A stretch of 64,000 bases of DNA from contig CAXHKT010000125.1 of assembly GCA_964017195.1 (NCBI GenBank), forward strand, positions 372,001 to 436,000, in the 5' to 3' direction. Position 1 is the first letter of the stretch. The number at the start of each line of letters is the position of its first letter. This DNA is from Siderastrea radians. Its lineage: Eukaryota > Cnidaria > Anthozoa > Scleractinia > Rhizangiidae. A program made the position numbers and the translations under genes. This document shows, one piece after another, positions 1-64,000 of this stretch. The notes under the pieces were generated by a model, which did no database searches, was not told the origin of the DNA, and saw nothing but the letters and a program-made list of their open reading frames with translations.

Positions 1-640
1 ATTCAAAGGGACAAGACCACTAAGTCTGAAGATATTAATGAAATGTGAGCTGAATACTCATGAATACAAACAGTTTTTCCCCCCAGATGGTACTATCTCT
101 TTGGGTAATACCTGCCAAAAGGACAAGACTACTAAGCATGAGAACATCTACAACATGCAAGCTGAATAGTCATGTGTCCTTCTAGGCGGTACTATTTTCT
201 TAGGTAATACCACTCAAAGGGACAAGACCACTAAGACTGAAGATATTAATGAAATGTGAGCTGAATACTCATGAATACAAACAGTGTGTCCCCCAGATGG
301 TACTATCTCTTTGGGTAATACCTGCCAAAAGGACAAGACTACTAAGCATGAGAATATCTACAACATGCAAGCCGAATCGCCATGTGTCCATCTAGGCAGT
401 ACTCCAGTACTATTTACTTAGGTAATATGGTTCAAAGGGACAAGACCAATATCTTTGATAATATTAACGAAATGTAAGCTGTGAATGCTCGTGAACACAC
501 AGTATGTCCTTTCACAGATGGTACAATCTTTTTAGGTAATACCAGTCAAAGGGACAAGGACTAAGTCTGAAAATATTTATGTTAAGCTATCAGAGTTATA
601 GTAGAAACCTGTAAAACAGCATAATCTGAAAGAAACTGTG
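1..640. repeat. Tandem repeat, ~106-bp unit in ~211-bp dimers
   Basis: A block starting CAAAGGGACAAGACCACTAA recurs at about 4, 215 and 433. A related half-unit (CCAAAAGGACAAGACTACTAA) sits between them, giving a ~106-bp unit arranged as ~211-bp dimers. Units end in GGTACTAT...TTAGGTAATACC. The last copy decays near 547-630. The array runs off the left edge of the window. No coding potential is seen. Confidence 0.85.
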
Positions 641-1273
641 TAATAGAAATCCAGGTGGAAAGTAAATGAAAGATGAATATACATATACACAGCTTGCACC
701 CCCCCCCCTAAAGGTGAAGGCAAGAACACTAAGTTTAAAAATATTTACGATAAGTCAAGTTTTCCGAGTTACCATTATACCTTATCAGCAAGGGCTGCAA
801 TGGTTTGAAAAAAATACTCAAAGTATGATGTATCAGAAGCTCATATGTCTGTAGCTTACCGTTTCAGTTTCTTAATTTGGAGTACTTGAGCTAATTTAGC
901 GTCGGCTAACAGAAGCTTTTTTCGAAGACATTGAACAGTTCGACGCCAATTTCATGTTTAAACAAGCACTGTACATGAATGGGGTGAAGTGTACAGTAAA
1001 AACCTTGTTTCTCGGCCTCTTCAATGCCTGCTTTGAATGCTCAGTCCGCCATATTGGATATTTGCCGAGAATTTTCCGAAAGCCGGCCGAATCGGAAAGT
1101 CGTTCCTAGTACTCCTCGGCTGTCCTTCTGGACGGTATTATTTAGGCACAACCGGCTGTCATCGGGGCGAATGAGGGAAGTCGGGGGAAGTCGTGTAATA
1201 TTCGGCTTTGGCGCCACAAAACGACAACCTCATTTCCAGAAGCGAGGTTGCTTGGCAATTATTCCGACTGAAC
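641..1273. other. Upstream region of the En/Spm-like gene, no gene seen
   Basis: No exon, RNA gene or clear repeat is recognised here. The short open frames overlap one another in different frames and show no family motif. It probably holds the promoter and 5' UTR of the gene starting at 1274; no TATA box stands out. Confidence 0.4.
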
Positions 1274-2263
1274 ATGTCGTCGCGGCTGTGTTTCTGCAAT
1301 GTTTGCAAAGGGAAAAATTCGTTGACGAGGTACAAGATAAAACAGCACCTAAAAATATACGGTTCTTGGAGCGCACAAAAATCGTTAGAGGGCCGACCTT
1401 CGGAAAGCAGTAAAGACAATTTCAACGGTGGCCAGCAATCATCTGCATCAACCGCAGGAGTTCACAGTGAAATCGATTCAGGTGACGGAGTGCAAGGAGC
1501 GTGTTTCGCTGATGAAGACACGTTTATGGAACACTGTGATGACTTTTCACCGGCCTATGGTTGTGCTGAAAATGGCTTGTTGCAGATGGCAGATGATGGA
1601 GTGGAATCACCATCTACCAGGGTAAGCTTAAATGAGCCTTAATTCAGCTAATAATTACAAGCCTTTATCAAAAGAATCGCATAGTACTCGAGTAGCACTC
1701 CATCTCGGATTGTGGTTCTAATAATCGTAAGCTTACATAGTGAGCGATCTTTCGGATCCTTATTTAACTCGCTGTTAACAATGCGTCTTGTATCGGTAGT
1801 CTAGAACGAGGCAGATAATAGAACGAGGCAGATAATACACTTTGTCAACATACAAATAAGTGGCCGGGTAGCCTGTAATCAAGTCAATTCTCATACGAAC
1901 TGAACTTGATTTCCTTGGGTATCCTATATTTTGTCCTTTGAACTTATTGTCAGCACAATAGTTTTAGTGAGAGTGGCCTATGAGGGTTGACTGCTGCTTA
2001 ATCAGATCTTTAGCATTTTTCGGGTCTGTTAGTGTATGAGCTAGTGCAGTACAATATATGCCATTCGGGTAGGTGGGAAAATTTTAATTTATGTTCACAA
2101 TTAATGTTAATGTTATATCATTATATGTTTAAAGCCACAGTCCTACAAGGGGGTGATCGAAGAATTCATGGAAAGCCCAATTCCAGAGTTAGAAAGTGAT
2201 GGTGAAAGTGGCTTATCAGACTCTGACGATGATTGCAGCACATCTGGGTCAGAAAGTGATCAG
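1274..2263 (+). pseudogene. En/Spm (tnp2)-like transposase gene, exons 1-2
   Basis: Exon 1 (1274-1621) starts at an ATG giving MSSRLCFCNVCKGKNSL, a short Cys-rich N-terminus (CFCNVC) followed by an acidic, Ser-rich stretch. It ends AGG|GTAAGC in phase 0. Exon 2 (2141-2263, 41 codons) begins after CCACAG in phase 0, is rich in Asp, Glu and Ser (ESDGESGLSDSDDD), and ends CAG|GTGATG, again in phase 0. Exon 3 of the same gene appears to be at 53697, also phase 0 and also opening with DSDDG, so the acidic run continues across the 50-kb insertion. An upstream in-frame ATG at 1208 would add 22 residues; I prefer 1274 because the Cys motif follows at once. The downstream exons carry a stop and a frameshift, so the gene is called a pseudogene. 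Confidence 0.65.
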
Positions 2264-2641
2264 GTGATGCCTGAGTTTTGTTTACCAGTTCTTCTGAAGG
2301 CTTACAATAAAACAGGACTACTTTCTTGAGTGTGTCAGCCAATTAAACAAAAATCCACCAGCAAATCTTTCAGGAAGGGTCATTCAATGCAGTAATGTAA
2401 CGTATTGCTGTAATTGAGTGTGTTTGTCTGTAAAAATATGAATTATATTATTGCCTCAGTGAATTGAGTTAATATCAGAACAAAATGAATTGTGTGAGCA
2501 TGGCTTTGGAAACTAGTTCTTGCTTGGGCCAATATTAATTTGTTTTACACACACTTTGTTAACTCTTAGGGAGTAAAATTAAGTGAAAGTTGTTTTGATT
2601 TATGAAGATGGAATTTTCATTTTTTATAACACAAAAAACTA
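2264..2641 (+). other. Left part of intron 2 of the En/Spm-like gene
   Basis: Intronic AT-rich sequence between the donor at 2264 and the left tip of the giant element. Nothing else is recognised in it. The intron resumes at 52828. Confidence 0.5.
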
Positions 2642-2650
2642 TAAACAGGA

Positions 2651-2707
2651 GTCAGATTGTTTCCGGACTGTCAGATTGTTTCCGGACTGTCAGATTGTTT
2701 CCGGACT
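2651..2707 (+). repeat. Terminal 19-bp motif, three tandem copies
   Basis: GTCAGATTGTTTCCGGACT is repeated exactly three times at 2651-2669, 2670-2688 and 2689-2707. The right tip has the inverse motif twice (52781-52818). The position at the very end suggests a transposase recognition site; this role is inferred. Confidence 0.9.
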
Positions 2708-2714
2708 CGATTTC

Positions 2715-2940
2715 CTACGCTTATTAAACAAATTGCCCGTCTTTTCTCCTTAATAAGCAGGTCTGACACGTCAAATTTGCTTGTTAATCAAAAAGGACGC
2801 TACTTTTGTGTTATTAAGCAAAAAAGGTAGCACTTTTTGCTTATTAACACGCACCTTTTGCTTAATAGCCAGAAAATTCCTGCCTATTAAGCAAGTAAAG
2901 GTATATGTTTCGGTTATTAAGCAAAAGTGTCGACAGACTT
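2715..2940 (+). repeat. Subterminal TTATTAAGC motif cluster
   Basis: Variants of GCTTATTAA or TTATTAAGCAAAA occur about eight times, roughly every 30 bp, in both orientations. The same core lies in every unit of the 47-bp satellites deeper in the element. A 67-codon frame here (2974-2771, minus strand) is also open in the right arm, but it is made of these motifs and the two copies differ by many amino-acid changes, so I do not call a gene. Confidence 0.65.
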
Positions 2941-3125
2941 TGCAAACAGAAGTTTTGTCGGCTTGAGCCGCCATTACGGGAAAAAATATCGAGGGCGATA
3001 ACTACTTAACAGAACAGTTTTATGAGAAAATACCTATCTAGCCGAAGGCAAGTGCGGGAATTCTTTCAATTTACCAGGAAAAAATCATAACTTTTACTTT
3101 AGTGGCCGAAAGTTTTCAAAAGTAA

Positions 3126-3167
3126 GGCCCGGTTCAGACGCCGTACCTCTCATGTGCCGTACCAAAT
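3126..3167 (+). repeat. Harbinger left terminal inverted repeat
   Basis: 42 bp identical in inverse orientation to 9875-9916. The motif TTCAGACGCCGTACCTC recurs just inside at about 3203, so the ends have subterminal repeats. Confidence 0.92.
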
Positions 3168-3348
3168 ACAATCAAGTTCGACTTTGGCACGGCGGCTGAT
3201 TCAGACGCCGTACCTCATTTTGCCGTACCAAATAAAAATAATAAATGGGATAGTTCATTTTGTGCTACATGAACATTATACTACCAGTTCCCATAGTAAC
3301 CATAACCTTGTCTCGTGACGACGACAACACGCAAATTAAGTATAAATA

Positions 3349-4641
3349 ATGGCGGACAAAGTGAGAAGAGCGATCATTTTTAAGAAAATAATCGAAGGTA
3401 ACAGAAGAAGAAGACGAGTTTTGGAAAATGCGTTGCATATAGCGATGTCAAGAAGGCGTGCGATCGTTAAACTGTGTTTCATCAGCCTGCTTTTGTTGCT
3501 GCAGTCTAGGCAAAATGCAACACCAATTAATCGGCCCCGGCGATTGCAACGAAACAGCGGGTGGTGGGACCTTGTCTGGAACACATATTCTGAAGAAAGG
3601 TTTGTCAAAACTTTTAGAGTGTCCCGTCGGACGTTTTGCTATATTCTTAGCCGAATTCGACACGTGCTGGAGAGGAAAACAGTAAATGAACAACCCGTAT
3701 CGCCAGAGTTACGACTTGCAATTTGTTTATACCGCCTCGCAAGGGGAGATTATTGTTACACTATTTCCACAATTGTGGCCACAATAGTGGCCACAATTGT
3801 GAGGGAAGTTTCACATACAATTGTTGAGACCCTTTGGCAAGAATGCGTGAGCCGCCATCTGCCTCAAAATCAACATGGCTTTGAGCGGAAGATTTTGGAC
3901 ATGGAAGAATTATGGCAATTTCCTTTCGCCTGGGGAGCAATTGATGGCTGCCACATACCAGTGAAGTGCCCACCGGGTGGCCTTCAAGCCTGTAAAGAAT
4001 ATCACAATTTTAAGAACTTTTACTCCATTGTGTTAATGGCAATAGTAGACTCAAACTACCGCTTCTTGTGGGGCAGTTGTGGTTTTCCCGGTAACTCGCA
4101 CGACTCGGTCATTTTCCAGTCCACTGACCTCTGGACAAACATTAAAGAGAAAGATTTTATCCCAAACATTGGCCAGCAAGTGGGTGATGTGTCAGTACCG
4201 CCGCTACTTCTCGGAGATTCTGCCTTCCCTTTTCAGCCTTGGCTGATGAAGCCATACACAAATGCGGTATTAACACCAGAGGAACGATATTTTAATTACA
4301 GATTGAGCAGGGCAAGAATGGTGACAGAGGGCGCATATGGACAATTGAAGGGAAGGTGGCGGGTATTGTTGCGAAAGTGTGAGAGCAGCACCGAAGTGAT
4401 AAAGGTAATGACCCTTGCCTGCATGGTGCTTCATAACATTTGCATTGACAGGGGAGACACAATGTGCAAACAACTCGATCTGACCCTTGACCCACTCACA
4501 AACGAGAGAAGAGACAGAGACACCATCCGAAAGCTACTTAAGATGAGGTCATGCCCTAAAACGCGCGATTCATGTGGTCAAGCCAGTAACATCAGAGATA
4601 GTTTGTGTGATAAACTGTGGAAGGAGAAATTAAGGTTGTAA
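3349..4641 (+). CDS. PIF/Harbinger transposase (HARBI1-like, DDE_Tnp_4)
   Basis: A single open exon of 430 codons. It resembles HARBI1-type nucleases, which cut and rejoin the element ends together with the Myb-like partner. Visible motifs: an N-terminal helix-rich region with FRVSRRTFCYILSRI; the first catalytic Asp in GAIDGCHIPV (about D199); CGFPGNSHDS; the second Asp in LLGDSAFPFQPW (about D290); and the Glu in ARMVTEGAYGQLKGRW (about E327), with 36 residues between D290 and E327. The C-terminal ACMVLHNICID is also typical. The start is the first ATG after the left TIR. A local triplication of 12-13 bases gives the odd run STIVATIVATIV near residues 141-152. Length is normal for the family (350-430). 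No stops or frameshifts are seen. Confidence 0.95.
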   Translation: MADKVRRAIIFKKIIEGNRRRRRVLENALHIAMSRRRAIVKLCFISLLLLLQSRQNATPINRPRRLQRNSGWWDLVWNTYSEERFVKTFRVSRRTFCYILSRIRHVLERKTVNEQPVSPELRLAICLYRLARGDYCYTISTIVATIVATIVREVSHTIVETLWQECVSRHLPQNQHGFERKILDMEELWQFPFAWGAIDGCHIPVKCPPGGLQACKEYHNFKNFYSIVLMAIVDSNYRFLWGSCGFPGNSHDSVIFQSTDLWTNIKEKDFIPNIGQQVGDVSVPPLLLGDSAFPFQPWLMKPYTNAVLTPEERYFNYRLSRARMVTEGAYGQLKGRWRVLLRKCESSTEVIKVMTLACMVLHNICIDRGDTMCKQLDLTLDPLTNERRDRDTIRKLLKMRSCPKTRDSCGQASNIRDSLCDKLWKEKLRL

Positions 4642-6190
4642 TATGGCAGATCCACTTGTATGAGTGCAAGGGTGGTGTTTAGGAGAGTTTATTACAATCT
4701 TAATTTCTTGTCATCGTTTCTGTGCTTCCACTGTTGTAGCTTTTAGTTTCTTTCAGCAGTTTGAAGTGGCATTATGATAAAAAATTCTTTTTTCTCTGCA
4801 GATTTCAAAATTATGTTCCACGCCAAATTTTAGGTGTTAATTTCGAGAGGTACCAGTTAATATATATTTTAACTGTGATTTCTTGGTTGGACTGTCTGCC
4901 ATAACCAAATTCTGTACTGGCTTAGTGGCAACAAGAGAGTTGGATCGAGGGTAAAAATGATGTCATCTACACAGGAGATTGACATTGAAGTGCGTGAATG
5001 CAGCTGTTTAGTATGCAGAGCAGGAGCTCAAACTCCTGTTCTGCATACTAAATAAGCTGCATTCACATACTTCAATATTTGTAATCTCGTGAGTAAAGAT
5101 GGTATCACTTTAAATTAACCCATAAACCAACTCTCTAATTGCAGCCAGTAGACATATCTAATTTGTCTGATTTCAGCTCAGTTATGAGTACCTTTTAATT
5201 ACAAGAATGGGTTACACAGGGAAAACATACTCTTCTAAAACAGGACCCAAATCAGACGAAACAAAAAAAGAAGCAATGTTTCACTGCATATGAAACAATA
5301 AGAATGGTTGAACATTGTGAATATACTGAACAGGGATTTATGTGAACCATACATTGTAAGTGTTGTACCAATAATGTCCAAGACAGAAACAGATGGGCAT
5401 TTGTACAGGAATTAGAACCTGTTGGCATGTACCTACACTGTGATTAACAAAAAGTTTGAGCATCTCACCTGTACACGTGCTTAACATATGACCCTACCTT
5501 TGACAAAGTTTTTGTAATACTCTTGATCATAAAAGTTTAAGTTGGATAAGAGTTATCTCTTTTAAGATTGTTTGGTGTGTAGTAATTGCTGTTTTATTAT
5601 TGTTAACTCTTGATGTAGGCCCAAAAAAATACGACAGAACTTTTAAATACATAGAGTGGTACTTACACAACAAACCGTCTTGATCTAAAAAGATTATGCT
5701 TATCGGCGGCATTCCTCATACCCATGTAAGCTACAAGCTTCTGTTTCATAATGACATGACTCACCACAAGTATTGTGTTGGCATTTGTATGTAAATTAAT
5801 TGCAAAGATTTTATTGCTCTTGCTCCTCATGAATGTTCAACAGCTTGCAAATAGTGTATTTTCTCACTTATTTAACATATCAAGAAACCAAAGGCTTATA
5901 ATTAAAGCAATTGTTAGATACATTAGCACCACAACGAGACATAAGAGAAGTGTCTGTCATTAAGTAAATGATTATAAGTTAAAGTTGTGTTGCTCGTAAT
6001 GTTAATGTTAATGTTCAAGAATGTGGAAGTAGTGTCTTCACTGAAACCAATGGAAAGTTGCTTGGGCATTAAATTCAAATCATGTTTTAAAATACCTGAA
6101 ACTGGTAATTACAACTGTTGTACATGTTTAGTTACATACAACCTCCTTAGTAATTTAATATAAAACATGCGTCAAGTCCTTCATTGTAAT
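4642..6190. other. Harbinger interior without genes
   Basis: 3' side of the transposase gene. Apart from the fold-back at 4955-5108 I see only AT-rich unique sequence; the short frames show no family motif and no supported splicing. Confidence 0.5.
4955..5108. repeat. ~150-bp imperfect palindrome
   Basis: The arms around GTATGCAGAGCAGGAG and CTCCTGTTCTGCATAC are inverse copies, and pairing extends out through GAATGCAGCT / AGCTGCATTC to about 4955 and 5108. The centre is near 5031. It is probably a small fold-back insertion or a hairpin of the transposon. Confidence 0.7.
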
Positions 6191-6597
6191 TTAAGGGGGC
6201 AATATACACATATGGCTTTTTTACGCAAAGTTTCGGCCTTTTTCTTATTAATAATTATCTCCATGAGATTTCATTCAATCCAAAACTGCTATCATATGAT
6301 CATAGTGCAAGTTCCCATAAATCTGAGAATTTTTTAGCGATTTTTAAAATAAACGTAAAGAAAGAGAAGTTTGGGGGGGGGGGGTTGATGAATTGGAAGA
6401 AAATTGAAAATTGTTTAGAATATGTAAGTTAAAGTTAATAATTAATAGACGGACACCAAAACAGTCCACAAACAAACCCAAGTGCTCTTGCGTGGGGGTG
6501 GACTGTCTGGGAGTGTGTACAAAAATTTAATCCTTCTTTTCTTTCTTTCTTTGATCTTATCCCATTTCCTCAAAATTCATGTATATTGCCCCCTTAA
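6191..6597. mobile_element. TTAA-flanked MITE, 407 bp
   Basis: Begins TTAAGGGGGCAATATACA and ends TGTATATTGCCCCCTTAA, an exact inverted pair with TTAA at each outer edge. TTAA is the target of piggyBac-type transposases. It has no coding capacity. It lies inside the Harbinger element. Confidence 0.8.
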
Positions 6598-6661
6598 CAA
6601 CAACTTATAACTTATCAAAATGATACACTCACCAAGCCAAAAGGTGATCAGAAAGCTATTT

Positions 6662-7894
6662 TAACCCTTTAAGCCCTAATAGTGACAAAAATGAAACTTC
6701 TCTTTTCATTATCACTACTTGTTCATCCAAGTGATGAGAATAAAGGACGTGATCAACACGGATAAGATGTATTGATATTTAGACAAATTCACCTTACTAG
6801 TTCCATAAGAAATGCATAGAGAACAGTAAGGAGAATATGCATTTTTATGTGACCGGGTTAGGTTCATGTTGTTATGTGAACAACAAACAAATGACTTTAG
6901 CCAAATAAGAATTCATTTAGCTAAAAGCAAAGCTAAACAATAGCAACTAAAAGAAAATGGCAAAAGGTTGAAAGCAGCTAAAGGAAAAACAAAACATGAA
7001 CAGTCTAGTTTTTAACAAGAATGTGTGACAAAAAAAGAAAAACAATTTGGACAAAGTAAATGTCACACAATCAAAAACTAGTCAATAAATAACTAAATGG
7101 TCCTGAGCCAAAGGAAACACAAATTTTGTCAACACAAGACAATTGTGTGGCTCAAGTGACACAAAAAGCTAAATTGGACAAAGTGCTATAAATAGTTTGG
7201 GTAAGCACTCAAACATGATAACAGCTATGAAAAACGTGTAAGGTCAAAACAATTAACCTGAGTCAAGCTAAACTCAATTCAACAGAGTGAAATGGTAATT
7301 AACTCACCAAAAACAAAACTAAACAAGACAGAAAACTAAACCAACACGAATGAGGACAAACAAAAAGGTGAGCCAAGAAAAGTACAGGCTCTTGTTGCTC
7401 AAAGGCTACAAAATCAGAGCCACAGATACTCAGAAACTATAGTGATGCAATTCAAAAACGTACCAAAGTTGACTTGTCTGGTAACAGGAGAACTAGCTGC
7501 TTTGAGATCTTGAGTGTAACTGAGCAAAACTAGTTTGTGACTATTTATTTCTGACTATTCTATTGATGTCATATCCTGTAACTTTTAAAAAAAGCCTGCA
7601 GTAGTTTATGCCACAGATCACCAAAACTCATGAAGAACTGAACCTTAACATGCACCAAAATATAAGAGAATAAGTGGAAGGTTATTTTCTCTGCCAAGTT
7701 ATGTTTAATACTCTGAAACACATTCATGACTTGTGGTGTCTAATGTGACACGAACATGGTTTCTGGCACTAACAATTTGGTTTGTTTCGCAAAAACACAT
7801 TCTTGTGAAGAAAACTAAATGATTCAAAATAAACTCCTAAATAAATAAAAAAATTGTGAACTTGGTCACATTTTTATCAGGGCTTAAAGGGTTA
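6662..7894. mobile_element. ~1.2-kb MITE, TAACCCTTTAAGCCCT ends
   Basis: Left TAACCCTTTAAGCCCTAATA and right TCAGGGCTTAAAGGGTTA are inverted copies. The target duplication is unclear. The body is A-rich and noncoding. Its right end lies 2 bp past the stop codon of the Myb-like gene, so it sits in that gene's 3' UTR. A shorter relative with CACTGGGGCTTAAAGGGT ends is at 41650-41850. Confidence 0.75.
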
Positions 7895-7895
7895 C

Positions 7896-9579
7896 TTAAA
7901 GACTTTGGTACACATTTCCCCTCTCAGGGGTTGATGGCAAATTTAGCCAGCCTGAAGAACTTGGGTCTAACGGGTAGCCATTGCAAAAGGGGGACTGAGA
8001 TTGTGTTCTTTGAAAGGTTGATCCCAGGTAGGATGGCTGTGACATGGTTCGCTGTTGTGGATTCTCGCTTGCTTCTGGCATGAATACTGGTTGAGAGAAT
8101 GGCCGGTGCATCATCAGCTCAAAAAGTCTGAGTTCATGTTGGCGAGACTTCTCTGCCTCTTCCTTTAGGTAGGCGACAAAATCTTTCATTGGATCATTTT
8201 CTAATTCATTTTTTACACACTCAAGAACATCTAACAGTTCACTGTCTTTCTTCTTTCCCTTTCTTTTCGAAGTTTTTACTGGGATGAACAATTTTGGTTG
8301 TGGTGTGCCTGAGGACTCATCTAAATCAACTACTGATTCGCTAACACAAGAAGTGGATGCTGATGGCTCAACTGCAAGTTCAGGTTGACATGATTCACGA
8401 GATTTAACAACTGAATAGAGGACTTCAAACCACTGTCCATAATTTTTGTCATCCTGAAAACGCTTAATCCCAGAAGCAGTTTTGATAGTTAATGCTGCTT
8501 TCTTACATAATTGTATTGCCTTCTTAAACTTTGTACGAACTTGATTAGGTGTAAATGTTACAGATTCATTTCTGTTGGCTGCCCTTTTCTTCAATTCACT
8601 TAATATTTTACGATAAATTTGTCCTGTTGTTTGGTTTTTTGTGTTAGTAAAAATAAGCTTTGACCTGTAATAATCATTGTTTACAACAATGTCAACTAAA
8701 TCACAGAGTAACTCGTCACTCCATTTTGCCCTTCTTCCCGGCTTGTGCCTTCGTACCGGTATTGCATCGTTACTTGAAGCTTCATTTGCATCATCATTCT
8801 CCGAGTTTGGATCAGGATCACAATCATTCCGGACTTCATCATCATCTTCAGTGTCAGAGGACTCGTCTAGGGCACCACTGCAGGGGGTAAGAAGAAGAAA
8901 ATGGTTAATCGTTTGGCCGAGGCTTCAGCCTATAGGTCAGAGAATTTGTACGGAAAGCCTATATACCGTTCTCAAGTTTAATATCAATTTCACTTGTTCA
9001 GCCATGATTTGAGCTTATGCAAGCAAAAAAACATTTCTACATGTACAGCTAACCTGAGTCGAGGACAAATACCTAAAACCAGCAGCACATCCAAACTTCC
9101 AAAGTTGACAGCATACCTTGCACTGCAGTGCGCGCTTCTCGATATAAGATTTACAAAGGAAACTATTTATAGACTAATCTCTTTTATGATTCTTGCATTT
9201 CTCGCAAACCAAGACTTGTAATGAGTATTTAAAATTTTGAAGGCGAAAGACCGGCTGCGAAACGAACAAACGGGATAAAATTATGGTCTGGTTTTGTCTG
9301 CCTGGTTGCTTGGCTGAAAAAATACCCATTTTTTCCGGAGTGTAGGCACTAAATGCGTAAAGAAAACGGAACTTACCTTTTCTGGTTACAGGATATTTGC
9401 TTTGTAGATTCACCATGAAATTCCCTTTTACACGGGTGACAGTAACCCACTTTTTTTCCGGCAACCCATCCTGGGGTAGCTTCAACAAGTTCTGGCAACG
9501 AACAAAGATTACATATTGGGAGGAGGCACTTTATACACAAGTATTTCGTCTCCTTGAAACAGGACATACACATCTCCAT
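7896..9579 (-). CDS. Harbinger Myb/SANT-like DNA-binding protein
   Basis: Two exons on the minus strand: 9579-9377 (203 nt, donor AG|GTAAGT) and 8877-7896 (982 nt, acceptor CTGCAG). Together they give 394 aa with the frame kept. The N-terminus has four CxxC-type pairs (CMSC, CIKC, CNLC, CHPC), a small zinc-binding domain. An acidic linker (SSDTEDDDEV) follows, then a Myb/SANT-like helix bundle beginning KWSDELLCDLVDIVV and running to about KNYGQWFEVLYSVV. The C-terminus is charged with a Lys-rich patch (KTSKRKGKKK). In known Harbinger elements this partner binds the TIRs and brings the transposase to the nucleus. It is convergent with the transposase gene. I am sure of the second exon; the first rests on a clean splice pair and phase. 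Confidence 0.82.
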
Positions 9580-9719
9580 TTTTTTAAATTTCCCGCTTCT
9601 TCCCCGGGAAGTTCCCGCGGCTTCTGTTCATCGCATTGCACATGCGCAATTGAATACCGTACAGAATTATGGGAAAGGTGATGTATTAAAATACATTTCA
9701 TTAATTTATGCATTAGATT

Positions 9720-9874
9720 CGGCACATGAGAGGTACGGCGTATGAATCCAAGTCGTGCCAATGCCGTATTATACGGCAAGCTCTGCCGTACCTTGGGAGT
9801 TTGCCGTACCTAATTCAATTTTGCCGTACCAAATTGATTCAGACGCCGTACTACTGTCGAACCATTACCGTATC
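9720..9874. repeat. Harbinger right subterminal repeats
   Basis: GGTACGGC / GCCGTACC blocks recur about eight times between 9720 and the right TIR, including TTCAGACGCCGTACTA at 9837. The left end has a shorter set. Clustered inverted copies at transposon ends usually serve as binding sites for the Myb-like protein; that role is inferred here. Confidence 0.75.
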
Positions 9875-9919
9875 ATTTGGTACGGCACATGAGAGGTACG
9901 GCGTCTGAACCGGGCCTAA

Positions 9920-12900
9920 GACTTCGCAGCGCGATCGATCGAGCGATCTGGCGAAGCCGTGAGATCTTTCACGTACGCGATTTCTGTAAACAGAGACAAC
10001 GAAACTCAACACTTTAACAGAGGAAATAATCCAGATAACGGGAATGTACAGAGAATATTCAGAGCTGTCTAAACCTGAAATACAATAAAGAGGAAATTTT
10101 AATTCGCGGTTTATTGTTTCTTTCGACAAAGAGAATAAAAATAACTGACACAGCGAAACGAACAACACAGTACAGCACGGCAATTATGTTCTTTATTATG
10201 AACTTAGCGATTCTTCCACGTTCACGATTTCTGTAAACAAAAGTCAGAGCAATGAATTAACAGATGAAATGCTGCGAAAACTGAATTAAACATCCAGACA
10301 CTTCTAAAACTAAATTTAACAACAAACAACAAAAAGATCTCATGACTTATTTCTAAATTCTTCCGAGAAGCGCCAAATTTAATCAAAACACGGCGAAATG
10401 AACAACACCGAGCGAGCGGGGCATTATCAATCGATTCACAGTTTAAAGATTCACAATTCTTTCCCCTCGCTCTAAAAAAACACTTCCCTAATAGAAAAGT
10501 AGAACAGTTTGACCTTCCATCTAGAAAAGCTCCTTTCTTAGCGGCGGAACTAATTTTCGTTCAAGAGTTTTGTACCAAGAATTCGCCAGTCTAATTTGAT
10601 TCGATAACAACGCATTTAATTTACAGGTAATGTGAAAACGGGAATACGTCGGATTTCCGGACGAAAACTCGGGGGGAGATAAAAATATAATCCCACAGCG
10701 AAACATTTTATTTATTGACCACGAAACATTGTTTTACGAAATCATTTCTACATACGCGGTTAAACTTTGCGAAACTGTCAAAACAGAGCGGCAAATCCGT
10801 CAGCTTTATTTTCAGCTTATTAGTCAGAAAAGTCAGAGCACAACAAACCAAATGCTGCAAAAACTAAAACATCCAGGCACCTCTACACCTTAAGTTTGAC
10901 AACAACGAAAACAACAAAAAAGGATTTTATGACTTGTTTCTAAATTTTGCCGCGAAGAACGGCTGAACTGAAAACACCATCAAAACACGACGAAATGAAC
11001 TACACCGAGCGGGGCATTATCAACTGATTGGATTCACGGTTAAAAGAATTCTTTCGCCTAGCTTTTGAAAAACACTTGCCTACACAACAGTAGAACAGTT
11101 TAACCTTCTAGAATTCAAATCTCCTTTCTAAGCGCGGGACTAATTTCTGTTCGAGGTTTTTGTTCCAAGAGTTCGACTCTAATTTTTCTGACAACAGCAC
11201 ATTCGGTAAAAGAAATACGTCGGAGTTCCGTATCAAAATTCGCAAGGGGATAAAATAGAACCCCATCGCGAAACATGGGATTTATTGAGCACAAATTTAC
11301 CACGAATCATTGTTTTTATGAAATCATCTTTACATACGTGGTACGATTATAAGCTTCAGTCTAAATAAAAGTTCGCCGGCAATTAACTTCGCGAAAGTGT
11401 CAACACGATATGAGACTCGGAGCGGCAAATGGTCCAACTTTCAGCTTATTAATCAAGAAAGTACTGCACTCGAAAGATAAGTATGGAATTTTCTACCTAA
11501 AATAATGGCCTGAAAGTAGTTGCTTCGACTGTTAACCGATCCATCAATTCTTTGCGAGTGAAATTGTGAACTGTTTTATACGAGTGCATTGAAGCTTGAA
11601 TCATGTTCTTTCACTGAAGGCAGCGGGCACTTTCCTTCCGGCAAATGTGCAACCGATTCACTCACCGGTCAAAATACCTGATTCTATTAATTTTGTTGGC
11701 ATGAAATTTAGAAAGGATACTTTCTAAGAGAAAATTAAAACCAGGAGCCCCTGGTAAAACAGATTTACTGTTTCAAAAGTCTCCTAGCTGCTACCTTCAC
11801 GGTGGAATTTTTTTTCATTGAAGAATTATAAATCTCCGAATCAAGATCAACAACAACACATTCAGGTAATGAAAATACGCCGATTTCCGTCTAGTTCCCA
11901 TACGAAAACTCAGACGGGCAAAAGGTATAACTTCATAGCAAAACATTTTATTTATTGTGCACAAATTACCTACGAAACATTATTTTTACGAAATCATTTT
12001 GGAGTCGCCGGACAAACTTTGCGAACTGTCAACATGAGATGAGATATGAGCGGCGAATCCTCCGACTTTAGCAGGGGTATTTTTCTTTTTTCGCAGAAAA
12101 AGACGATTCCCAGTTGAAAAATAGAATAGTCTGAGGATTTGGGAAGGTCTCTTTTTTCAATTGGAATGGTTTAAATTGAAAGAGAGATTTGTGTCATCTT
12201 AAAGTTCTGCAGTATTCGCTGCCCTATTCGAGCAAAACAAAACACAACACAGCGTTTCTTGTTCAAGCTTGATGCGACCGGTAATTCAAATACGTTAAAC
12301 AGTACTCTCGGTTAACTCATCCAACAGAGCCCATTTATCTAGAGTATATTTTTTGCTAGATGTACTTAGAGGTCCGAGCTGTGTACCCAGAACGAGTCAT
12401 TCTGACAGACTAAACAGAGAAAGCTCTTTCAGGTGTCCCTGCCTTGACATGCAAATTTTTAATTTAGTTTTAGCGCGAAATTTGTTTTTCGCGGGAAAAT
12501 AAATTTGATGGGTAATGAATGGCTTCTTACTATAGGCCTGTTTATTACAATTGTGTACAGGCTATAAAGTACCATCAGGTTAATTATTAACCCTCTGCGT
12601 AAATAGAAATGAGCTCACCTTCGCAAATTTGACGAAATCGTTTCCCTGGCCCGTCAGGCGTTACAACACAACCTCAAGGTTATTCATCTCACACACATTT
12701 AAAGTCTCCAAGTTGTTTTGACGCTCTTGTATTCCATATTTTGATCTTTAACTGCCGTTAATTAAATTTCTTCGTGATTCGCTTCCCGTAGGAGAAAAAT
12801 GTTTGTGAACTCTGAATTTGTCGGGTTGGCGATTTAGTTCATAGAGCAGTCCACGTGCAAAGCAAACTGTCTTTCCTTCTGAAGATGAGCAAAAGTCGTA

Positions 12901-13540
12901 TTCCTTGTATAGATGGCCATTCTTGATCCCATTCAACAGCCAACAGAAACCTGCTGTAAAAATGTCTGTTTGAAGTTAAAACATTCTGATCCACTCGCTG
13001 TCTGACACCAGAACGCGATATTCACTGAATGTGTAGAACGCACACTACACGCTTCTGTGGAGAGCTGGCCGATGGTACTTTGACAGTTTTCCCCACCCTC
13101 CCCACCCCTGCAGGAACGCACGAGATTCAGTTTGCATGGAAACGCAGGTTGATTCCCTGAAGCTACTAACAACTGTTTGGTGCACATCTAATTCAGACAA
13201 AAATGTAATTTATCTTGCGCTTGAATCAAACAGATGAAACACTTAATGCGAGTGATGACAGCGCTTTTCAGGTGATAAAGCTTAAACTGCTTTTTATCAA
13301 GGTTTCCGACGATCTCAACGGCCATCATAGATCGAGAGATGGGCTCGCGATGACGCTTTCGTCTTTATTTAACCAAAGTGACCACTAGTAGAGACTTGGG
13401 CGGCTTGTATTTATTAATTAAAAACCAAATCGCCACCAGAATATTTTATGAATGAATAAAGTTTATTTCTAAACATTTTTGTTTGATATAGCAACCAAAG
13501 TGACGACTCGAAGAGACTTCGTATACCGTTTTATTAAATC
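9920..13540 (+). repeat. Left TIR, unique portion
   Basis: About 3.6 kb without a supported gene. It is mirrored with few differences in 49410-52370. Several internal paragraphs resemble each other (AAACATTTTATTTATTG near 10690, 11275 and 11945, each near GCGAAACTGTC-like text), suggesting old internal duplication with a ~600-bp period. Short open frames are not conserved as protein between the arms. Confidence 0.7.
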
Positions 13541-13544
13541 AAAC

Positions 13545-15912
13545 AAAAGTGACCAATTAAGCAGACATATGGACACTTGTGTTTACTAAACAAACCTGAC
13601 TGATAAAACAGACATACGGACACTTGTGCTTATTAAACAAAAGTGACTAATGAAACAGACATACGGACACTTGTGCTTATTAAACAAAAGTGACCAATAA
13701 AACAGACATATGGACACTTGTGCTTATTATACAAAAGTGTCCAATAAAACAGACATACAGACACTTGTGCTTATTAAACAAAAGTGTCCAATGAAACAGA
13801 CATAGGGACACTTGTGTTTATTATACAAAAGTGACCAATGAAACAGACATATGGACACTTGTGTTTATTAAACAAAAGTGTCCAGTAAAACAGACATACG
13901 GACACTTGTGCTTATTAAACAAAAGTGGCCAATGAAACAGACACTTGTGCTTATTAAGCAAAAGTGTCCAATGAAACAGACATATGGACACTTGTGTTTA
14001 TTAAACAAAAGTGTCCAATGAAACAAACATATGGACACTTGTGTTTATTAAACAAAAGTGACCAATGAAACAGACGTATCGACACTTGTGCTTATTAAAC
14101 AAAAGTGCCAATGAAACAGACATATCGACACTTGTGCTTATTAAACAAAAGTGTCCAATGAAACAGACCGATGGACACTTGTGTTTATTAAACAAAAGTG
14201 TCCAATAAAACAGAGATACGGACACTCGTGCTCATTAAACAAAAGTGTCCAATGAAACTGACATATGGACACTTGAGTTTATTATACAAAAGTGATCAAT
14301 GAAACAGACAGTGGACACTTGTGTGTATTGTGCAAAAGTTCCCAATGAAACAGACATATGGACACTTGTGCTTATTACACAAAAGTGACCAATGAAACAG
14401 ACATATGGACACTTGTGTTTATTAAACAAAAGTGTCCTATGAAACAGACATATGGACACTTGTGTTTATTAAACAAAAGTGACCAATAAAACAGGCATAT
14501 CGACACTTGTGCTTATTAAACAAAAGTGACCAGTAAAACAGACATTTGGACACTTGTGCTTATTAAACAAAAGTGTGAATGAAACAGACATACGGACACT
14601 TGTGTTTATTATACAAAAGTGACCAATGAAACAGACAGATGGAAACTTGTGCTTATTAAACAAAAGTGACCAATGAAACAAACATACGGACACTTGTGCT
14701 TATTAAACAAAAGTGACCAGTAAAACAGACATACGGACACTTGTGCTTATTAAACAAAAGTGGCCAATGAAACAGACAGACACTTGTGCTTATTAAACAA
14801 AAGTGTCCAATGAAACAGACGTATGGACACTTGTTTTTATTATACAAAAGTGACCAATGACACAGACATATGGACACTTGTGTTTATTAAACAAAAGTGT
14901 CCAATGAAACAGACGTATGGACACTTGTTTTTATTATACAAAAGTGACCAATGACACAGACATATGGACACTTGTGTTTATTAAACAAAAGTGTCTAATG
15001 AAACAGACATATGGACACTTGTGTTTATTAAACAAAAGTGTCCAATGAAACAGACATATGGTCACTTGTGTTTATTAAACAAAAGTGACCAATGAAACAG
15101 ACATATGGACACTTGTGCTTATTAAACAAAGGTGACCAGTAAAACAGACATATGGACACTTGTGCTTATTACACAAAAGTGGCCAATGAAACAGACATAC
15201 GGACACTTGTGTTTATTATACAAAAGTGACCAATGAAACAGACGTACAGACGCTTGTGCTTATTAAACAAAAGTGACCAATGAAACAGACATACGGACAC
15301 TTGTGCTTATTAAACAAAAGTGACCAGTAAAACAGACATACGGACACTTGTGCTTCTTAATTAAAAGTGGCCAATGAAACAGACAAACGGACACTTGTGT
15401 TTATTATTCAAAAGTGACCAATGAAACAGACGTATGGACACTTGTGCTTATTAAACAAAAGTGTCCAATGAAACAGACATATGGACACTTATGTTTATTA
15501 AACAAGAGTGTCCAATGAAACAGAGCAATGGACACTTGTGTTTATTAAACAAAAGTGTCCAATAAAACAGAGATACAGACACTTGTGCTTATGAAACAAG
15601 TGTCCAATGAAACTGACATATGGACACTTGTGTTTATTATACAAAAGTGACCAATGAAACAGACAGCGGACACTTGTGTGTATTATGCAAAAGTTCCCAA
15701 TGAAACAGACATATGGACACTTGTGCATATTAAACAAAAGTGTCCAATGAAACAGACATATGGACACTTGTGCTTATTAAACAAAAGTGTCCGATGAAAC
15801 AGACCGATGGACACTTGTGTTTATTAAACAAAAGTGTTCAATAAAACAGAGATACGGACACTTGTGTTCATTAAACAAAAGTGTCCAATGAAACAGACAG
15901 ATGGACACCAGA
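13545..15912 (+). repeat. 47-bp satellite in left TIR
   Basis: Roughly 50 head-to-tail copies of a 47-bp unit such as CACTTGTGCTTATTAAACAA followed by AAGTGACCAATGAAACAG and ACATACGGA. Each unit holds a near-palindrome CACTTGTGTTTA-T-TAAACAAAAGTG. Adjacent 94-bp dimers are sometimes nearly identical (e.g. near 14810 and 14900). The inverse copy in the right arm is longer. The long frames through the array only reflect the periodic sequence. Confidence 0.95.
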
Positions 15913-16670
15913 AAGTCACCTCGTCAACAGACTAATGGGTATACTTGTGTTTGAAGTTAAAGCATTCTGATACACATACTATCTTATCCGTGAAGGCGAT
16001 ATATTTCCTAAATGCGTAGGCCACAGAACACGGCTATGTGGACCGTTGATAAATTGTGTTTGGGAAAATTCCCCTGCCTCCCCACCCTTCCAACACTGCT
16101 CAGTTTTCTGCAAGAAAACCTAAATAATGCATTTATTTTTTATGACTCTACACTTGCTTGTTGAGAAGTTTTTGCCGAAAAAACTACGACAAAAAAAGCA
16201 GCAAACTCAGTTTAAAACTGATTTTTTAGCATTTTTTTGGATGCTTGAATACGCTTATAGGGCTTTCTAGCAAACGTTACTGCTATCGTGTAGCTAGACG
16301 ACAAAGAAGGCGATAGAAAAGGACAAAGCAGTTTGATTAAAAAAAATATCAGTATATGAATCCTACAAACGATACTCCGGTCTGAAACAGGCTTAGGACA
16401 TTTGTGTTAATTAAATTTACTCAGCCCTGAAAAAGACTTACGCGGACTTTCGTCATTTATCAAAAGCCACTTAAAAAATGTTATTGAGAGGACGATATGT
16501 TGTGTTGAGTTAGTTAGTGAACTTTTCGTTGTAACCTTTATATCTGTAATATGCTATTTCTGTTTACCCACTAGGAGACAGAGAAAGTGAAAGGCGTAAA
16601 CAGTCATGAGAGGTTGAAGTGCAGTAGTCACAGCAGGAAGTTTTATACAGGAGCTGATATAGGCAGACAG
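15913..16670 (+). repeat. Inner, diverged part of left TIR
   Basis: The segment 15945-16110 (GTTTGAAGTTAAAGCATTCTG ... CCCCTGCCTCCCCACCC) is a diverged direct copy of 12968-13130 on the far side of the satellite. 16510-16670 (GTAACCTTTATATCTG, GTAAACAGTCATGA, CAGGAAGTTTTATACAGGAGC) matches 45620-45780 in inverse orientation, so the TIR once ran past the satellite. Confidence 0.65.
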
Positions 16671-19096
16671 ACAGCACGCAAATATTGTCCTTATATGGGC
16701 AATTCCTTCCTTCCTTCCTTCCTTCATTCACTTGTCCATTATTTGTAATGAAATGCGAGAATACAATAAATTTTTATATGAGGCAGTAGCCTCTTCTTTG
16801 CAAAACAGCACATAGGAACACGCTAGGTACGTTTAGATACAAAGTTGTGGCGTTTTAAGGTATTGCTGCCGAAAATACGGTCTTCCCAGACTTTTTGGTG
16901 GCCTTAAATATATTTTTGAGTTATCATAGATACGTTTTACAACTTAGATTGCTCAGTATGACAGTGAAGCACTTTTTAGCCATTGGTTGTTAAAATGTAT
17001 GTTATAGTACGTGTAGTTCGCAGATTATAAGTACTAAATATGTACTTATTCGTTTTTTCATTTAGTGCACATTCGTTGATTAGTCCGAAGTCGACATTAA
17101 TGAAAAACTTAATCACCCTTACATGTGTACATTACTTTGCTCGTAGTCGTCAAGCGATATGCCTAACGCGCAATTTTCAATTATTAACTATAGTTAACAA
17201 AAAACGTAATGGTTAAAACTAAATGTTTTAAATGGGAAGCATAATATAGTACTCTTCACTGGAAAATTAAATGTTAAATTCATATTTGTTGGTCATTCAC
17301 CTTTGTATTATGTGGTGGCTCCTAAAAGAGCCGTTTTTGTTTTGTTTTGTTTTGTTTTATGTTTTTTTTTGGTTTTGTTTTTGTTCGTTTTGTCTATTTT
17401 GTTTTTGTTTTTGTTTTTTTCTCACTGTAAAACAAGTGGCTCTAAAAAGAACCTTTTTTTTCTCGGAGAGGACGTCTTCCAACAACAGTGCAGCCAGCAT
17501 TCTTCCTCTGCAAGTGAAGAGAAAGAAACAGAAAACAATTAATAAATGTAAAGAAGATCATCGCAGTTATAGACGCAACTTTTGTAGTTGCGAAAAGAAA
17601 GCCGGAAAAAAATTCAGGCTTTTACGGGATGGAAGCCTTGAACTCTGCGACACCTGTGCAGCACTCTAACCAATTGAGCTAACAAGCCAACTGAGAGCTG
17701 GTGGATTCGAATCCCGTACGAGCCTGAAGTTTTTTCAGGCTCTCTTTTCCCAACTGCAGAAGTTGCGTCTATAACTGCGTTGTTCTTCTTTACATTTAAT
17801 TATTCATCCCGCAGTTCTAATATATGATATTTATACATTCATTATTCAGAAAACATTTAGTGTTTAAGTAAATTCAAGTAGGAAGTAGAGTAAACATCGA
17901 CAACCAATGCTTTGATCCTGGTCATAAAGTGTTTTTTTTGTTGGTTTTTAAGGATGTTCGCGCGAGAATCTTCTACAACTCAGATTTTTCATACTTTTGC
18001 CACAGTAAGATAATCAGTTACCTATGTCAGAAATGCAAAAAAATTGGGGTGTCACCGGCTTTGTCAAATAAAGCACGTGGAAAACTACTCCAATTTTGAC
18101 AAATCGGCCCTCGTAACTCGACATCACCGCAGTGGTTGTTAGTTGAAAAATATTAAAAATAATTCGCCGAATTTCATTCAAGTGGGTCTGTCAAGCAAAT
18201 AATTTGAACCGGTGTCATCCTTTCAGTTAAACTCAACCTTTGAAATGGACTTTTGCCAACACCGTGCAGCTAAAGTAATAGCGGAATTCGATGATGCGTG
18301 GGAAGAAAAGTTGGAAAAAAAAATCAAATTTCCACAACACAGATTTTGTTCAATTTTTCATAAAACGTAGATAATCGATAAAGAAAATGATTTATCAAAA
18401 GAAAATCTGGGATCACCGAACATTTAAGAGAGTTAAATTCGTGCATAGATGTTAAAATGCCCACTGGCGCTATATATCTCTTCATTTCTTATTCAGCGTG
18501 CGCGCTCAATGCATGACATGGCGACGTGAATTGTGTGCGCGGTAAGGAACCGCAGAAACAATTAGCACGAACGTCCTTAATAGAGTAAAACAACTTGAAA
18601 AAAAAACAACTCAAGTCTAAACATTGCGTAGTTAAAAAAATCACCATTTTTTGACTCTTTTGTTGTTTCCTTGCTTTGTGGTCCCCTTTCTTTTGCGTCC
18701 AACTGTAACCTTGAATAGCAAGAATAACAAGTTAGAGTAACCAGTGGAAGTATTGAGTCAGGTTTCATTCGACAAAAAAATAATGTCCTTGAAAGTAATT
18801 ATGAATGACTGAAAACTGTGGTAATATTTAAAAAGCCTTTTACATTGAGACTAAAAGTGATATTACTTCACTCGTAAAATAGTTTTTGCGTAATACTCCC
18901 TAAATCATTTGTTCCCTTTGTCTTGTTTGGTATTTCACTAGTATTGTGTGGGAAAAGTAAGGAGGTGTCACATGTCCAAAGTAACCTTTCTATAGCCAAT
19001 AACGTGTCTGTTCTTTGTATACATACGCCCGTCATTAATTCAAGACACGGAAAATTTTACAATAAAAAATTTTAAAAATTATCAAAATGACTGCCT
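16671..19096. other. Spacer between left TIR and minus-strand gene
   Basis: Contains a (CCTT)n microsatellite at 16703-16725, a T-rich GTTTT run at about 17330-17430, and the SINE pair described separately. From 17870 to 19096 it is AT-rich with no recognised gene; it covers the 3' flank of the minus-strand gene. The frame at 17271-17669 runs through T-rich repeat and SINE and is not a gene. Confidence 0.5.
17535..17870. mobile_element. Two tRNA-derived SINEs, head to head
   Basis: 17690-17870 reads GGATTCGAATCCCGTA (tRNA B-box-like), then GCCTGAAGTTTTTTCAGGCT, GTTGCGTCTATAACTGCG and CCGCAGTTCTAATATATGAT. 17535-17690 carries the reverse of the same tail (CGCAGTTATAGACGCAAC, AGCCGGAAAAAAATTCAGGC). 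The same family occurs at 60340-60535. The B-box fits TTCGAATCCC; the anticodon part is not a functional tRNA. Confidence 0.7.
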
Positions 19097-22000
19097 TTAA
19101 GTGTGCACCACGATGAGCCATACTGTGCAATCAATTCCATTTTCACCACAAATTAATGCTATTACCTCCACCTCCCGTTCCTCTCTTTCAACCAGTTTGA
19201 GGAGGGTATCCTGAATATCACTGGTGACGGCGGAGATTTCCTCTGCATTATTTTCTGGCTGACGGCGAAGGGATGGCAGCACCCACTGCGGATTCTCACT
19301 TTGTACAGGGCCTCCATTTTTAATAAAGTCCTCCCACCACTTAGTGGTGGGAGGGTCGAAATGGAGGCTGTATCTTGGAATATCCTGCTTTAGCTTAGGA
19401 ATATTCAACTTTGCCACATCGGGCACCACGAGGTTAGGTTTTCCACTGGGTGTCTTCTGAAGAAGAGCGATGCCTTCCGGAGGTGACCAGGTGGGAGTGG
19501 TCGACCACTTCTTGTAAAACAATCGTGCTTTCCCGTCCGGACCCCTCACGAGCTTAAATTGATGCTGGTGGATATGTCCAGAGAGATTTGAAATGGCACA
19601 CCCCTCCAGCCATTCCTTCACGTCATACATAAACGTAATCAGCGATGCCACTATGGCTGGAGCGTAGCTCATTCCAATCTCTCTGATGAGCTCGAGAAGG
19701 GTCCGGGCGTTGTTCTTTCGGAGGCGTCTGGAAATACACGAGAACATCTGATCGATGTCCTCGTGCGTGTGGCCAGTCATCAAAAAGCACACCTTTATCT
19801 GCCAGTAAATAAATAAATATCATTAGTAGTAGTCGTAGTAGTGGTAGTAGTAGTAGTAGCAGTAATTTTGTATATTATATACACAAAATTTTAGAAAGTA
19901 ACTTGGATCCTCAACGAAAGGAAAATAGTGTCCCAGAGTTTCGACAAAAGTGTTTAATTGGAGATAGCAGCAGGTTATTGGCCAGTAAGACTGAATTGGT
20001 TCATGCTTAGCGTGCGTCCATTGATTTATGGAAGCACAGGAGAGGTTTGGAGAGCACGTGAGAAGCGTACGCACCTCGAAAAACTCTAGCTTCTTGAGTG
20101 CTCTACAGACTTCCCAAGTGCAGCGCATGCACGACTCGATGAACACACAGCTTAATGCATGAACCAATTCTTTTCCCCGAATTTCCCATACTGTGTAGGA
20201 GATAATGCGGTGTGACTTTTCGATTGTTCTACTATCGTTTTCAAGCACTGAGTGTCTTGCTTAAGTACGCACTCACTGCTTGAAAATGATGGTGGAACCA
20301 TCGAAATGTCGCACCGCGTCAATTTTCTATTTCCTGTTTTGATGATTCAACAGACTTAAGTTATTCAATATGCAAGGATTATTACAGGAATTGTTGAGTT
20401 GCTCTGGATGATTCTCTGTTTAGAGGTTACAAAAGTGAGGGGATAAGTTTTGAAGAAGCATAAGGCATTTTGAGCGACAAAAATTTTCAAACGTTGCATT
20501 AATATTACAGTTAGAATCACAAAGTTATTCACCTTCTTGAAAATACCTAACTCTACTAGTAAGGCGAGAAAACACAGCACATAACGGTTTTTGTTTTCTC
20601 GCCAACAATTATCCATCTGTAGGTACAGCGTAGGTGGTAGTTGGCCCAACTGTATAAAGAAATGATTGAACATTTAATACTCATGAAAAAGCACTGAAAT
20701 GGAATTTCTTCAAGTGAGTTTATTACTGGCCAAACATCACCAGTTTCACAGACGCGCGCAATATTGCTTATAAAAAGGGAATTGACTGAAATTGACTTGA
20801 GCGCATTCTTGTTCATTAACAAAAGTCGTTACTTAAATAGACTTCCGCGCAATGTTGGTCTGTAAACAAAATGCAACTGAAATAGACTTAAGCCCAATGT
20901 TGGTTATTAATCAATAGTCATAACTGAAACTGACATACTCGCGATCTTGTTTTGACGCGAACTAAAATAGATCACTTTCCTGCACTCTTGCTTGTTAGAC
21001 AAAGAAAAAAAGGAAGAAATGGAATTGTACACACGGTTGCTTATTTTTCAGTAAAAAAAGCCAACTGAAAAGACTGGTGCGCAGTGCGGCTTTGACGCTG
21101 AAACAGACTAAGTTTATAAAGATAATATTGAACGGCAGGATGAGCTCTTGTAAGTTCCTCCTCAAAAAACAAAGTAGCAACTGATGCATCTCTCGCCTTT
21201 CTTGAACTTACTTATACTGTGTTAGTGGCTGCTAATCACGTTACCAGCACTCCAAATTAGCATATTATGAAAGATCTCGTTGGGAAGAAACGCACATGTG
21301 GTATACGTAACCATTTTCTTTCTTTGCTTACCGTTGTCTGTATCCATAGCAGAGTGTGCAAAATAATGTTGATGGTCAGATTGCTGTCATGGGGATATTG
21401 ACAGCAGTCAATGTAGGCCCCCGCTTTGGTGTGGTTGTTTGCCAGGACACCCGTTACGTGCGTCTTTAATTTCCATGCATGATCATCAATCTTAAGATGA
21501 ACATAGAAGACTTCAAGTCAACCCTTGCAGATACCAAGCGCAATTTCATTCATTTGATGCTTCATAAATGGTAACGCTGAACTCTCGATGTTCTAGTAAC
21601 CTCTAGTTATTGTTCATCTATTGTTATTCAGAGCGTGCGACTATAAGCCATGTTCATGTTCAAATTAACATTTAGTGAACACAGGCGGGACGGTGTTTTC
21701 GTGTACATCTTCATTACAATGAATAATGTTGCATCGATAAGTAGAGATAAACGGACTAAGTGGCCTAATGTTACAATGATGTGTCTCTAAATTTTAAAAA
21801 AGTTCTTGCAGTTGTCCCTCTATGTTTTCGAAAGTACATTTTATAATTTCACTAACCTTCGTGGTTGTCGTAAAATGCGGCAGGTCGTGTTTGCCTTGAT
21901 CCATCCCATCGGCGGTCAGCGAAAGATATTTCTCTGGCTGGGCCTTCGCTTTCCTGCCATGCTTGTAGTACTTTTTCCTCTCGGCTCTGCCGTCGGTAAG

Positions 22001-25000
22001 AAAGGAAATGCACGAATGAGTTAAAACAAATGATATTATGTTCAATAATGCACTTTTCCACCCGACTTGACAAAATGGTCAGAGTACCAAATTTAACTTG
22101 ACACTAACCGATGTGGTGACTGAGGACGCAACGTTATTCCATTTTTTTCGGGGGGGGGGAGGTGGCGGCAAAAAATAATATTGTGCATATAACTTACAGT
22201 TGTTGTGTCAAGTGGATTTTCCTCATGAGGCCCAACTGCTTTCGTGTTTCTTGATGTAGGTTAGGTTTTCCTAATTCTTCCTTGATGTGCACACAAATAG
22301 AGCACTTCGTAAAACGGCTTTGCTGTAGAGGTCAACGAGACATCGACTCAGAAGTTATCATTTTTCCTTCATTTAGTGCTTTAATCAAACACTAACAGTA
22401 ATTCCACATATAACTAAAACCAACAAGACGACAGTAAAACCCATTTTGAAAACCGTTAATGTATTGACATTATGGTCCTTCAACTTCTTATGAATTTTTA
22501 ACGTGAATTTGGATTCAAAAGTATAGGTATCGGTAAGAAATCATGGGAGCGTGTTCTATCAACATTTAAAGCATCTAAAAACGAGAAAAAAACGACGCGA
22601 ACGTGTTGGAAACAGCTAACGAAGCAATCAGTTTACTCAGTAAATAAGCAACACATGTTATTATGATTACAAGTAGCAATTTTGCAGACCTTTGGAATTA
22701 CGACGTCCGGAAATTGCTCTTTCCACATGTTGTACAGAAATGTCGATTTTGCCAGGAAAGGTCGGTTTTTCCCTGTCATTTCTTCTTTGTAAATTTCATA
22801 TACAGCTGACTTTGTCAGGCAGGCAGGTAGGTGTCGCATGCCGTTCGTTGGCATGCTGTCCGTGTTCATCACGAACTTGTGCATCCAACCAACGGCAAAG
22901 TCGAATGCCACACTTCGCGACCTCCCAGTTTTTCCCTCTCCAGATGACGTCTCTTGTATAGATTCTTTTGCCCTCTCGTAGTAACTATGTAATGGAAAGC
23001 AAAGAGAAAAATCGAATAATGAGAACATTCCTAAGTAAACTCTGCACAAGCTTTTTACAAAAGAATCCTAGTCTTCCTGTAGTCTCGATACGCTTGCTGA
23101 ATAGCTGGTATAGTATTAACGGTTTTTTAAAATATGCAACGCAAATTTTCGAAGCAATAGCTCGTTTTATAAAGCGGAAATGAATGGGGTGCAAAGTTGT
23201 TTGCAAAGCCTGATGTATCTAGCCTTCTTTGTTTTACAAGCTATTTTCACCTTATGGTCATTAGCATATGAAATATCATGAGTTTTAACATCAGTAATGA
23301 TTCAACTATTACATGGAGAACGTACCACGATTTTGCTACGCCGTAGACTTTGCACCACGCTTTGATGCAAAGGCTGGCACCCTCCAGAAAGTGCCTCTTC
23401 TCGGAAGGCCCACTTCCTCCGCGTGTGTTGGTTTCCAAGATCTTAGGCAAGTGAATAAGTAGATTAAAAAAAACAAACAGACCGACAGGTAGATGAAGAG
23501 ATTTACAAAGAAAAGTTTACAAGGGATGTAAAATTATAAATGGTTGCAATATAAAACGTTGATAGGCACAAAAAATTTCGACTTTCGTATATAAAGAGAT
23601 TAATAAAGACCCCAGGGTTACATTGTAATTAAGACGGTCTTATGGTATATACCTTGCTGGCGGAGATGTTGTTTATTAGAAACTCTCTCCGCCCACTAGC
23701 GTCTTTTCCCCAGTAATATTCTCGCTGTTTCAGTATGTATTTGATGGGAAGTTGCCGGATGCAGTGGTCCCTGCAACATGAATTCTCCCAAGCGCGTATA
23801 ACTTCCGCGGTGTCAATTTTCTTTGGCAGCTTTTCTATAACAAAGGAAGACAGACATTTAATTGGATACAACAACTCGCCAATACATGTACGATATGTAC
23901 GAAGCCTTTGTTTATACTCACTGCTGTCCTTTTTCGCTGTCTTTTCTCCACTCTACAAGAAAGATATTCGAATTAATTCCCATATTACTCTACGTAAATA
24001 ATTGAGACACAAATTCACTACTAAATAGCATTGTGCTCACAGTTCGTCAGATAAAGAAGTAAAATCTTAGTCTCATCTGCAGGTTTTGTTAATAAACAAA
24101 GGTCGTCCGTACTGAGAGAGGATTGTTCGTACTTTCGCTCGTTCAGTACACAAAAGTCGCAAATGCAATAGATTTGCACGCATTTGGCTTATTAACATTT
24201 AAGCATACTGTTCAAACCGTGACAGACTTGCCAAAACGTTGGCTTATTAAGTAACAGTCGCCACTGAAATAGGTTTGCAACCTTTCTTATTAATAAACGC
24301 TTCCACACATTATACACCGAGCAAGCGCACACAAGAAGTTTTGTGTGCACCTTAGTTTGAAATAAAAAAGTAGATACAGAATAGATAAACGAACAATCGA
24401 GTTTATTAAGCAAAAGTCACAACTAAAAGAAAGGACTCATTGACAGTATAGCTTCGCTGAAATGGGCTTGTCATCACTTCTGGTTATTGACCAACATTAA
24501 AATCTGGGATAGACTTGAACACACTTTGGGTCCAAGTCGCCAGTAAAATAGACTTTGCGTACTTTTGATTATTAAGGAGAAGCCCCAAGTGAAATAGACT
24601 TGTACGTAGTTTTGGTTACTAAGTAAACACCGCAGCTGAAATAGACTAGTGCGCTCTTTTGGTTGTTAAAGCGTATTGGTGGCTTTTAAGGAGAAGTCTC
24701 ATGTGTAATATACTTGTGCGCACTTTTGGTTATTAAGGAGAAGTGGCAACTGAAATAGACTTGTGCGTACTTTTGGTTCCGATTAATGAGAAGTTGCATG
24801 TGATATATACGTGTGCGCACTTTTGGGTATTAAGGAGAAGTCGCAAGTGAAGTAGACTTGTGCAGTCTTTGGGTTATTAAGGAGAAGACGTAAGTAAAAT
24901 AGATTTGTGCGCTCTTTTGGTTATTAAGGATAAGTCACAAGTAAAATACACTTGTGCGCACTTTTGATTATTAAGGAGAAGTCGCAAGTAAAATAGACTT

Positions 25001-28000
25001 GTGCTTACTTTTGGTTATTAAGGAGAAGTCACAAGTGAACTAGACTTGTGTGTACTTATAATTAATAAGGGCAAGTCACGAGTAAAATGGACTTGTCAGC
25101 ACTTTTGGTTATTAAGGAGAAGTCACAAGTAAAATAAACATGTGCGTACTTTCGCTTATTATGGAGAAGTCGTAAGTAAAATGGAATTGTGCGCTCTTTT
25201 GGTTATTAAGGAGAAGTCACAAGTAAAATACACTTGTGCGCACTTTTGGGTATTAAGGAGAAGTCGCAAGTGAAGTAGACTTGTGCAGTCTTTGGGTTAT
25301 TAAGGAGAAGACGTAAGTAAAATAGATTTGTGCGCTCTTTTGGTTATTAAGGATAAGTCACAAGTAAAATACACTTGTGCGCACTTTTGATTATTAAGGA
25401 GAAGTCGCAAGTAAAATAGACTTGTGCTTACTTTTGGTTATTAAGGAGAAGTCACAAGTGAACTAGACTTGTGTGTACTTATAATTAATAAGGGCAAGTC
25501 ACGAGTAAAATGGACTTGTCAGCACTTTTGGTTATTAAGGAGAAGTCACAAGTAAAATAAACATGTGCGTACTTTCGCTTATTATGGAGAAGTCGTAAGT
25601 AAAATGGAATTGTGCGCTCTTTTGGTTATTAAGGAGAAGTCACAAGTAAAATACACTTGTGCGCACTTTTGGGTATTAAGGAGAAGTCGCAAGTGAAGTA
25701 GACTTGTGCAGTCTTTGGGTTATTAAGGAGAAGACGTAAGTAAAATAGATTTGTGCGCTCTTTTGGTTATTAAGGATAAGTCACAAGTAAAATACACTTG
25801 TGCGCACTTTTGATTATTAAGGAGAAGTCGCAAGTAAAATAGACTTGTGCTTACTTTTGGTTATTAAGGAGAAGTCACAAGTGAACTAGACTTGTGTGTA
25901 CTTTTAATTAATAAGGGCAAGTCACAAGTAAAATGGACTTGTGAGCACTTTTGGTTATTAAGGAGAAGTCACAAGTAAAATAGACATGTGCGTACTTTCG
26001 CTTATTATGGAGAAGTCGTAAGTAAAATGGAATTGTGCGCTTCTTTGGTTATTAAAGAGAAGTCGCAAGTAAAAGGAACTTGTGCGCACTTTTGGTTATT
26101 AAGGAGAAGTCACAAGTGAAATAGACTTGTGCGCTCTTTTGATTATTAAGGAGAAGTCGGAAGTAAAATAGACTTGTGCGCACTTTTGATTATTAAGGAG
26201 AAGTCGCAAGTAAAATAGACTTGTGCTTACTTTTGGTTATTAAGGAGAAGTCACAAGTGAACTAGACTTGTGTGTACTTTTAATTAATAAGGGCAAGACA
26301 CAAGTAAAATGGACTTGTGAGCACTTTTGGTTATTAAGGAGAAGTCACAAGTAAAATAGACATGTGCGTACTTTCGCTTATTATGGAGAAGTCGTAAGTA
26401 AAATGGAATTGTGCGCTCTTTTGGTTATTAAGGAGAAGTCACAAGTAAAATACACTTGTGCGCACTTTTGATTATTAAGGAGAAGTCGCAAGTAAAATAG
26501 ACTTGTGCGTACTTTTGGTTATTAAGGAGAAGTCGTAAGTAAAATGGACTTGTGCGCACTTTTGATTATTAAGGAGAAGTCGTAAGGAAAATAGAGTTAT
26601 GCGCACTTTTGGTTATTAAGGAGAAGTCACAAGTAAAATAGACATGTGCGTACTTTCGCTTATTATGGAGAAGTCGTAAGTAAAATGGAATTGTGCGCTT
26701 CTTTGGTTATTAAAGAGAAGTCGCAAGTAAAAGGAACTTGTGCGCACTTTTGGTTATTAAGGAGAAGTCACAAGTGAAATAGACTTGTGCGCTCTTTTGA
26801 TTATTAAGGAGAAGTCGGAAGTAAAATAGACTTGTGCGCACTTTTGATTATTAAGGAGAAGTCGGAAGTAAAATAGACTTGTGCGCACTTTTGATTATTA
26901 AGGAGAAGTCGGAAGTAAAATAGACTTGTGCGCACTTTTGATTATTAAGGAGAAGTCGGAAGTAAAATAGACTTGTGCGCACTTTTGGTTATTAAGGAGA
27001 AGTCACAAGTAAAATAGACTTGTGCGCACTTTTGTTTATTAAGGAGAAGTCGCAAATAAAATAGTTTTGTGTGTACTTTTGGTTATTAAGGAGAAGTCAC
27101 AAGTAAAATAGACTTGTGCGCACTCTTGGTTATTAAGGAGAAGTCGTAAGTAAAATAGACTTGTGCATCTTTTGGTTATTAAAGAGAAGTCACAAGTAAA
27201 ATAGATTTGTGCGCACTTTTGATTATTAAGGAGAAGTCGCAAATAAAATAGTTTTGTGCCTACTTTTGGTTATTAAGGAGAAGTCGCAGGTAAAATAGAC
27301 TTGTGCACTCTTTTGGTTATTAAGGAGAAGTCGCAGGTAAAATAGACTTGTGCGCACTTTTGATTATTAAGGAGAAGTCGCAGGTAAAATGGACTTGTGC
27401 GCTCTTGTGATTATTAAGGAGTAGTCGTAAGTAAAATAGACTTGTGCACTCTTTTGGTTATTAAGGAGAAGTCGTACTCTTGTTGTTAATCAAAAGTCAT
27501 AATTAAAATAGAATCCTGCGAATTCTTGTCAATTAAGCAAAGGTCGCAGCTAAAATAGACGTGCGCATTATCGGTTATTAAGCAAAAGTCACCACTGAGA
27601 CACACTCGCGAATTCTTGCTTATTCGAGAAAAGTCGCAAATGAAACAGACGTGCGCACTTCAACCGGATTTAGGTGAAATAGACTGGCGCAAGTTTGTTT
27701 TTAGCACAAAATTCTCCAAAGGAAGTAGTTTATGTGCACTTCTACATTGTTTCAGTTGGCTTACCTGTTTATCCGTAATTTCATTCTCTTTCCAGAACGT
27801 ATAATAATCTGAAACTTCGGACATCACAAAAGTGTCTTTTGATGTACGTCCGTTTGCTGTGTTGTCATTCTAAAAACCAATAAAGATTACAAAAACAAAA
27901 GGTCATATGAATATCGTCTTGTGATGAAATAAAATGAAAACGTTCACGTTTTTTAATTGGAAAAAAGTTCTTAAAACGATGGTTTGTCAAACCTGAAAGG

Positions 28001-28206
28001 TCTGCTCCTCAAGTGCGGCAAGCTTTTTGACAGCGTTCTCTACCTCATTTTCTGGCGGGAAGCTCCACCAAACATCATCTATCTGTGCAATTTATTGAAA
28101 TCAAGATGTCATTGAAGGAAAACTTTCAATAAAGAATAACACCTTATGAACTTGTAGTTAGTACCTGCTCGTCAATCGCTTCACTAGTGCTTCTTTCCCC
28201 TTCCAT
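19097..28206 (-). CDS. D-D-E type protein (HTHEDID/DUF7869-like), candidate transposase
   Basis: Twelve exons joined by GT-AG sites with matching phase: 28206-28165, 28082-27993, 27869-27765, 23952-23922, 23834-23653, 23441-23326, 22984-22690, 22322-22198, 21986-21857, 21490-21332, 20649-20533 and 19792-19097, about 695 aa. Landmarks in order: a Cys/Trp/Tyr block (WENSCCRDHCIRQLP ... REYYWG); FAVGWMHKFVMNTDSMPTNG; a CSICVH zinc-type motif; ADGMDQGKHDLPHF (D~355); LYLQMDNCWRENKNR (D~438); MTGHTHEDIDQMFS (E~475). Spacing D-82-D-36-E and the motifs fit an RNase-H-fold DDE nuclease. From memory, proteins of this type are listed under DUF7869; function is not established. The first ATG is provisional: the frame is open upstream to a possible acceptor near 28249. 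Intron 3 holds the 47-bp satellite. It is divergent from the micro-exon gene. Confidence 0.8.
20755..21000 (-). repeat. Degenerate 47-bp units in intron 10
   Basis: Between exons 10 and 11 of the minus-strand gene, blocks such as GGTTATTAATCAATAGTCAT followed by AACTGAAACTGACATAC repeat at roughly 45-50 bp. They align to the intron 3 satellite unit but are strongly mutated, so they look like an older layer. Confidence 0.55.
24020..27660 (+). repeat. 47-bp satellite with 423-bp higher-order repeat, intron 3
   Basis: The unit is AAGGAGAAGTCACAAGTAAA followed by ATAGACTTGTGCGCAC and TTTTGGTTATT, 47 bp, with well-conserved copies from about 24530 to 27480 and degenerate ones on both sides. A marker variant (TCGCAAGTGAAGTAGACTTG) occurs at 24841, 25264 and 25687, exactly 423 bp apart (9 x 47), so nine-unit blocks were amplified. 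A run of near-identical monomers lies at 26800-27000. It fills most of the 3.8-kb intron 3 of the minus-strand gene. Aligned base for base, it is related to the satellite in the TIRs (shared TTATTAA ... AAGT ... GAC). Confidence 0.93.
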
Positions 28207-28493
28207 AATAAGCTTTATCTTGAACCTTCGCAATTCTCTCTGAGGAGGCGGCGGGAAATGTAAGCGCTTGGTGAATGAACACACTTAAATGATACGTTTG
28301 CATCTATGTGAGTCTGCGCAATGTGATCACCTTTTCCCGGTACAAGGCGTAAACCAGTTAAACCGGTTATAACTGGAATAACAGGTTTCTGTCAAAATTT
28401 TTGCTCATTAAATGAGAAAGCGTGGTGCGTAACCGACACTTCCAACCGAAGTTCTGTGCGGAGATCGAAAGAGACCAAGGAGACGAGAAAGTG
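28207..28493. promoter_or_regulatory. Likely bidirectional promoter region
   Basis: Only 287 bp separate the proposed start codons of the two divergent genes of the giant element. The interval contains the near-palindrome ACCAGTTAAACCGGTTATAACTGG-like sequence around 28353-28376 (core AAACCGGTT). No clear TATA box is seen. Joint control of both genes is inferred from the arrangement only. Confidence 0.45.
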
Positions 28494-31400
28494 ATGGAAA
28501 GAGAGTACCGAGAAGTAGAACTGATGATAACAGAAGGAAACGTACAAGAGATTGAAAGAGATAAAGAAAACGGAAAAGAGATGACGGAAAGAGAAGAAGA
28601 AAACGGAAAAGAGATGATGGAAAGAGAAGTTGACGGAAAAGAGATGATGGAAAAAGAAGAGGAAGACGGAAAAGTCACGATGGAAAGAGAAGAAGAAGAC
28701 GGAAATGAGATGATGGAAAGCGAAGAAGAAAACGGAAAAGACAAGACGGAAAGAGAAGAAGAAAACGCAAAAGAGAGGCCGGAAAGCGAAGAAGAAAGCA
28801 GAAAAGACAAGACGGAAAGAGAAGAAGAAAAGGCAAAAGAGACGACGGAAAGAGAAGAAGAAAACGGAAAAGGAGAAGACAACGACAAGGCGCCCGCGCC
28901 ACCCAGGAAAAAGAGAAGAAGAGCGGGAGAGCTATCTGGCAGGCAGATGGCTATACAGAAATTTGAAAAAGATGGAAGGGAAACCTTTACCATCAAGATG
29001 CCTCCCAATGCGAGAAATCTGCTAAGGGAACTGAGGAAAGTTCTTACAACGTTTACTGGAGGGTATGAGGAAGGGTTTACACAAGAAGAAGCGGCGGCCA
29101 TGCGAATCTACACTTCCCTTAAGCTTGGGTTAAAGACAACGGTACGTTTAGTGTCCTCTCGATAATTTAAGCTTGTTAACTTGTTTATCTTATGAGCCTA
29201 TCTTTGGTGTGATTTACTTTAGCTTACGTTTTCGCCTTGATTGTTAGTCTCTATCATTTTTGGGAATCAGCAAAACGAAAGAAGAAAGACAAAAACTTGA
29301 CTTTTTGTCGAAGTTCATGCTGCAGTTAAGCTTATATGCACAGGTACTGATCCTCAAATGGCTATTGCAAACTTTCGAAAACTGCGAAAGACAACTTTTT
29401 CTTTAACATGCTGCAGTTAAGCTTATATGCACAGATACTGATCCTCAAATGGCTATTGCAAGCTTTCGAAAACTGCGAAAGACAACTTTTTCTTTCGACA
29501 CCCTGTTGAAGGCACGCAGCCTCAAGGTAATGCAAACTGGTGCAAAATCTTACATTCAGACATTTACAGCCTACCGCAAGCAGGGTATATCTGTGGGCAG
29601 ACTCAGTGCGTATTGGGATCTTTGGGGCTGGTCCAAAGTCTGTTTCTTCTTAGTACAGGTTTTAAAATAATATTCTTAAGGTATATTGTTTGCTGTTTCT
29701 TATCAAACCTAATACACAAAATCTAATTTGCCCTCGAAGAAAGATCTAAAATATGCAAAACATAAAATTTCAAACTTCAGTTCAGTATGGCGTCCTTCCT
29801 TTTCTTTACAAACAGATGGATATAAGTTTATTCTTAAAGCTTATATCTTTTACGGCACTGGCAGAACGATAACTCCGCTTCGATCAAGCATTCTCAACGA
29901 CTTTCTTATTTTTAAGTTTTTAAAAATTAATCTTCCATCTACATTAACTCACAAAAATCGATTTCTCATCGATTAACCCATGGATTAACCGGATCATTCC
30001 TGAACGATTAAGTCATCGCCTTTCGTGAACGGGTCACGAGTGGCTGCAATGCACGAGTACTCACGACTTTAGTTTTCATTTTGTCTCGGTCCCAGACAGC
30101 GTGGCGTCATCTCATATTACTGCCTAATTTATAACTGCAAAAGCTCATGGGTAAAAACGAGGGTTAAAGATGGCGTCGCACTTTAATGTGGAACAGGATT
30201 GCTCTAATCGTTCTTACTTTTCCTCCTGGTCGGTCAAAGACGCCAACCCGAATGGATGCAGATGTGGTCGTGTTATGCAGAAATTCGATAAGGGCTAATA
30301 ATTCTTATTTCTTTTCTCACTGCTTCAGATTAACGAAAGTCGTCGTCTTTCAACCGATCGACAGCGGCTCTAAACTTAGGCTTAATTGATTCGTTGTATA
30401 ATTTGGTTCAAATTAAGCTACTGAGCCTAGAAAGATTAAAGTAATTTATGAAGTTATGTTAGCAAACAACTCTTTAATCCTATAGCTTTAACAAGAGCGG
30501 CTGTGAAGGTAAACTTGAGGGTACAGGTAGGTGAAAGCCGATAGACTTAAACATGGGTAAGTTCCGTACACTCTAGAGACTTAGGCTTAATTGCATTTAG
30601 AAGTAAACCATGTGAATTGAAGCTTATAAGCCTGCTCTATACGTATAATTAATCGTTTTCAAGGGTGAATGAAATTACAATGAAAAGTTGTTGGAAAATG
30701 AATCACAACAAATATTTTTATTTATATTTCTTACAGGATGGGACGACATCATTTCTCACCAATTTTTTCAAGCTGGCTCTTTTGCCAGCTGAAAGTTTCA
30801 GTCTAGCAGTGGAAGTTGTAGTGGCGTATGAGGAGGGGGAGCTAAGCCCCCCTTCTGAAGCCCATCAGCGCCAAAGGAGAAAAATAACCTCTTCAACACT
30901 AAACTTTCTGGTGGGCCTTGACCCACTGAAAGAGAAAGATGCTGTAGAGATAAGGCAAAAATTCCTCAGCTGGAAGGAAACTGGAATTAGGCCATGCAGA
31001 GAATGCCCTAGAGAATCTGAGAACAGTAAGGTAAAGACCTTGTGCACTGAATTTTTTCCATGGCATCTAAATTAAATTTAAATGTAGGTATATGTTTGTG
31101 AGACGATTTATTCAAGGGAGATTTTTAAACTTTTGTCACAAGATGAAGAGCAAGAACTAATTAAGTTAAGTTGTGTTGCTATGGTAACACGAGTGTAAAT
31201 CAAACTAACTTTCTAGAAAAGTTTGTTCAGCAAGTAGGAGGTGAGTAAAGTTGCTAGTTGTACCGAGTTCCGATAGTGAAGTATCAACTGTTTAAATGTT
31301 GGGTGGTGTAGTCTTACAAAATCCAGGCGAGTCACCTTAAGGGAGATATTTATTAGAAAGGATTCATGAAGTCAGGTGATTATTTATTAAACTCATTTTT

Positions 31401-34400
31401 TGTTTTCATTATTTCAGGCTGCCTCTATCTCAAACAACGCACAAACATCTGTAAGTACATGTAATAACAATATGAGAGTGTGTTTGCGTGGCTGTAACTA
31501 GAGTTTTAAAACAGTTTGATTATCTGTTATAGGCCAGGCCACAGTACTGTTTATCAAAACATGTTTGTTTGCAAAGACATAAACTTCAACTGGAGGATTT
31601 TGTTAGTGAGACTTTGTTTACTCTTTTATTAGGACTTGGGCACCTCAGGAACCAAGAAGGATCTCATAAAACAGTTAGAGGATGCTAAAAAGGTGAGTTC
31701 ACCATTCTTATAAGGTCCATTGATAAATGGTCGTTACACATGTGAGGCCAGGTTGCTTACCATTTTTAGGATAATTATACAGTCAAACCTCTATTAAGCG
31801 ATCACCCACAAGGAATGGCTAAGTGCCCGTTAAATACAGGTTCTAGTACAAGAAAATTCCACAAAATATATATTAAAATCAGCATTTTGGTTCTTATTTG
31901 GTCACCTAATGTACAGTTCATGATAAGAAGCTCTCACGTAGGTATATTAGAAACAGCAAGATTAACAATATGAATTGAAAAGGGGGAACACGGTCTATAC
32001 ACTGCCGTGTTCACGTGCACTGAGTACATGTGGTCTTTTTACTATCCGGTCTTTGGCTGAATACTTTGCTTTAAATCAGGAAGAATGGTGTAATTCAGTT
32101 GTCAAAACTGCTTACTCAGTTATGTAAGAAGCAGCAACTTAAGTTAAAAGAAAAGAGAACCCAGTGAAAGTAGAATTCGACAATGTTGATAATAAGGTTA
32201 TTGTAAACAAACTTGCGCCACATTTAACAAATAAAAAAGCCGAAACCATGCTTTGTTCTGTGATAAAGCACGCAAGGAAGTGACAAGAGCACGAAAGAAG
32301 TGTAGGGTGAACACGAGCCTCAGGCGAGTGCTTCTCCCTACTTCTTGAGTGCTGTGCTCACATTAATTTGTAAAGAAATTGGCTTCAATTTGCAAGAAAA
32401 CAAGTTTTATTCACAGCTTGCAACTCCGCGCACAAGTCAGCTCGCACAGAATGGCGCACACCGAATGGCGTCGCACAGGTTACTCCGTGCATCTGTACTC
32501 TGATAAAGCACGCTGTTTCAACCAATCAGAGCACACGTTTGTATCAAAACTTTCTTGTAATTGTTTTTAAGCTCCATTGAATTCCATAGATTTTGACTTT
32601 GTTGGGAAACAAATTGCTGTCATTAAAATAATTGTCATTTCTTATTACATTTTTATGATGTCTTCAAATTATTTTCTTGTACAAAGTGACTGTTTATTAA
32701 AGATCAAAACAATAGAAACAACTTTGTGGAACCTTGGAAAGGGTGCCCACGACCGTTGAATAGAGGCAACCACTTAATAGAGGTTAAGTGAACAATAACT
32801 AAGGGGAGCGATTTCCAGAACTTTGACAAGTGACCGCTTGATAGAGGGTGATCATTTAATAGCGGAGCCAGCGTGCTAGCGCGTCAGCGGAGCTCCATTG
32901 CTAAGGAAATTTGGTAACCTATCAAGCCAAGAAATTTTGGTAGTGACGTAATAGACACGTGACCGTCCGTCCGCACCACAGGGCTACCACAGGGTTACAC
33001 TGGATATAACCCTGTGTTGAATCCCGTGTGTTTTTGGCGCGAAATCGCATGTTGACCCGTGTTGTAGCAAAACAAGCAAAGACAACGAAAGGTCAAAAAC
33101 AAATTTGTTAATGGAAAAAAAGTTCCAAAGAATACTCAGTTGTCTTTTCGGTGAGAGGGGAAAAGTTTAATTTAGGCGAAAAAAATTAGGCGATAAAGTT
33201 CAGGCGAAAAGTTCAAATTTGCCTTGTCGGTTCTGTTCGAACTCGGTCGGCACACTGCTTGAGTTCACAGCTTTTCGCAAGCGGTTTCGACACCAAATAT
33301 AGCAGAGCTAGTGCTTTTTGTTTTTTTCTGTCCACAACCATGGTTTTTACGGCGTTCCGAACACATTTTGCCAGGAAAAACACCAGTATTTTCATGCTGA
33401 TAGGCAGCTTGTCACGACGAAAGAAATAAGTATTAAAATTAACTTTAAAAATTCGAACAAGCGCTGATAGCCAGGTGGACTTATATCCGGCTTCATACTC
33501 TGACGACCCGGGTTCGACTCTCAGCGAGGGTAGGATTTTTTTCTTTTGTTTTTCTTTTGTTTTTTTGTTTTTTAATTTAACGACTTGAATGAGAGTATTT
33601 TCACAAATTAATAACTGCTAGCAAAAAAAATAAACAAACAAAACAAAAAGGGGGGCTCTGCTTTTAGGCTTGGCTAAATCTATATATTACAGGTTTGCCT
33701 AATACAGGTTTGACTGTAACTGTGTTCATTGAAAAAGAAGGCAGGATTACACTAGTTCAAGGGTCACCTTCCAAACCAGCCTACCCTGGGCAGGCGAAAT
33801 CTTCATATCGAATTTTGTTGTACTGGGAAGAAAATGTGGGTGTGGGAAAAAATGTGCAACTCAGCTCTTGATCTTTTATCTTTTACAGAAACTCAAAGAG
33901 CAGGCACAAAATGCTACCAAGCAGTGTGCGGAAATTTCTCTCTTAGAAAAAGTAAGTATCTTATGTACATTGGCATACTAACTAATAATTCTAACATTAA
34001 AAAACCGAAAAGGGTAACATGTTTTAACACAGAAAAATAACAACAAGGGTGGCTCATGAAAGGGGGTCCCTTCAGCTTTTACATCATATCTTCAAAACAA
34101 GCTAAAAACAGAAGAAAACAATCATGCAAATGAGATTTTAATCACTCAGAGTCTCCAGGCTTGTGTTGTGATTTATGCCAAAATTCTGCAACCATGGTAA
34201 GTACTTAGACTTTGGTGCTTCCTTTTTCCGTTTAGTACTGCAAGTGCAAAAAGGCACTCCTTTTAGGGACAGCCTACCTGTCTAGCCTACTATAAGAGCT
34301 TTTCCCCTCATTCTAAGGATGAATTTAGTTTGCAAGCTAAAATCTTTTCTTAAATTACAGCAACTGAGCTGCAAGGCCGAGGAAGAGAGCAAATCAGTGG

Positions 34401-37400
34401 CACAAAAATGTGACCATCTTTTGAAGGTACTTCTAAACCATTCATTGTCACAACTGTGGGGGAGCCTATTGCACAAAAGTCATATACTTATTGCTTATTG
34501 TAAAACTGGATATGAATTCTAGCCATGAAGTCATTTCAGCTATAGTGGGAGCTGTAAGGGGCTGATCAGAATTATGAGCAGTGCCAGTCTGAGGGGTTGC
34601 AGAGATTAATAATATCAATTGGCGTTTTAATGAAACTACCAATAATTATGGTTGTGATCATTGGCATTCCTATTATAAATTTTTTTCTTGACAGCTTCAA
34701 AGAGAAGATAGGGTTCTTATTGACTTCCTCAAAGAACAAAATAAAGATTTACAAGACGTTAAAAGCATTGTTTTTTAATGTTGTACCTCAACAAATATGT
34801 ATACTGTATTTTCTTGAATGCCAGGCCTCAAATAAATGCCAGGTCAATACCATCAAATTTAAAATAAACTCCCCCAGCATTTTTTCGAGGTACCGTCAAT
34901 TACTCGAGGGCCAGCATGAATAATTTATTTGAAACATAATGTATGCTACACCCTACTGAGGACCCAATTCTCTCACCTTGTTTTGAATTTTATTGACTTG
35001 AAAAAAATTGCTGACATTTTATTCCTGTTTTAATTATGCTGTGTTATATTATGTTGTAATTCTAGTGAACTTATTATTTGTATTTTGGACCAAAAATGAA
35101 GGCTACCAAAAGTGAAGAAAAATACCCTATTAATAAACAAGGGATTCAAATAAAGGCTGGGTCGACAAGTGCAGAAATTAAAAGGAAATGTGTCATTGGT
35201 TCAAATACAGCTGGTACATGAAGTAATGAAGCTTGTGTTCTCTAGAGCAACTTTGCAAATCCTTTATTCCTGCACATGCCATTTATAGGTCCAATTATGT
35301 TTACAAGAATGGTTTTTTTTTTCAGGAATTAGAGGAATTAAAGGCCAAAGAAAATGTGGCACTGGCAAAGGTATTTATCTTTTTAACCTAGTTTGACTAG
35401 GCATAAATTAGGTTAGATTTCCATGTTATGATCAATATTGTTTTATGGGTGAGCTTATGCCTGAATGTTACATCTCATCCATTCTGATTTACCCAAGATA
35501 GCAAACCAAACCCAAAAACCAAAGCCAAAAATTTAAAATGATTTGGACACCTCATTAAAAATTGTATCCACTTAATAGGCTGATTGCTAAAATTGTTTGC
35601 TAAATGAATTTATAATTGCAGATTATATATAATTAATTGTAACAGAAAAATATTAGGCTCTCAGTCATGGCACTCTCATCTAGCACAGTGGGCTGTGTTC
35701 AAGCTAGATATTTTCCTGTCGAGCCAGACCTAAGTCAGTTAATAATTGCTTAATGTGATATTTTCAGAAAAGAGGACCTCAAGAAGAAGCAAATGCTAAT
35801 GTAAGTAATGTTTGTATTTTGTATGATCTTATCTTCTGTAATTGCATTAGGCATTAAATCTTCCTGTCTTTCAAAACCACTTGGACTAGCTCATAATCAC
35901 AACCAAAAATCAATGTTAAAGTTTTTGATTACCTTTTGTTGTAAATGGTACACAGCAGTATATATAACTAGTTAAGAGATGAAAAATATGAACCTAGTTA
36001 TATGACCTCGCTCACCACGAGTCCCCCATAGCTCAGTGGTTAGAGCATCCAACCGGCACCTGGAAGGTCATGGGTTCGACTCCCGATGGGAAGACTCAGA
36101 TTTTTTCTGAGTAAACACAACTTCAACATTTCTTTTTTTAACTCATTTGAGCTACAACCTTCGTCATAAATTTTGGGACAGTCCTTCACATTTCTTTAAT
36201 TGCTAAGGGAAATTCTTCGGTAAACCCCCTCCCCCCTGTACAATGTTGATTTTTCCCATCCAAAAAAGGTTTACCCGTTGCACAACATTGTTAAAGGGAG
36301 GAAGGTGGGTGAGGGGGTCATTTCATCTCTGGCCGGGGCGATATTTATTTGTTCTAATTGAATTCATTTAAAATAGGCCGCATTTATTGATTAAGTGTCC
36401 CAAAAATTTTTGTTGAGAATTGTAGTCATCACTCCACTTATCAGTATATAACATAATTACTCCAGATAAAATATGGGACAATCAAGGCCAAGGATCTCAG
36501 CCCATCAAGATTTATTTTAAAGCTTGGAGAACGAGAATTTTCACTCCAGGTCACATTTGAACTCTTATAACATAGAGGGCAAAATTACTGATTGCTGATT
36601 GGTTGAGACTGAGGGCATATTTTTAATGTTCTTTCTAACGATAAAAAATTACTGATTCTGATTGGCCAATTGCCAAAATTACTTGCATTTGATTAGCTGA
36701 GCAGGAGAGTGTGGCATTTGCATTTTGTGTCTTGAAATGAAAAGTATAGTTTGAGTTGTTCAACACTAGGATCGCTTCAGAGTTTGGGACTTTTAGCCTG
36801 TTTGGTTGGTCAAATTCTGAAGCAATCATTGTGTTCAATACTTAAATCTGTTTTTCGTCTCAAGGCGCTTACAAAATGAAAATGGCATGCTCTCATGCTC
36901 TGCCAATCAAATGCGAATAATTTTGGTACTTGCCCAATCAGGAGTTAGTAATTTTGCCCTCATTAGAAAGAAAATTAAGAAAAAATGCCCTCTGTCTCAA
37001 CAATCAGCAATCAGTAATTTTGCCCTTATGTATTCTGCATGTTGTCTTGATTGTGTCTGGTGCATCTTGGGAATGATTAAAATCTTAATTGTTTTTCTTC
37101 AGAGGACTGTACCGCAAAAAGAAGATCATGCGGCCTTTGCTGAAGAGCTTAGCACTCTTAGACAGGTAATATAATTATGATTATGTGCATCAGCTGTAGC
37201 AGGAGCCAAAATATATGATAACCTCACTTCATTGATTTTAGGAATGCCAATCTTATTTTATTCTGACTAGATATTTGATTTAAATTACTTGAAGGATTTT
37301 CAGTTGGATTAACCCTTTCCCTTCAGCGTTTTTTCCTTAGAAAAACGCATTTTTTACCTTTCTATCCACTGGAAAAGTTTTGGCCTCAGCCCTTCTTAAA

Positions 37401-40400
37401 ACCTGGAAATGGAACATTGATCAACTAGGTGACTTGGCCTATTTTACCACCAACTTTTCTCTGCCAGAATTTGGTGGATATTCAAAATGGACACACATAT
37501 TGATGGATCTGTCCTTGCTGTGTTAGCTGCTTATCAAACAATCTGGTGACGTCAAAAATGATGACGTCACAAGTGGCTCAATGGTTCCCGACTTCAACAT
37601 CGGGAAAATACTCTTGACAGGAAAGAGTTAACATTCCTTACAAGTTTTAGCAAATTGTTAAATATTTAAAAGAGCTGATACAACTAGTTTTGTATATCAG
37701 AACCACTAAGTCATTTCTTTCTTTCAGCAGTCAGTAGTTTTCTGTTAACTGCAAATGAGTTGTATATCCATTGGTTCCTTGATGTATGAACCCATAATCT
37801 TTTCTTCCTTTCTAAAGTAATTTATATGTAGCAGAGTAATTTTATGGAGTAATTTAATTTCCATCTCAAAATAATCCTTAGCTATTGAAAGTATAAAAGA
37901 TTTTGATAACTACTTTACTGCATGATCTACAATATTGTCTAGGATGCTTATGGAATAGTATATTGTATCTTACGGAAAGGATTCATGAAGTCAGATGATC
38001 GTTTAACCCTTTTTTTTTTACATTATTTCATACTGCCTCTAAATCCAAGAATGCACAAACATTTGTAAGTACATGTCCACATAATACTGTATGAGTGAAG
38101 TGTGTGTCCCCCCCTTCTTTATGAAGATCACTTCATTAAAAAGGATTCATAAAGGCAAGTGATCGTTTAACTTTTTTGTTGTTGTTGTTTTCCATATTTC
38201 AGGCTGCCTCTAAATCCAAGGATGCACAAACATCTGTAAGTACATGTCCACATAATATGAGTGAAGTGTGTGTCCCCACTTCTTTAGGAAGACCAATTCA
38301 TTACAAAGGATTTATAAAGACAGGTGATTGTTTGACTCTTTTTGTGTTGTTGTTGTTTTCCATATTTCAGGCTGCCTCTAAATCCAAGGATGCACAAACA
38401 TCTGTAAGTACTTGTGATAACAATATGAGTGAAGTGTGTGTCCCCTCTTCTTTATGAAGGTCAATTCATTAGAAAGGATTCATAAAGGCAGGTGATTGTT
38501 TAACTCTTTTTTTTGTTGTTGTTTTCGAAATTTCAGGCTGCCTCTACATCAAAGAGTGGCGAAACATCAGTAAGTACAATTGTGATAACAATATGAGTGA
38601 AGTGTGTGCCCCCCCCTTCTTTATGAAGACCAATTCATTAGAAAGGATTTATAAAGGCAGGTGATTGTTTAACTCTCTTTTTTTTGTTGTTGTTTTCCAT
38701 ATTTCAGGCTGCTTCTAAATCCAAGAACGCACAAACATCTGTAAGTACATGTCCACATAATATGAGTGAAGTGTGTGTCCCCCCTTCTTTAGGAAGGTCA
38801 TTTCATTAGAAAATATTCATAAAGGCAGGTGATTGTTTAACTATTTTCTTGTTGTTGTTGTTGTTTTCCATATTTCAGGCTGCCTCTAAATCCAAGGATG
38901 CACAAACATCTGTAAGTACATGTGCTAACAATATGAGTGGTGTGTGTCCCCCCCCCCCTCCTTTATGAAGCTCGCTTCATCAGAAAGGATTTATTAAGGC
39001 AGGTGATTGTTTAACTCTTTTTGTGTTGTTTTCCATATTTCAGGCTGCCTCTAAATCCAAGAATGCACAAACATTTGTAAGTACATGTCCACATAATACT
39101 GTATGAGTGAAGTGTGTGTCCCCCCCTTCTTTATGAAGATCACTTCATTAAAAAGGATTCATAAAGGCAGGTGATCGTTTAACTTTTTTGTTGTTGTTGT
39201 TTTCCATATTTCAGGCTGCCTCTAAATCCAAGGATGCACAAACATCTGTAAGTACATGTCCACATAATATGAGTGAAGTGTGTGTCCCCACTTCTTTAGG
39301 AAGACCAATTCATTACAAAGGATTTATAAAGACAGGTGATTGTTTGACTCTTTTTGTGTTGTTGTTGGTTTCCATATTTCAGGCTGCCTCTAAATCCAAG
39401 GATGCACAAACATCTGTAAGTACTTGTGATAACAATATGAGTGAAGTGTGTGTCCCCTCTTCTTTATGAAGGTCAATTCATTAGAAAGGATTCATAAAGG
39501 CAAGTGATCGTTTAACTTTTTTGTTGTTGTTGTTTTCCATATTTCAGGCTGCTTCTAAATCCAAGAACGCACAAACATCTGTAAGTACATGTCCACATAA
39601 TATGAGTGAAGTGTGTGTCCCCCCTTCTTTAGGAAGGTCATTTCATTAGAAAATATTCATAAAGGCAGGTGATTGTTTAACTATTTTCTTGTTGTTGTTG
39701 TTGTTTTCCATATTTCAGGCTGCTTCTAAATCCAAGAACGCACAAACATCTGTAAGTACATGTCCACATAATATGAGTGAAGTGTGTGTCCCCCCTTCTT
39801 TAGGAAGGTCATTTCATTAGAAAATATTCATAAAGGCAGGTGATTGTTTAACTATTTTCTTGTTGTTGTTGTTGTTTTCCATATTTCAGGCTGCCTCTAA
39901 ATCCAAGGATGCACAAACATCTGTAAGTACATGTGATAACAATATGAGTGGTGTGTGTCCCCCCCCCCCCTCCTTTATGAAGCTCGCTTCATCAGAAAGG
40001 ATTTATTAAGGCAGGTGATTGTTTAACTCTTTTTGTGTTGTTTTCCATATTTCAGGCTGCCTCTAAATCCAAGGATGCACAAACATCTGTAAGTACTTGT
40101 GATAACAATATGAGTGAAGTGTGTCCCCCCTTCTTTATGAAGATCACTTCATTAGAAAGAATTCATAAAGGCAGGTGATTGTTTAACTCTTTTTTTGTTG
40201 TTGTTTTCGAAATTTCAGGCTGCCTCTACATCAAAGAGTGGCGAAACATCTGTAAGTACATTTGATAGCAACTCACAACTTGAGTCCCTTCTTCTTGAAT
40301 ACGGGTACAAGATTACAATCGAGTAGGAGTTTTCAGTTCCAGTTTGCAGTCATTACATTATCGTGTCATATTTTAACTAGAAATATGTGATTCACATAAC

Positions 40401-42851
40401 CTCGCGAAGCTCAGGCAATGGTGCACCACAAAATGGAGCAATGGGGGTGGGGAGGGGATAGAATTTCAGTTTAACTGGAGGTGTGGTGGCCACAATGGTC
40501 CTGAATTGGGAGTTCAGATCGGCATTCTGGTTCCCAGTCGCTTCCATACAACTTGCATCAAATACCCTGTCATCCTAAAATCTAATGCATAGGAACTGGG
40601 TACAAGTTTGCGGGTTTAATTTGAGCTAACTGCTGTATGTGACTGGACACGTAGATACATTCAGCCCCCCCCCCACCCTCCTCTCTTCATTGTGACATTG
40701 CTCTCTAGAGAGGATGCATAGTATTGTTGTGGACCTGTTGTCCAAGACAGTGGTGTTTCTGTTTGTTTTGGTTGGGTGAGAATAGTTTAATTAGAAATGC
40801 AGTTCAGATTCCAACTTGGAACTTAACGCATGCTATCTCCAACATTAACCCGGCCGTTTCCTTTAAATGCTGTTGTACAGTTTTTGTTTTATTTACTGGG
40901 TATTGACAAGTGTCGATACATGTAACTAAAACAATTCTTTATTTCCCTTGAATGGTTGAGATAGCAGGGGTCTATTACTGCTGAAGAGTGATGCAGCCCA
41001 GAAAATACCATGTTGGTACGGCTGGATTAAGAAAATTTTTCGTTTTTACCCAAAATTGAAATGAGACTAATAAAGAATAATGGCAAGCAAAGCACATTTG
41101 ATGTGGTAACATGTTTATTCATTCGGGGGGGGCACTCCCTATAATGGCCTATACGTGGAGGCTCCGGGGGGGCACTCCTTATGATGGCCTATACGGGGAG
41201 GCTCCACCCAAAAGGGGTACCTTTTTCATGCTTCAGGTATATAAAAGGGTAGGGATTTCATGAGCTGAAGTATATGAAAGGGTAGGGAAATCTGTCATTT
41301 AGGTATTTAAAAGGACCTTTAATTAAAATATTTCGAGTTGATAATAACTTCTGGTTAGCATCTGTTCTCTCGCAATGTCGTTCATTAACTGCATTCCAAG
41401 GGTTTAGGAAAGGGATGCAGTGTTTTTGTTTAGGTACATGTGAAAGGGGTACCATTTTTCAATGAAGGGTATATGAAAGGGGTACCTTTTCGGTCAAAAA
41501 TGGTATATAAAAAGGGTAAGGGGTTGGACCTCGGGATGGAGCCTCCCCGTGTAAAACTTTGTTGAGTACCCCCCCCCCCCTCGGCATTCATTCCCCCCAA
41601 CACACAAAAAATTTGATAAGATAATTGTTATAAAATGATACAAGTACATTAACCCGTGAAGCCCCAGTGACCAGCATCTCCCTACAATAGCAATGCTTTA
41701 ATCAGGTTATCAGAATTAAGGAATTGATCACCAAACATGAATAGTGTAGATGTCAGTAGAAAGGAGTTCTCTGCACAAGTACTACAAGAACTGTATGAAG
41801 ACCAGTAAGGAGAATTTGTAGGTTTACACTGGGGCTTAAAGGGTCAATTGGTATGGAAAGCAAGAGTAGCTAACAAAGGGAAAGGGCGAATGTAGATTAT
41901 AGCACATGAAACGCTGCAACACTTCGCAAGGTTTTGGCGCCTTTTTCGTTCATTCATGTGAGCGATTCTTGTTCCGTTTAAATTCCTTTTCTCATTTTTC
42001 CTGTTCTTTCTTGACTATTTTTTTAATAGTGGTTAAGTTTTTAATAAAACAATTATTCTACTCGGGCTTGCTGGATATCAAATGATTATAACCACGCGCC
42101 TCGTTGGTTATCTATCATTCGATATCCAGCGCGCCCTCGTAGAATAATTGTTAAATATAGGCAGATCGAGATTCGACCGCCTTAAGCGATCCTCGCGCGA
42201 TCCCCACGCGACAAATTTAAATAGCCTAGTACACAGTTCCAGTCTCCAAAAAAAAGTACATGTAGTAATAACATTTCCTTGTAGATACGCAGGATTCTTC
42301 CTTTTTTAAAATTGTACCGCCTTCCTGATTAGATTTCTGTAGGTGGTATCAAATTTGAATATTTGAGAAAATTTAATAATGTTGAACTTGGAGCACCCAG
42401 ATGGGATTAAACTTAACACCTGTTTCTGGTTTGAGAAACAACAGTGTCATTAATACATTGTAAATACTGGTAATTTTAATACATACTTCCAGTCTCAAAA
42501 GAATTAACAATGCAGGCTGCACAAATGAAGTGGTTGTTACTAGGTTTTGTTATTGTAGCTACTAGACAACTTAAAGATACCAATTTCTTAATGCTTATTT
42601 GTATGAAGGAATCCCTTCAAATACATACTTTCATTCTCAAAGAGAAATAACAATGCAGGCTATACAGTCTGTGCACTTGAAAAGGTTTTAATCAGGCTTT
42701 GTCATTGCATAGCTGGACTACTCAATAACTGGATATATTTCTTTTGCAGAAAACCGTGAAGGGATGGAGCTACATTGATGCCTCCCAATTTGAGGCAAAA
42801 AACATATTTCAGCAAGTAGCTACAAAATCACGACTCAGAGAGCGGAAGTGA
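28494..42851 (+). CDS. Micro-exon gene of the giant element, charged coiled-coil-like protein
   Basis: Function not recognised. Proposed exons: 28494-29141, 29422-29526, 30737-31030, 31418-31450, 31633-31692, 33889-33951, 34361-34426, 35326-35370, 35768-35800, 37103-37165, a micro-exon array 38203-40251, and 42750-42851 (stop TGA). Every one begins and ends in phase 0, so any exon can be skipped without breaking the frame. With all intact micro-exons the protein is about 646 aa. Exon 1 has an acidic-basic repeat, then PPRKKRRRAGELSGRQMAIQ (NLS-like) and a globular-looking block (FTIKMPPNARNLLRELRKVL); exon 3 continues it with a CREC motif. Small exons encode Lys/Glu-rich heptad-like segments (KDLIKQLEDAKK, ELEELKAKENVALAK). 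The last exon encodes KGWSYIDASQFEAK. The start ATG at 28494 is the first in frame; the frame is open a little upstream. Exon 2's acceptor (TTAAG) is weak. Confidence 0.7.
28540..28880 (+). repeat. Acidic-basic coding repeat in exon 1
   Basis: About ten copies of a 30-36-nt unit, e.g. GGAAAGAGAAGAAGAAAACG followed by GAAAAGAGATGATG, encode EREEENGKEMM-type peptides. Units vary by substitution and by 3-nt multiples, so the frame survives. The opposite strand is also open, which is a by-product of the low-complexity purine content. Confidence 0.85.
29316..29497 (+). repeat. 91-bp tandem duplication covering exon 2
   Basis: CATGCTGCAGTTAAGCTTAT starts at 29316 and again at 29407. The copies differ at few sites. 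Only the second copy stays open to a donor (CTCAAG|GTAATG at 29526); the first runs into a TAA at the junction (TTTCTTTAAC). Confidence 0.85.
29527..30736. other. Intron 2 of the micro-exon gene
   Basis: About 1.2 kb of AT-rich sequence. No repeat or RNA gene is recognised with confidence; a few short frames look random. Confidence 0.4.
31780..33716. mobile_element. Tc1/mariner-type nonautonomous element, 1.9 kb
   Basis: The left end CAGTCAAACCTCTATTAAGC and the right end GCCTAATACAGGTTTGACTG are inverse at the tips, with TA on both sides (31778-31779 and 33717-33718). CAGT-type ends with a TA duplication fit Tc1/mariner. Internal blocks near 32755-32870 repeat the end sequence (GACCGCTTGATAGAGGGTGA). 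No transposase is left. It lies between exons 5 and 6 of the micro-exon gene. A relative starts at 63845. Confidence 0.75.
33455..33545 (+). mobile_element. tRNA-like SINE head fragment
   Basis: GATAGCCAGGTGGACTTATA and, downstream, GACCCGGGTTCGACTCTCAG resemble A- and B-box parts of a tRNA-derived SINE, followed by a TTTTTCTTTTG-rich tail. It does not fold as a convincing tRNA by eye. It sits inside the Tc1/mariner-type element. Confidence 0.4.
34695..34778 (+). other. Possible terminating exon (alternative end)
   Basis: After a good acceptor (TTTCTTGACAG) the phase-0 frame reads LQREDRVLIDFLKEQNKDL, continues the coiled-coil-like style, then meets TAA at 34776-34778 without a canonical donor. 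If included after exon 7 it would give a short protein lacking the micro-exon array; if skipped, exon 7 joins exon 8 (35326) in frame. Alternatively it is an exon that lost its donor. Confidence 0.45.
36020..36180 (+). mobile_element. tRNA-derived SINE
   Basis: TAGCTCAGTGGTTAGAGCAT (A-box type) and GGGTTCGACTCCCGATG (B-box) are spaced as in a tRNA. They are followed by the tail hairpin GACTCAGATTTTTTCTGAGT, which marks a SINE rather than a tRNA gene. It lies in an intron of the micro-exon gene. Confidence 0.7.
36571..37030. mobile_element. ~460-bp fold-back MITE
   Basis: CATAGAGGGCAAAATTACTG ... CAGTAATTTTGCCCTTATG are inverse ends. Pairing continues through GATTGCTGATTGGTTGAGAC / GTCTCAACAATCAGCAATC and further inward (AGCAGGAGAGTGTGGC / GCATGCTCTCATGCTCT). 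Noncoding; it lies just upstream of exon 10 (37103). Confidence 0.75.
37970..40260 (+). repeat. Array of 33-nt micro-exons with ~168-bp unit
   Basis: Each unit is intron plus a 33-nt phase-0 exon encoding AASKSKDAQTS or a variant. Exons: 38032-38064, 38203, 38371, 38537, 38708, 38879, 39044, 39215, 39383, 39548, 39719, 39890, 40056 and 40219 (each 33 nt). The first has lost its acceptor (TTTCAG to TTTCAT). The others keep TTTCAG| and |GTAAGT. The variants are AASKSKNAQTS, AASKSKNAQTF and AASTSKSGETS. A block of six units is duplicated at 1011-1012 bp spacing. The ancestor resembles the lone exon 31418-31450 (AASISNNAQTS) and its flanking introns. Confidence 0.93.
40252..42749 (+). other. Last intron of the micro-exon gene
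   Basis: 2.5 kb of repeats. 41120-41590 has paired GGGGGGGCACTCC ... GAGTACCCCCCCC ends and repeated AAAGGGGTACC blocks. 41650-41850 is a MITE with AAGCCCCAGTGACC / CACTGGGGCTTAAAGGGT ends. 42049-42152 is a fold-back starting AACAATTATTCTACTCGGGC. No gene is seen. Confidence 0.55.
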
Positions 42852-43054
42852 AAAGGTTAATTTTTGAGCTATCCTAATAATCATTAATTAGACCATATTT
42901 AATAAGGGGGACATTTCCTGACTTCTTCTTGTTCACTAATACCTTTTTACTTGTATGTAGCTGAATGTTATGTAACAAATTATATTACAGTTTCGTTTTC
43001 TTTCTTTTTTCGTTGCAGATGAGGGAATGCTAAAAGGAAAGACTGCATTACCAG

Positions 43055-43253
43055 TAGCCTGCGTAGCAAGCGTTTCCGTAAGGTTTTCCGCACGTTCGAG
43101 GCATTTTCGTTTTTTAGCCGCGCGAAAATTGGGGCGAGCGCAAAAAAGTGCGTGACGCGCTTTTTTGCGCTCGCCCCAATTTTCACGCGGCTAAAAAACG
43201 AAAATGCCTCGAACGTGCGGAAAACCTTACGGAAACGCTTGCTACGCAGGCTA
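43055..43253. mobile_element. 199-bp near-perfect palindrome, Mutator-like MITE
   Basis: The arms TAGCCTGCGTAGCAAGCGTT and AACGCTTGCTACGCAGGCTA are exact inverses, and pairing continues almost to the centre (CGAGCGCAAAAAA / TTTTTTGCGCTCG). It is flanked by the 9-bp direct repeat CATTACCAG at 43046-43054 and 43254-43262. A 9-bp duplication is characteristic of Mutator-like transposition. Confidence 0.9.
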
Positions 43254-43452
43254 CATTACCAGCCATTTGTTTGGCCTTGTGAAAACCAAGCAAAAATTAG
43301 ACCACTTAAAGAAACAACATTAACTAACAACAACAAAAGAAAAACAAAAACAAAAACTGGTGAGGGTATTTTAAAAGGTGGAATAAGTTTGTGGAATAAA
43401 ATGTGGCATGACTTACGGAAGGTGTACCGTAAATGATCTATAACAAACACCT

Positions 43453-43605
43453 AGGCTCCAGTTGTTCAAAAGTTGGATAGAGCTATCCACCGGATAAATC
43501 TCTATCCAGTGGATAACGTAATTGGTTTCCCCGATACTTATCCACTGGATAGTGGTTTATCTGGTGGATAGCTCTATCTAACTTTTGAACAACTGGGGCT
43601 AAGAC
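43453..43605. mobile_element. ~150-bp fold-back MITE
   Basis: CCAGTTGTTCAAAAGTTGGA and TCTAACTTTTGAACAACTGG are inverse ends. Inner paired blocks CTATCCACCGGATAAA and TTTATCTGGTGGATAG form a long hairpin. The target duplication is unclear (possibly TA). Confidence 0.75.
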
Positions 43606-43728
43606 GTCTATGAAATTTTTAGGATTTCTGGTTTCGTTTATCAGAAACAGGGCGTTTTTGAAATAGAGAGAGGCGTTTACAACGTTTTGCCAAACAAGTA
43701 TTCAGAAACAATTGTTTAACTTCTCTTG

Positions 43729-44465
43729 AAGTGCCTATGAAGTAAAAACTAAGTTAAACTTATTTGAAAGGCCTTTCAAAATGAAGAAAAATGGTGTATT
43801 CGTTAAAGTATCTTCTCTCATTCTAGAGATATTCAAGTTAAAAGAGAATAAGTGACGACATCATCAGAGGTTACAGTGTGGAGACAAATCACAAAATCAA
43901 GAATATCTCTGGAGATATAGAAGCATTGTAACTGAAACTTGGCATCAGTAATGTACTGTAAGAAAGACACATTAATGCAAACAGCGATGTTGCCATGACA
44001 ATAGCTTAGCTTCAAGGCCTCTTTCTTGCACGAATGACGTCCTTTTTAGCCTTTACAAACATCGTCCACTCCTTAATTGTTGATGAGGAAACTTAGCACC
44101 ATAAGAGCATAATCTTATGTCTAGGACAGGTCCTCCTTTCTCTCGTTTAATATGGGGTCACAAATGGTAATGTTTAGTTCAAAATGGTAATGTTTAGTTC
44201 ATCTCACCTTGTGTCTTTCTTAAGGCACAATATTGGCGCCAAGTTTCAGTTTCCTTGACCCATTCTTTCCAGAGATATTCTTCATTTTGTGATTTGTCTC
44301 AATTCTGTAACCACTTATGACGTCATCAATTTCTAATTTGCATAATACAAAAACTTGAACAACTTTAGAATGAGTAAAGATATTGTAAGACTAAAAACAC
44401 CACCCTTCTTCATCTTGACAGGCCTTTCAAATAAGCTTAACTTAGCTTTTACTTCATAGGCACTT
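43729..44465. mobile_element. ~740-bp MITE with AAGTGCCTATGAAGT ends
   Basis: AAGTGCCTATGAAGTAAAAA and TTTTACTTCATAGGCACTT are inverted. Pairing extends through CTAAGTTAAACTTATTTGAA / CAAATAAGCTTAACTTAG and GGCCTTTCAAAATGAAGAA / TTCATCTTGACAGGCC. Noncoding. Confidence 0.75.
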
Positions 44466-44533
44466 TAAATTCAAAGGCTGCTATTTAATGACAGATAAAG
44501 ACAGTATGTTACAATGTAGTTCTCGATATCTAT

Positions 44534-44774
44534 TAGACTACGAGCAGTCTTTCTTTCCGCTCAAGGATAGTCGAGGGAGACGAACAAGCAAACGGGCACA
44601 AAAATTACCCATGTCGTTAAAACGTGACGCGCGTGTCAAGCCGCTAGTGTAGTGCTCTACACTAAGGGCTCGACATGCGCGTCACGTTTCAACGCGGCAG
44701 GCGATTTCGTGCTCGCTTGCTTGTTCGTTTTCCTCGACTATCACTGAGCGGAAAGAGAGACTGCTCGTAGTCTA
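44534..44774. mobile_element. 241-bp Mutator-like MITE
   Basis: The ends TAGACTACGAGCAGTCT and AGACTGCTCGTAGTCTA are inverse; inner blocks such as AACGTGACGCGCGTGTC / GACATGCGCGTCACGTT also pair. Flanks GATATCTAT (44525-44533) and GATATCCAT (44775-44783) form a 9-bp duplication with one mismatch. Same type as the element at 43055. Confidence 0.85.
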
Positions 44775-44783
44775 GATATCCAT

Positions 44784-45620
44784 AGCACCAAATCATCTTT
44801 TATTATTATGTTTTGTTTCACTGTCCTTGTCAATATTGGAGTGAATATTAGGATGATTTTGTTGGATTAGCTCGTCTCATTCAACCTGCTCTTCACAAAA
44901 GGTGTTTACTACACAGAGTCTTATTAGGAAAGAGGGTTTTATTAGAGGGGGGCCTTCACCTCGAAGTGTCTATTTCAGAGGGGCGTTTATTGGATGTAAG
45001 GCATTTATTAGAGAGTGGGCATCTAAAAGAAAATTTGCGGATTATGCATTCCATAAAAGAAAAAAGCAAGCAAAAAGAAACAATGCACAAATGAAGATTT
45101 GTTAGTTTGGCTTTTCTGGTGCAATCTTTTTTGTAGTTCCTTCCACAACATCACACAAAGCGGTTGCTTTGCAAATTGGCATGAAAAAATGAAAGTGCAC
45201 GCTTTTCATCTTTAATTTATAATTATTTATTTCTTTGAGCCGTTCTGTAAGTCCTGTCACATTTCAGTATGCAAACTTATCCTGCCTTAACCCTCACTGC
45301 ACAAAAACCTACACAGAAAAACCTTGGAACCTTATTGCAGAAAAAAAGGCCATTTTGTCAACCAATGAGCTGTTGTGTGAAAATTACCAAAAGAAAAAAA
45401 AACGCTAAGATGTCCAAGCTAACAGTTCTTTTGGATGGTGTTAGAAATTAGCAAGTGATGAGACGCTTGGTTCCTTGAATGAGATTTCAGTCTAACAACA
45501 TTATTTATAGCACTAAATAGATCTGCATAATGTTGATACTATATGCCTGCCTATAGTCACTCTATAATGCTGCACCTCTTTGAGGTTTGCCTGCCAAAAA
45601 TTTGCAAACATAAGAACTCC
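44784..45620. other. Spacer before the right TIR
   Basis: Contains TTATTAGAGGGGGGCC / TTTATTAGAGAGTGGGC-type remnants of a mariner-like MITE near 44920-45020. Otherwise it is AT-rich with no gene. The short frames at 44902 and 45269 show no motif. Confidence 0.4.
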
Positions 45621-46074
45621 GCTCCTGTCTACAACTTCCTGATATGACTACTACTGCACTTCAAGCTGTCATGACTGTTTACGCTTATCAATTTCTCCGT
45701 TACCTAGTAGGTAAACAGAAACACAGCATGTTACAAGTAAAGGTTACAAAACGAACATATATAAGTAACTGAACAAGTCCAGTTTAAGAAATGACATCTT
45801 TCAATGTGCTCTGAGCAGTAAAATGATGTGATTTAACTACAAAACGTTCTTCAAATGTTGAACATGTAAACAGTGACTTAGGTTTTATAAACAGAAGTGC
45901 CTGTAACTCTGCTTAAGACGCTTGTTTAATTAACTCACAAGTGCGGCTTGAATTCTGTTGGTGAGTTTTTGTTGAAAAAAATAAGTGGCATAAATGTGTT
46001 TGTCAGGTGACTTGGATTTAATTAAATGACTACCAGTTAATTTGTTGGTGAATTTTGTTCATACAGAGCTGATT

Positions 46075-49000
46075 TTTGTTTAATAAACGAAGGTGTCCAT
46101 CTGTCAGTTTCATTGGACACGTTTGTTTAAGAAACACAAGTGTCCGTATGTCAGTTTCATTGGACACATTTGTTTAATAAACACAAGTGTCCGTATGTCT
46201 GTTTTACTGGTCAGTTTTGTTTAATAAACACAAGTGTCCATATGTCAGTTTCATTGGTCACTTTTGTTTAATAAACACAAGTGTCCATGTCTGCTTTACT
46301 GGTCAGTTTTGTTTAATAAACACAAGTGTCCATGTGTCAGTTTCATTGGCCACTTTTGTTAAATAAGCACAAGTGTCCATATGTCTGTTTCATTGGTCAC
46401 TTTTGTTTAATAAACACAAATGTCCATATGTCAGTTTCATTGGCCACTTTTGTTTAATAAGCACAAGTGTCCATATGTCTGTTTCAATGGTCACTTTTGT
46501 TTAATAAGCACAAGTGTCCATATGTCTGTTTCATTGGTCACTTTTGTTTAATAAGCACAAGTGTCCATATGTCTGTTTCATTGGTCACTTTTATTTAATA
46601 AACACAAGTGTCCATATGCCTGTTTTATTGGTCACTTTGGTTTAATAAGCACCAGTGTCCATATGTCTGTTTCATTGGTCACTTTTGTATAATAAGCACA
46701 AGTGTCCATATGTCTGTTTCAATGGTCACTTTTGTTTAATAAGCACAAGTGTCAATATGTCTGTTTCATTGTTCACTTTTGTTTAATAAACACAAGTGTC
46801 CATATGTTTGTTTCATTGGTCACTTTTGTTTAATAAACCCAAGTGTCCATATGTCTGTTTCATTGGTCACGTTTGTATAATAAGCACCAGTGTCCATATG
46901 TCTGTTTCATTGGAAACTTTTGTATAATAAGCACAAGTGTCCATATGTCTGTTTCATTGGAAACTTTTGTTTAATAAGCACAAGTGTCCATATGTCTGTT
47001 TCATTGGTCACTTTTGTTTAATAAACACAAGTGTCCATATGTCTGTTCCATTGGTCACTTTTGTATAATAAGCACAAGTGTTCATATGTCTGTTTCATTG
47101 GACACTTTTGTTTAATAAGCACAAGTGTTTGTCTATTTCATTGGTCACTTTTGTTTAGTAAACAGAAGTGTCCATATGTCTGTTTCATTGGACACTTTTG
47201 TTTAATAAGCACAAGTGTCTGTCTGTTTCATTGGTCACTTTTGTTTAATAAGCACAAGTGTCTGTCTGTTTCATTGGTCACTTTTGTCTGATAAACACAA
47301 GTGTCCATATGTCTGTTTCATTGGACACTTGTTTAATAAGCACAAGTGTCTGTCTGTTTCAGTCGTCACTTTTGTCTAATAAACACAAGTGTCCATATGT
47401 CTGTTTCATTGGACACTTTTGTTTAATAAGCACAAGTGTCTGTTTCATTGGTCACTTTTGTTTAATAAGCACAAGTGTCCTTATGTCTGTTCCATTGGTC
47501 ACTTTTGTTTAGTAAACAGAAGTGTCCATATGTCTGTTTCATTGGTCACTTTTGTATAATAAGCACAAGTGTCCATATGTCTGTTTCATTGGACACTTTT
47601 GTTTAATAAGCACAAGTGTCCTTATGTCTGTTCCATTGGTCACTTTTGTTTAGTAAACACAAGTGTCCATATATCTGTTTCATTGGTCACTTTTGTTTAA
47701 TAAACACAAGTGTCCATATGTCTGCTTTACTGGTCAGTTTTGTATAATAAGCACAAGTGTCCATATGTCTGTTTCAATGGTCACTTTTGTTTAATAAGCA
47801 CAAGTGTCCATATGTCTGTTTCATTGGTCACTTTTGTTTAATAAACCCAAGTGTCCATATGTCTGTTTCATTAGTCACTTTTGTATAATAAGCGCCAGTG
47901 TCCATATGTCTGTTTCAATGGCCACTTTTGTTTAATAAGCACAAGTGTCCGTATGTCTGTTTTACTGGTCACTTTTGTTTAATAAGCACGTGTCCATATG
48001 TCTGTTTCATTGGTCACTTTTTTTTAATAAGCAGAAGTGTCTGTCTGTTTCATTGGACACTTTTGTTTAATGAGCACAAGTGTCCGTATGTCTGTTTCAT
48101 TGGACACTTTTGTATAATAAGCACAAGTGTCCATATGTCTGTTTTATTGGTCACTTTTGTTTAATAAACACAAGTGTCCATATGTCTTTTTCATTGGCCA
48201 CTTGTTTAATAAACACAAGTGTCCATATGTCTGTTTTATTGGTCACTTTGGTTTAATAAGCACAAGTGTCCGTATGTCTGGTTTATTGGTCACTTTTGTT
48301 TAATAAGCACAAGTGTCCTTATGTCTGTTCCATTGGTCCCTTTTGTTTAATAAACACAAGTGTCCATGTCTCTGTTTCATTGGACACTTTTGTTTAATAA
48401 GCACAAGTGTCCATATGTCTGTTTCATTAGAAACTTTTGTTTAGTAAACAAGTGTCCATATGTCTGTTTCATTGGTCACTTTTGTATAATAAACACAAGT
48501 GTTCATATGTCAGTTTCATTGGGAACTTTTGTTTAATAAGCACAAGTGTCCGTATGTATGTTTCATTGGACACTTATTTAATAAGCCCAAGTGTCCATAT
48601 GTCTGTTTCATTGGAAACTTTTGTTTTATAAGCAAAAGTGTCTGTTTCATGGGACACTTTCGTATAATAAACACAAGTGTCCATTATGTCAGTTTCATTG
48701 GGAACTTTTGTTTAATAAGCACAAGTGTCCGTATGTATCTTTCATTGGACACTTGTTTAATAAGCACAAGTGTCCACATGTCTGTTTCATTGGAAACTTT
48801 TGTTTTATAAGCACAAGTGTCTGTCTGTTTCATTGGACACTTTTGTTTAATAAACACAAGTGTCTGTTTCATGGGACACTTTCGTATAATAAACACAAGT
48901 GTCCATATATATTATGTCTCTTTCATTGGAAACTTGTTTAATAAGCATAAGTGTCCGTATGCCTATTTCATTGGTCACTTTTGTTTAATAAACACAAGTG

Positions 49001-49410
49001 TCTGTATGTCTGTTTCATTGGACACTTTTGTTTAGTAAGCACAAGTGTCCGTATGTCTGTTTCATTGGTCACTTTTGTTTAATAAGCACAAGTGTCCGTA
49101 TGTCTGGTTTATTGGTCACTTTTGTTTTATAAGCACAAGTGTCCATAGGTCTGTTTTACTGGTCACTTTTGTTTATTAAGCACAAGTGTCAGTATGTCTG
49201 TTTTATTGGTCACTTTTGTTTGATAAACACAAGTGTCCATATTCAGTGGTTACTTTTGTATAATAAACACAAGTGTCCATTCGGCTGTTTCATTGGTCAG
49301 GTTTTTTTAATAAACACAAGTGTCCATACTTATGTCTGTTTCAGTGGTCACTTTTGTTTAATAAACAAAAGTGTCCATATTTCTGCTTAATTGGTCACTT
49401 TTGTTTGATT
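46075..49410 (-). repeat. 47-bp satellite in right TIR
   Basis: About 70 copies of the 47-bp unit in inverse orientation to the left arm, e.g. GTCTGTTTCATTGGTCACTT followed by TTGTTTAATAAACACAAG and TGTCCATAT. The array is nearly 1 kb longer than its partner, so the two arrays have changed size independently although the flanking TIR sequence stays close. Confidence 0.95.
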
Positions 49411-52400
49411 TAAAAAACGGTGCACCAAATCTCTGCAAGTGGTCACTTTGGTTGCTATATCAAACAAAAATCTTTATAAATAAAATATTCATAAAATATA
49501 ATTCATAAAATATTTTGGTGGTGATTTGGTTTAATAAACACAAGTGCCTTAAGTCTCTAGCAGTGGTCACTTTGGTTAAATAAAGACCAAAGCGTCATCG
49601 CGAGCTCATCTCTCAGTCTGCGACGGCCGCTGAGATCGTCGCTTTATCACCTGAAAAGCGCTGTCATCACTCGCATTAAGTGTTTCATCTGTTTGATTCA
49701 AGCGCAAGATAAACTACATTTTTGTCTGAATTAGATGTGCACCAAACAGTTGTAGCTTCAGGGAATCGACCTGCGTTTCCATGCAAAACTGAATCCCGTG
49801 CGTTCCTGCAGGGGTGGGGAGGGTGGGGAAAACTGTCAAAGTACCATCGGCCAGCTCTCCACACAAGCGTGTTCTGTGCGTTCTACACATTCAGTGAATA
49901 TCGCGTTCTAGTGTCAGACAGCGAGTGGATCAGAATGTTTTAACTTCAAACAGACATTTTTACAGAAGGTTTCTGGTGGCTGTTGAATGGGATCAAGAAT
50001 GGCCATCTATACAAGGAACACGACTTTTGCTCATCCTCAAAATGAAAGACAGTTTGCTTTGCACGTGGACTGCTCTATAAACTGAATCGCCAACCCGACA
50101 AATTCAGAGTTCACAAACATTTTTCTCCTACGAGCAGCGAGTCACGAAGAAATTCACTTAACGGCATTTAAAGATCAAAATATGGAATACAAGAGCGTCA
50201 AAACAACTTGAGACTTTAAATGTGTTTGAGGTGAATAACCTTGAGGTTGTGTTGTAACGCCTGACGGGCCAGGGAAACGATTTCGTCAAATTTGCGAAGG
50301 TGAGCTCATTTCTATTTACGCAGAGGGTTAATAATTAACCTGATGGTACTTTATAGCCTGTACACAATTGTAATAAACAGGCCTATAGTAAGAAGCCATT
50401 CATTACCCATCAAATTTATTTTCCCGCGAAAAACAAATTTCGCGCTAAAACTAAATTAAAAATTTGCATGTCAAGGCAGGGACACCTGAAAGAGCTTTCT
50501 CTGTTTAGTCTGTCAGAATGACTCGTTCTGGGTACACAGCTCGGACCTCTAAGTACATCTAGCAAAAAATATACTCTAGATAAATGGGCTCTGTTGGATG
50601 AGTTAACCGAGAGTACTGTTTAACGTATTTGAATTACCGGTCGCATCAAGCTTGAACAAGAAACGCTGTGTTGTATTTTGTTTTGCTCGACTAGGGCAGC
50701 GAATACTGCAGAACTTTAAGATGACACAAATCTCTCTTTCAATTTAAACCATTCCAATTGAAAAAAGAGACCTTCCCAAAATCCTCAGACTATTCTACTT
50801 TTCAACTGGGAGTTGTATTTTTCTGCAAAAAAAAGAAAGAAAAATAACCGTGCTAAAGTCGGAAGATCCGCTGCTCATATCTCATCTCGTGTTGACAGTT
50901 CGCAAAGTTTGTCCGCCGACTCCAAAATTATTTCGTAAAAATAATGTTTCGTAGGCAAATTGTGCACAATAAAATTTTTTTTTTTTTGCTATGAGGTTAT
51001 ACCTTTAGGCCGTTCGAGTTTTCGTATGGGAACTAGACGGAAATCGGCGTATTTTTATTACCAGAATGTGTTGTTATTGATCTTGATTCAGAAATTTGAT
51101 TCTTCAATGAAAAAAATTCCACTGTGAAGGTAGGAGTCTTTTGAAACAGTAAATCTGTTTTACCAGGGGCTCCTGGTTTTAATTTTCTCTTAGAAAGTGT
51201 TCTTTCTAAAATTCATGCCAATAAAGTTAGAATCAGGTATTTTGACCGGTGAGTGAATCGGTTGAAGGAAAGTGCCGCCGCGTTCCGTATAAAACAGTTC
51301 ACAATTTCACTCGCAAAGAATTGATTGATCGGTTAACAGTCGAAACAACTACTTTCAGGCCATTATTTTAGGTAGGAAATTCCATACTTATCTATCGAGT
51401 GTGGTACTTTCTTGATTAATAAACTGAAAGTTGGACGATTTGCCGCTCCGAGTCTCATTTGTGTTGACACTTTCGCGAAGGTAATTGCCGGCAAACTTAG
51501 CTTTTAATCGTACCACGTAACTATGTAAAGATGATTTCGTAAAAACAGTGGTTCTTGGTCAATTTGTGCTCAATAAATCACGTTTCGCGGTGGGGTCATA
51601 TATTATTCCCTTGCGAGTTGTCTTACGGAACTCCGACGTATTTCTTTTACCGAATGAGTTGTTGTCAGACAAATTAGAGTCGAACTCTTGGAACAAAAAC
51701 CTCGAACAAAAATTTATTTAGTTCGGCGCTAAGAAAGGAGATTTTAATTCTAGAAGGTTAAACTGTTCTACTGTTGTGTAGGCAAGTGTTTTTCAAAAGC
51801 TAGGCGAAAGAATTTTAAGTCTTTTAACCGTGAATCCAATCAGTTGATAATGCCCCGCTCGGTGTAGTTCATTTCGTTGTGTTTTGATGGTCTTTTCAGT
51901 TCAGCCGTTCTCCGCGGAAAAATTTAGAAACAAGTCATAATTAAATCTTTTTTTGTTCTTTTCGTTGTTGTCAAACTTAAGGTTTAGAGGTGCCTGGATG
52001 TTTTATTTTTAGCAGCATTTCGTTTGTTGTGCTCTGACTTTTCTTTACAGAAATCGGGAACGTAGAAGAATCGATTGATCAATATTAATTCCCGCGCTGT
52101 GCTGTATTGTTGGCTTCACTGTGTGGTATTACCTGACTATGTCGAAAGAAGTATTTAAAAAAAGCGAATTAAAATCTCTCTTTATTGTATTCCAGGTTTT
52201 AACAGCTCTGAATATTCTATGCATATTCCATTTATCTGGACTGTCTGGGATTATTTCCTCTGTTAAAGTGTTATGAGTTTCCTTGTCTCTGTTTACAGAA
52301 ATCGTGTACGTGAAAGATCTCACGGCTTCGCCAGATCGCTCGATCGATCGCGCTGCGAAGTCTTACTTTTGAAAAATTTCGGCCGCTGAAATAAAAGTTA

Positions 52401-52780
52401 TGATTTTTTCCCGGTAAATTGAAAGAAATCCCGCACTTGACTTCGGCTAGATAGGTATTTTCTCATAAAGCTGTCCTGTTAAGTAGTTATCGCCCTCGAT
52501 ATTTTTTTCCGTAATGGCGGCTCAAGCCGACAAAACTTCTGTTTGCAAAGTCTGGCGACACTTTTGGTTAATAACGCAAACATATACCTTAATTTGCTTA
52601 ATAGGCAGGAATGTTCTGGCTATTAAGCAAAAGGTGCGTGTTAATAAGCAAAAAGTGTTACCTTTTTTGCTTAATAACACAAAAGTAGCGTTCTTTTTGA
52701 TTAACAAGCAAATTTGACGTGTCGAACCTGCTTATTAAGTAGAAAAGACGGGCAATTTGTTTAATAAGCGTAGGAAATCG

Positions 52781-52818
52781 AGTCCGGAAACAATCTGACA
52801 GTCCGGAAACAATCTGAC
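52781..52818 (-). repeat. Terminal 19-bp motif, two tandem copies
   Basis: AGTCCGGAAACAATCTGAC occurs twice, inverse to the triple motif at the left tip. The following TCCTGTTTA completes the right end. Confidence 0.9.
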
Positions 52819-52827
52819 TCCTGTTTA

Positions 52828-53696
52828 ATAGTGTTTAGGTTCACTGACAATTGCCTGAACTTCCAGTAGTAGCCAATAGTGTGAAGATTTAAAACTAAAG
52901 TACACGTACTACCTTGCCAAGAATGGGACAGTCACTTTCCTGTAAGGGCCGATTTAGACGCACAACTTTTGTTTAATGACTGGCATTGAACACGGTCTGT
53001 GGCTATGACTCTCTTTGGGTTTTAAGACAAATCCTACACTTTTTTCACGTGCTACACAGCAATCACAAGCAAATTATAGCTTTGATATAAAGGAAATGAT
53101 TCGTGTCATTGCCTATCCTAAGCATGTCACATGCAATAGAGATGTACTGTCTAAAGCAGTTCTAACAAGTTCATTCAAGTCCAATCAAGGGCTTTTCTTT
53201 GAGTGGTACATTCTAATAAGGATCATTTGGTATGACATTACAGGATGGAGGTCTACGGAATTGTTATTGGGACTGTATAACACAAAGATTTCTCCTGTAC
53301 TGTCCTTAACTGAATTGCAATATCAATATGCACATAATCCTGATCATCTCAGTTAAATCAACAATTGTGGTCCAAGCAGCAGCTGATATAAATTTGGTAT
53401 ACATACAGAATTGTTATGACTAGTAGTGATTTTGCCCTTGCTTCAAGAGAGTCACTTCATAATATAAATTACAATGTTGAAATGGTGGCTTAAGTTTTGT
53501 TTTCATGATAGCATTACTTCTTAACTTACACAAGCATGCACAAAAGGATGCGTCAAGTGGTCACATCATGAGTATCCAGATTTAGATTTGATCTTATGAA
53601 TCCATGTGCAGTGTGGATTTTTTGGATTTTGGATGCCAATAAAAATAGGAAAATAGTTTGAATTGTTAAATTCAAGCATAAACATTTCTTTTACAG
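52828..53696 (+). other. Right part of intron 2 of the En/Spm-like gene
   Basis: AT-rich sequence from the right tip of the giant element to the acceptor TTTTACAG at 53696. The 113-codon frame at 53015 shows no family motif and has no ATG support in context, so it is not called. Confidence 0.45.
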
Positions 53697-54755
53697 GATT
53701 CTGACGATGGAGCAGTGCCCTGTTCAGACATTCCTGATATGAGCAAGCCATTTTCATCAGAAGAGCATCATGAGTTGTCAGAAATTATTGCTGCTAGTCC
53801 TCCGCTTCATAGCAGTTCAACATGGACCTTGTTGGAGACTCTTGTGCACCTGTTTTACTGGTTTTCTTCACATCCCTCCATGAGCAAAGAGGCATTTACA
53901 AAGAACTTGCAGCTGTGGCACTCTATTCTTCCTGAGGGGAACTGTTATCCAACCTCCTATCGAGATGCCTTCAAAATTATTAAACCTTACCTTGTTCCTG
54001 AAGTGGTGTTTCACACCTGTGTAAATGACTGTATTCTCTTCAGGGGACAGTACAAAGAAAACGTGACCTGCCCAAAATGCAATGAGCCACGGTTTAAGCG
54101 TGGCAACATTCCAAGAAGGACTTTCCATTATTTACCGCTGGGTCCAAGACTGGCCAGAAGCTTTGGAGCAAGAGATGTATCCTATCTACTCCAAAGCCAC
54201 GGAGGGGAAAGAAGTGCCTCAGAAACTGAGTCAGTGATGAATGACATCCACGATTCTCCAAAGTGGAAAGAGGCATTTGGACACAGTGGAACATTTCAGG
54301 GTGACCCACGAGGTGTTGCATTGTCACTTTGCCTAGATAGTTTAAATCCATGGAGTAAGAACAAGACCAATTATTCCATGTGGCCCATCGTTCTTGGACA
54401 ACTTAACCTTCCCAGGAGAATAAGATACCATTTTGCAAACCTCATTCTTGTTGGCATTATCCCCAGCCAAGTGCAAGGTGCGGAACCAAAAGATCTGGAC
54501 CCTTACTTGGAGGTACTAGTTGATGAAATTATTTACTTATCCAGAAACCAGAAAAAAGTTAAAGATTCAAGTTCTTTGCCTTCTGCAACATTTGGCCTGA
54601 ACAAGAAGCAAATGGAAGAAGCTGACACAAGAGCGAAACGGGTTATTGTTCCAGCTGGTGATCCATTTTCCCCTGGTCCAATCTTTTCACGAATGTCAAG
54701 GATGAACTCACATGAATGGAAAGGGGTATCAATCAGCTCTTAACAACTATACATA

Positions 54756-54872
54756 TGTTGTAGTTCAATTTTTATTTTCCTTTGTTCTTGTTTTATGTTA
54801 ATTAGCATATGATAATGAATATGAAACAAAAGAAAATAAAAATTGAACCAAGGATACAATTGAACTACAATA
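54756..54872. mobile_element. Short fold-back MITE in intron 3
   Basis: TTGTAGTTCAATTTTTATTT is mirrored by AAATAAAAATTGAACC and ATTGAACTACAA. Noncoding hairpin 30 bp past the exon 3 donor. Confidence 0.65.
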
Positions 54873-55636
54873 CATACGCCCTTTATTTAGAATAAGGCAG
54901 CAAACGCTGTTGTTGACCTGCTAACTATTTACATTACATTGTATATTGCAAATATAATTAAATTAACTAAAGGATCCATATGCATATGCATATTGGTGTC
55001 AGTCTTGCAATACTAAAGACAAATTAGAATGGGCATGTTTTGAGACATGTTTGCTATTTTTAAGGGGGGGGGTGGGGGGAGATGGACTGATAGGCATTCA
55101 ACCACAAGGCAAGAAATTTCTGAGGACTGTACAGTCTGAAGCAAATTAAAAACCAAAAAAATTACATTCATGCAAAGGTTAACATGAGATAAAACTGTTG
55201 CTCTTGTATTCCATTTTTATTTTCTGCCTTCCAAAAGAACTTATCAGCACCTAAATCAATGTTATGCCATAACTACAGAACCATAGTCAATGTTGCTTAC
55301 TCAAGGTTTTGCAGAAGGAAAACTTGTGATTGAAAAAAACAAAGGAAAGAGACCAAAAGAAGTATCACAAAGAGAATCACTTTTTCATTTCTAACCTTGA
55401 GACTGCTACAACATGACAAGTGCTACTAAGACTTTGCTGAGATATTTGTAAGCAGGCATAGTCCATTCCTTGGAGGAGTTCAAAAGCATTCTCTCTTTGC
55501 TTGACGGGTTGATGGATTTTCAAATATCCAGGTGCACTCTTGCTTAATTACTTTTTAATAAATAAGAATAAGAGAAAATCACTATTTGCCTTCCTTCCCT
55601 TGGTTAACACTTCTCTTTATCCCATGTTAAATGTAG
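54873..55636 (+). other. Intron 3 remainder
   Basis: AT-rich, with a G-run at 55062-55077; no feature recognised. Confidence 0.35.
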
Positions 55637-55834
55637 GTTGCTGTGCGAGGCATTCTGAAGTACTGTGTGAGAGGATTGCTCGGTGAACAACAGCGCGAAA
55701 CAGTTACACTCTTCATGGATGCTATTGCAGCATCGTGTGCTCCTTCTTAGGATGTAACAAAGGTGGACAAATTGCAAGAACAAGTTGATGTCGCACTCGT
55801 ACGAATGGAGAGAGACTTTCCCTTATCCCTGCAG

Positions 55835-57182
55835 GTAAATGCAGAGGGCTGGTTTTGTAACTGAATAAATGAAGGGCACTGAATGCGTTCTTGGAGTGGA
55901 GTGCCATGCACTCCATCACTCGAATGCCAACTGTATGTTAATTAAATCAGAATTTAATTGAATCATTAATTGTTCGTGTTCAAATGTATTGTTTGTATTA
56001 CTTTTAAATGCTTTAAAAAAAAGTTTCAGTATTGCTACATGTACATGGGAGGCTCGAATCCACATCATCTTGCAATCTTCCAGATCCAAAGTTCAGCAAC
56101 TAATTGATTGACCTGTACATGCAATTCCTGCACAACAAATGCAAATTTAAGTACCGAATAGTATGAAGGTCAGGAAAGACTAAAGAGAAATACAGAGGAG
56201 AGAAGAAACTTACATGTACATGTACATTTCATTATTAACTGCAGGTTTCAAGCCAAAAATTTCCCCCCTCAACAAAATGGTATACTCACCCTAAACAAAA
56301 AAAATATCATTAAACTAAGTAACCATTACGGAAAAGTGAGCTGTTTATTTCATGAGGATTGGTTATTTTATCATGCCAGGAGCTTAACTTTTCCTGCTTT
56401 TTGCAGGTCATAACAAATCACATCATGCATCATCTTCCAGAGGGTATTAAGAAATTTTTTACCTGTGCATGGGACATGGATATATGCTTATGAACGTTTC
56501 AATTCTTGGCTATGCAGAAGAGCAATGAGCAGAAAACATCCTGAAGCCACAATTCTTAGAACATACCAGGTAATGAAATTATTATGAGGCCCATGGTTCT
56601 TAATAACAGATCAAACTGTGTCGGTCTGAAATGAAAAGTTGATACACCACCCACATGTAGAACCACATTTCTAGATATGTTTATGTTTACATTCTAAATA
56701 GGTCATTGACAGAAAAAGGGTAGAGACCAGTTCAATCAAAACAGTTTGAGATGGCTGTTCTTTGCAAATTAAGGCTAAAGATCCGCTAACATACTGCTAA
56801 GTGAACTTTAATGACAAGCGAAAAGTGGTAGTTCATGCTCTGAAAGTGTTTCATACTACCTGTTTTGACTGCTGTATGTATAAATATTTTATATTTCTAA
56901 TAAAGGTTAGAGGAATTTTTATGGTTCATACCAGGGCAGTTCTCATTACTTCAATTTTGTTGCAAAAAGTCCACACAGATTCTCAAGAATAATACGTAAT
57001 TACTTATTATGTTGGAAGTTAAATCTGTAGAGTTAGGGTAGGGACTCTTTTTCAGCACCTTAAGGGAGATTCTTAGATCAACAAGTGTACACTCTGCAGT
57101 GTAACTACCAGTAGTTCACTGTCTACCGTTCCTTAAAAAAAACAAGCTTTGATACCCAGATGTTACCATGTCTTCATTCCAG
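55835..57182 (+). other. Introns 4 and 5 of the En/Spm-like gene
   Basis: Two introns of ~570 and ~610 bp around exon 5 (56407-56569). A (TACATG)n-like patch lies at 56210-56230. Nothing else is recognised. Confidence 0.4.
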
Positions 57183-57726
57183 ATTTTTGAGTGGTGCAAG
57201 TTTGTGAAGATGACTGGTTTGATCAAGGATGAGCTTCCATTTGAGTCACCACCTGTAGAGGAAGATTGTGAGGATGGAACATCAAATGAAAATCCTGCAG
57301 GAATCTCATTTGAACTTTCTAATGAAGTACTCAAGCAAATGGAAGACAGGTATAACGCAGAGATTCCAGAATTTCAATCCCTAACTCGGATGTACAACAT
57401 GGAAAGAGAAATAGCTCGTCGTGACCGAAGGCTTCGAATTTTCCCAAAATCCCTTTCACAGTGGCAACCAGAAGGAGGCCAGTTGGATCCACATTGTGAA
57501 GTTCTGTTAAATGCTATCCATTCGGGCCCTCAAACCACAGCTGTTGTATTTCCACAATACTTGAAGGACACCAAGCAGCACTCACGTGACTTCCTGTATG
57601 TCTCCAGGCATCACCCAACTAAGAGGCCAAGTGTTGTTTTCTTTCATCATCCATCATCTGGAAAGCTGAAGTTTGGAGAGGTTGAAAACATCTATAAGCA
57701 CTCATATGCACTAACCCTTGCACCAA

Positions 57727-58270
57727 GAGCCTGGTAAAACCAGGGTTTTACCCTGGTCCAAGCCTGGTTAAAAAACCAGGGTACCCTGGTTCTTAAACCA
57801 GGCTTACCAGACTCAAACCCTATGTGCAAAAAAGTCTGGTAACCCTGGTTATTTACAAAATCAGGGTTACCAGACATACCAGGGTAACCAGGGTTTAACC
57901 AGACTCTGAGAAGTCTGGGCTAACCTAGGTTACCCTGGTTACCCTGGTAAGTCTGGTGACCCTGGTTTTCTAAATTACCAGGGTTACCCGGGTTTAACCA
58001 GGCTCTTAAGGTCTGAGTTGACCAGGGTTACCCTGGTGAACCTGGTTAGCACATTTTCCTGAAAACCAGGCTTACCAGACTCGGACCCTATGTGCAAAAA
58101 AGCCTGGTTAACCCCGGTTTCCCTGGTAAGCCCGGTAACCGTGGTTGTCTGAATAACCAGGGTTACCCAGGTACATTATTTTTGACTATAACATCTGGGT
58201 CAACCCCGGTAACCTTGGTTTTTCTCAGAAGCCTGGTGATGCTGGGAAATTTCAAGAAAGCACTGGAAAC
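57727..58270. repeat. ACCCTGGT / ACCAGGGT cluster
   Basis: The octamer ACCCTGGT, its complement ACCAGGGT and variants (AAGCCTGGT, AGTCTGGT) occur dozens of times in mixed orientation, so the region can form many hairpins. It begins at the end of the last recognisable exon of the En/Spm-like gene and may have replaced the gene's 3' end. Confidence 0.85.
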
Positions 58271-58353
58271 CAGTAAACTGAGGCTTGTAGCCAATGTTCA
58301 AAAAGACTAAAAAGCACAGTATCCTTAACTATGGATAACATGGATACAGTCCT

Positions 58354-59866
58354 GGGCCCAGTTGCATCAAGCAACTTGAGATTAAAGGATCCTAGTCACC
58401 CACAGTGCTTTGCGCGCATCGAGTGAGAAATCCGCCATTTTCTATGCCATCTAAAATCAGGATTTTTTCACAATGAATTGAAATCCGGCTACATCCGCGC
58501 CAATACGGCCAGTTTGGGCCTTCATTTACTTTCTTGGCCTTAAAAAAAATAATAGCGGTGACATCTGGCCGGTTATTTTGGTGTTGTTTGCTGAGTTTCT
58601 CGTGAAATGTGCAAGACAACCGCAGGACTCTAAGTGGCTTATGCTCTCCTTCGCGTGGCAGTACCAAAACAGTCAAGCTTATGAAAGAAATCATTACCCA
58701 AGGACCTTCTTGGTTATTGCACTAGTCAAGCAAAAGATATCCAATAGATGGTAATGCTGGTCAAGCTTATTCGCCGACATTTTACTTCATTGCGGTGCGC
58801 GTTCTTCACGAGCTGAAATGTTTTGGTCTTTAAATGTGACGACAGGACTCGCTCTGCAGTGCCAGTAGCGACGCTAAAGCGAAAGCTTCAAAGCCTTCGA
58901 TGCCCAAGAACAACACTTCGATATTTTTCCATAAACTAATCCCTGGAATTGCAGAAAAGGAGGAGAAAGAATGGTTTGCGAACAGAAACTTGGTAAATCA
59001 GATCTGTTAGCCACAGTCGGCACCTTAGCTACCTGCAGAACATTTTGTTTTCATGGCAATTCATGTATTTTGAAAACTGAAATGAATATCCATCCTGTGC
59101 GGTGATAACAAAAAAAAAGCTATTAATAAAAGAGTTTCTTCTATTTGAAAGGAATGTGAAAAGTTCTCGCTTTATCTAGCGCTAATTAAAACTAAATGCG
59201 GTTCGGTTCACAGCGGTGTGATCGAGTGAGTTTTGGAAACATTTTTGCCCTCGATGCATTCGCCTTTGTGTTTTATGGCAATGGGAAAGTCAAGAATACC
59301 CAATTAAACAAGATTCCAAACCTTTATGATTCTAGATTTGCTTGTAAATCATATTCCACGAGCGCTCGCTGAATATAGTTTGCTTTTGAATAGCCGGCGG
59401 ACTGAGAGGCTGGCCGGCTTAAGAACACAAACATTCTTTAAGTTCTAGGTTTCTGAGGACAGCCGCCAAAATGCGCTGAAAATAATCGAAAGCCCTTTTA
59501 CTGGCACTTAAATTAAACAACAAGCGAAGAAATTTCAGCTTCAGGCTACAATTTATCTTTTTACCAGTTGAAGTGTTGACGTTTTGTCACGTTCGACAAG
59601 TTATTTGATCGCAAATTTCAGATCAAAACAATAACAAAGGCGTGCCTGACTAGGATCCTTTAAAAGGGTTGTTTTTGCAACAATTCCCTTTGTTCTGGAG
59701 GATTTCTTCGTGCTCTCTTTGTGTTTCCTAAGGTACTCTACTCTATACTCACTAATCTGTCTTCGGCCGAGTTATCCGTGATACTGTGCCAAAAAGTCCT
59801 CCAGAACAAAGGTAATGGTTGCAGAAAATTCGCACTTAATCTTAAGTTGCTTTAGGAGCCGGGCCC
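58354..59866. mobile_element. MITE split by a second MITE
   Basis: The outer ends GGGCCCAGTTGCATCAAGCA and, inversely, GCTTTAGGAGCCGGGCCC pair (with GCAACTTGAGATTAA / TTAATCTTAAGTTGC). An inner fold with CCTTTGTTCTGGAGGA / TCCTCCAGAACAAAGG lies at 59688-59815. The element is interrupted at 58386-59659 by a TTAA-flanked element. Confidence 0.7.
58386..59659. mobile_element. TTAA-flanked nonautonomous element, 1.27 kb
   Basis: Ends AGGATCCTAGTCA / TGACTAGGATCCT, with TTAA at 58382-58385 and 59660-59663. Just inside is CCCACAGTGCTTTGCGCGC, as in the relative at 59955. No transposase is visible. The TTAA target suggests piggyBac-type mobilisation. Confidence 0.8.
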
Positions 59867-59954
59867 TTGTGAACTAAACACAAATACTAGGAGTTAAACA
59901 ACACATGTATCATGAAAGGCCCACATGTACACATGTGCACACACAATTACTTAA

Positions 59955-61202
59955 AGATCCAGTGTCACCCAAAGTGCTTTGCACGCCGAGGTACATTTTT
60001 CATATGAAAAATACGCCATTTTCTTGATTGTCGTGAAGTCTGATTTGTATCTCCTTCCATCACTGCCGTTAGCGATCCGAAAGCACTAGTGTTTTGACTT
60101 GACATTTAAGTGTCGCCCTATCGATTTCGCTGTATATTTCCGAATTCTGAAGTGTTTTCGTGGTGGAGAAGGAGATCTTTAAATTGGATGCCTCGTAGGG
60201 TTCAGAAAAGTTGAGGCAAAGACCGAGTCTTCCGGGCTCTGTCAAAGTTCTACGGCTGAAGGAGTCTGTGTATCAGTAGCAGAGGGGAAGAAAAACATGT
60301 ACGGGTTTCAGCAATACTACTGACAGTGCATTTGCCGAAATAGTGCTACATTGGTCAGAGCGCTGCACCGGTATCGCAGAGGTCAGGGTTCGAGTCCCGG
60401 CAAGCCTGATTTTTTCAGGCTTTCTTTTCGCAACTGCATAAGTTGTGTTAATAACTGCGAGGATCTTCCTTACATTTATTTCTTCATTCCGCAGTTCAAA
60501 TATATGAATGTCATATATTCATAATTTCAGTGCTACATTCGTTGCCGAATGAAAACAGAAGGAACGTTAATTTACCACAAAATAACAGTAGCTACGGGCT
60601 TGCTCCAAAATAATGCTTATGGTCATGAGCTTGTGCTGTTTTGCTTAATTATTCCTTGTGTTTGCTGTCTGTTTATGTTTTATTTTTACAAAAAGCGTAA
60701 GTGGCTCTTCTGGTATTGCGTCCATCGACATCAGTCGATGCGATCGATCGCGCAATCAATCGATCGGACTGTAATAGATCCATGTATATGCATTGAATGC
60801 AAACTCAGATCTTGAGTAGTTTTCTCCAGTGACATCTAGCGACGAAGACGCCAATATTCTTACTACTTGTTTTTGTCTTATTATTTTTATATCGAGAGGA
60901 AGTGGCTACTCTGGTTTTATGTCCATCGAGATCGATTGATCAATCGACCAATCAATCGATCGATTGTTATAAAAGCTCCATACACGTTGAGTACAAAGTC
61001 AGATGTAGAGTTGTTTTCTCCGGTAACATCTAGCGAGGAAGATATCACGATTTTCAGGGGCTACTACTGTGAATATCAGCTTGCTGAAAGGCCAGTGCGG
61101 CAGGGTATAATTTGCTAAACGTCCGGCAAATGCGCCAGCCAAACTTCAAAACAAAAGCACAACAGTGCAAAGCACTTTGGGTGACAGTGACACTGGCTCT
61201 TT
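59955..61202. mobile_element. TTAA-flanked nonautonomous element, 1.25 kb
   Basis: Ends AGATCCAGTGTCACCCAAAG / CTTTGGGTGACAGTGACACT then GGCTCT, with TTAA at 59951-59954 and 61203-61206. Same family as 58386-59659. It contains a SINE, and a ~180-bp block is duplicated (AAGTGGCTCTTCTGG at ~60699 and AAGTGGCTACTCTGG at ~60900, each with CGATCGAT-rich text). Confidence 0.8.
60340..60535 (+). mobile_element. tRNA-derived SINE
   Basis: TGGTCAGAGCGCTGCACCGG and GGTTCGAGTCCCGGCAAGCC give A/B boxes, followed by the GCCTGATTTTTTCAGGC hairpin and the CCGCAGTTCAAATATATGAA tail, the same tail family as 17690-17870. Confidence 0.8.
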
Positions 61203-61224
61203 AAACAATACACTGCATGAAATA

Positions 61225-61760
61225 ATCCGAATACGGTCCCTCATTTAGCTGTTATACGGCCAGTATACATAGATGTATACGGGGGATATAAGGACGTGGC
61301 ATGATGTATAAGGTACCGTATAAGGATCAGTATACGTCAGGCTATGCCCAGAAAATAGCAGGATCTTATACACTTGTATCAGGATTCCTTATACGTCAGT
61401 ACACGTGTCAGTATACATCATGTATACTGCTGGTAACATGAGGTATACTGGTGTTGCATGAAAGGTAGGTATACGGACTCTTACACTTGTGGTGGGATTT
61501 CTTATTCGTCATTATATTTGTCCGTATTTTTCATGTGTACTGCATGAAGCATGAAGTGTAGGGATATGGTGCGGAAGCCAGGTCTGTGGATTCTTACACT
61601 CGTTAATGGTTATTCATCGTTATTCGTCAGTACACTTGTCCGTATTTATTATGTATACTGCACGAAGTATGAAGTGTACTGATATTGTGTGAAGGGCAGG
61701 TATACGGATTCTTACATCAATGGCAGGATTTTCCATAAAAAATTTGGGTTACGTACCAGT
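61225..61760. repeat. ~115-bp tandem repeat rich in GTATAC
   Basis: Markers CTTATACACTTGTAT, CTCTTACACTTGTGG, TTCTTACACTCGTTA and TTCTTACATCAATGG fall about 115 bp apart (61364 to 61710). Units share GTCCGTATTT, ATGTATACTG and CATGAAGTGTA. The left end (61225-61360) is a denser GTATAC / TATACG mix. Confidence 0.75.
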
Positions 61761-63383
61761 ATACGTTGTAACATGAATACTGTATGAAAGTGGTGGCTTA
61801 CAGAATATTACGTAGAATAGCAGATTTTTTTGGCAAATGGTTGTTTATTTACACCTGTTACTCAGTAACTTGCGAAGCTCTTTCAGGGCATATACAGGTA
61901 ACATGTATACATTTTTTTATCATTAAGAACAATCTTTGCACTACACTGTATATAGTGACACAGAAAAAATTAAAGTATGAATTCTTGAAAAGGTACAAAC
62001 TAATTGTAAGAGAATTCAATTGCGCATGTATACAATGATTATCAAACTAAAATTAATTTTACTACAAGTCACTAAAGTCACAGTGGCTCCCTGTAGCTCC
62101 AGCACTGTCATCTTCATGTTTCCTTCAGGGAGAAATATATGATTCATAAGCAAAAAAAACAAACGAGGTGGCTGTAGAGTTTCTGGTCTGTGATGAGATG
62201 TCCTTTAAGCCTCTCTTGGATGGGGATTGAACTTGTTTGTACTTCCACTCAAGATAACACAGAGATGTGCATAATCTGTTGAATTGAATTAAAGGACAGT
62301 AGTAAATAAACTCTTGCCTCTTGCAGTGTTCTTGGGCAATGTATTCCTTTACAGACATTAACCCAGGTAACAGTCAACTGCATGAGACCTTTAGGAGTCA
62401 AACCTGTGACAGATTGGTATGTAAGTAAATCACACCAGTATGACTCAGCCGCACCACAGGACTTAATGTTAACCACAAAATTTTAGTCAGATATCCAGTT
62501 ACCACCAAGTCTTTATTATGCAAAGTTGTAGTATGCATGGGTTCCATTAAGGTTTTGACCATAGCAAGGCTGAATAATATTGGTTTTCACAGGTCTTTGG
62601 GTCTTTTTGCTTTAGGTGTTGTATGAACCAGGAGTAATGAAGTACAATCGCACAATGCATACCATAGGAAGCCCAAGTGCGCAGTGTGATAGGTGATGTG
62701 TAAGTGTCGTGCCATAGCAAAGAAATTACATCTGTAGGTTTACATGGATCTTTAATTGGTCACTTAAAGCACATGTTAAACCCAGTCTTGAGACAAATTG
62801 AAATATAAAATGGCCTAAATGAACTAACATTGTATTCCATATGTGGTTTTTCACATCATTTTTATTTTTCCCTCTCCAACTGCCCTGTCATAAAGTTTTT
62901 GAAACTGAAGTTTAACATACTGTAACCCAGGTGAAAATACCAGGCAGAATTTGGTGAATAAATTATTAACAAGTTTCCCCCCCCCCCCAAACCCCTATAA
63001 TTCACACGAAACAATAAATATTGAAATCTTAAAAGTTTCTCTGCCCCTCGGTCAATTTCACATTATTGTAGAACCAAACAGTCCATGAATAAGTGCAACA
63101 AGAAAAAAGGCATTTATGGATATGATTCAACTCTTTGGAAATTTGATTGACTCAATGCAAACTTACCTACTTTTAGGATTTTAATAATCATGAAGCAACA
63201 GTTACTGTCCCTTAAGAAAGATTCCTCATTGATTGATTCAGAACATTGCTGCAAGGGTACAGGCTTTCTAAAAAGACAAACAAACAAGGGGGTTAGTTTC
63301 TAAAGAACCTGTGGTGCGGCGTCGGTGGGGACGTGAAACACAAAATTTTGGATTTATCAACTGAAGTTGATAAGGTAGATTGG
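61761..63383. other. Right flank, no gene recognised
   Basis: About 1.6 kb of AT-rich sequence. The frames at 61784, 62125 and 62249 carry no motif I can identify and lack supporting splice phases. A C-run lies at 62980-62989. Confidence 0.4.
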
Positions 63384-63503
63384 TCACCTTACAGAGATTG
63401 AAAGCTGACGTTTCACGCGTTAGCCCTTCGTCAGAGTGAATCGATTCACTCTGACGAAGGGCTAACGCTCGGAATGTTAGCTTTCAATCTCTTTATGGTG
63501 GCC
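63384..63503. repeat. 120-bp imperfect palindrome in a retroelement-like tail
   Basis: GAGATTGAAAGCTGACG ... GTTAGCTTTCAATCTC pair around the centre at 63442 (GAATCGATTC). Both strands contain CTGACGAAGGGCTAACG; the minus strand continues with GAAACGTC. Flanking CAACTGAAGTTGATAA and a later ATAAAGTATTGTATTG tail suggest the end of a retroelement. The class is not certain. Confidence 0.6.
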
Positions 63504-63844
63504 AATCTTGAAACTGCAGTAAATTAACGGTTTCATCATTTTCACATTTTTAAATGAATTGTTAACTGTTTTTAAATTAGATTTCTTTTATCTTATATTG
63601 TCACTGAAAAGCCCCGCCAGGCGAGTGTCAATAAAGTATTGTATTGCATTGTATCAGTTACAGAATAACTCTGGTTCCTGTTCTGTATCTCCTTATTTTT
63701 ATCTCAATGACATTTTTTAAACAAATTGCCATTACTTCCTATTTCCGAGTCACATATAGCACACAAGTGTAAGATAGGTTTGAGGAATTAAAGAGAATAA
63801 TATTAATAAAGAAGACAACTTGATGGTTTGACAAGGTTGAATTA

Positions 63845-64000
63845 CAGTGAAACCTGTATGAGGTGGACACCAACAGGACTCTCACTAGTGTCTGCTTAAT
63901 AGAGGTGTCCCCTGAATAGAGGTTTGTTTTACACTGACGCTCATGTCTGCTTAATGCGGGGTGTCCGCTTAATATCGGGTACGCTAAATACAGGTTTCAC
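63845..64000. mobile_element. Tc1/mariner-type MITE, cut by the window edge
   Basis: Starts TA|CAGTGAAACCTGTATGAG and reaches ATACAGGTTTCAC at the last base. Internal GTGTCCGCTTAATA blocks repeat. It is related to the element at 31780-33716. Confidence 0.7.

What the first reader, a model, noticed from the sequence alone, without database searches (positions are those of the whole stretch)
2642..52827. A ~50-kb element with ~7.2-kb inverted repeats and its own D-D-E-type gene
The tips are exact inverses, the arms match over kilobases, and the arms enclose just two original genes in divergent order. Size, arm length and gene pair do not fit any animal DNA transposon class I know (Polinton, Teratorn, Zisupton and usual cut-and-paste elements differ in gene content or size). 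It may be an undescribed giant transposon group.
Basis: partly seen in the sequence, partly recalled or inferred. Interest (0 to 1): 0.95.

Follow-up and report, generated by a model that had tools for sequence, protein, structure and literature searches.

The report
Giant two-gene coral jumping DNA
A 43-kb piece of mobile DNA in a coral-like animal genome, with long mirror-image ends and its own pair of genes, appears to belong to a giant and possibly undescribed kind of jumping element.

Summary
The window carries a 50,182-bp unit (2644-52825) with mirror-image ends, arms of about 6.5 and 6.75 kb, and two head-to-head genes. The obvious DDE ORF (3349-4641) is not its own: it lies in a complete PIF/Harbinger element (3126-9916; 42-bp perfect TIRs, TAA duplication) nested in the left arm. 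Without it the unit is 43,388 bp. The host genome (804.8 Mb) holds sister copies. Of 17 inverted tip pairs tested (window not counted), 14 have an exact 4-bp target duplication. A 42,474-bp sister on contig C328 sits in a ~163-bp satellite, and other satellite units show its empty site: a giant copy has moved. The likely transposase is the minus-strand gene (Pfam DUF7869), which models as an integrase/mariner-type RNase H fold with three invariant aspartates. At 10 of 15 loci a second, coiled-coil-like gene has DUF7869 beside it, always head-to-head. Three 47-bp arrays repeat a motif found in the tips. No paper in the open-licence library names DUF7869. Repbase/Dfam could not be searched, so a new superfamily is likely but unproven. 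The window copy itself lacks an exact target duplication.

The parts
2644..52825 (.). Whole transposon, 50,182 bp (43,388 bp without the nested Harbinger and one TAA)
   Evidence: inverted tips, arms, limits fixed by sister copies, lengths
2640..2643 (.). Left flank TATA at the place of a target duplication; the right flank (52826-52829) reads TAAT, so the window copy has no exact 4-bp duplication (one inserted A would explain it; unproven)
2644..3125 (+). Left tip: AACAGGAGTC, three 19-bp repeats (GTCAGATTGTTTCCGGACT, 2651-2707) and four matches to the motif CACTTTTGCTTATTAA (up to 3 mismatches, both strands)
3126..9916 (.). Nested PIF/Harbinger element, 6,791 bp, 42-bp perfect TIRs, TAA duplication (3123-3125 / 9917-9919); a guest, not part of the giant element
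   Evidence: the 14 fetched GGAG-tipped sister ends run across the site; intact site in the right arm
3349..4641 (+). Harbinger transposase ORF (DDE_Tnp_4, E 5.6e-30) inside the guest
7896..8924 (-). Second ORF of the Harbinger guest (342 aa, stop to stop; no Pfam hit)
9920..15908 (+). Rest of the left arm, with a 47-bp tandem array at 13541-15908 (about 51 units, 90 motif matches on both strands)
17442..28206 (-). Multi-exon DUF7869 (PF25273) gene, putative transposase. Exons read here: 28206-28165, 28082-27993, one from 27869 (end not fixed), 23952-23653, 23441-23326, 22984-22690, 22322-22198, 21986-21857, 21490-21332, 20649-20533, 19798-19166, 17507-17442 (stop). The first three and the last are by eye only, without homology support
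24534..27660 (.). 47-bp tandem array in an intron of the DUF7869 gene (about 60 units, 53 motif matches)
   Evidence: an array at a similar position in a distant paralogue
28493..42851 (+). Second gene, head-to-head with DUF7869: protein with a coiled-coil-like middle, ending ...KTVKGWSYIDASQFEAKNIFQQVATKSRLRERK; the start codon is uncertain (the frame is open from 28416)
   Evidence: exons joined in JGI protein P0081
38016..40261 (+). About 171-bp tandem array that repeats one 33-bp exon (AASKSKDAQTS) of the second gene
46074..52341 (-). Right arm, with a 47-bp array at 46074-49409 (about 72 units, 123 motif matches on both strands)
52342..52825 (-). Right tip: CTCCTGTT outermost, two 19-bp repeats (52781-52818), four motif matches

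Best explanation
It is one copy of a family of giant, foldback-like DNA transposons. Shown: related units are dispersed in the host genome, end in inverted AACAGG(A/T)GTC tips, and mostly sit between 4-bp target duplications; one 42-kb copy has an empty site. Inferred: the DUF7869 protein is a DDE-type (D-D-D) transposase. It binds the CACTTTTGCTTATTAA-type motifs in and near the ends, pairs the ends, and moves the unit by cut-and-paste with a staggered 4-bp cut. The partner protein is an accessory factor. The long arms and 47-bp arrays offer many binding sites that may help very distant ends to meet. Shorter foldback copies and giant relatives without an obvious gene would move in trans.
Confidence: 0.8

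Rival explanations
1. A giant non-autonomous passenger: the tips are real, but DUF7869 and its partner are cargo or captured genes, and the transposase that moves the family is another protein encoded elsewhere.
For: A 28-kb relative (C2, AGAG tips) with a matching 4-bp duplication (TAAA) shows no DUF7869 match in the pieces searched and no ORF over 140 aa in the 22-kb interior scanned, so movement in trans seems to occur in this wider family. No biochemistry exists.
Against: DUF7869 lies near two tip families (GGAG, GGTG) beyond chance, is open in C328, stays with the second gene across paralogues, and models as an integrase fold with invariant aspartates.
Confidence: 0.13
2. A giant PIF/Harbinger element driven by the DDE_Tnp_4 ORF in the left arm.
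For: A canonical Harbinger transposase and a second ORF in opposite orientation lie inside the outer limits.
Against: They sit in a complete guest with its own 42-bp TIRs and TAA duplication. The 14 fetched GGAG-tipped sister ends run across the site. The outer tips and 4-bp duplication are not Harbinger-like.
Confidence: 0.01
3. A host segmental inversion, palindrome or assembly error rather than a mobile unit.
For: The window copy lacks an exact target duplication and lies on a minor contig (C119), as does C328.
Against: Sister copies in other places have exact duplications, and the C328 copy has an empty site.
Confidence: 0.02
4. A member of a superfamily already catalogued in Repbase/Dfam under another name, seen here as an unusually long copy. 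This can be true together with the best explanation.
For: I could not search Repbase or Dfam. DUF7869 proteins are found in many marine invertebrates, so curators may have met them.
Against: Pfam calls the domain unknown. No transposase model of Pfam or NCBIfam matched the exons and homologues scanned, and no paper in the library names DUF7869.
Confidence: 0.25

Closest known systems
Galileo / Foldback-type elements (Drosophila; PMC3688188, passages read)
   Same: Long inverted ends with internal tandem repeats. In Galileo the repeats hold extra transposase binding sites, suggested to offset length and add specificity.
   Different: Galileo is of the P superfamily with a THAP domain and ends of more than 1 kb. 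Here the arms are about 6.5 kb, the unit is 43 kb, the duplication is 4 bp, and the gene is DUF7869; no THAP or P-element Pfam match was found in what was scanned.
Retroviral integrases and mariner-type transposases (fold level)
   Same: Predicted RNase H-like core with similar order of strands and helices and acidic residues at the expected kind of places (the rule for such places is recalled).
   Different: No sequence match to any of them. DUF7869 has its own GHTHEDIDQ and CxxC signatures, introns and a partner gene.
PIF/Harbinger
   Same: Two genes in opposite orientation; one complete Harbinger sits in the left arm.
   Different: The giant unit has other tips, a 4-bp duplication and DUF7869 in place of DDE_Tnp_4.
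Polinton/Maverick and Teratorn (PMC6431247: outline and first part of section 6 read; what is said of these two is recalled)
   Same: Tens to hundreds of kilobases with inverted ends in animals.
   Different: No virus-type gene among the 10 ORFs scanned, and duplications are neither 6 bp nor fixed TTAA. The length here is introns, arrays and arms.

Membership tests
Class II TIR (cut-and-paste type) DNA transposon | Dispersed copies with inverted ends at unrelated places | tested here: met
   flanks compared (only short repeats of 150-190 bp shared, among three GGTG pairs)
Class II TIR (cut-and-paste type) DNA transposon | Fixed-length target duplication | tested here: met
   4 bp in 14 of 17 pairs; empty site for C328. 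Window copy itself: not exact (TATA/TAAT)
Class II TIR (cut-and-paste type) DNA transposon | Encodes an RNase H-fold D-D-D/E transposase | tested here: inconclusive
   Model and invariant aspartates agree; activity not testable here
PIF/Harbinger (whole 50-kb unit) | 3-bp TWA target duplication (recalled) | tested here: not met
   4-bp duplications of varied sequence in sister copies
PIF/Harbinger (whole 50-kb unit) | Harbinger transposase belongs to the unit | tested here: not met
   It lies in a nested guest
PIF/Harbinger (nested guest 3126-9916) | DDE_Tnp_4 gene, TIRs, TAA duplication | tested here: met
PIF/Harbinger (nested guest 3126-9916) | Myb/SANT-like second protein (recalled) | tested here: inconclusive
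   342-aa ORF at 7896-8924, no Pfam hit
piggyBac / Kolobok / Teratorn | TTAA-only target duplication | tested here: not met
   TCTA, TGGT, ACTT, TCCA and others; TTAA in one of 14
Galileo/Foldback | Long, internally repetitive inverted ends | tested here: met
Galileo (P superfamily) | P-type transposase with THAP domain | tested here: not met
   Pfam scans of the exons and homologues find DUF7869 and no THAP or P-element model; exons not scanned could hide one
EnSpm/CACTA | CACTR tips (recalled) and tnp2 transposase inside the unit | tested here: not met
   Tips are AACAGG; the tnp2 ORF is outside, at 53682-54743
Repbase superfamilies in general (20 listed in PMC9587614, passage) | Transposase matches a catalogued superfamily | not testable with these tools
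   Repbase/Dfam not held; only Pfam, NCBIfam and PDB searched

The most novel reading that the evidence does not exclude
DUF7869 proteins, found here in cnidarians, molluscs, echinoderms, nemerteans, lancelets and an ostracod, are the transposases of an undescribed animal DNA-transposon superfamily. Its autonomous members are giant two-gene foldback units that carry large arrays of their own end-binding motif. They also mobilise 22-43-kb relatives, of which the one read through holds no obvious gene.
Probability: 0.55. Interest if true: 0.87.

Novelty: new variant of a known kind. Interest (0 to 1): 0.8.

Why it matters
DNA transposition becomes less efficient as the ends move apart (PMC6431247, section 6, part 1). 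Here a whole 42-kb unit with only two genes has demonstrably moved, and such units carry well over a hundred copies of a tip motif in arrays. This makes the old question of how distant transposon ends find each other testable. It also suggests a function for a Pfam family of unknown function with many copies in this genome, whose proteins are mostly called 'uncharacterized' or 'hypothetical' in coral, mussel and urchin annotations.

Tried and rejected
Rejected: the Harbinger DDE ORF as the element's own gene; a mere assembly palindrome for the family. Led nowhere: viral contigs held neither the exact tip nor a relative of the large DUF7869 exon. The coral MITEs of PMC2872659 (passages) are piggyBac-type TTAA elements, and the string AACAGG does not occur in that paper's main text. 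NCBIfam gave nothing useful. Pfam gave only weak helix-turn-helix matches, under the curated cut-offs, near the N-terminus of P0008. The PDB sequence search gave no transposase, only a C-terminal match of the homologues' profile to NIPBL, which a single-protein search of P0003 did not repeat. A distant paralogue at C1:13.87M had no inverted ends within the 29 kb fetched. Families absent from the VIA list are not thereby excluded. An empty site for the window copy was not obtained: the search did not complete.

How counts were made: one search listed only C328 and C12 pieces longer than 300 bp and over 95% identical, so less alike pieces (much of one arm array, for example) were dropped. One search used 41 tip places with 0 or 1 mismatch and 105 typed DUF7869 places from the capped list (153 matches; rows beside one already typed were left out). 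One search regrouped all 27 second-gene rows into 15 loci and compared them with a hand-picked set rows on the same contigs. Of the 8 AGAG-type inverted pairs visible in the capped list, I fetched 7. The motif was chosen by eye from tips and arrays; it is nearly palindromic in the arrays, so one unit can count on both strands. Papers: eight searches; only listings were seen, except PMC6431247 (outline and section 6, part 1), PMC3688188, PMC9587614 and PMC2872659 (passages).
Full report
What is there. The window lies on contig C119 of an 804.8-Mb assembly of 439 contigs. By best protein hits the host is an anthozoan, probably a stony coral; it is not named and I did not identify it. Inverted tips at 2648 and 52821 are exact; 100 shuffles of the window gave no match. 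The arms match over kilobases. Comparison with sister copies fixes the outer limits at 2644 and 52825, because AACA/TGTT belongs to the ends. The unit is 50,182 bp.

A guest in the left arm. Between 3125 and 9917 the left arm holds 6,791 bp that the right arm lacks. It starts and ends with the same 42 bp in inverted order and is flanked by TAA. It holds a DDE_Tnp_4 transposase ORF (E 5.6e-30) and a second ORF in opposite orientation. This is an ordinary PIF/Harbinger element. The 14 fetched sister ends with the GGAG tip align to the window on both sides of the site with nothing Harbinger-like between (the GGTG ends do not align that far in), so I take it that the guest landed later. Without it and one TAA the giant unit is 43,388 bp.

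The family is mobile. The host genome has 62 forward and 67 reverse tip matches with up to 3 mismatches, against 16 and 14 for the control pattern; these counts include inner 19-bp repeats of the same tips. Of the 26 exact places, 16 form 8 inverted pairs (the window included) and 10 stand alone. I fetched the ends of 17 inverted pairs besides the window: 7 with the GGAG tip, 3 with GGTG and 7 with AGAG. At one fixed tip offset, 14 of 17 have an exact 4-bp duplication: TCTA three times, TGGT, ACTT, TTTA, TCCA, ATAA, TATA, TAAA twice, ATAT twice, TTAA. The two ATAT cases lie in AT repeats and weigh little. Of the three failures, C4a has a 5-bp duplication (CGAAT), C1b has a changed right end and C2a a changed left tip. 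Flanks differ between pairs apart from repeats of 150-190 bp shared by three GGTG pairs. The window copy reads TATA on the left and TAAT on the right. One inserted A would explain it, but this is unproven.

A second giant copy and an empty site. The C328 copy (42,474 bp) is in the opposite orientation. The pieces listed (longer than 300 bp and over 95% identical, other pieces dropped by that filter) match the window unit at 95.3-99.4%. It sits inside a satellite of about 163-bp units. Its two flanks, joined with one TCCA, match one other stretch of the flanks over 115 bp with one mismatch and another over 121 columns with one mismatch and one gap; more units match at 92-97%. This is a paralogous empty site and shows insertion of a whole 42-kb unit with a 4-bp duplication.

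Relatives. Five GGAG copies of 7.6-13.4 kb are foldbacks: their arms are 96.8-99.9% identical in the main pieces compared (C24: 99.87% over 3,005 bp; in C3 and C7a the pieces are offset). The 18.6-kb C12 copy keeps the last five DUF7869 exons listed and gave no match to the first four in the pieces searched. AGAG-tipped relatives span 22-43 kb. The one I read through (C2, 28 kb) has a matching TAAA duplication, a tip 67-68% like the window's over about 495 bp, no DUF7869 match, no ORF over 140 aa in the 22-kb interior scanned, and about 5.4 kb of a 59-bp array.

The second gene starts near 28493 and ends at 42851. A JGI protein (P0081, 1,676-bp contig) joins its exons: 9 of 11 placed pieces follow AG, and 9 of 11 precede GT, the last ending at the stop; its first residues read into the upstream intron, and some repeat exons were not placed by the script. 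I infer a partly spliced transcript and real introns. A first exon 98% alike is in an ENA contig (P0083), and two Desmophyllum proteins are relatives. No Pfam family reaches its cut-off; the middle looks like a coiled coil. In the host genome 27 matches fall into 15 loci. Ten have a listed DUF7869 match within 30 kb, and in all ten the two genes are head-to-head, down to 38% identity. Three of the ten (C119, C328, C25) are close copies of one family. For the other five the capped DUF7869 list decides nothing.

Linkage of tips and DUF7869. Of 89 clusters made from 105 listed DUF7869 matches, 7 lie within 30 kb of one of 41 near-exact tips, where 0.27 are expected under even spread. One of these (C119:453277) is a neighbour outside the element. 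The clusters at C8 and C2 have a GGTG tip on one side only, and C25 a GGAG tip on one side only.

Arrays. Three 47-bp arrays (13541-15908, 24534-27660, 46074-49409) repeat a motif that also occurs four times in each tip. CACTTTTGCTTATTAA with up to 3 mismatches occurs 286 times in the window on both strands, 266 of them in the arrays, against 0-5 in ten Markov controls. I chose the motif by eye from tips and arrays; a version one base different is verbatim in the left tip. It is nearly palindromic in the arrays, so one unit can count twice. The other relatives sampled have it mainly in the tips: the fetched ends of the small GGAG copies give 3-4 matches each, and the AGAG copy next to none. 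The array unit folds on itself better than its shuffles (z -4.6). The distant C1 paralogue has a 64-bp array between the DUF7869 exons found and the second gene, with a similar stretch (CACTTGCGATTAATAA).

How it most likely works. Shown: insertion of a whole giant unit, tip identity, 4-bp duplication in most pairs, an open gene in a second giant copy. Inferred: DUF7869 is the transposase, the motif is its binding site, the partner is an accessory protein, and the arrays and long arms raise the chance that ends 43 kb apart are held together. The closest working parallel is Galileo, where extra transposase binding sites were found in the long repetitive ends (PMC3688188, passages). That is a likeness in build and perhaps in working, not membership: no THAP domain or P-type Pfam match was found.

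Novelty. Pfam lists DUF7869 as of unknown function. No paper in the open-licence library contains the name, and I saw no description of such a unit in the listings of seven further searches, which is weak evidence. Repbase and Dfam were not available, so 'new superfamily' is a probability, not a result. I file it as a new variant of a known kind (a DDE-type DNA transposon) with the bolder reading kept in the section on the most novel reading.

Noticed in passing
window 53682-54743 (+), and 1199-2329 (+): Right of the element lies a tnp2 (Transposase_21, E 5.8e-17) ORF; ORFs left of it look, by recalled resemblance only, like the N-terminal part of such a gene, so the giant element may have landed in an intron of an EnSpm-like gene.
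   Followed up: partly
window 38016-40261: A tandem array of about 171 bp multiplies one 33-bp exon (AASKSKDAQTS) with its splice sites, giving a gene whose repeat number could vary between copies.
   Followed up: partly
G000 C2:60197343-60225368 (L041, L049-L051, L042): A 28-kb relative with good tips and TAAA duplication but no ORF over 140 aa in the interior scanned and a 59-bp array: a giant transposon without an obvious gene.
   Followed up: partly
L053-L055 (C1:13866000-13895000): A distant DUF7869/second-gene pair with a 64-bp array between the DUF7869 exons found and the second gene, as in the window but with a different unit.
   Followed up: partly
G000 C10:8812736-8921232: Seven DUF7869 matches of equal score in about 108 kb, the last five about 9.1 kb apart: a likely tandem cluster of another branch.
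   Followed up: no
[not shown]
   Followed up: partly
window 58487-59663: A stretch 90% identical to part of L052 (C2:43448500 onward): another dispersed repeat near the tnp2 ORF.
   Followed up: no
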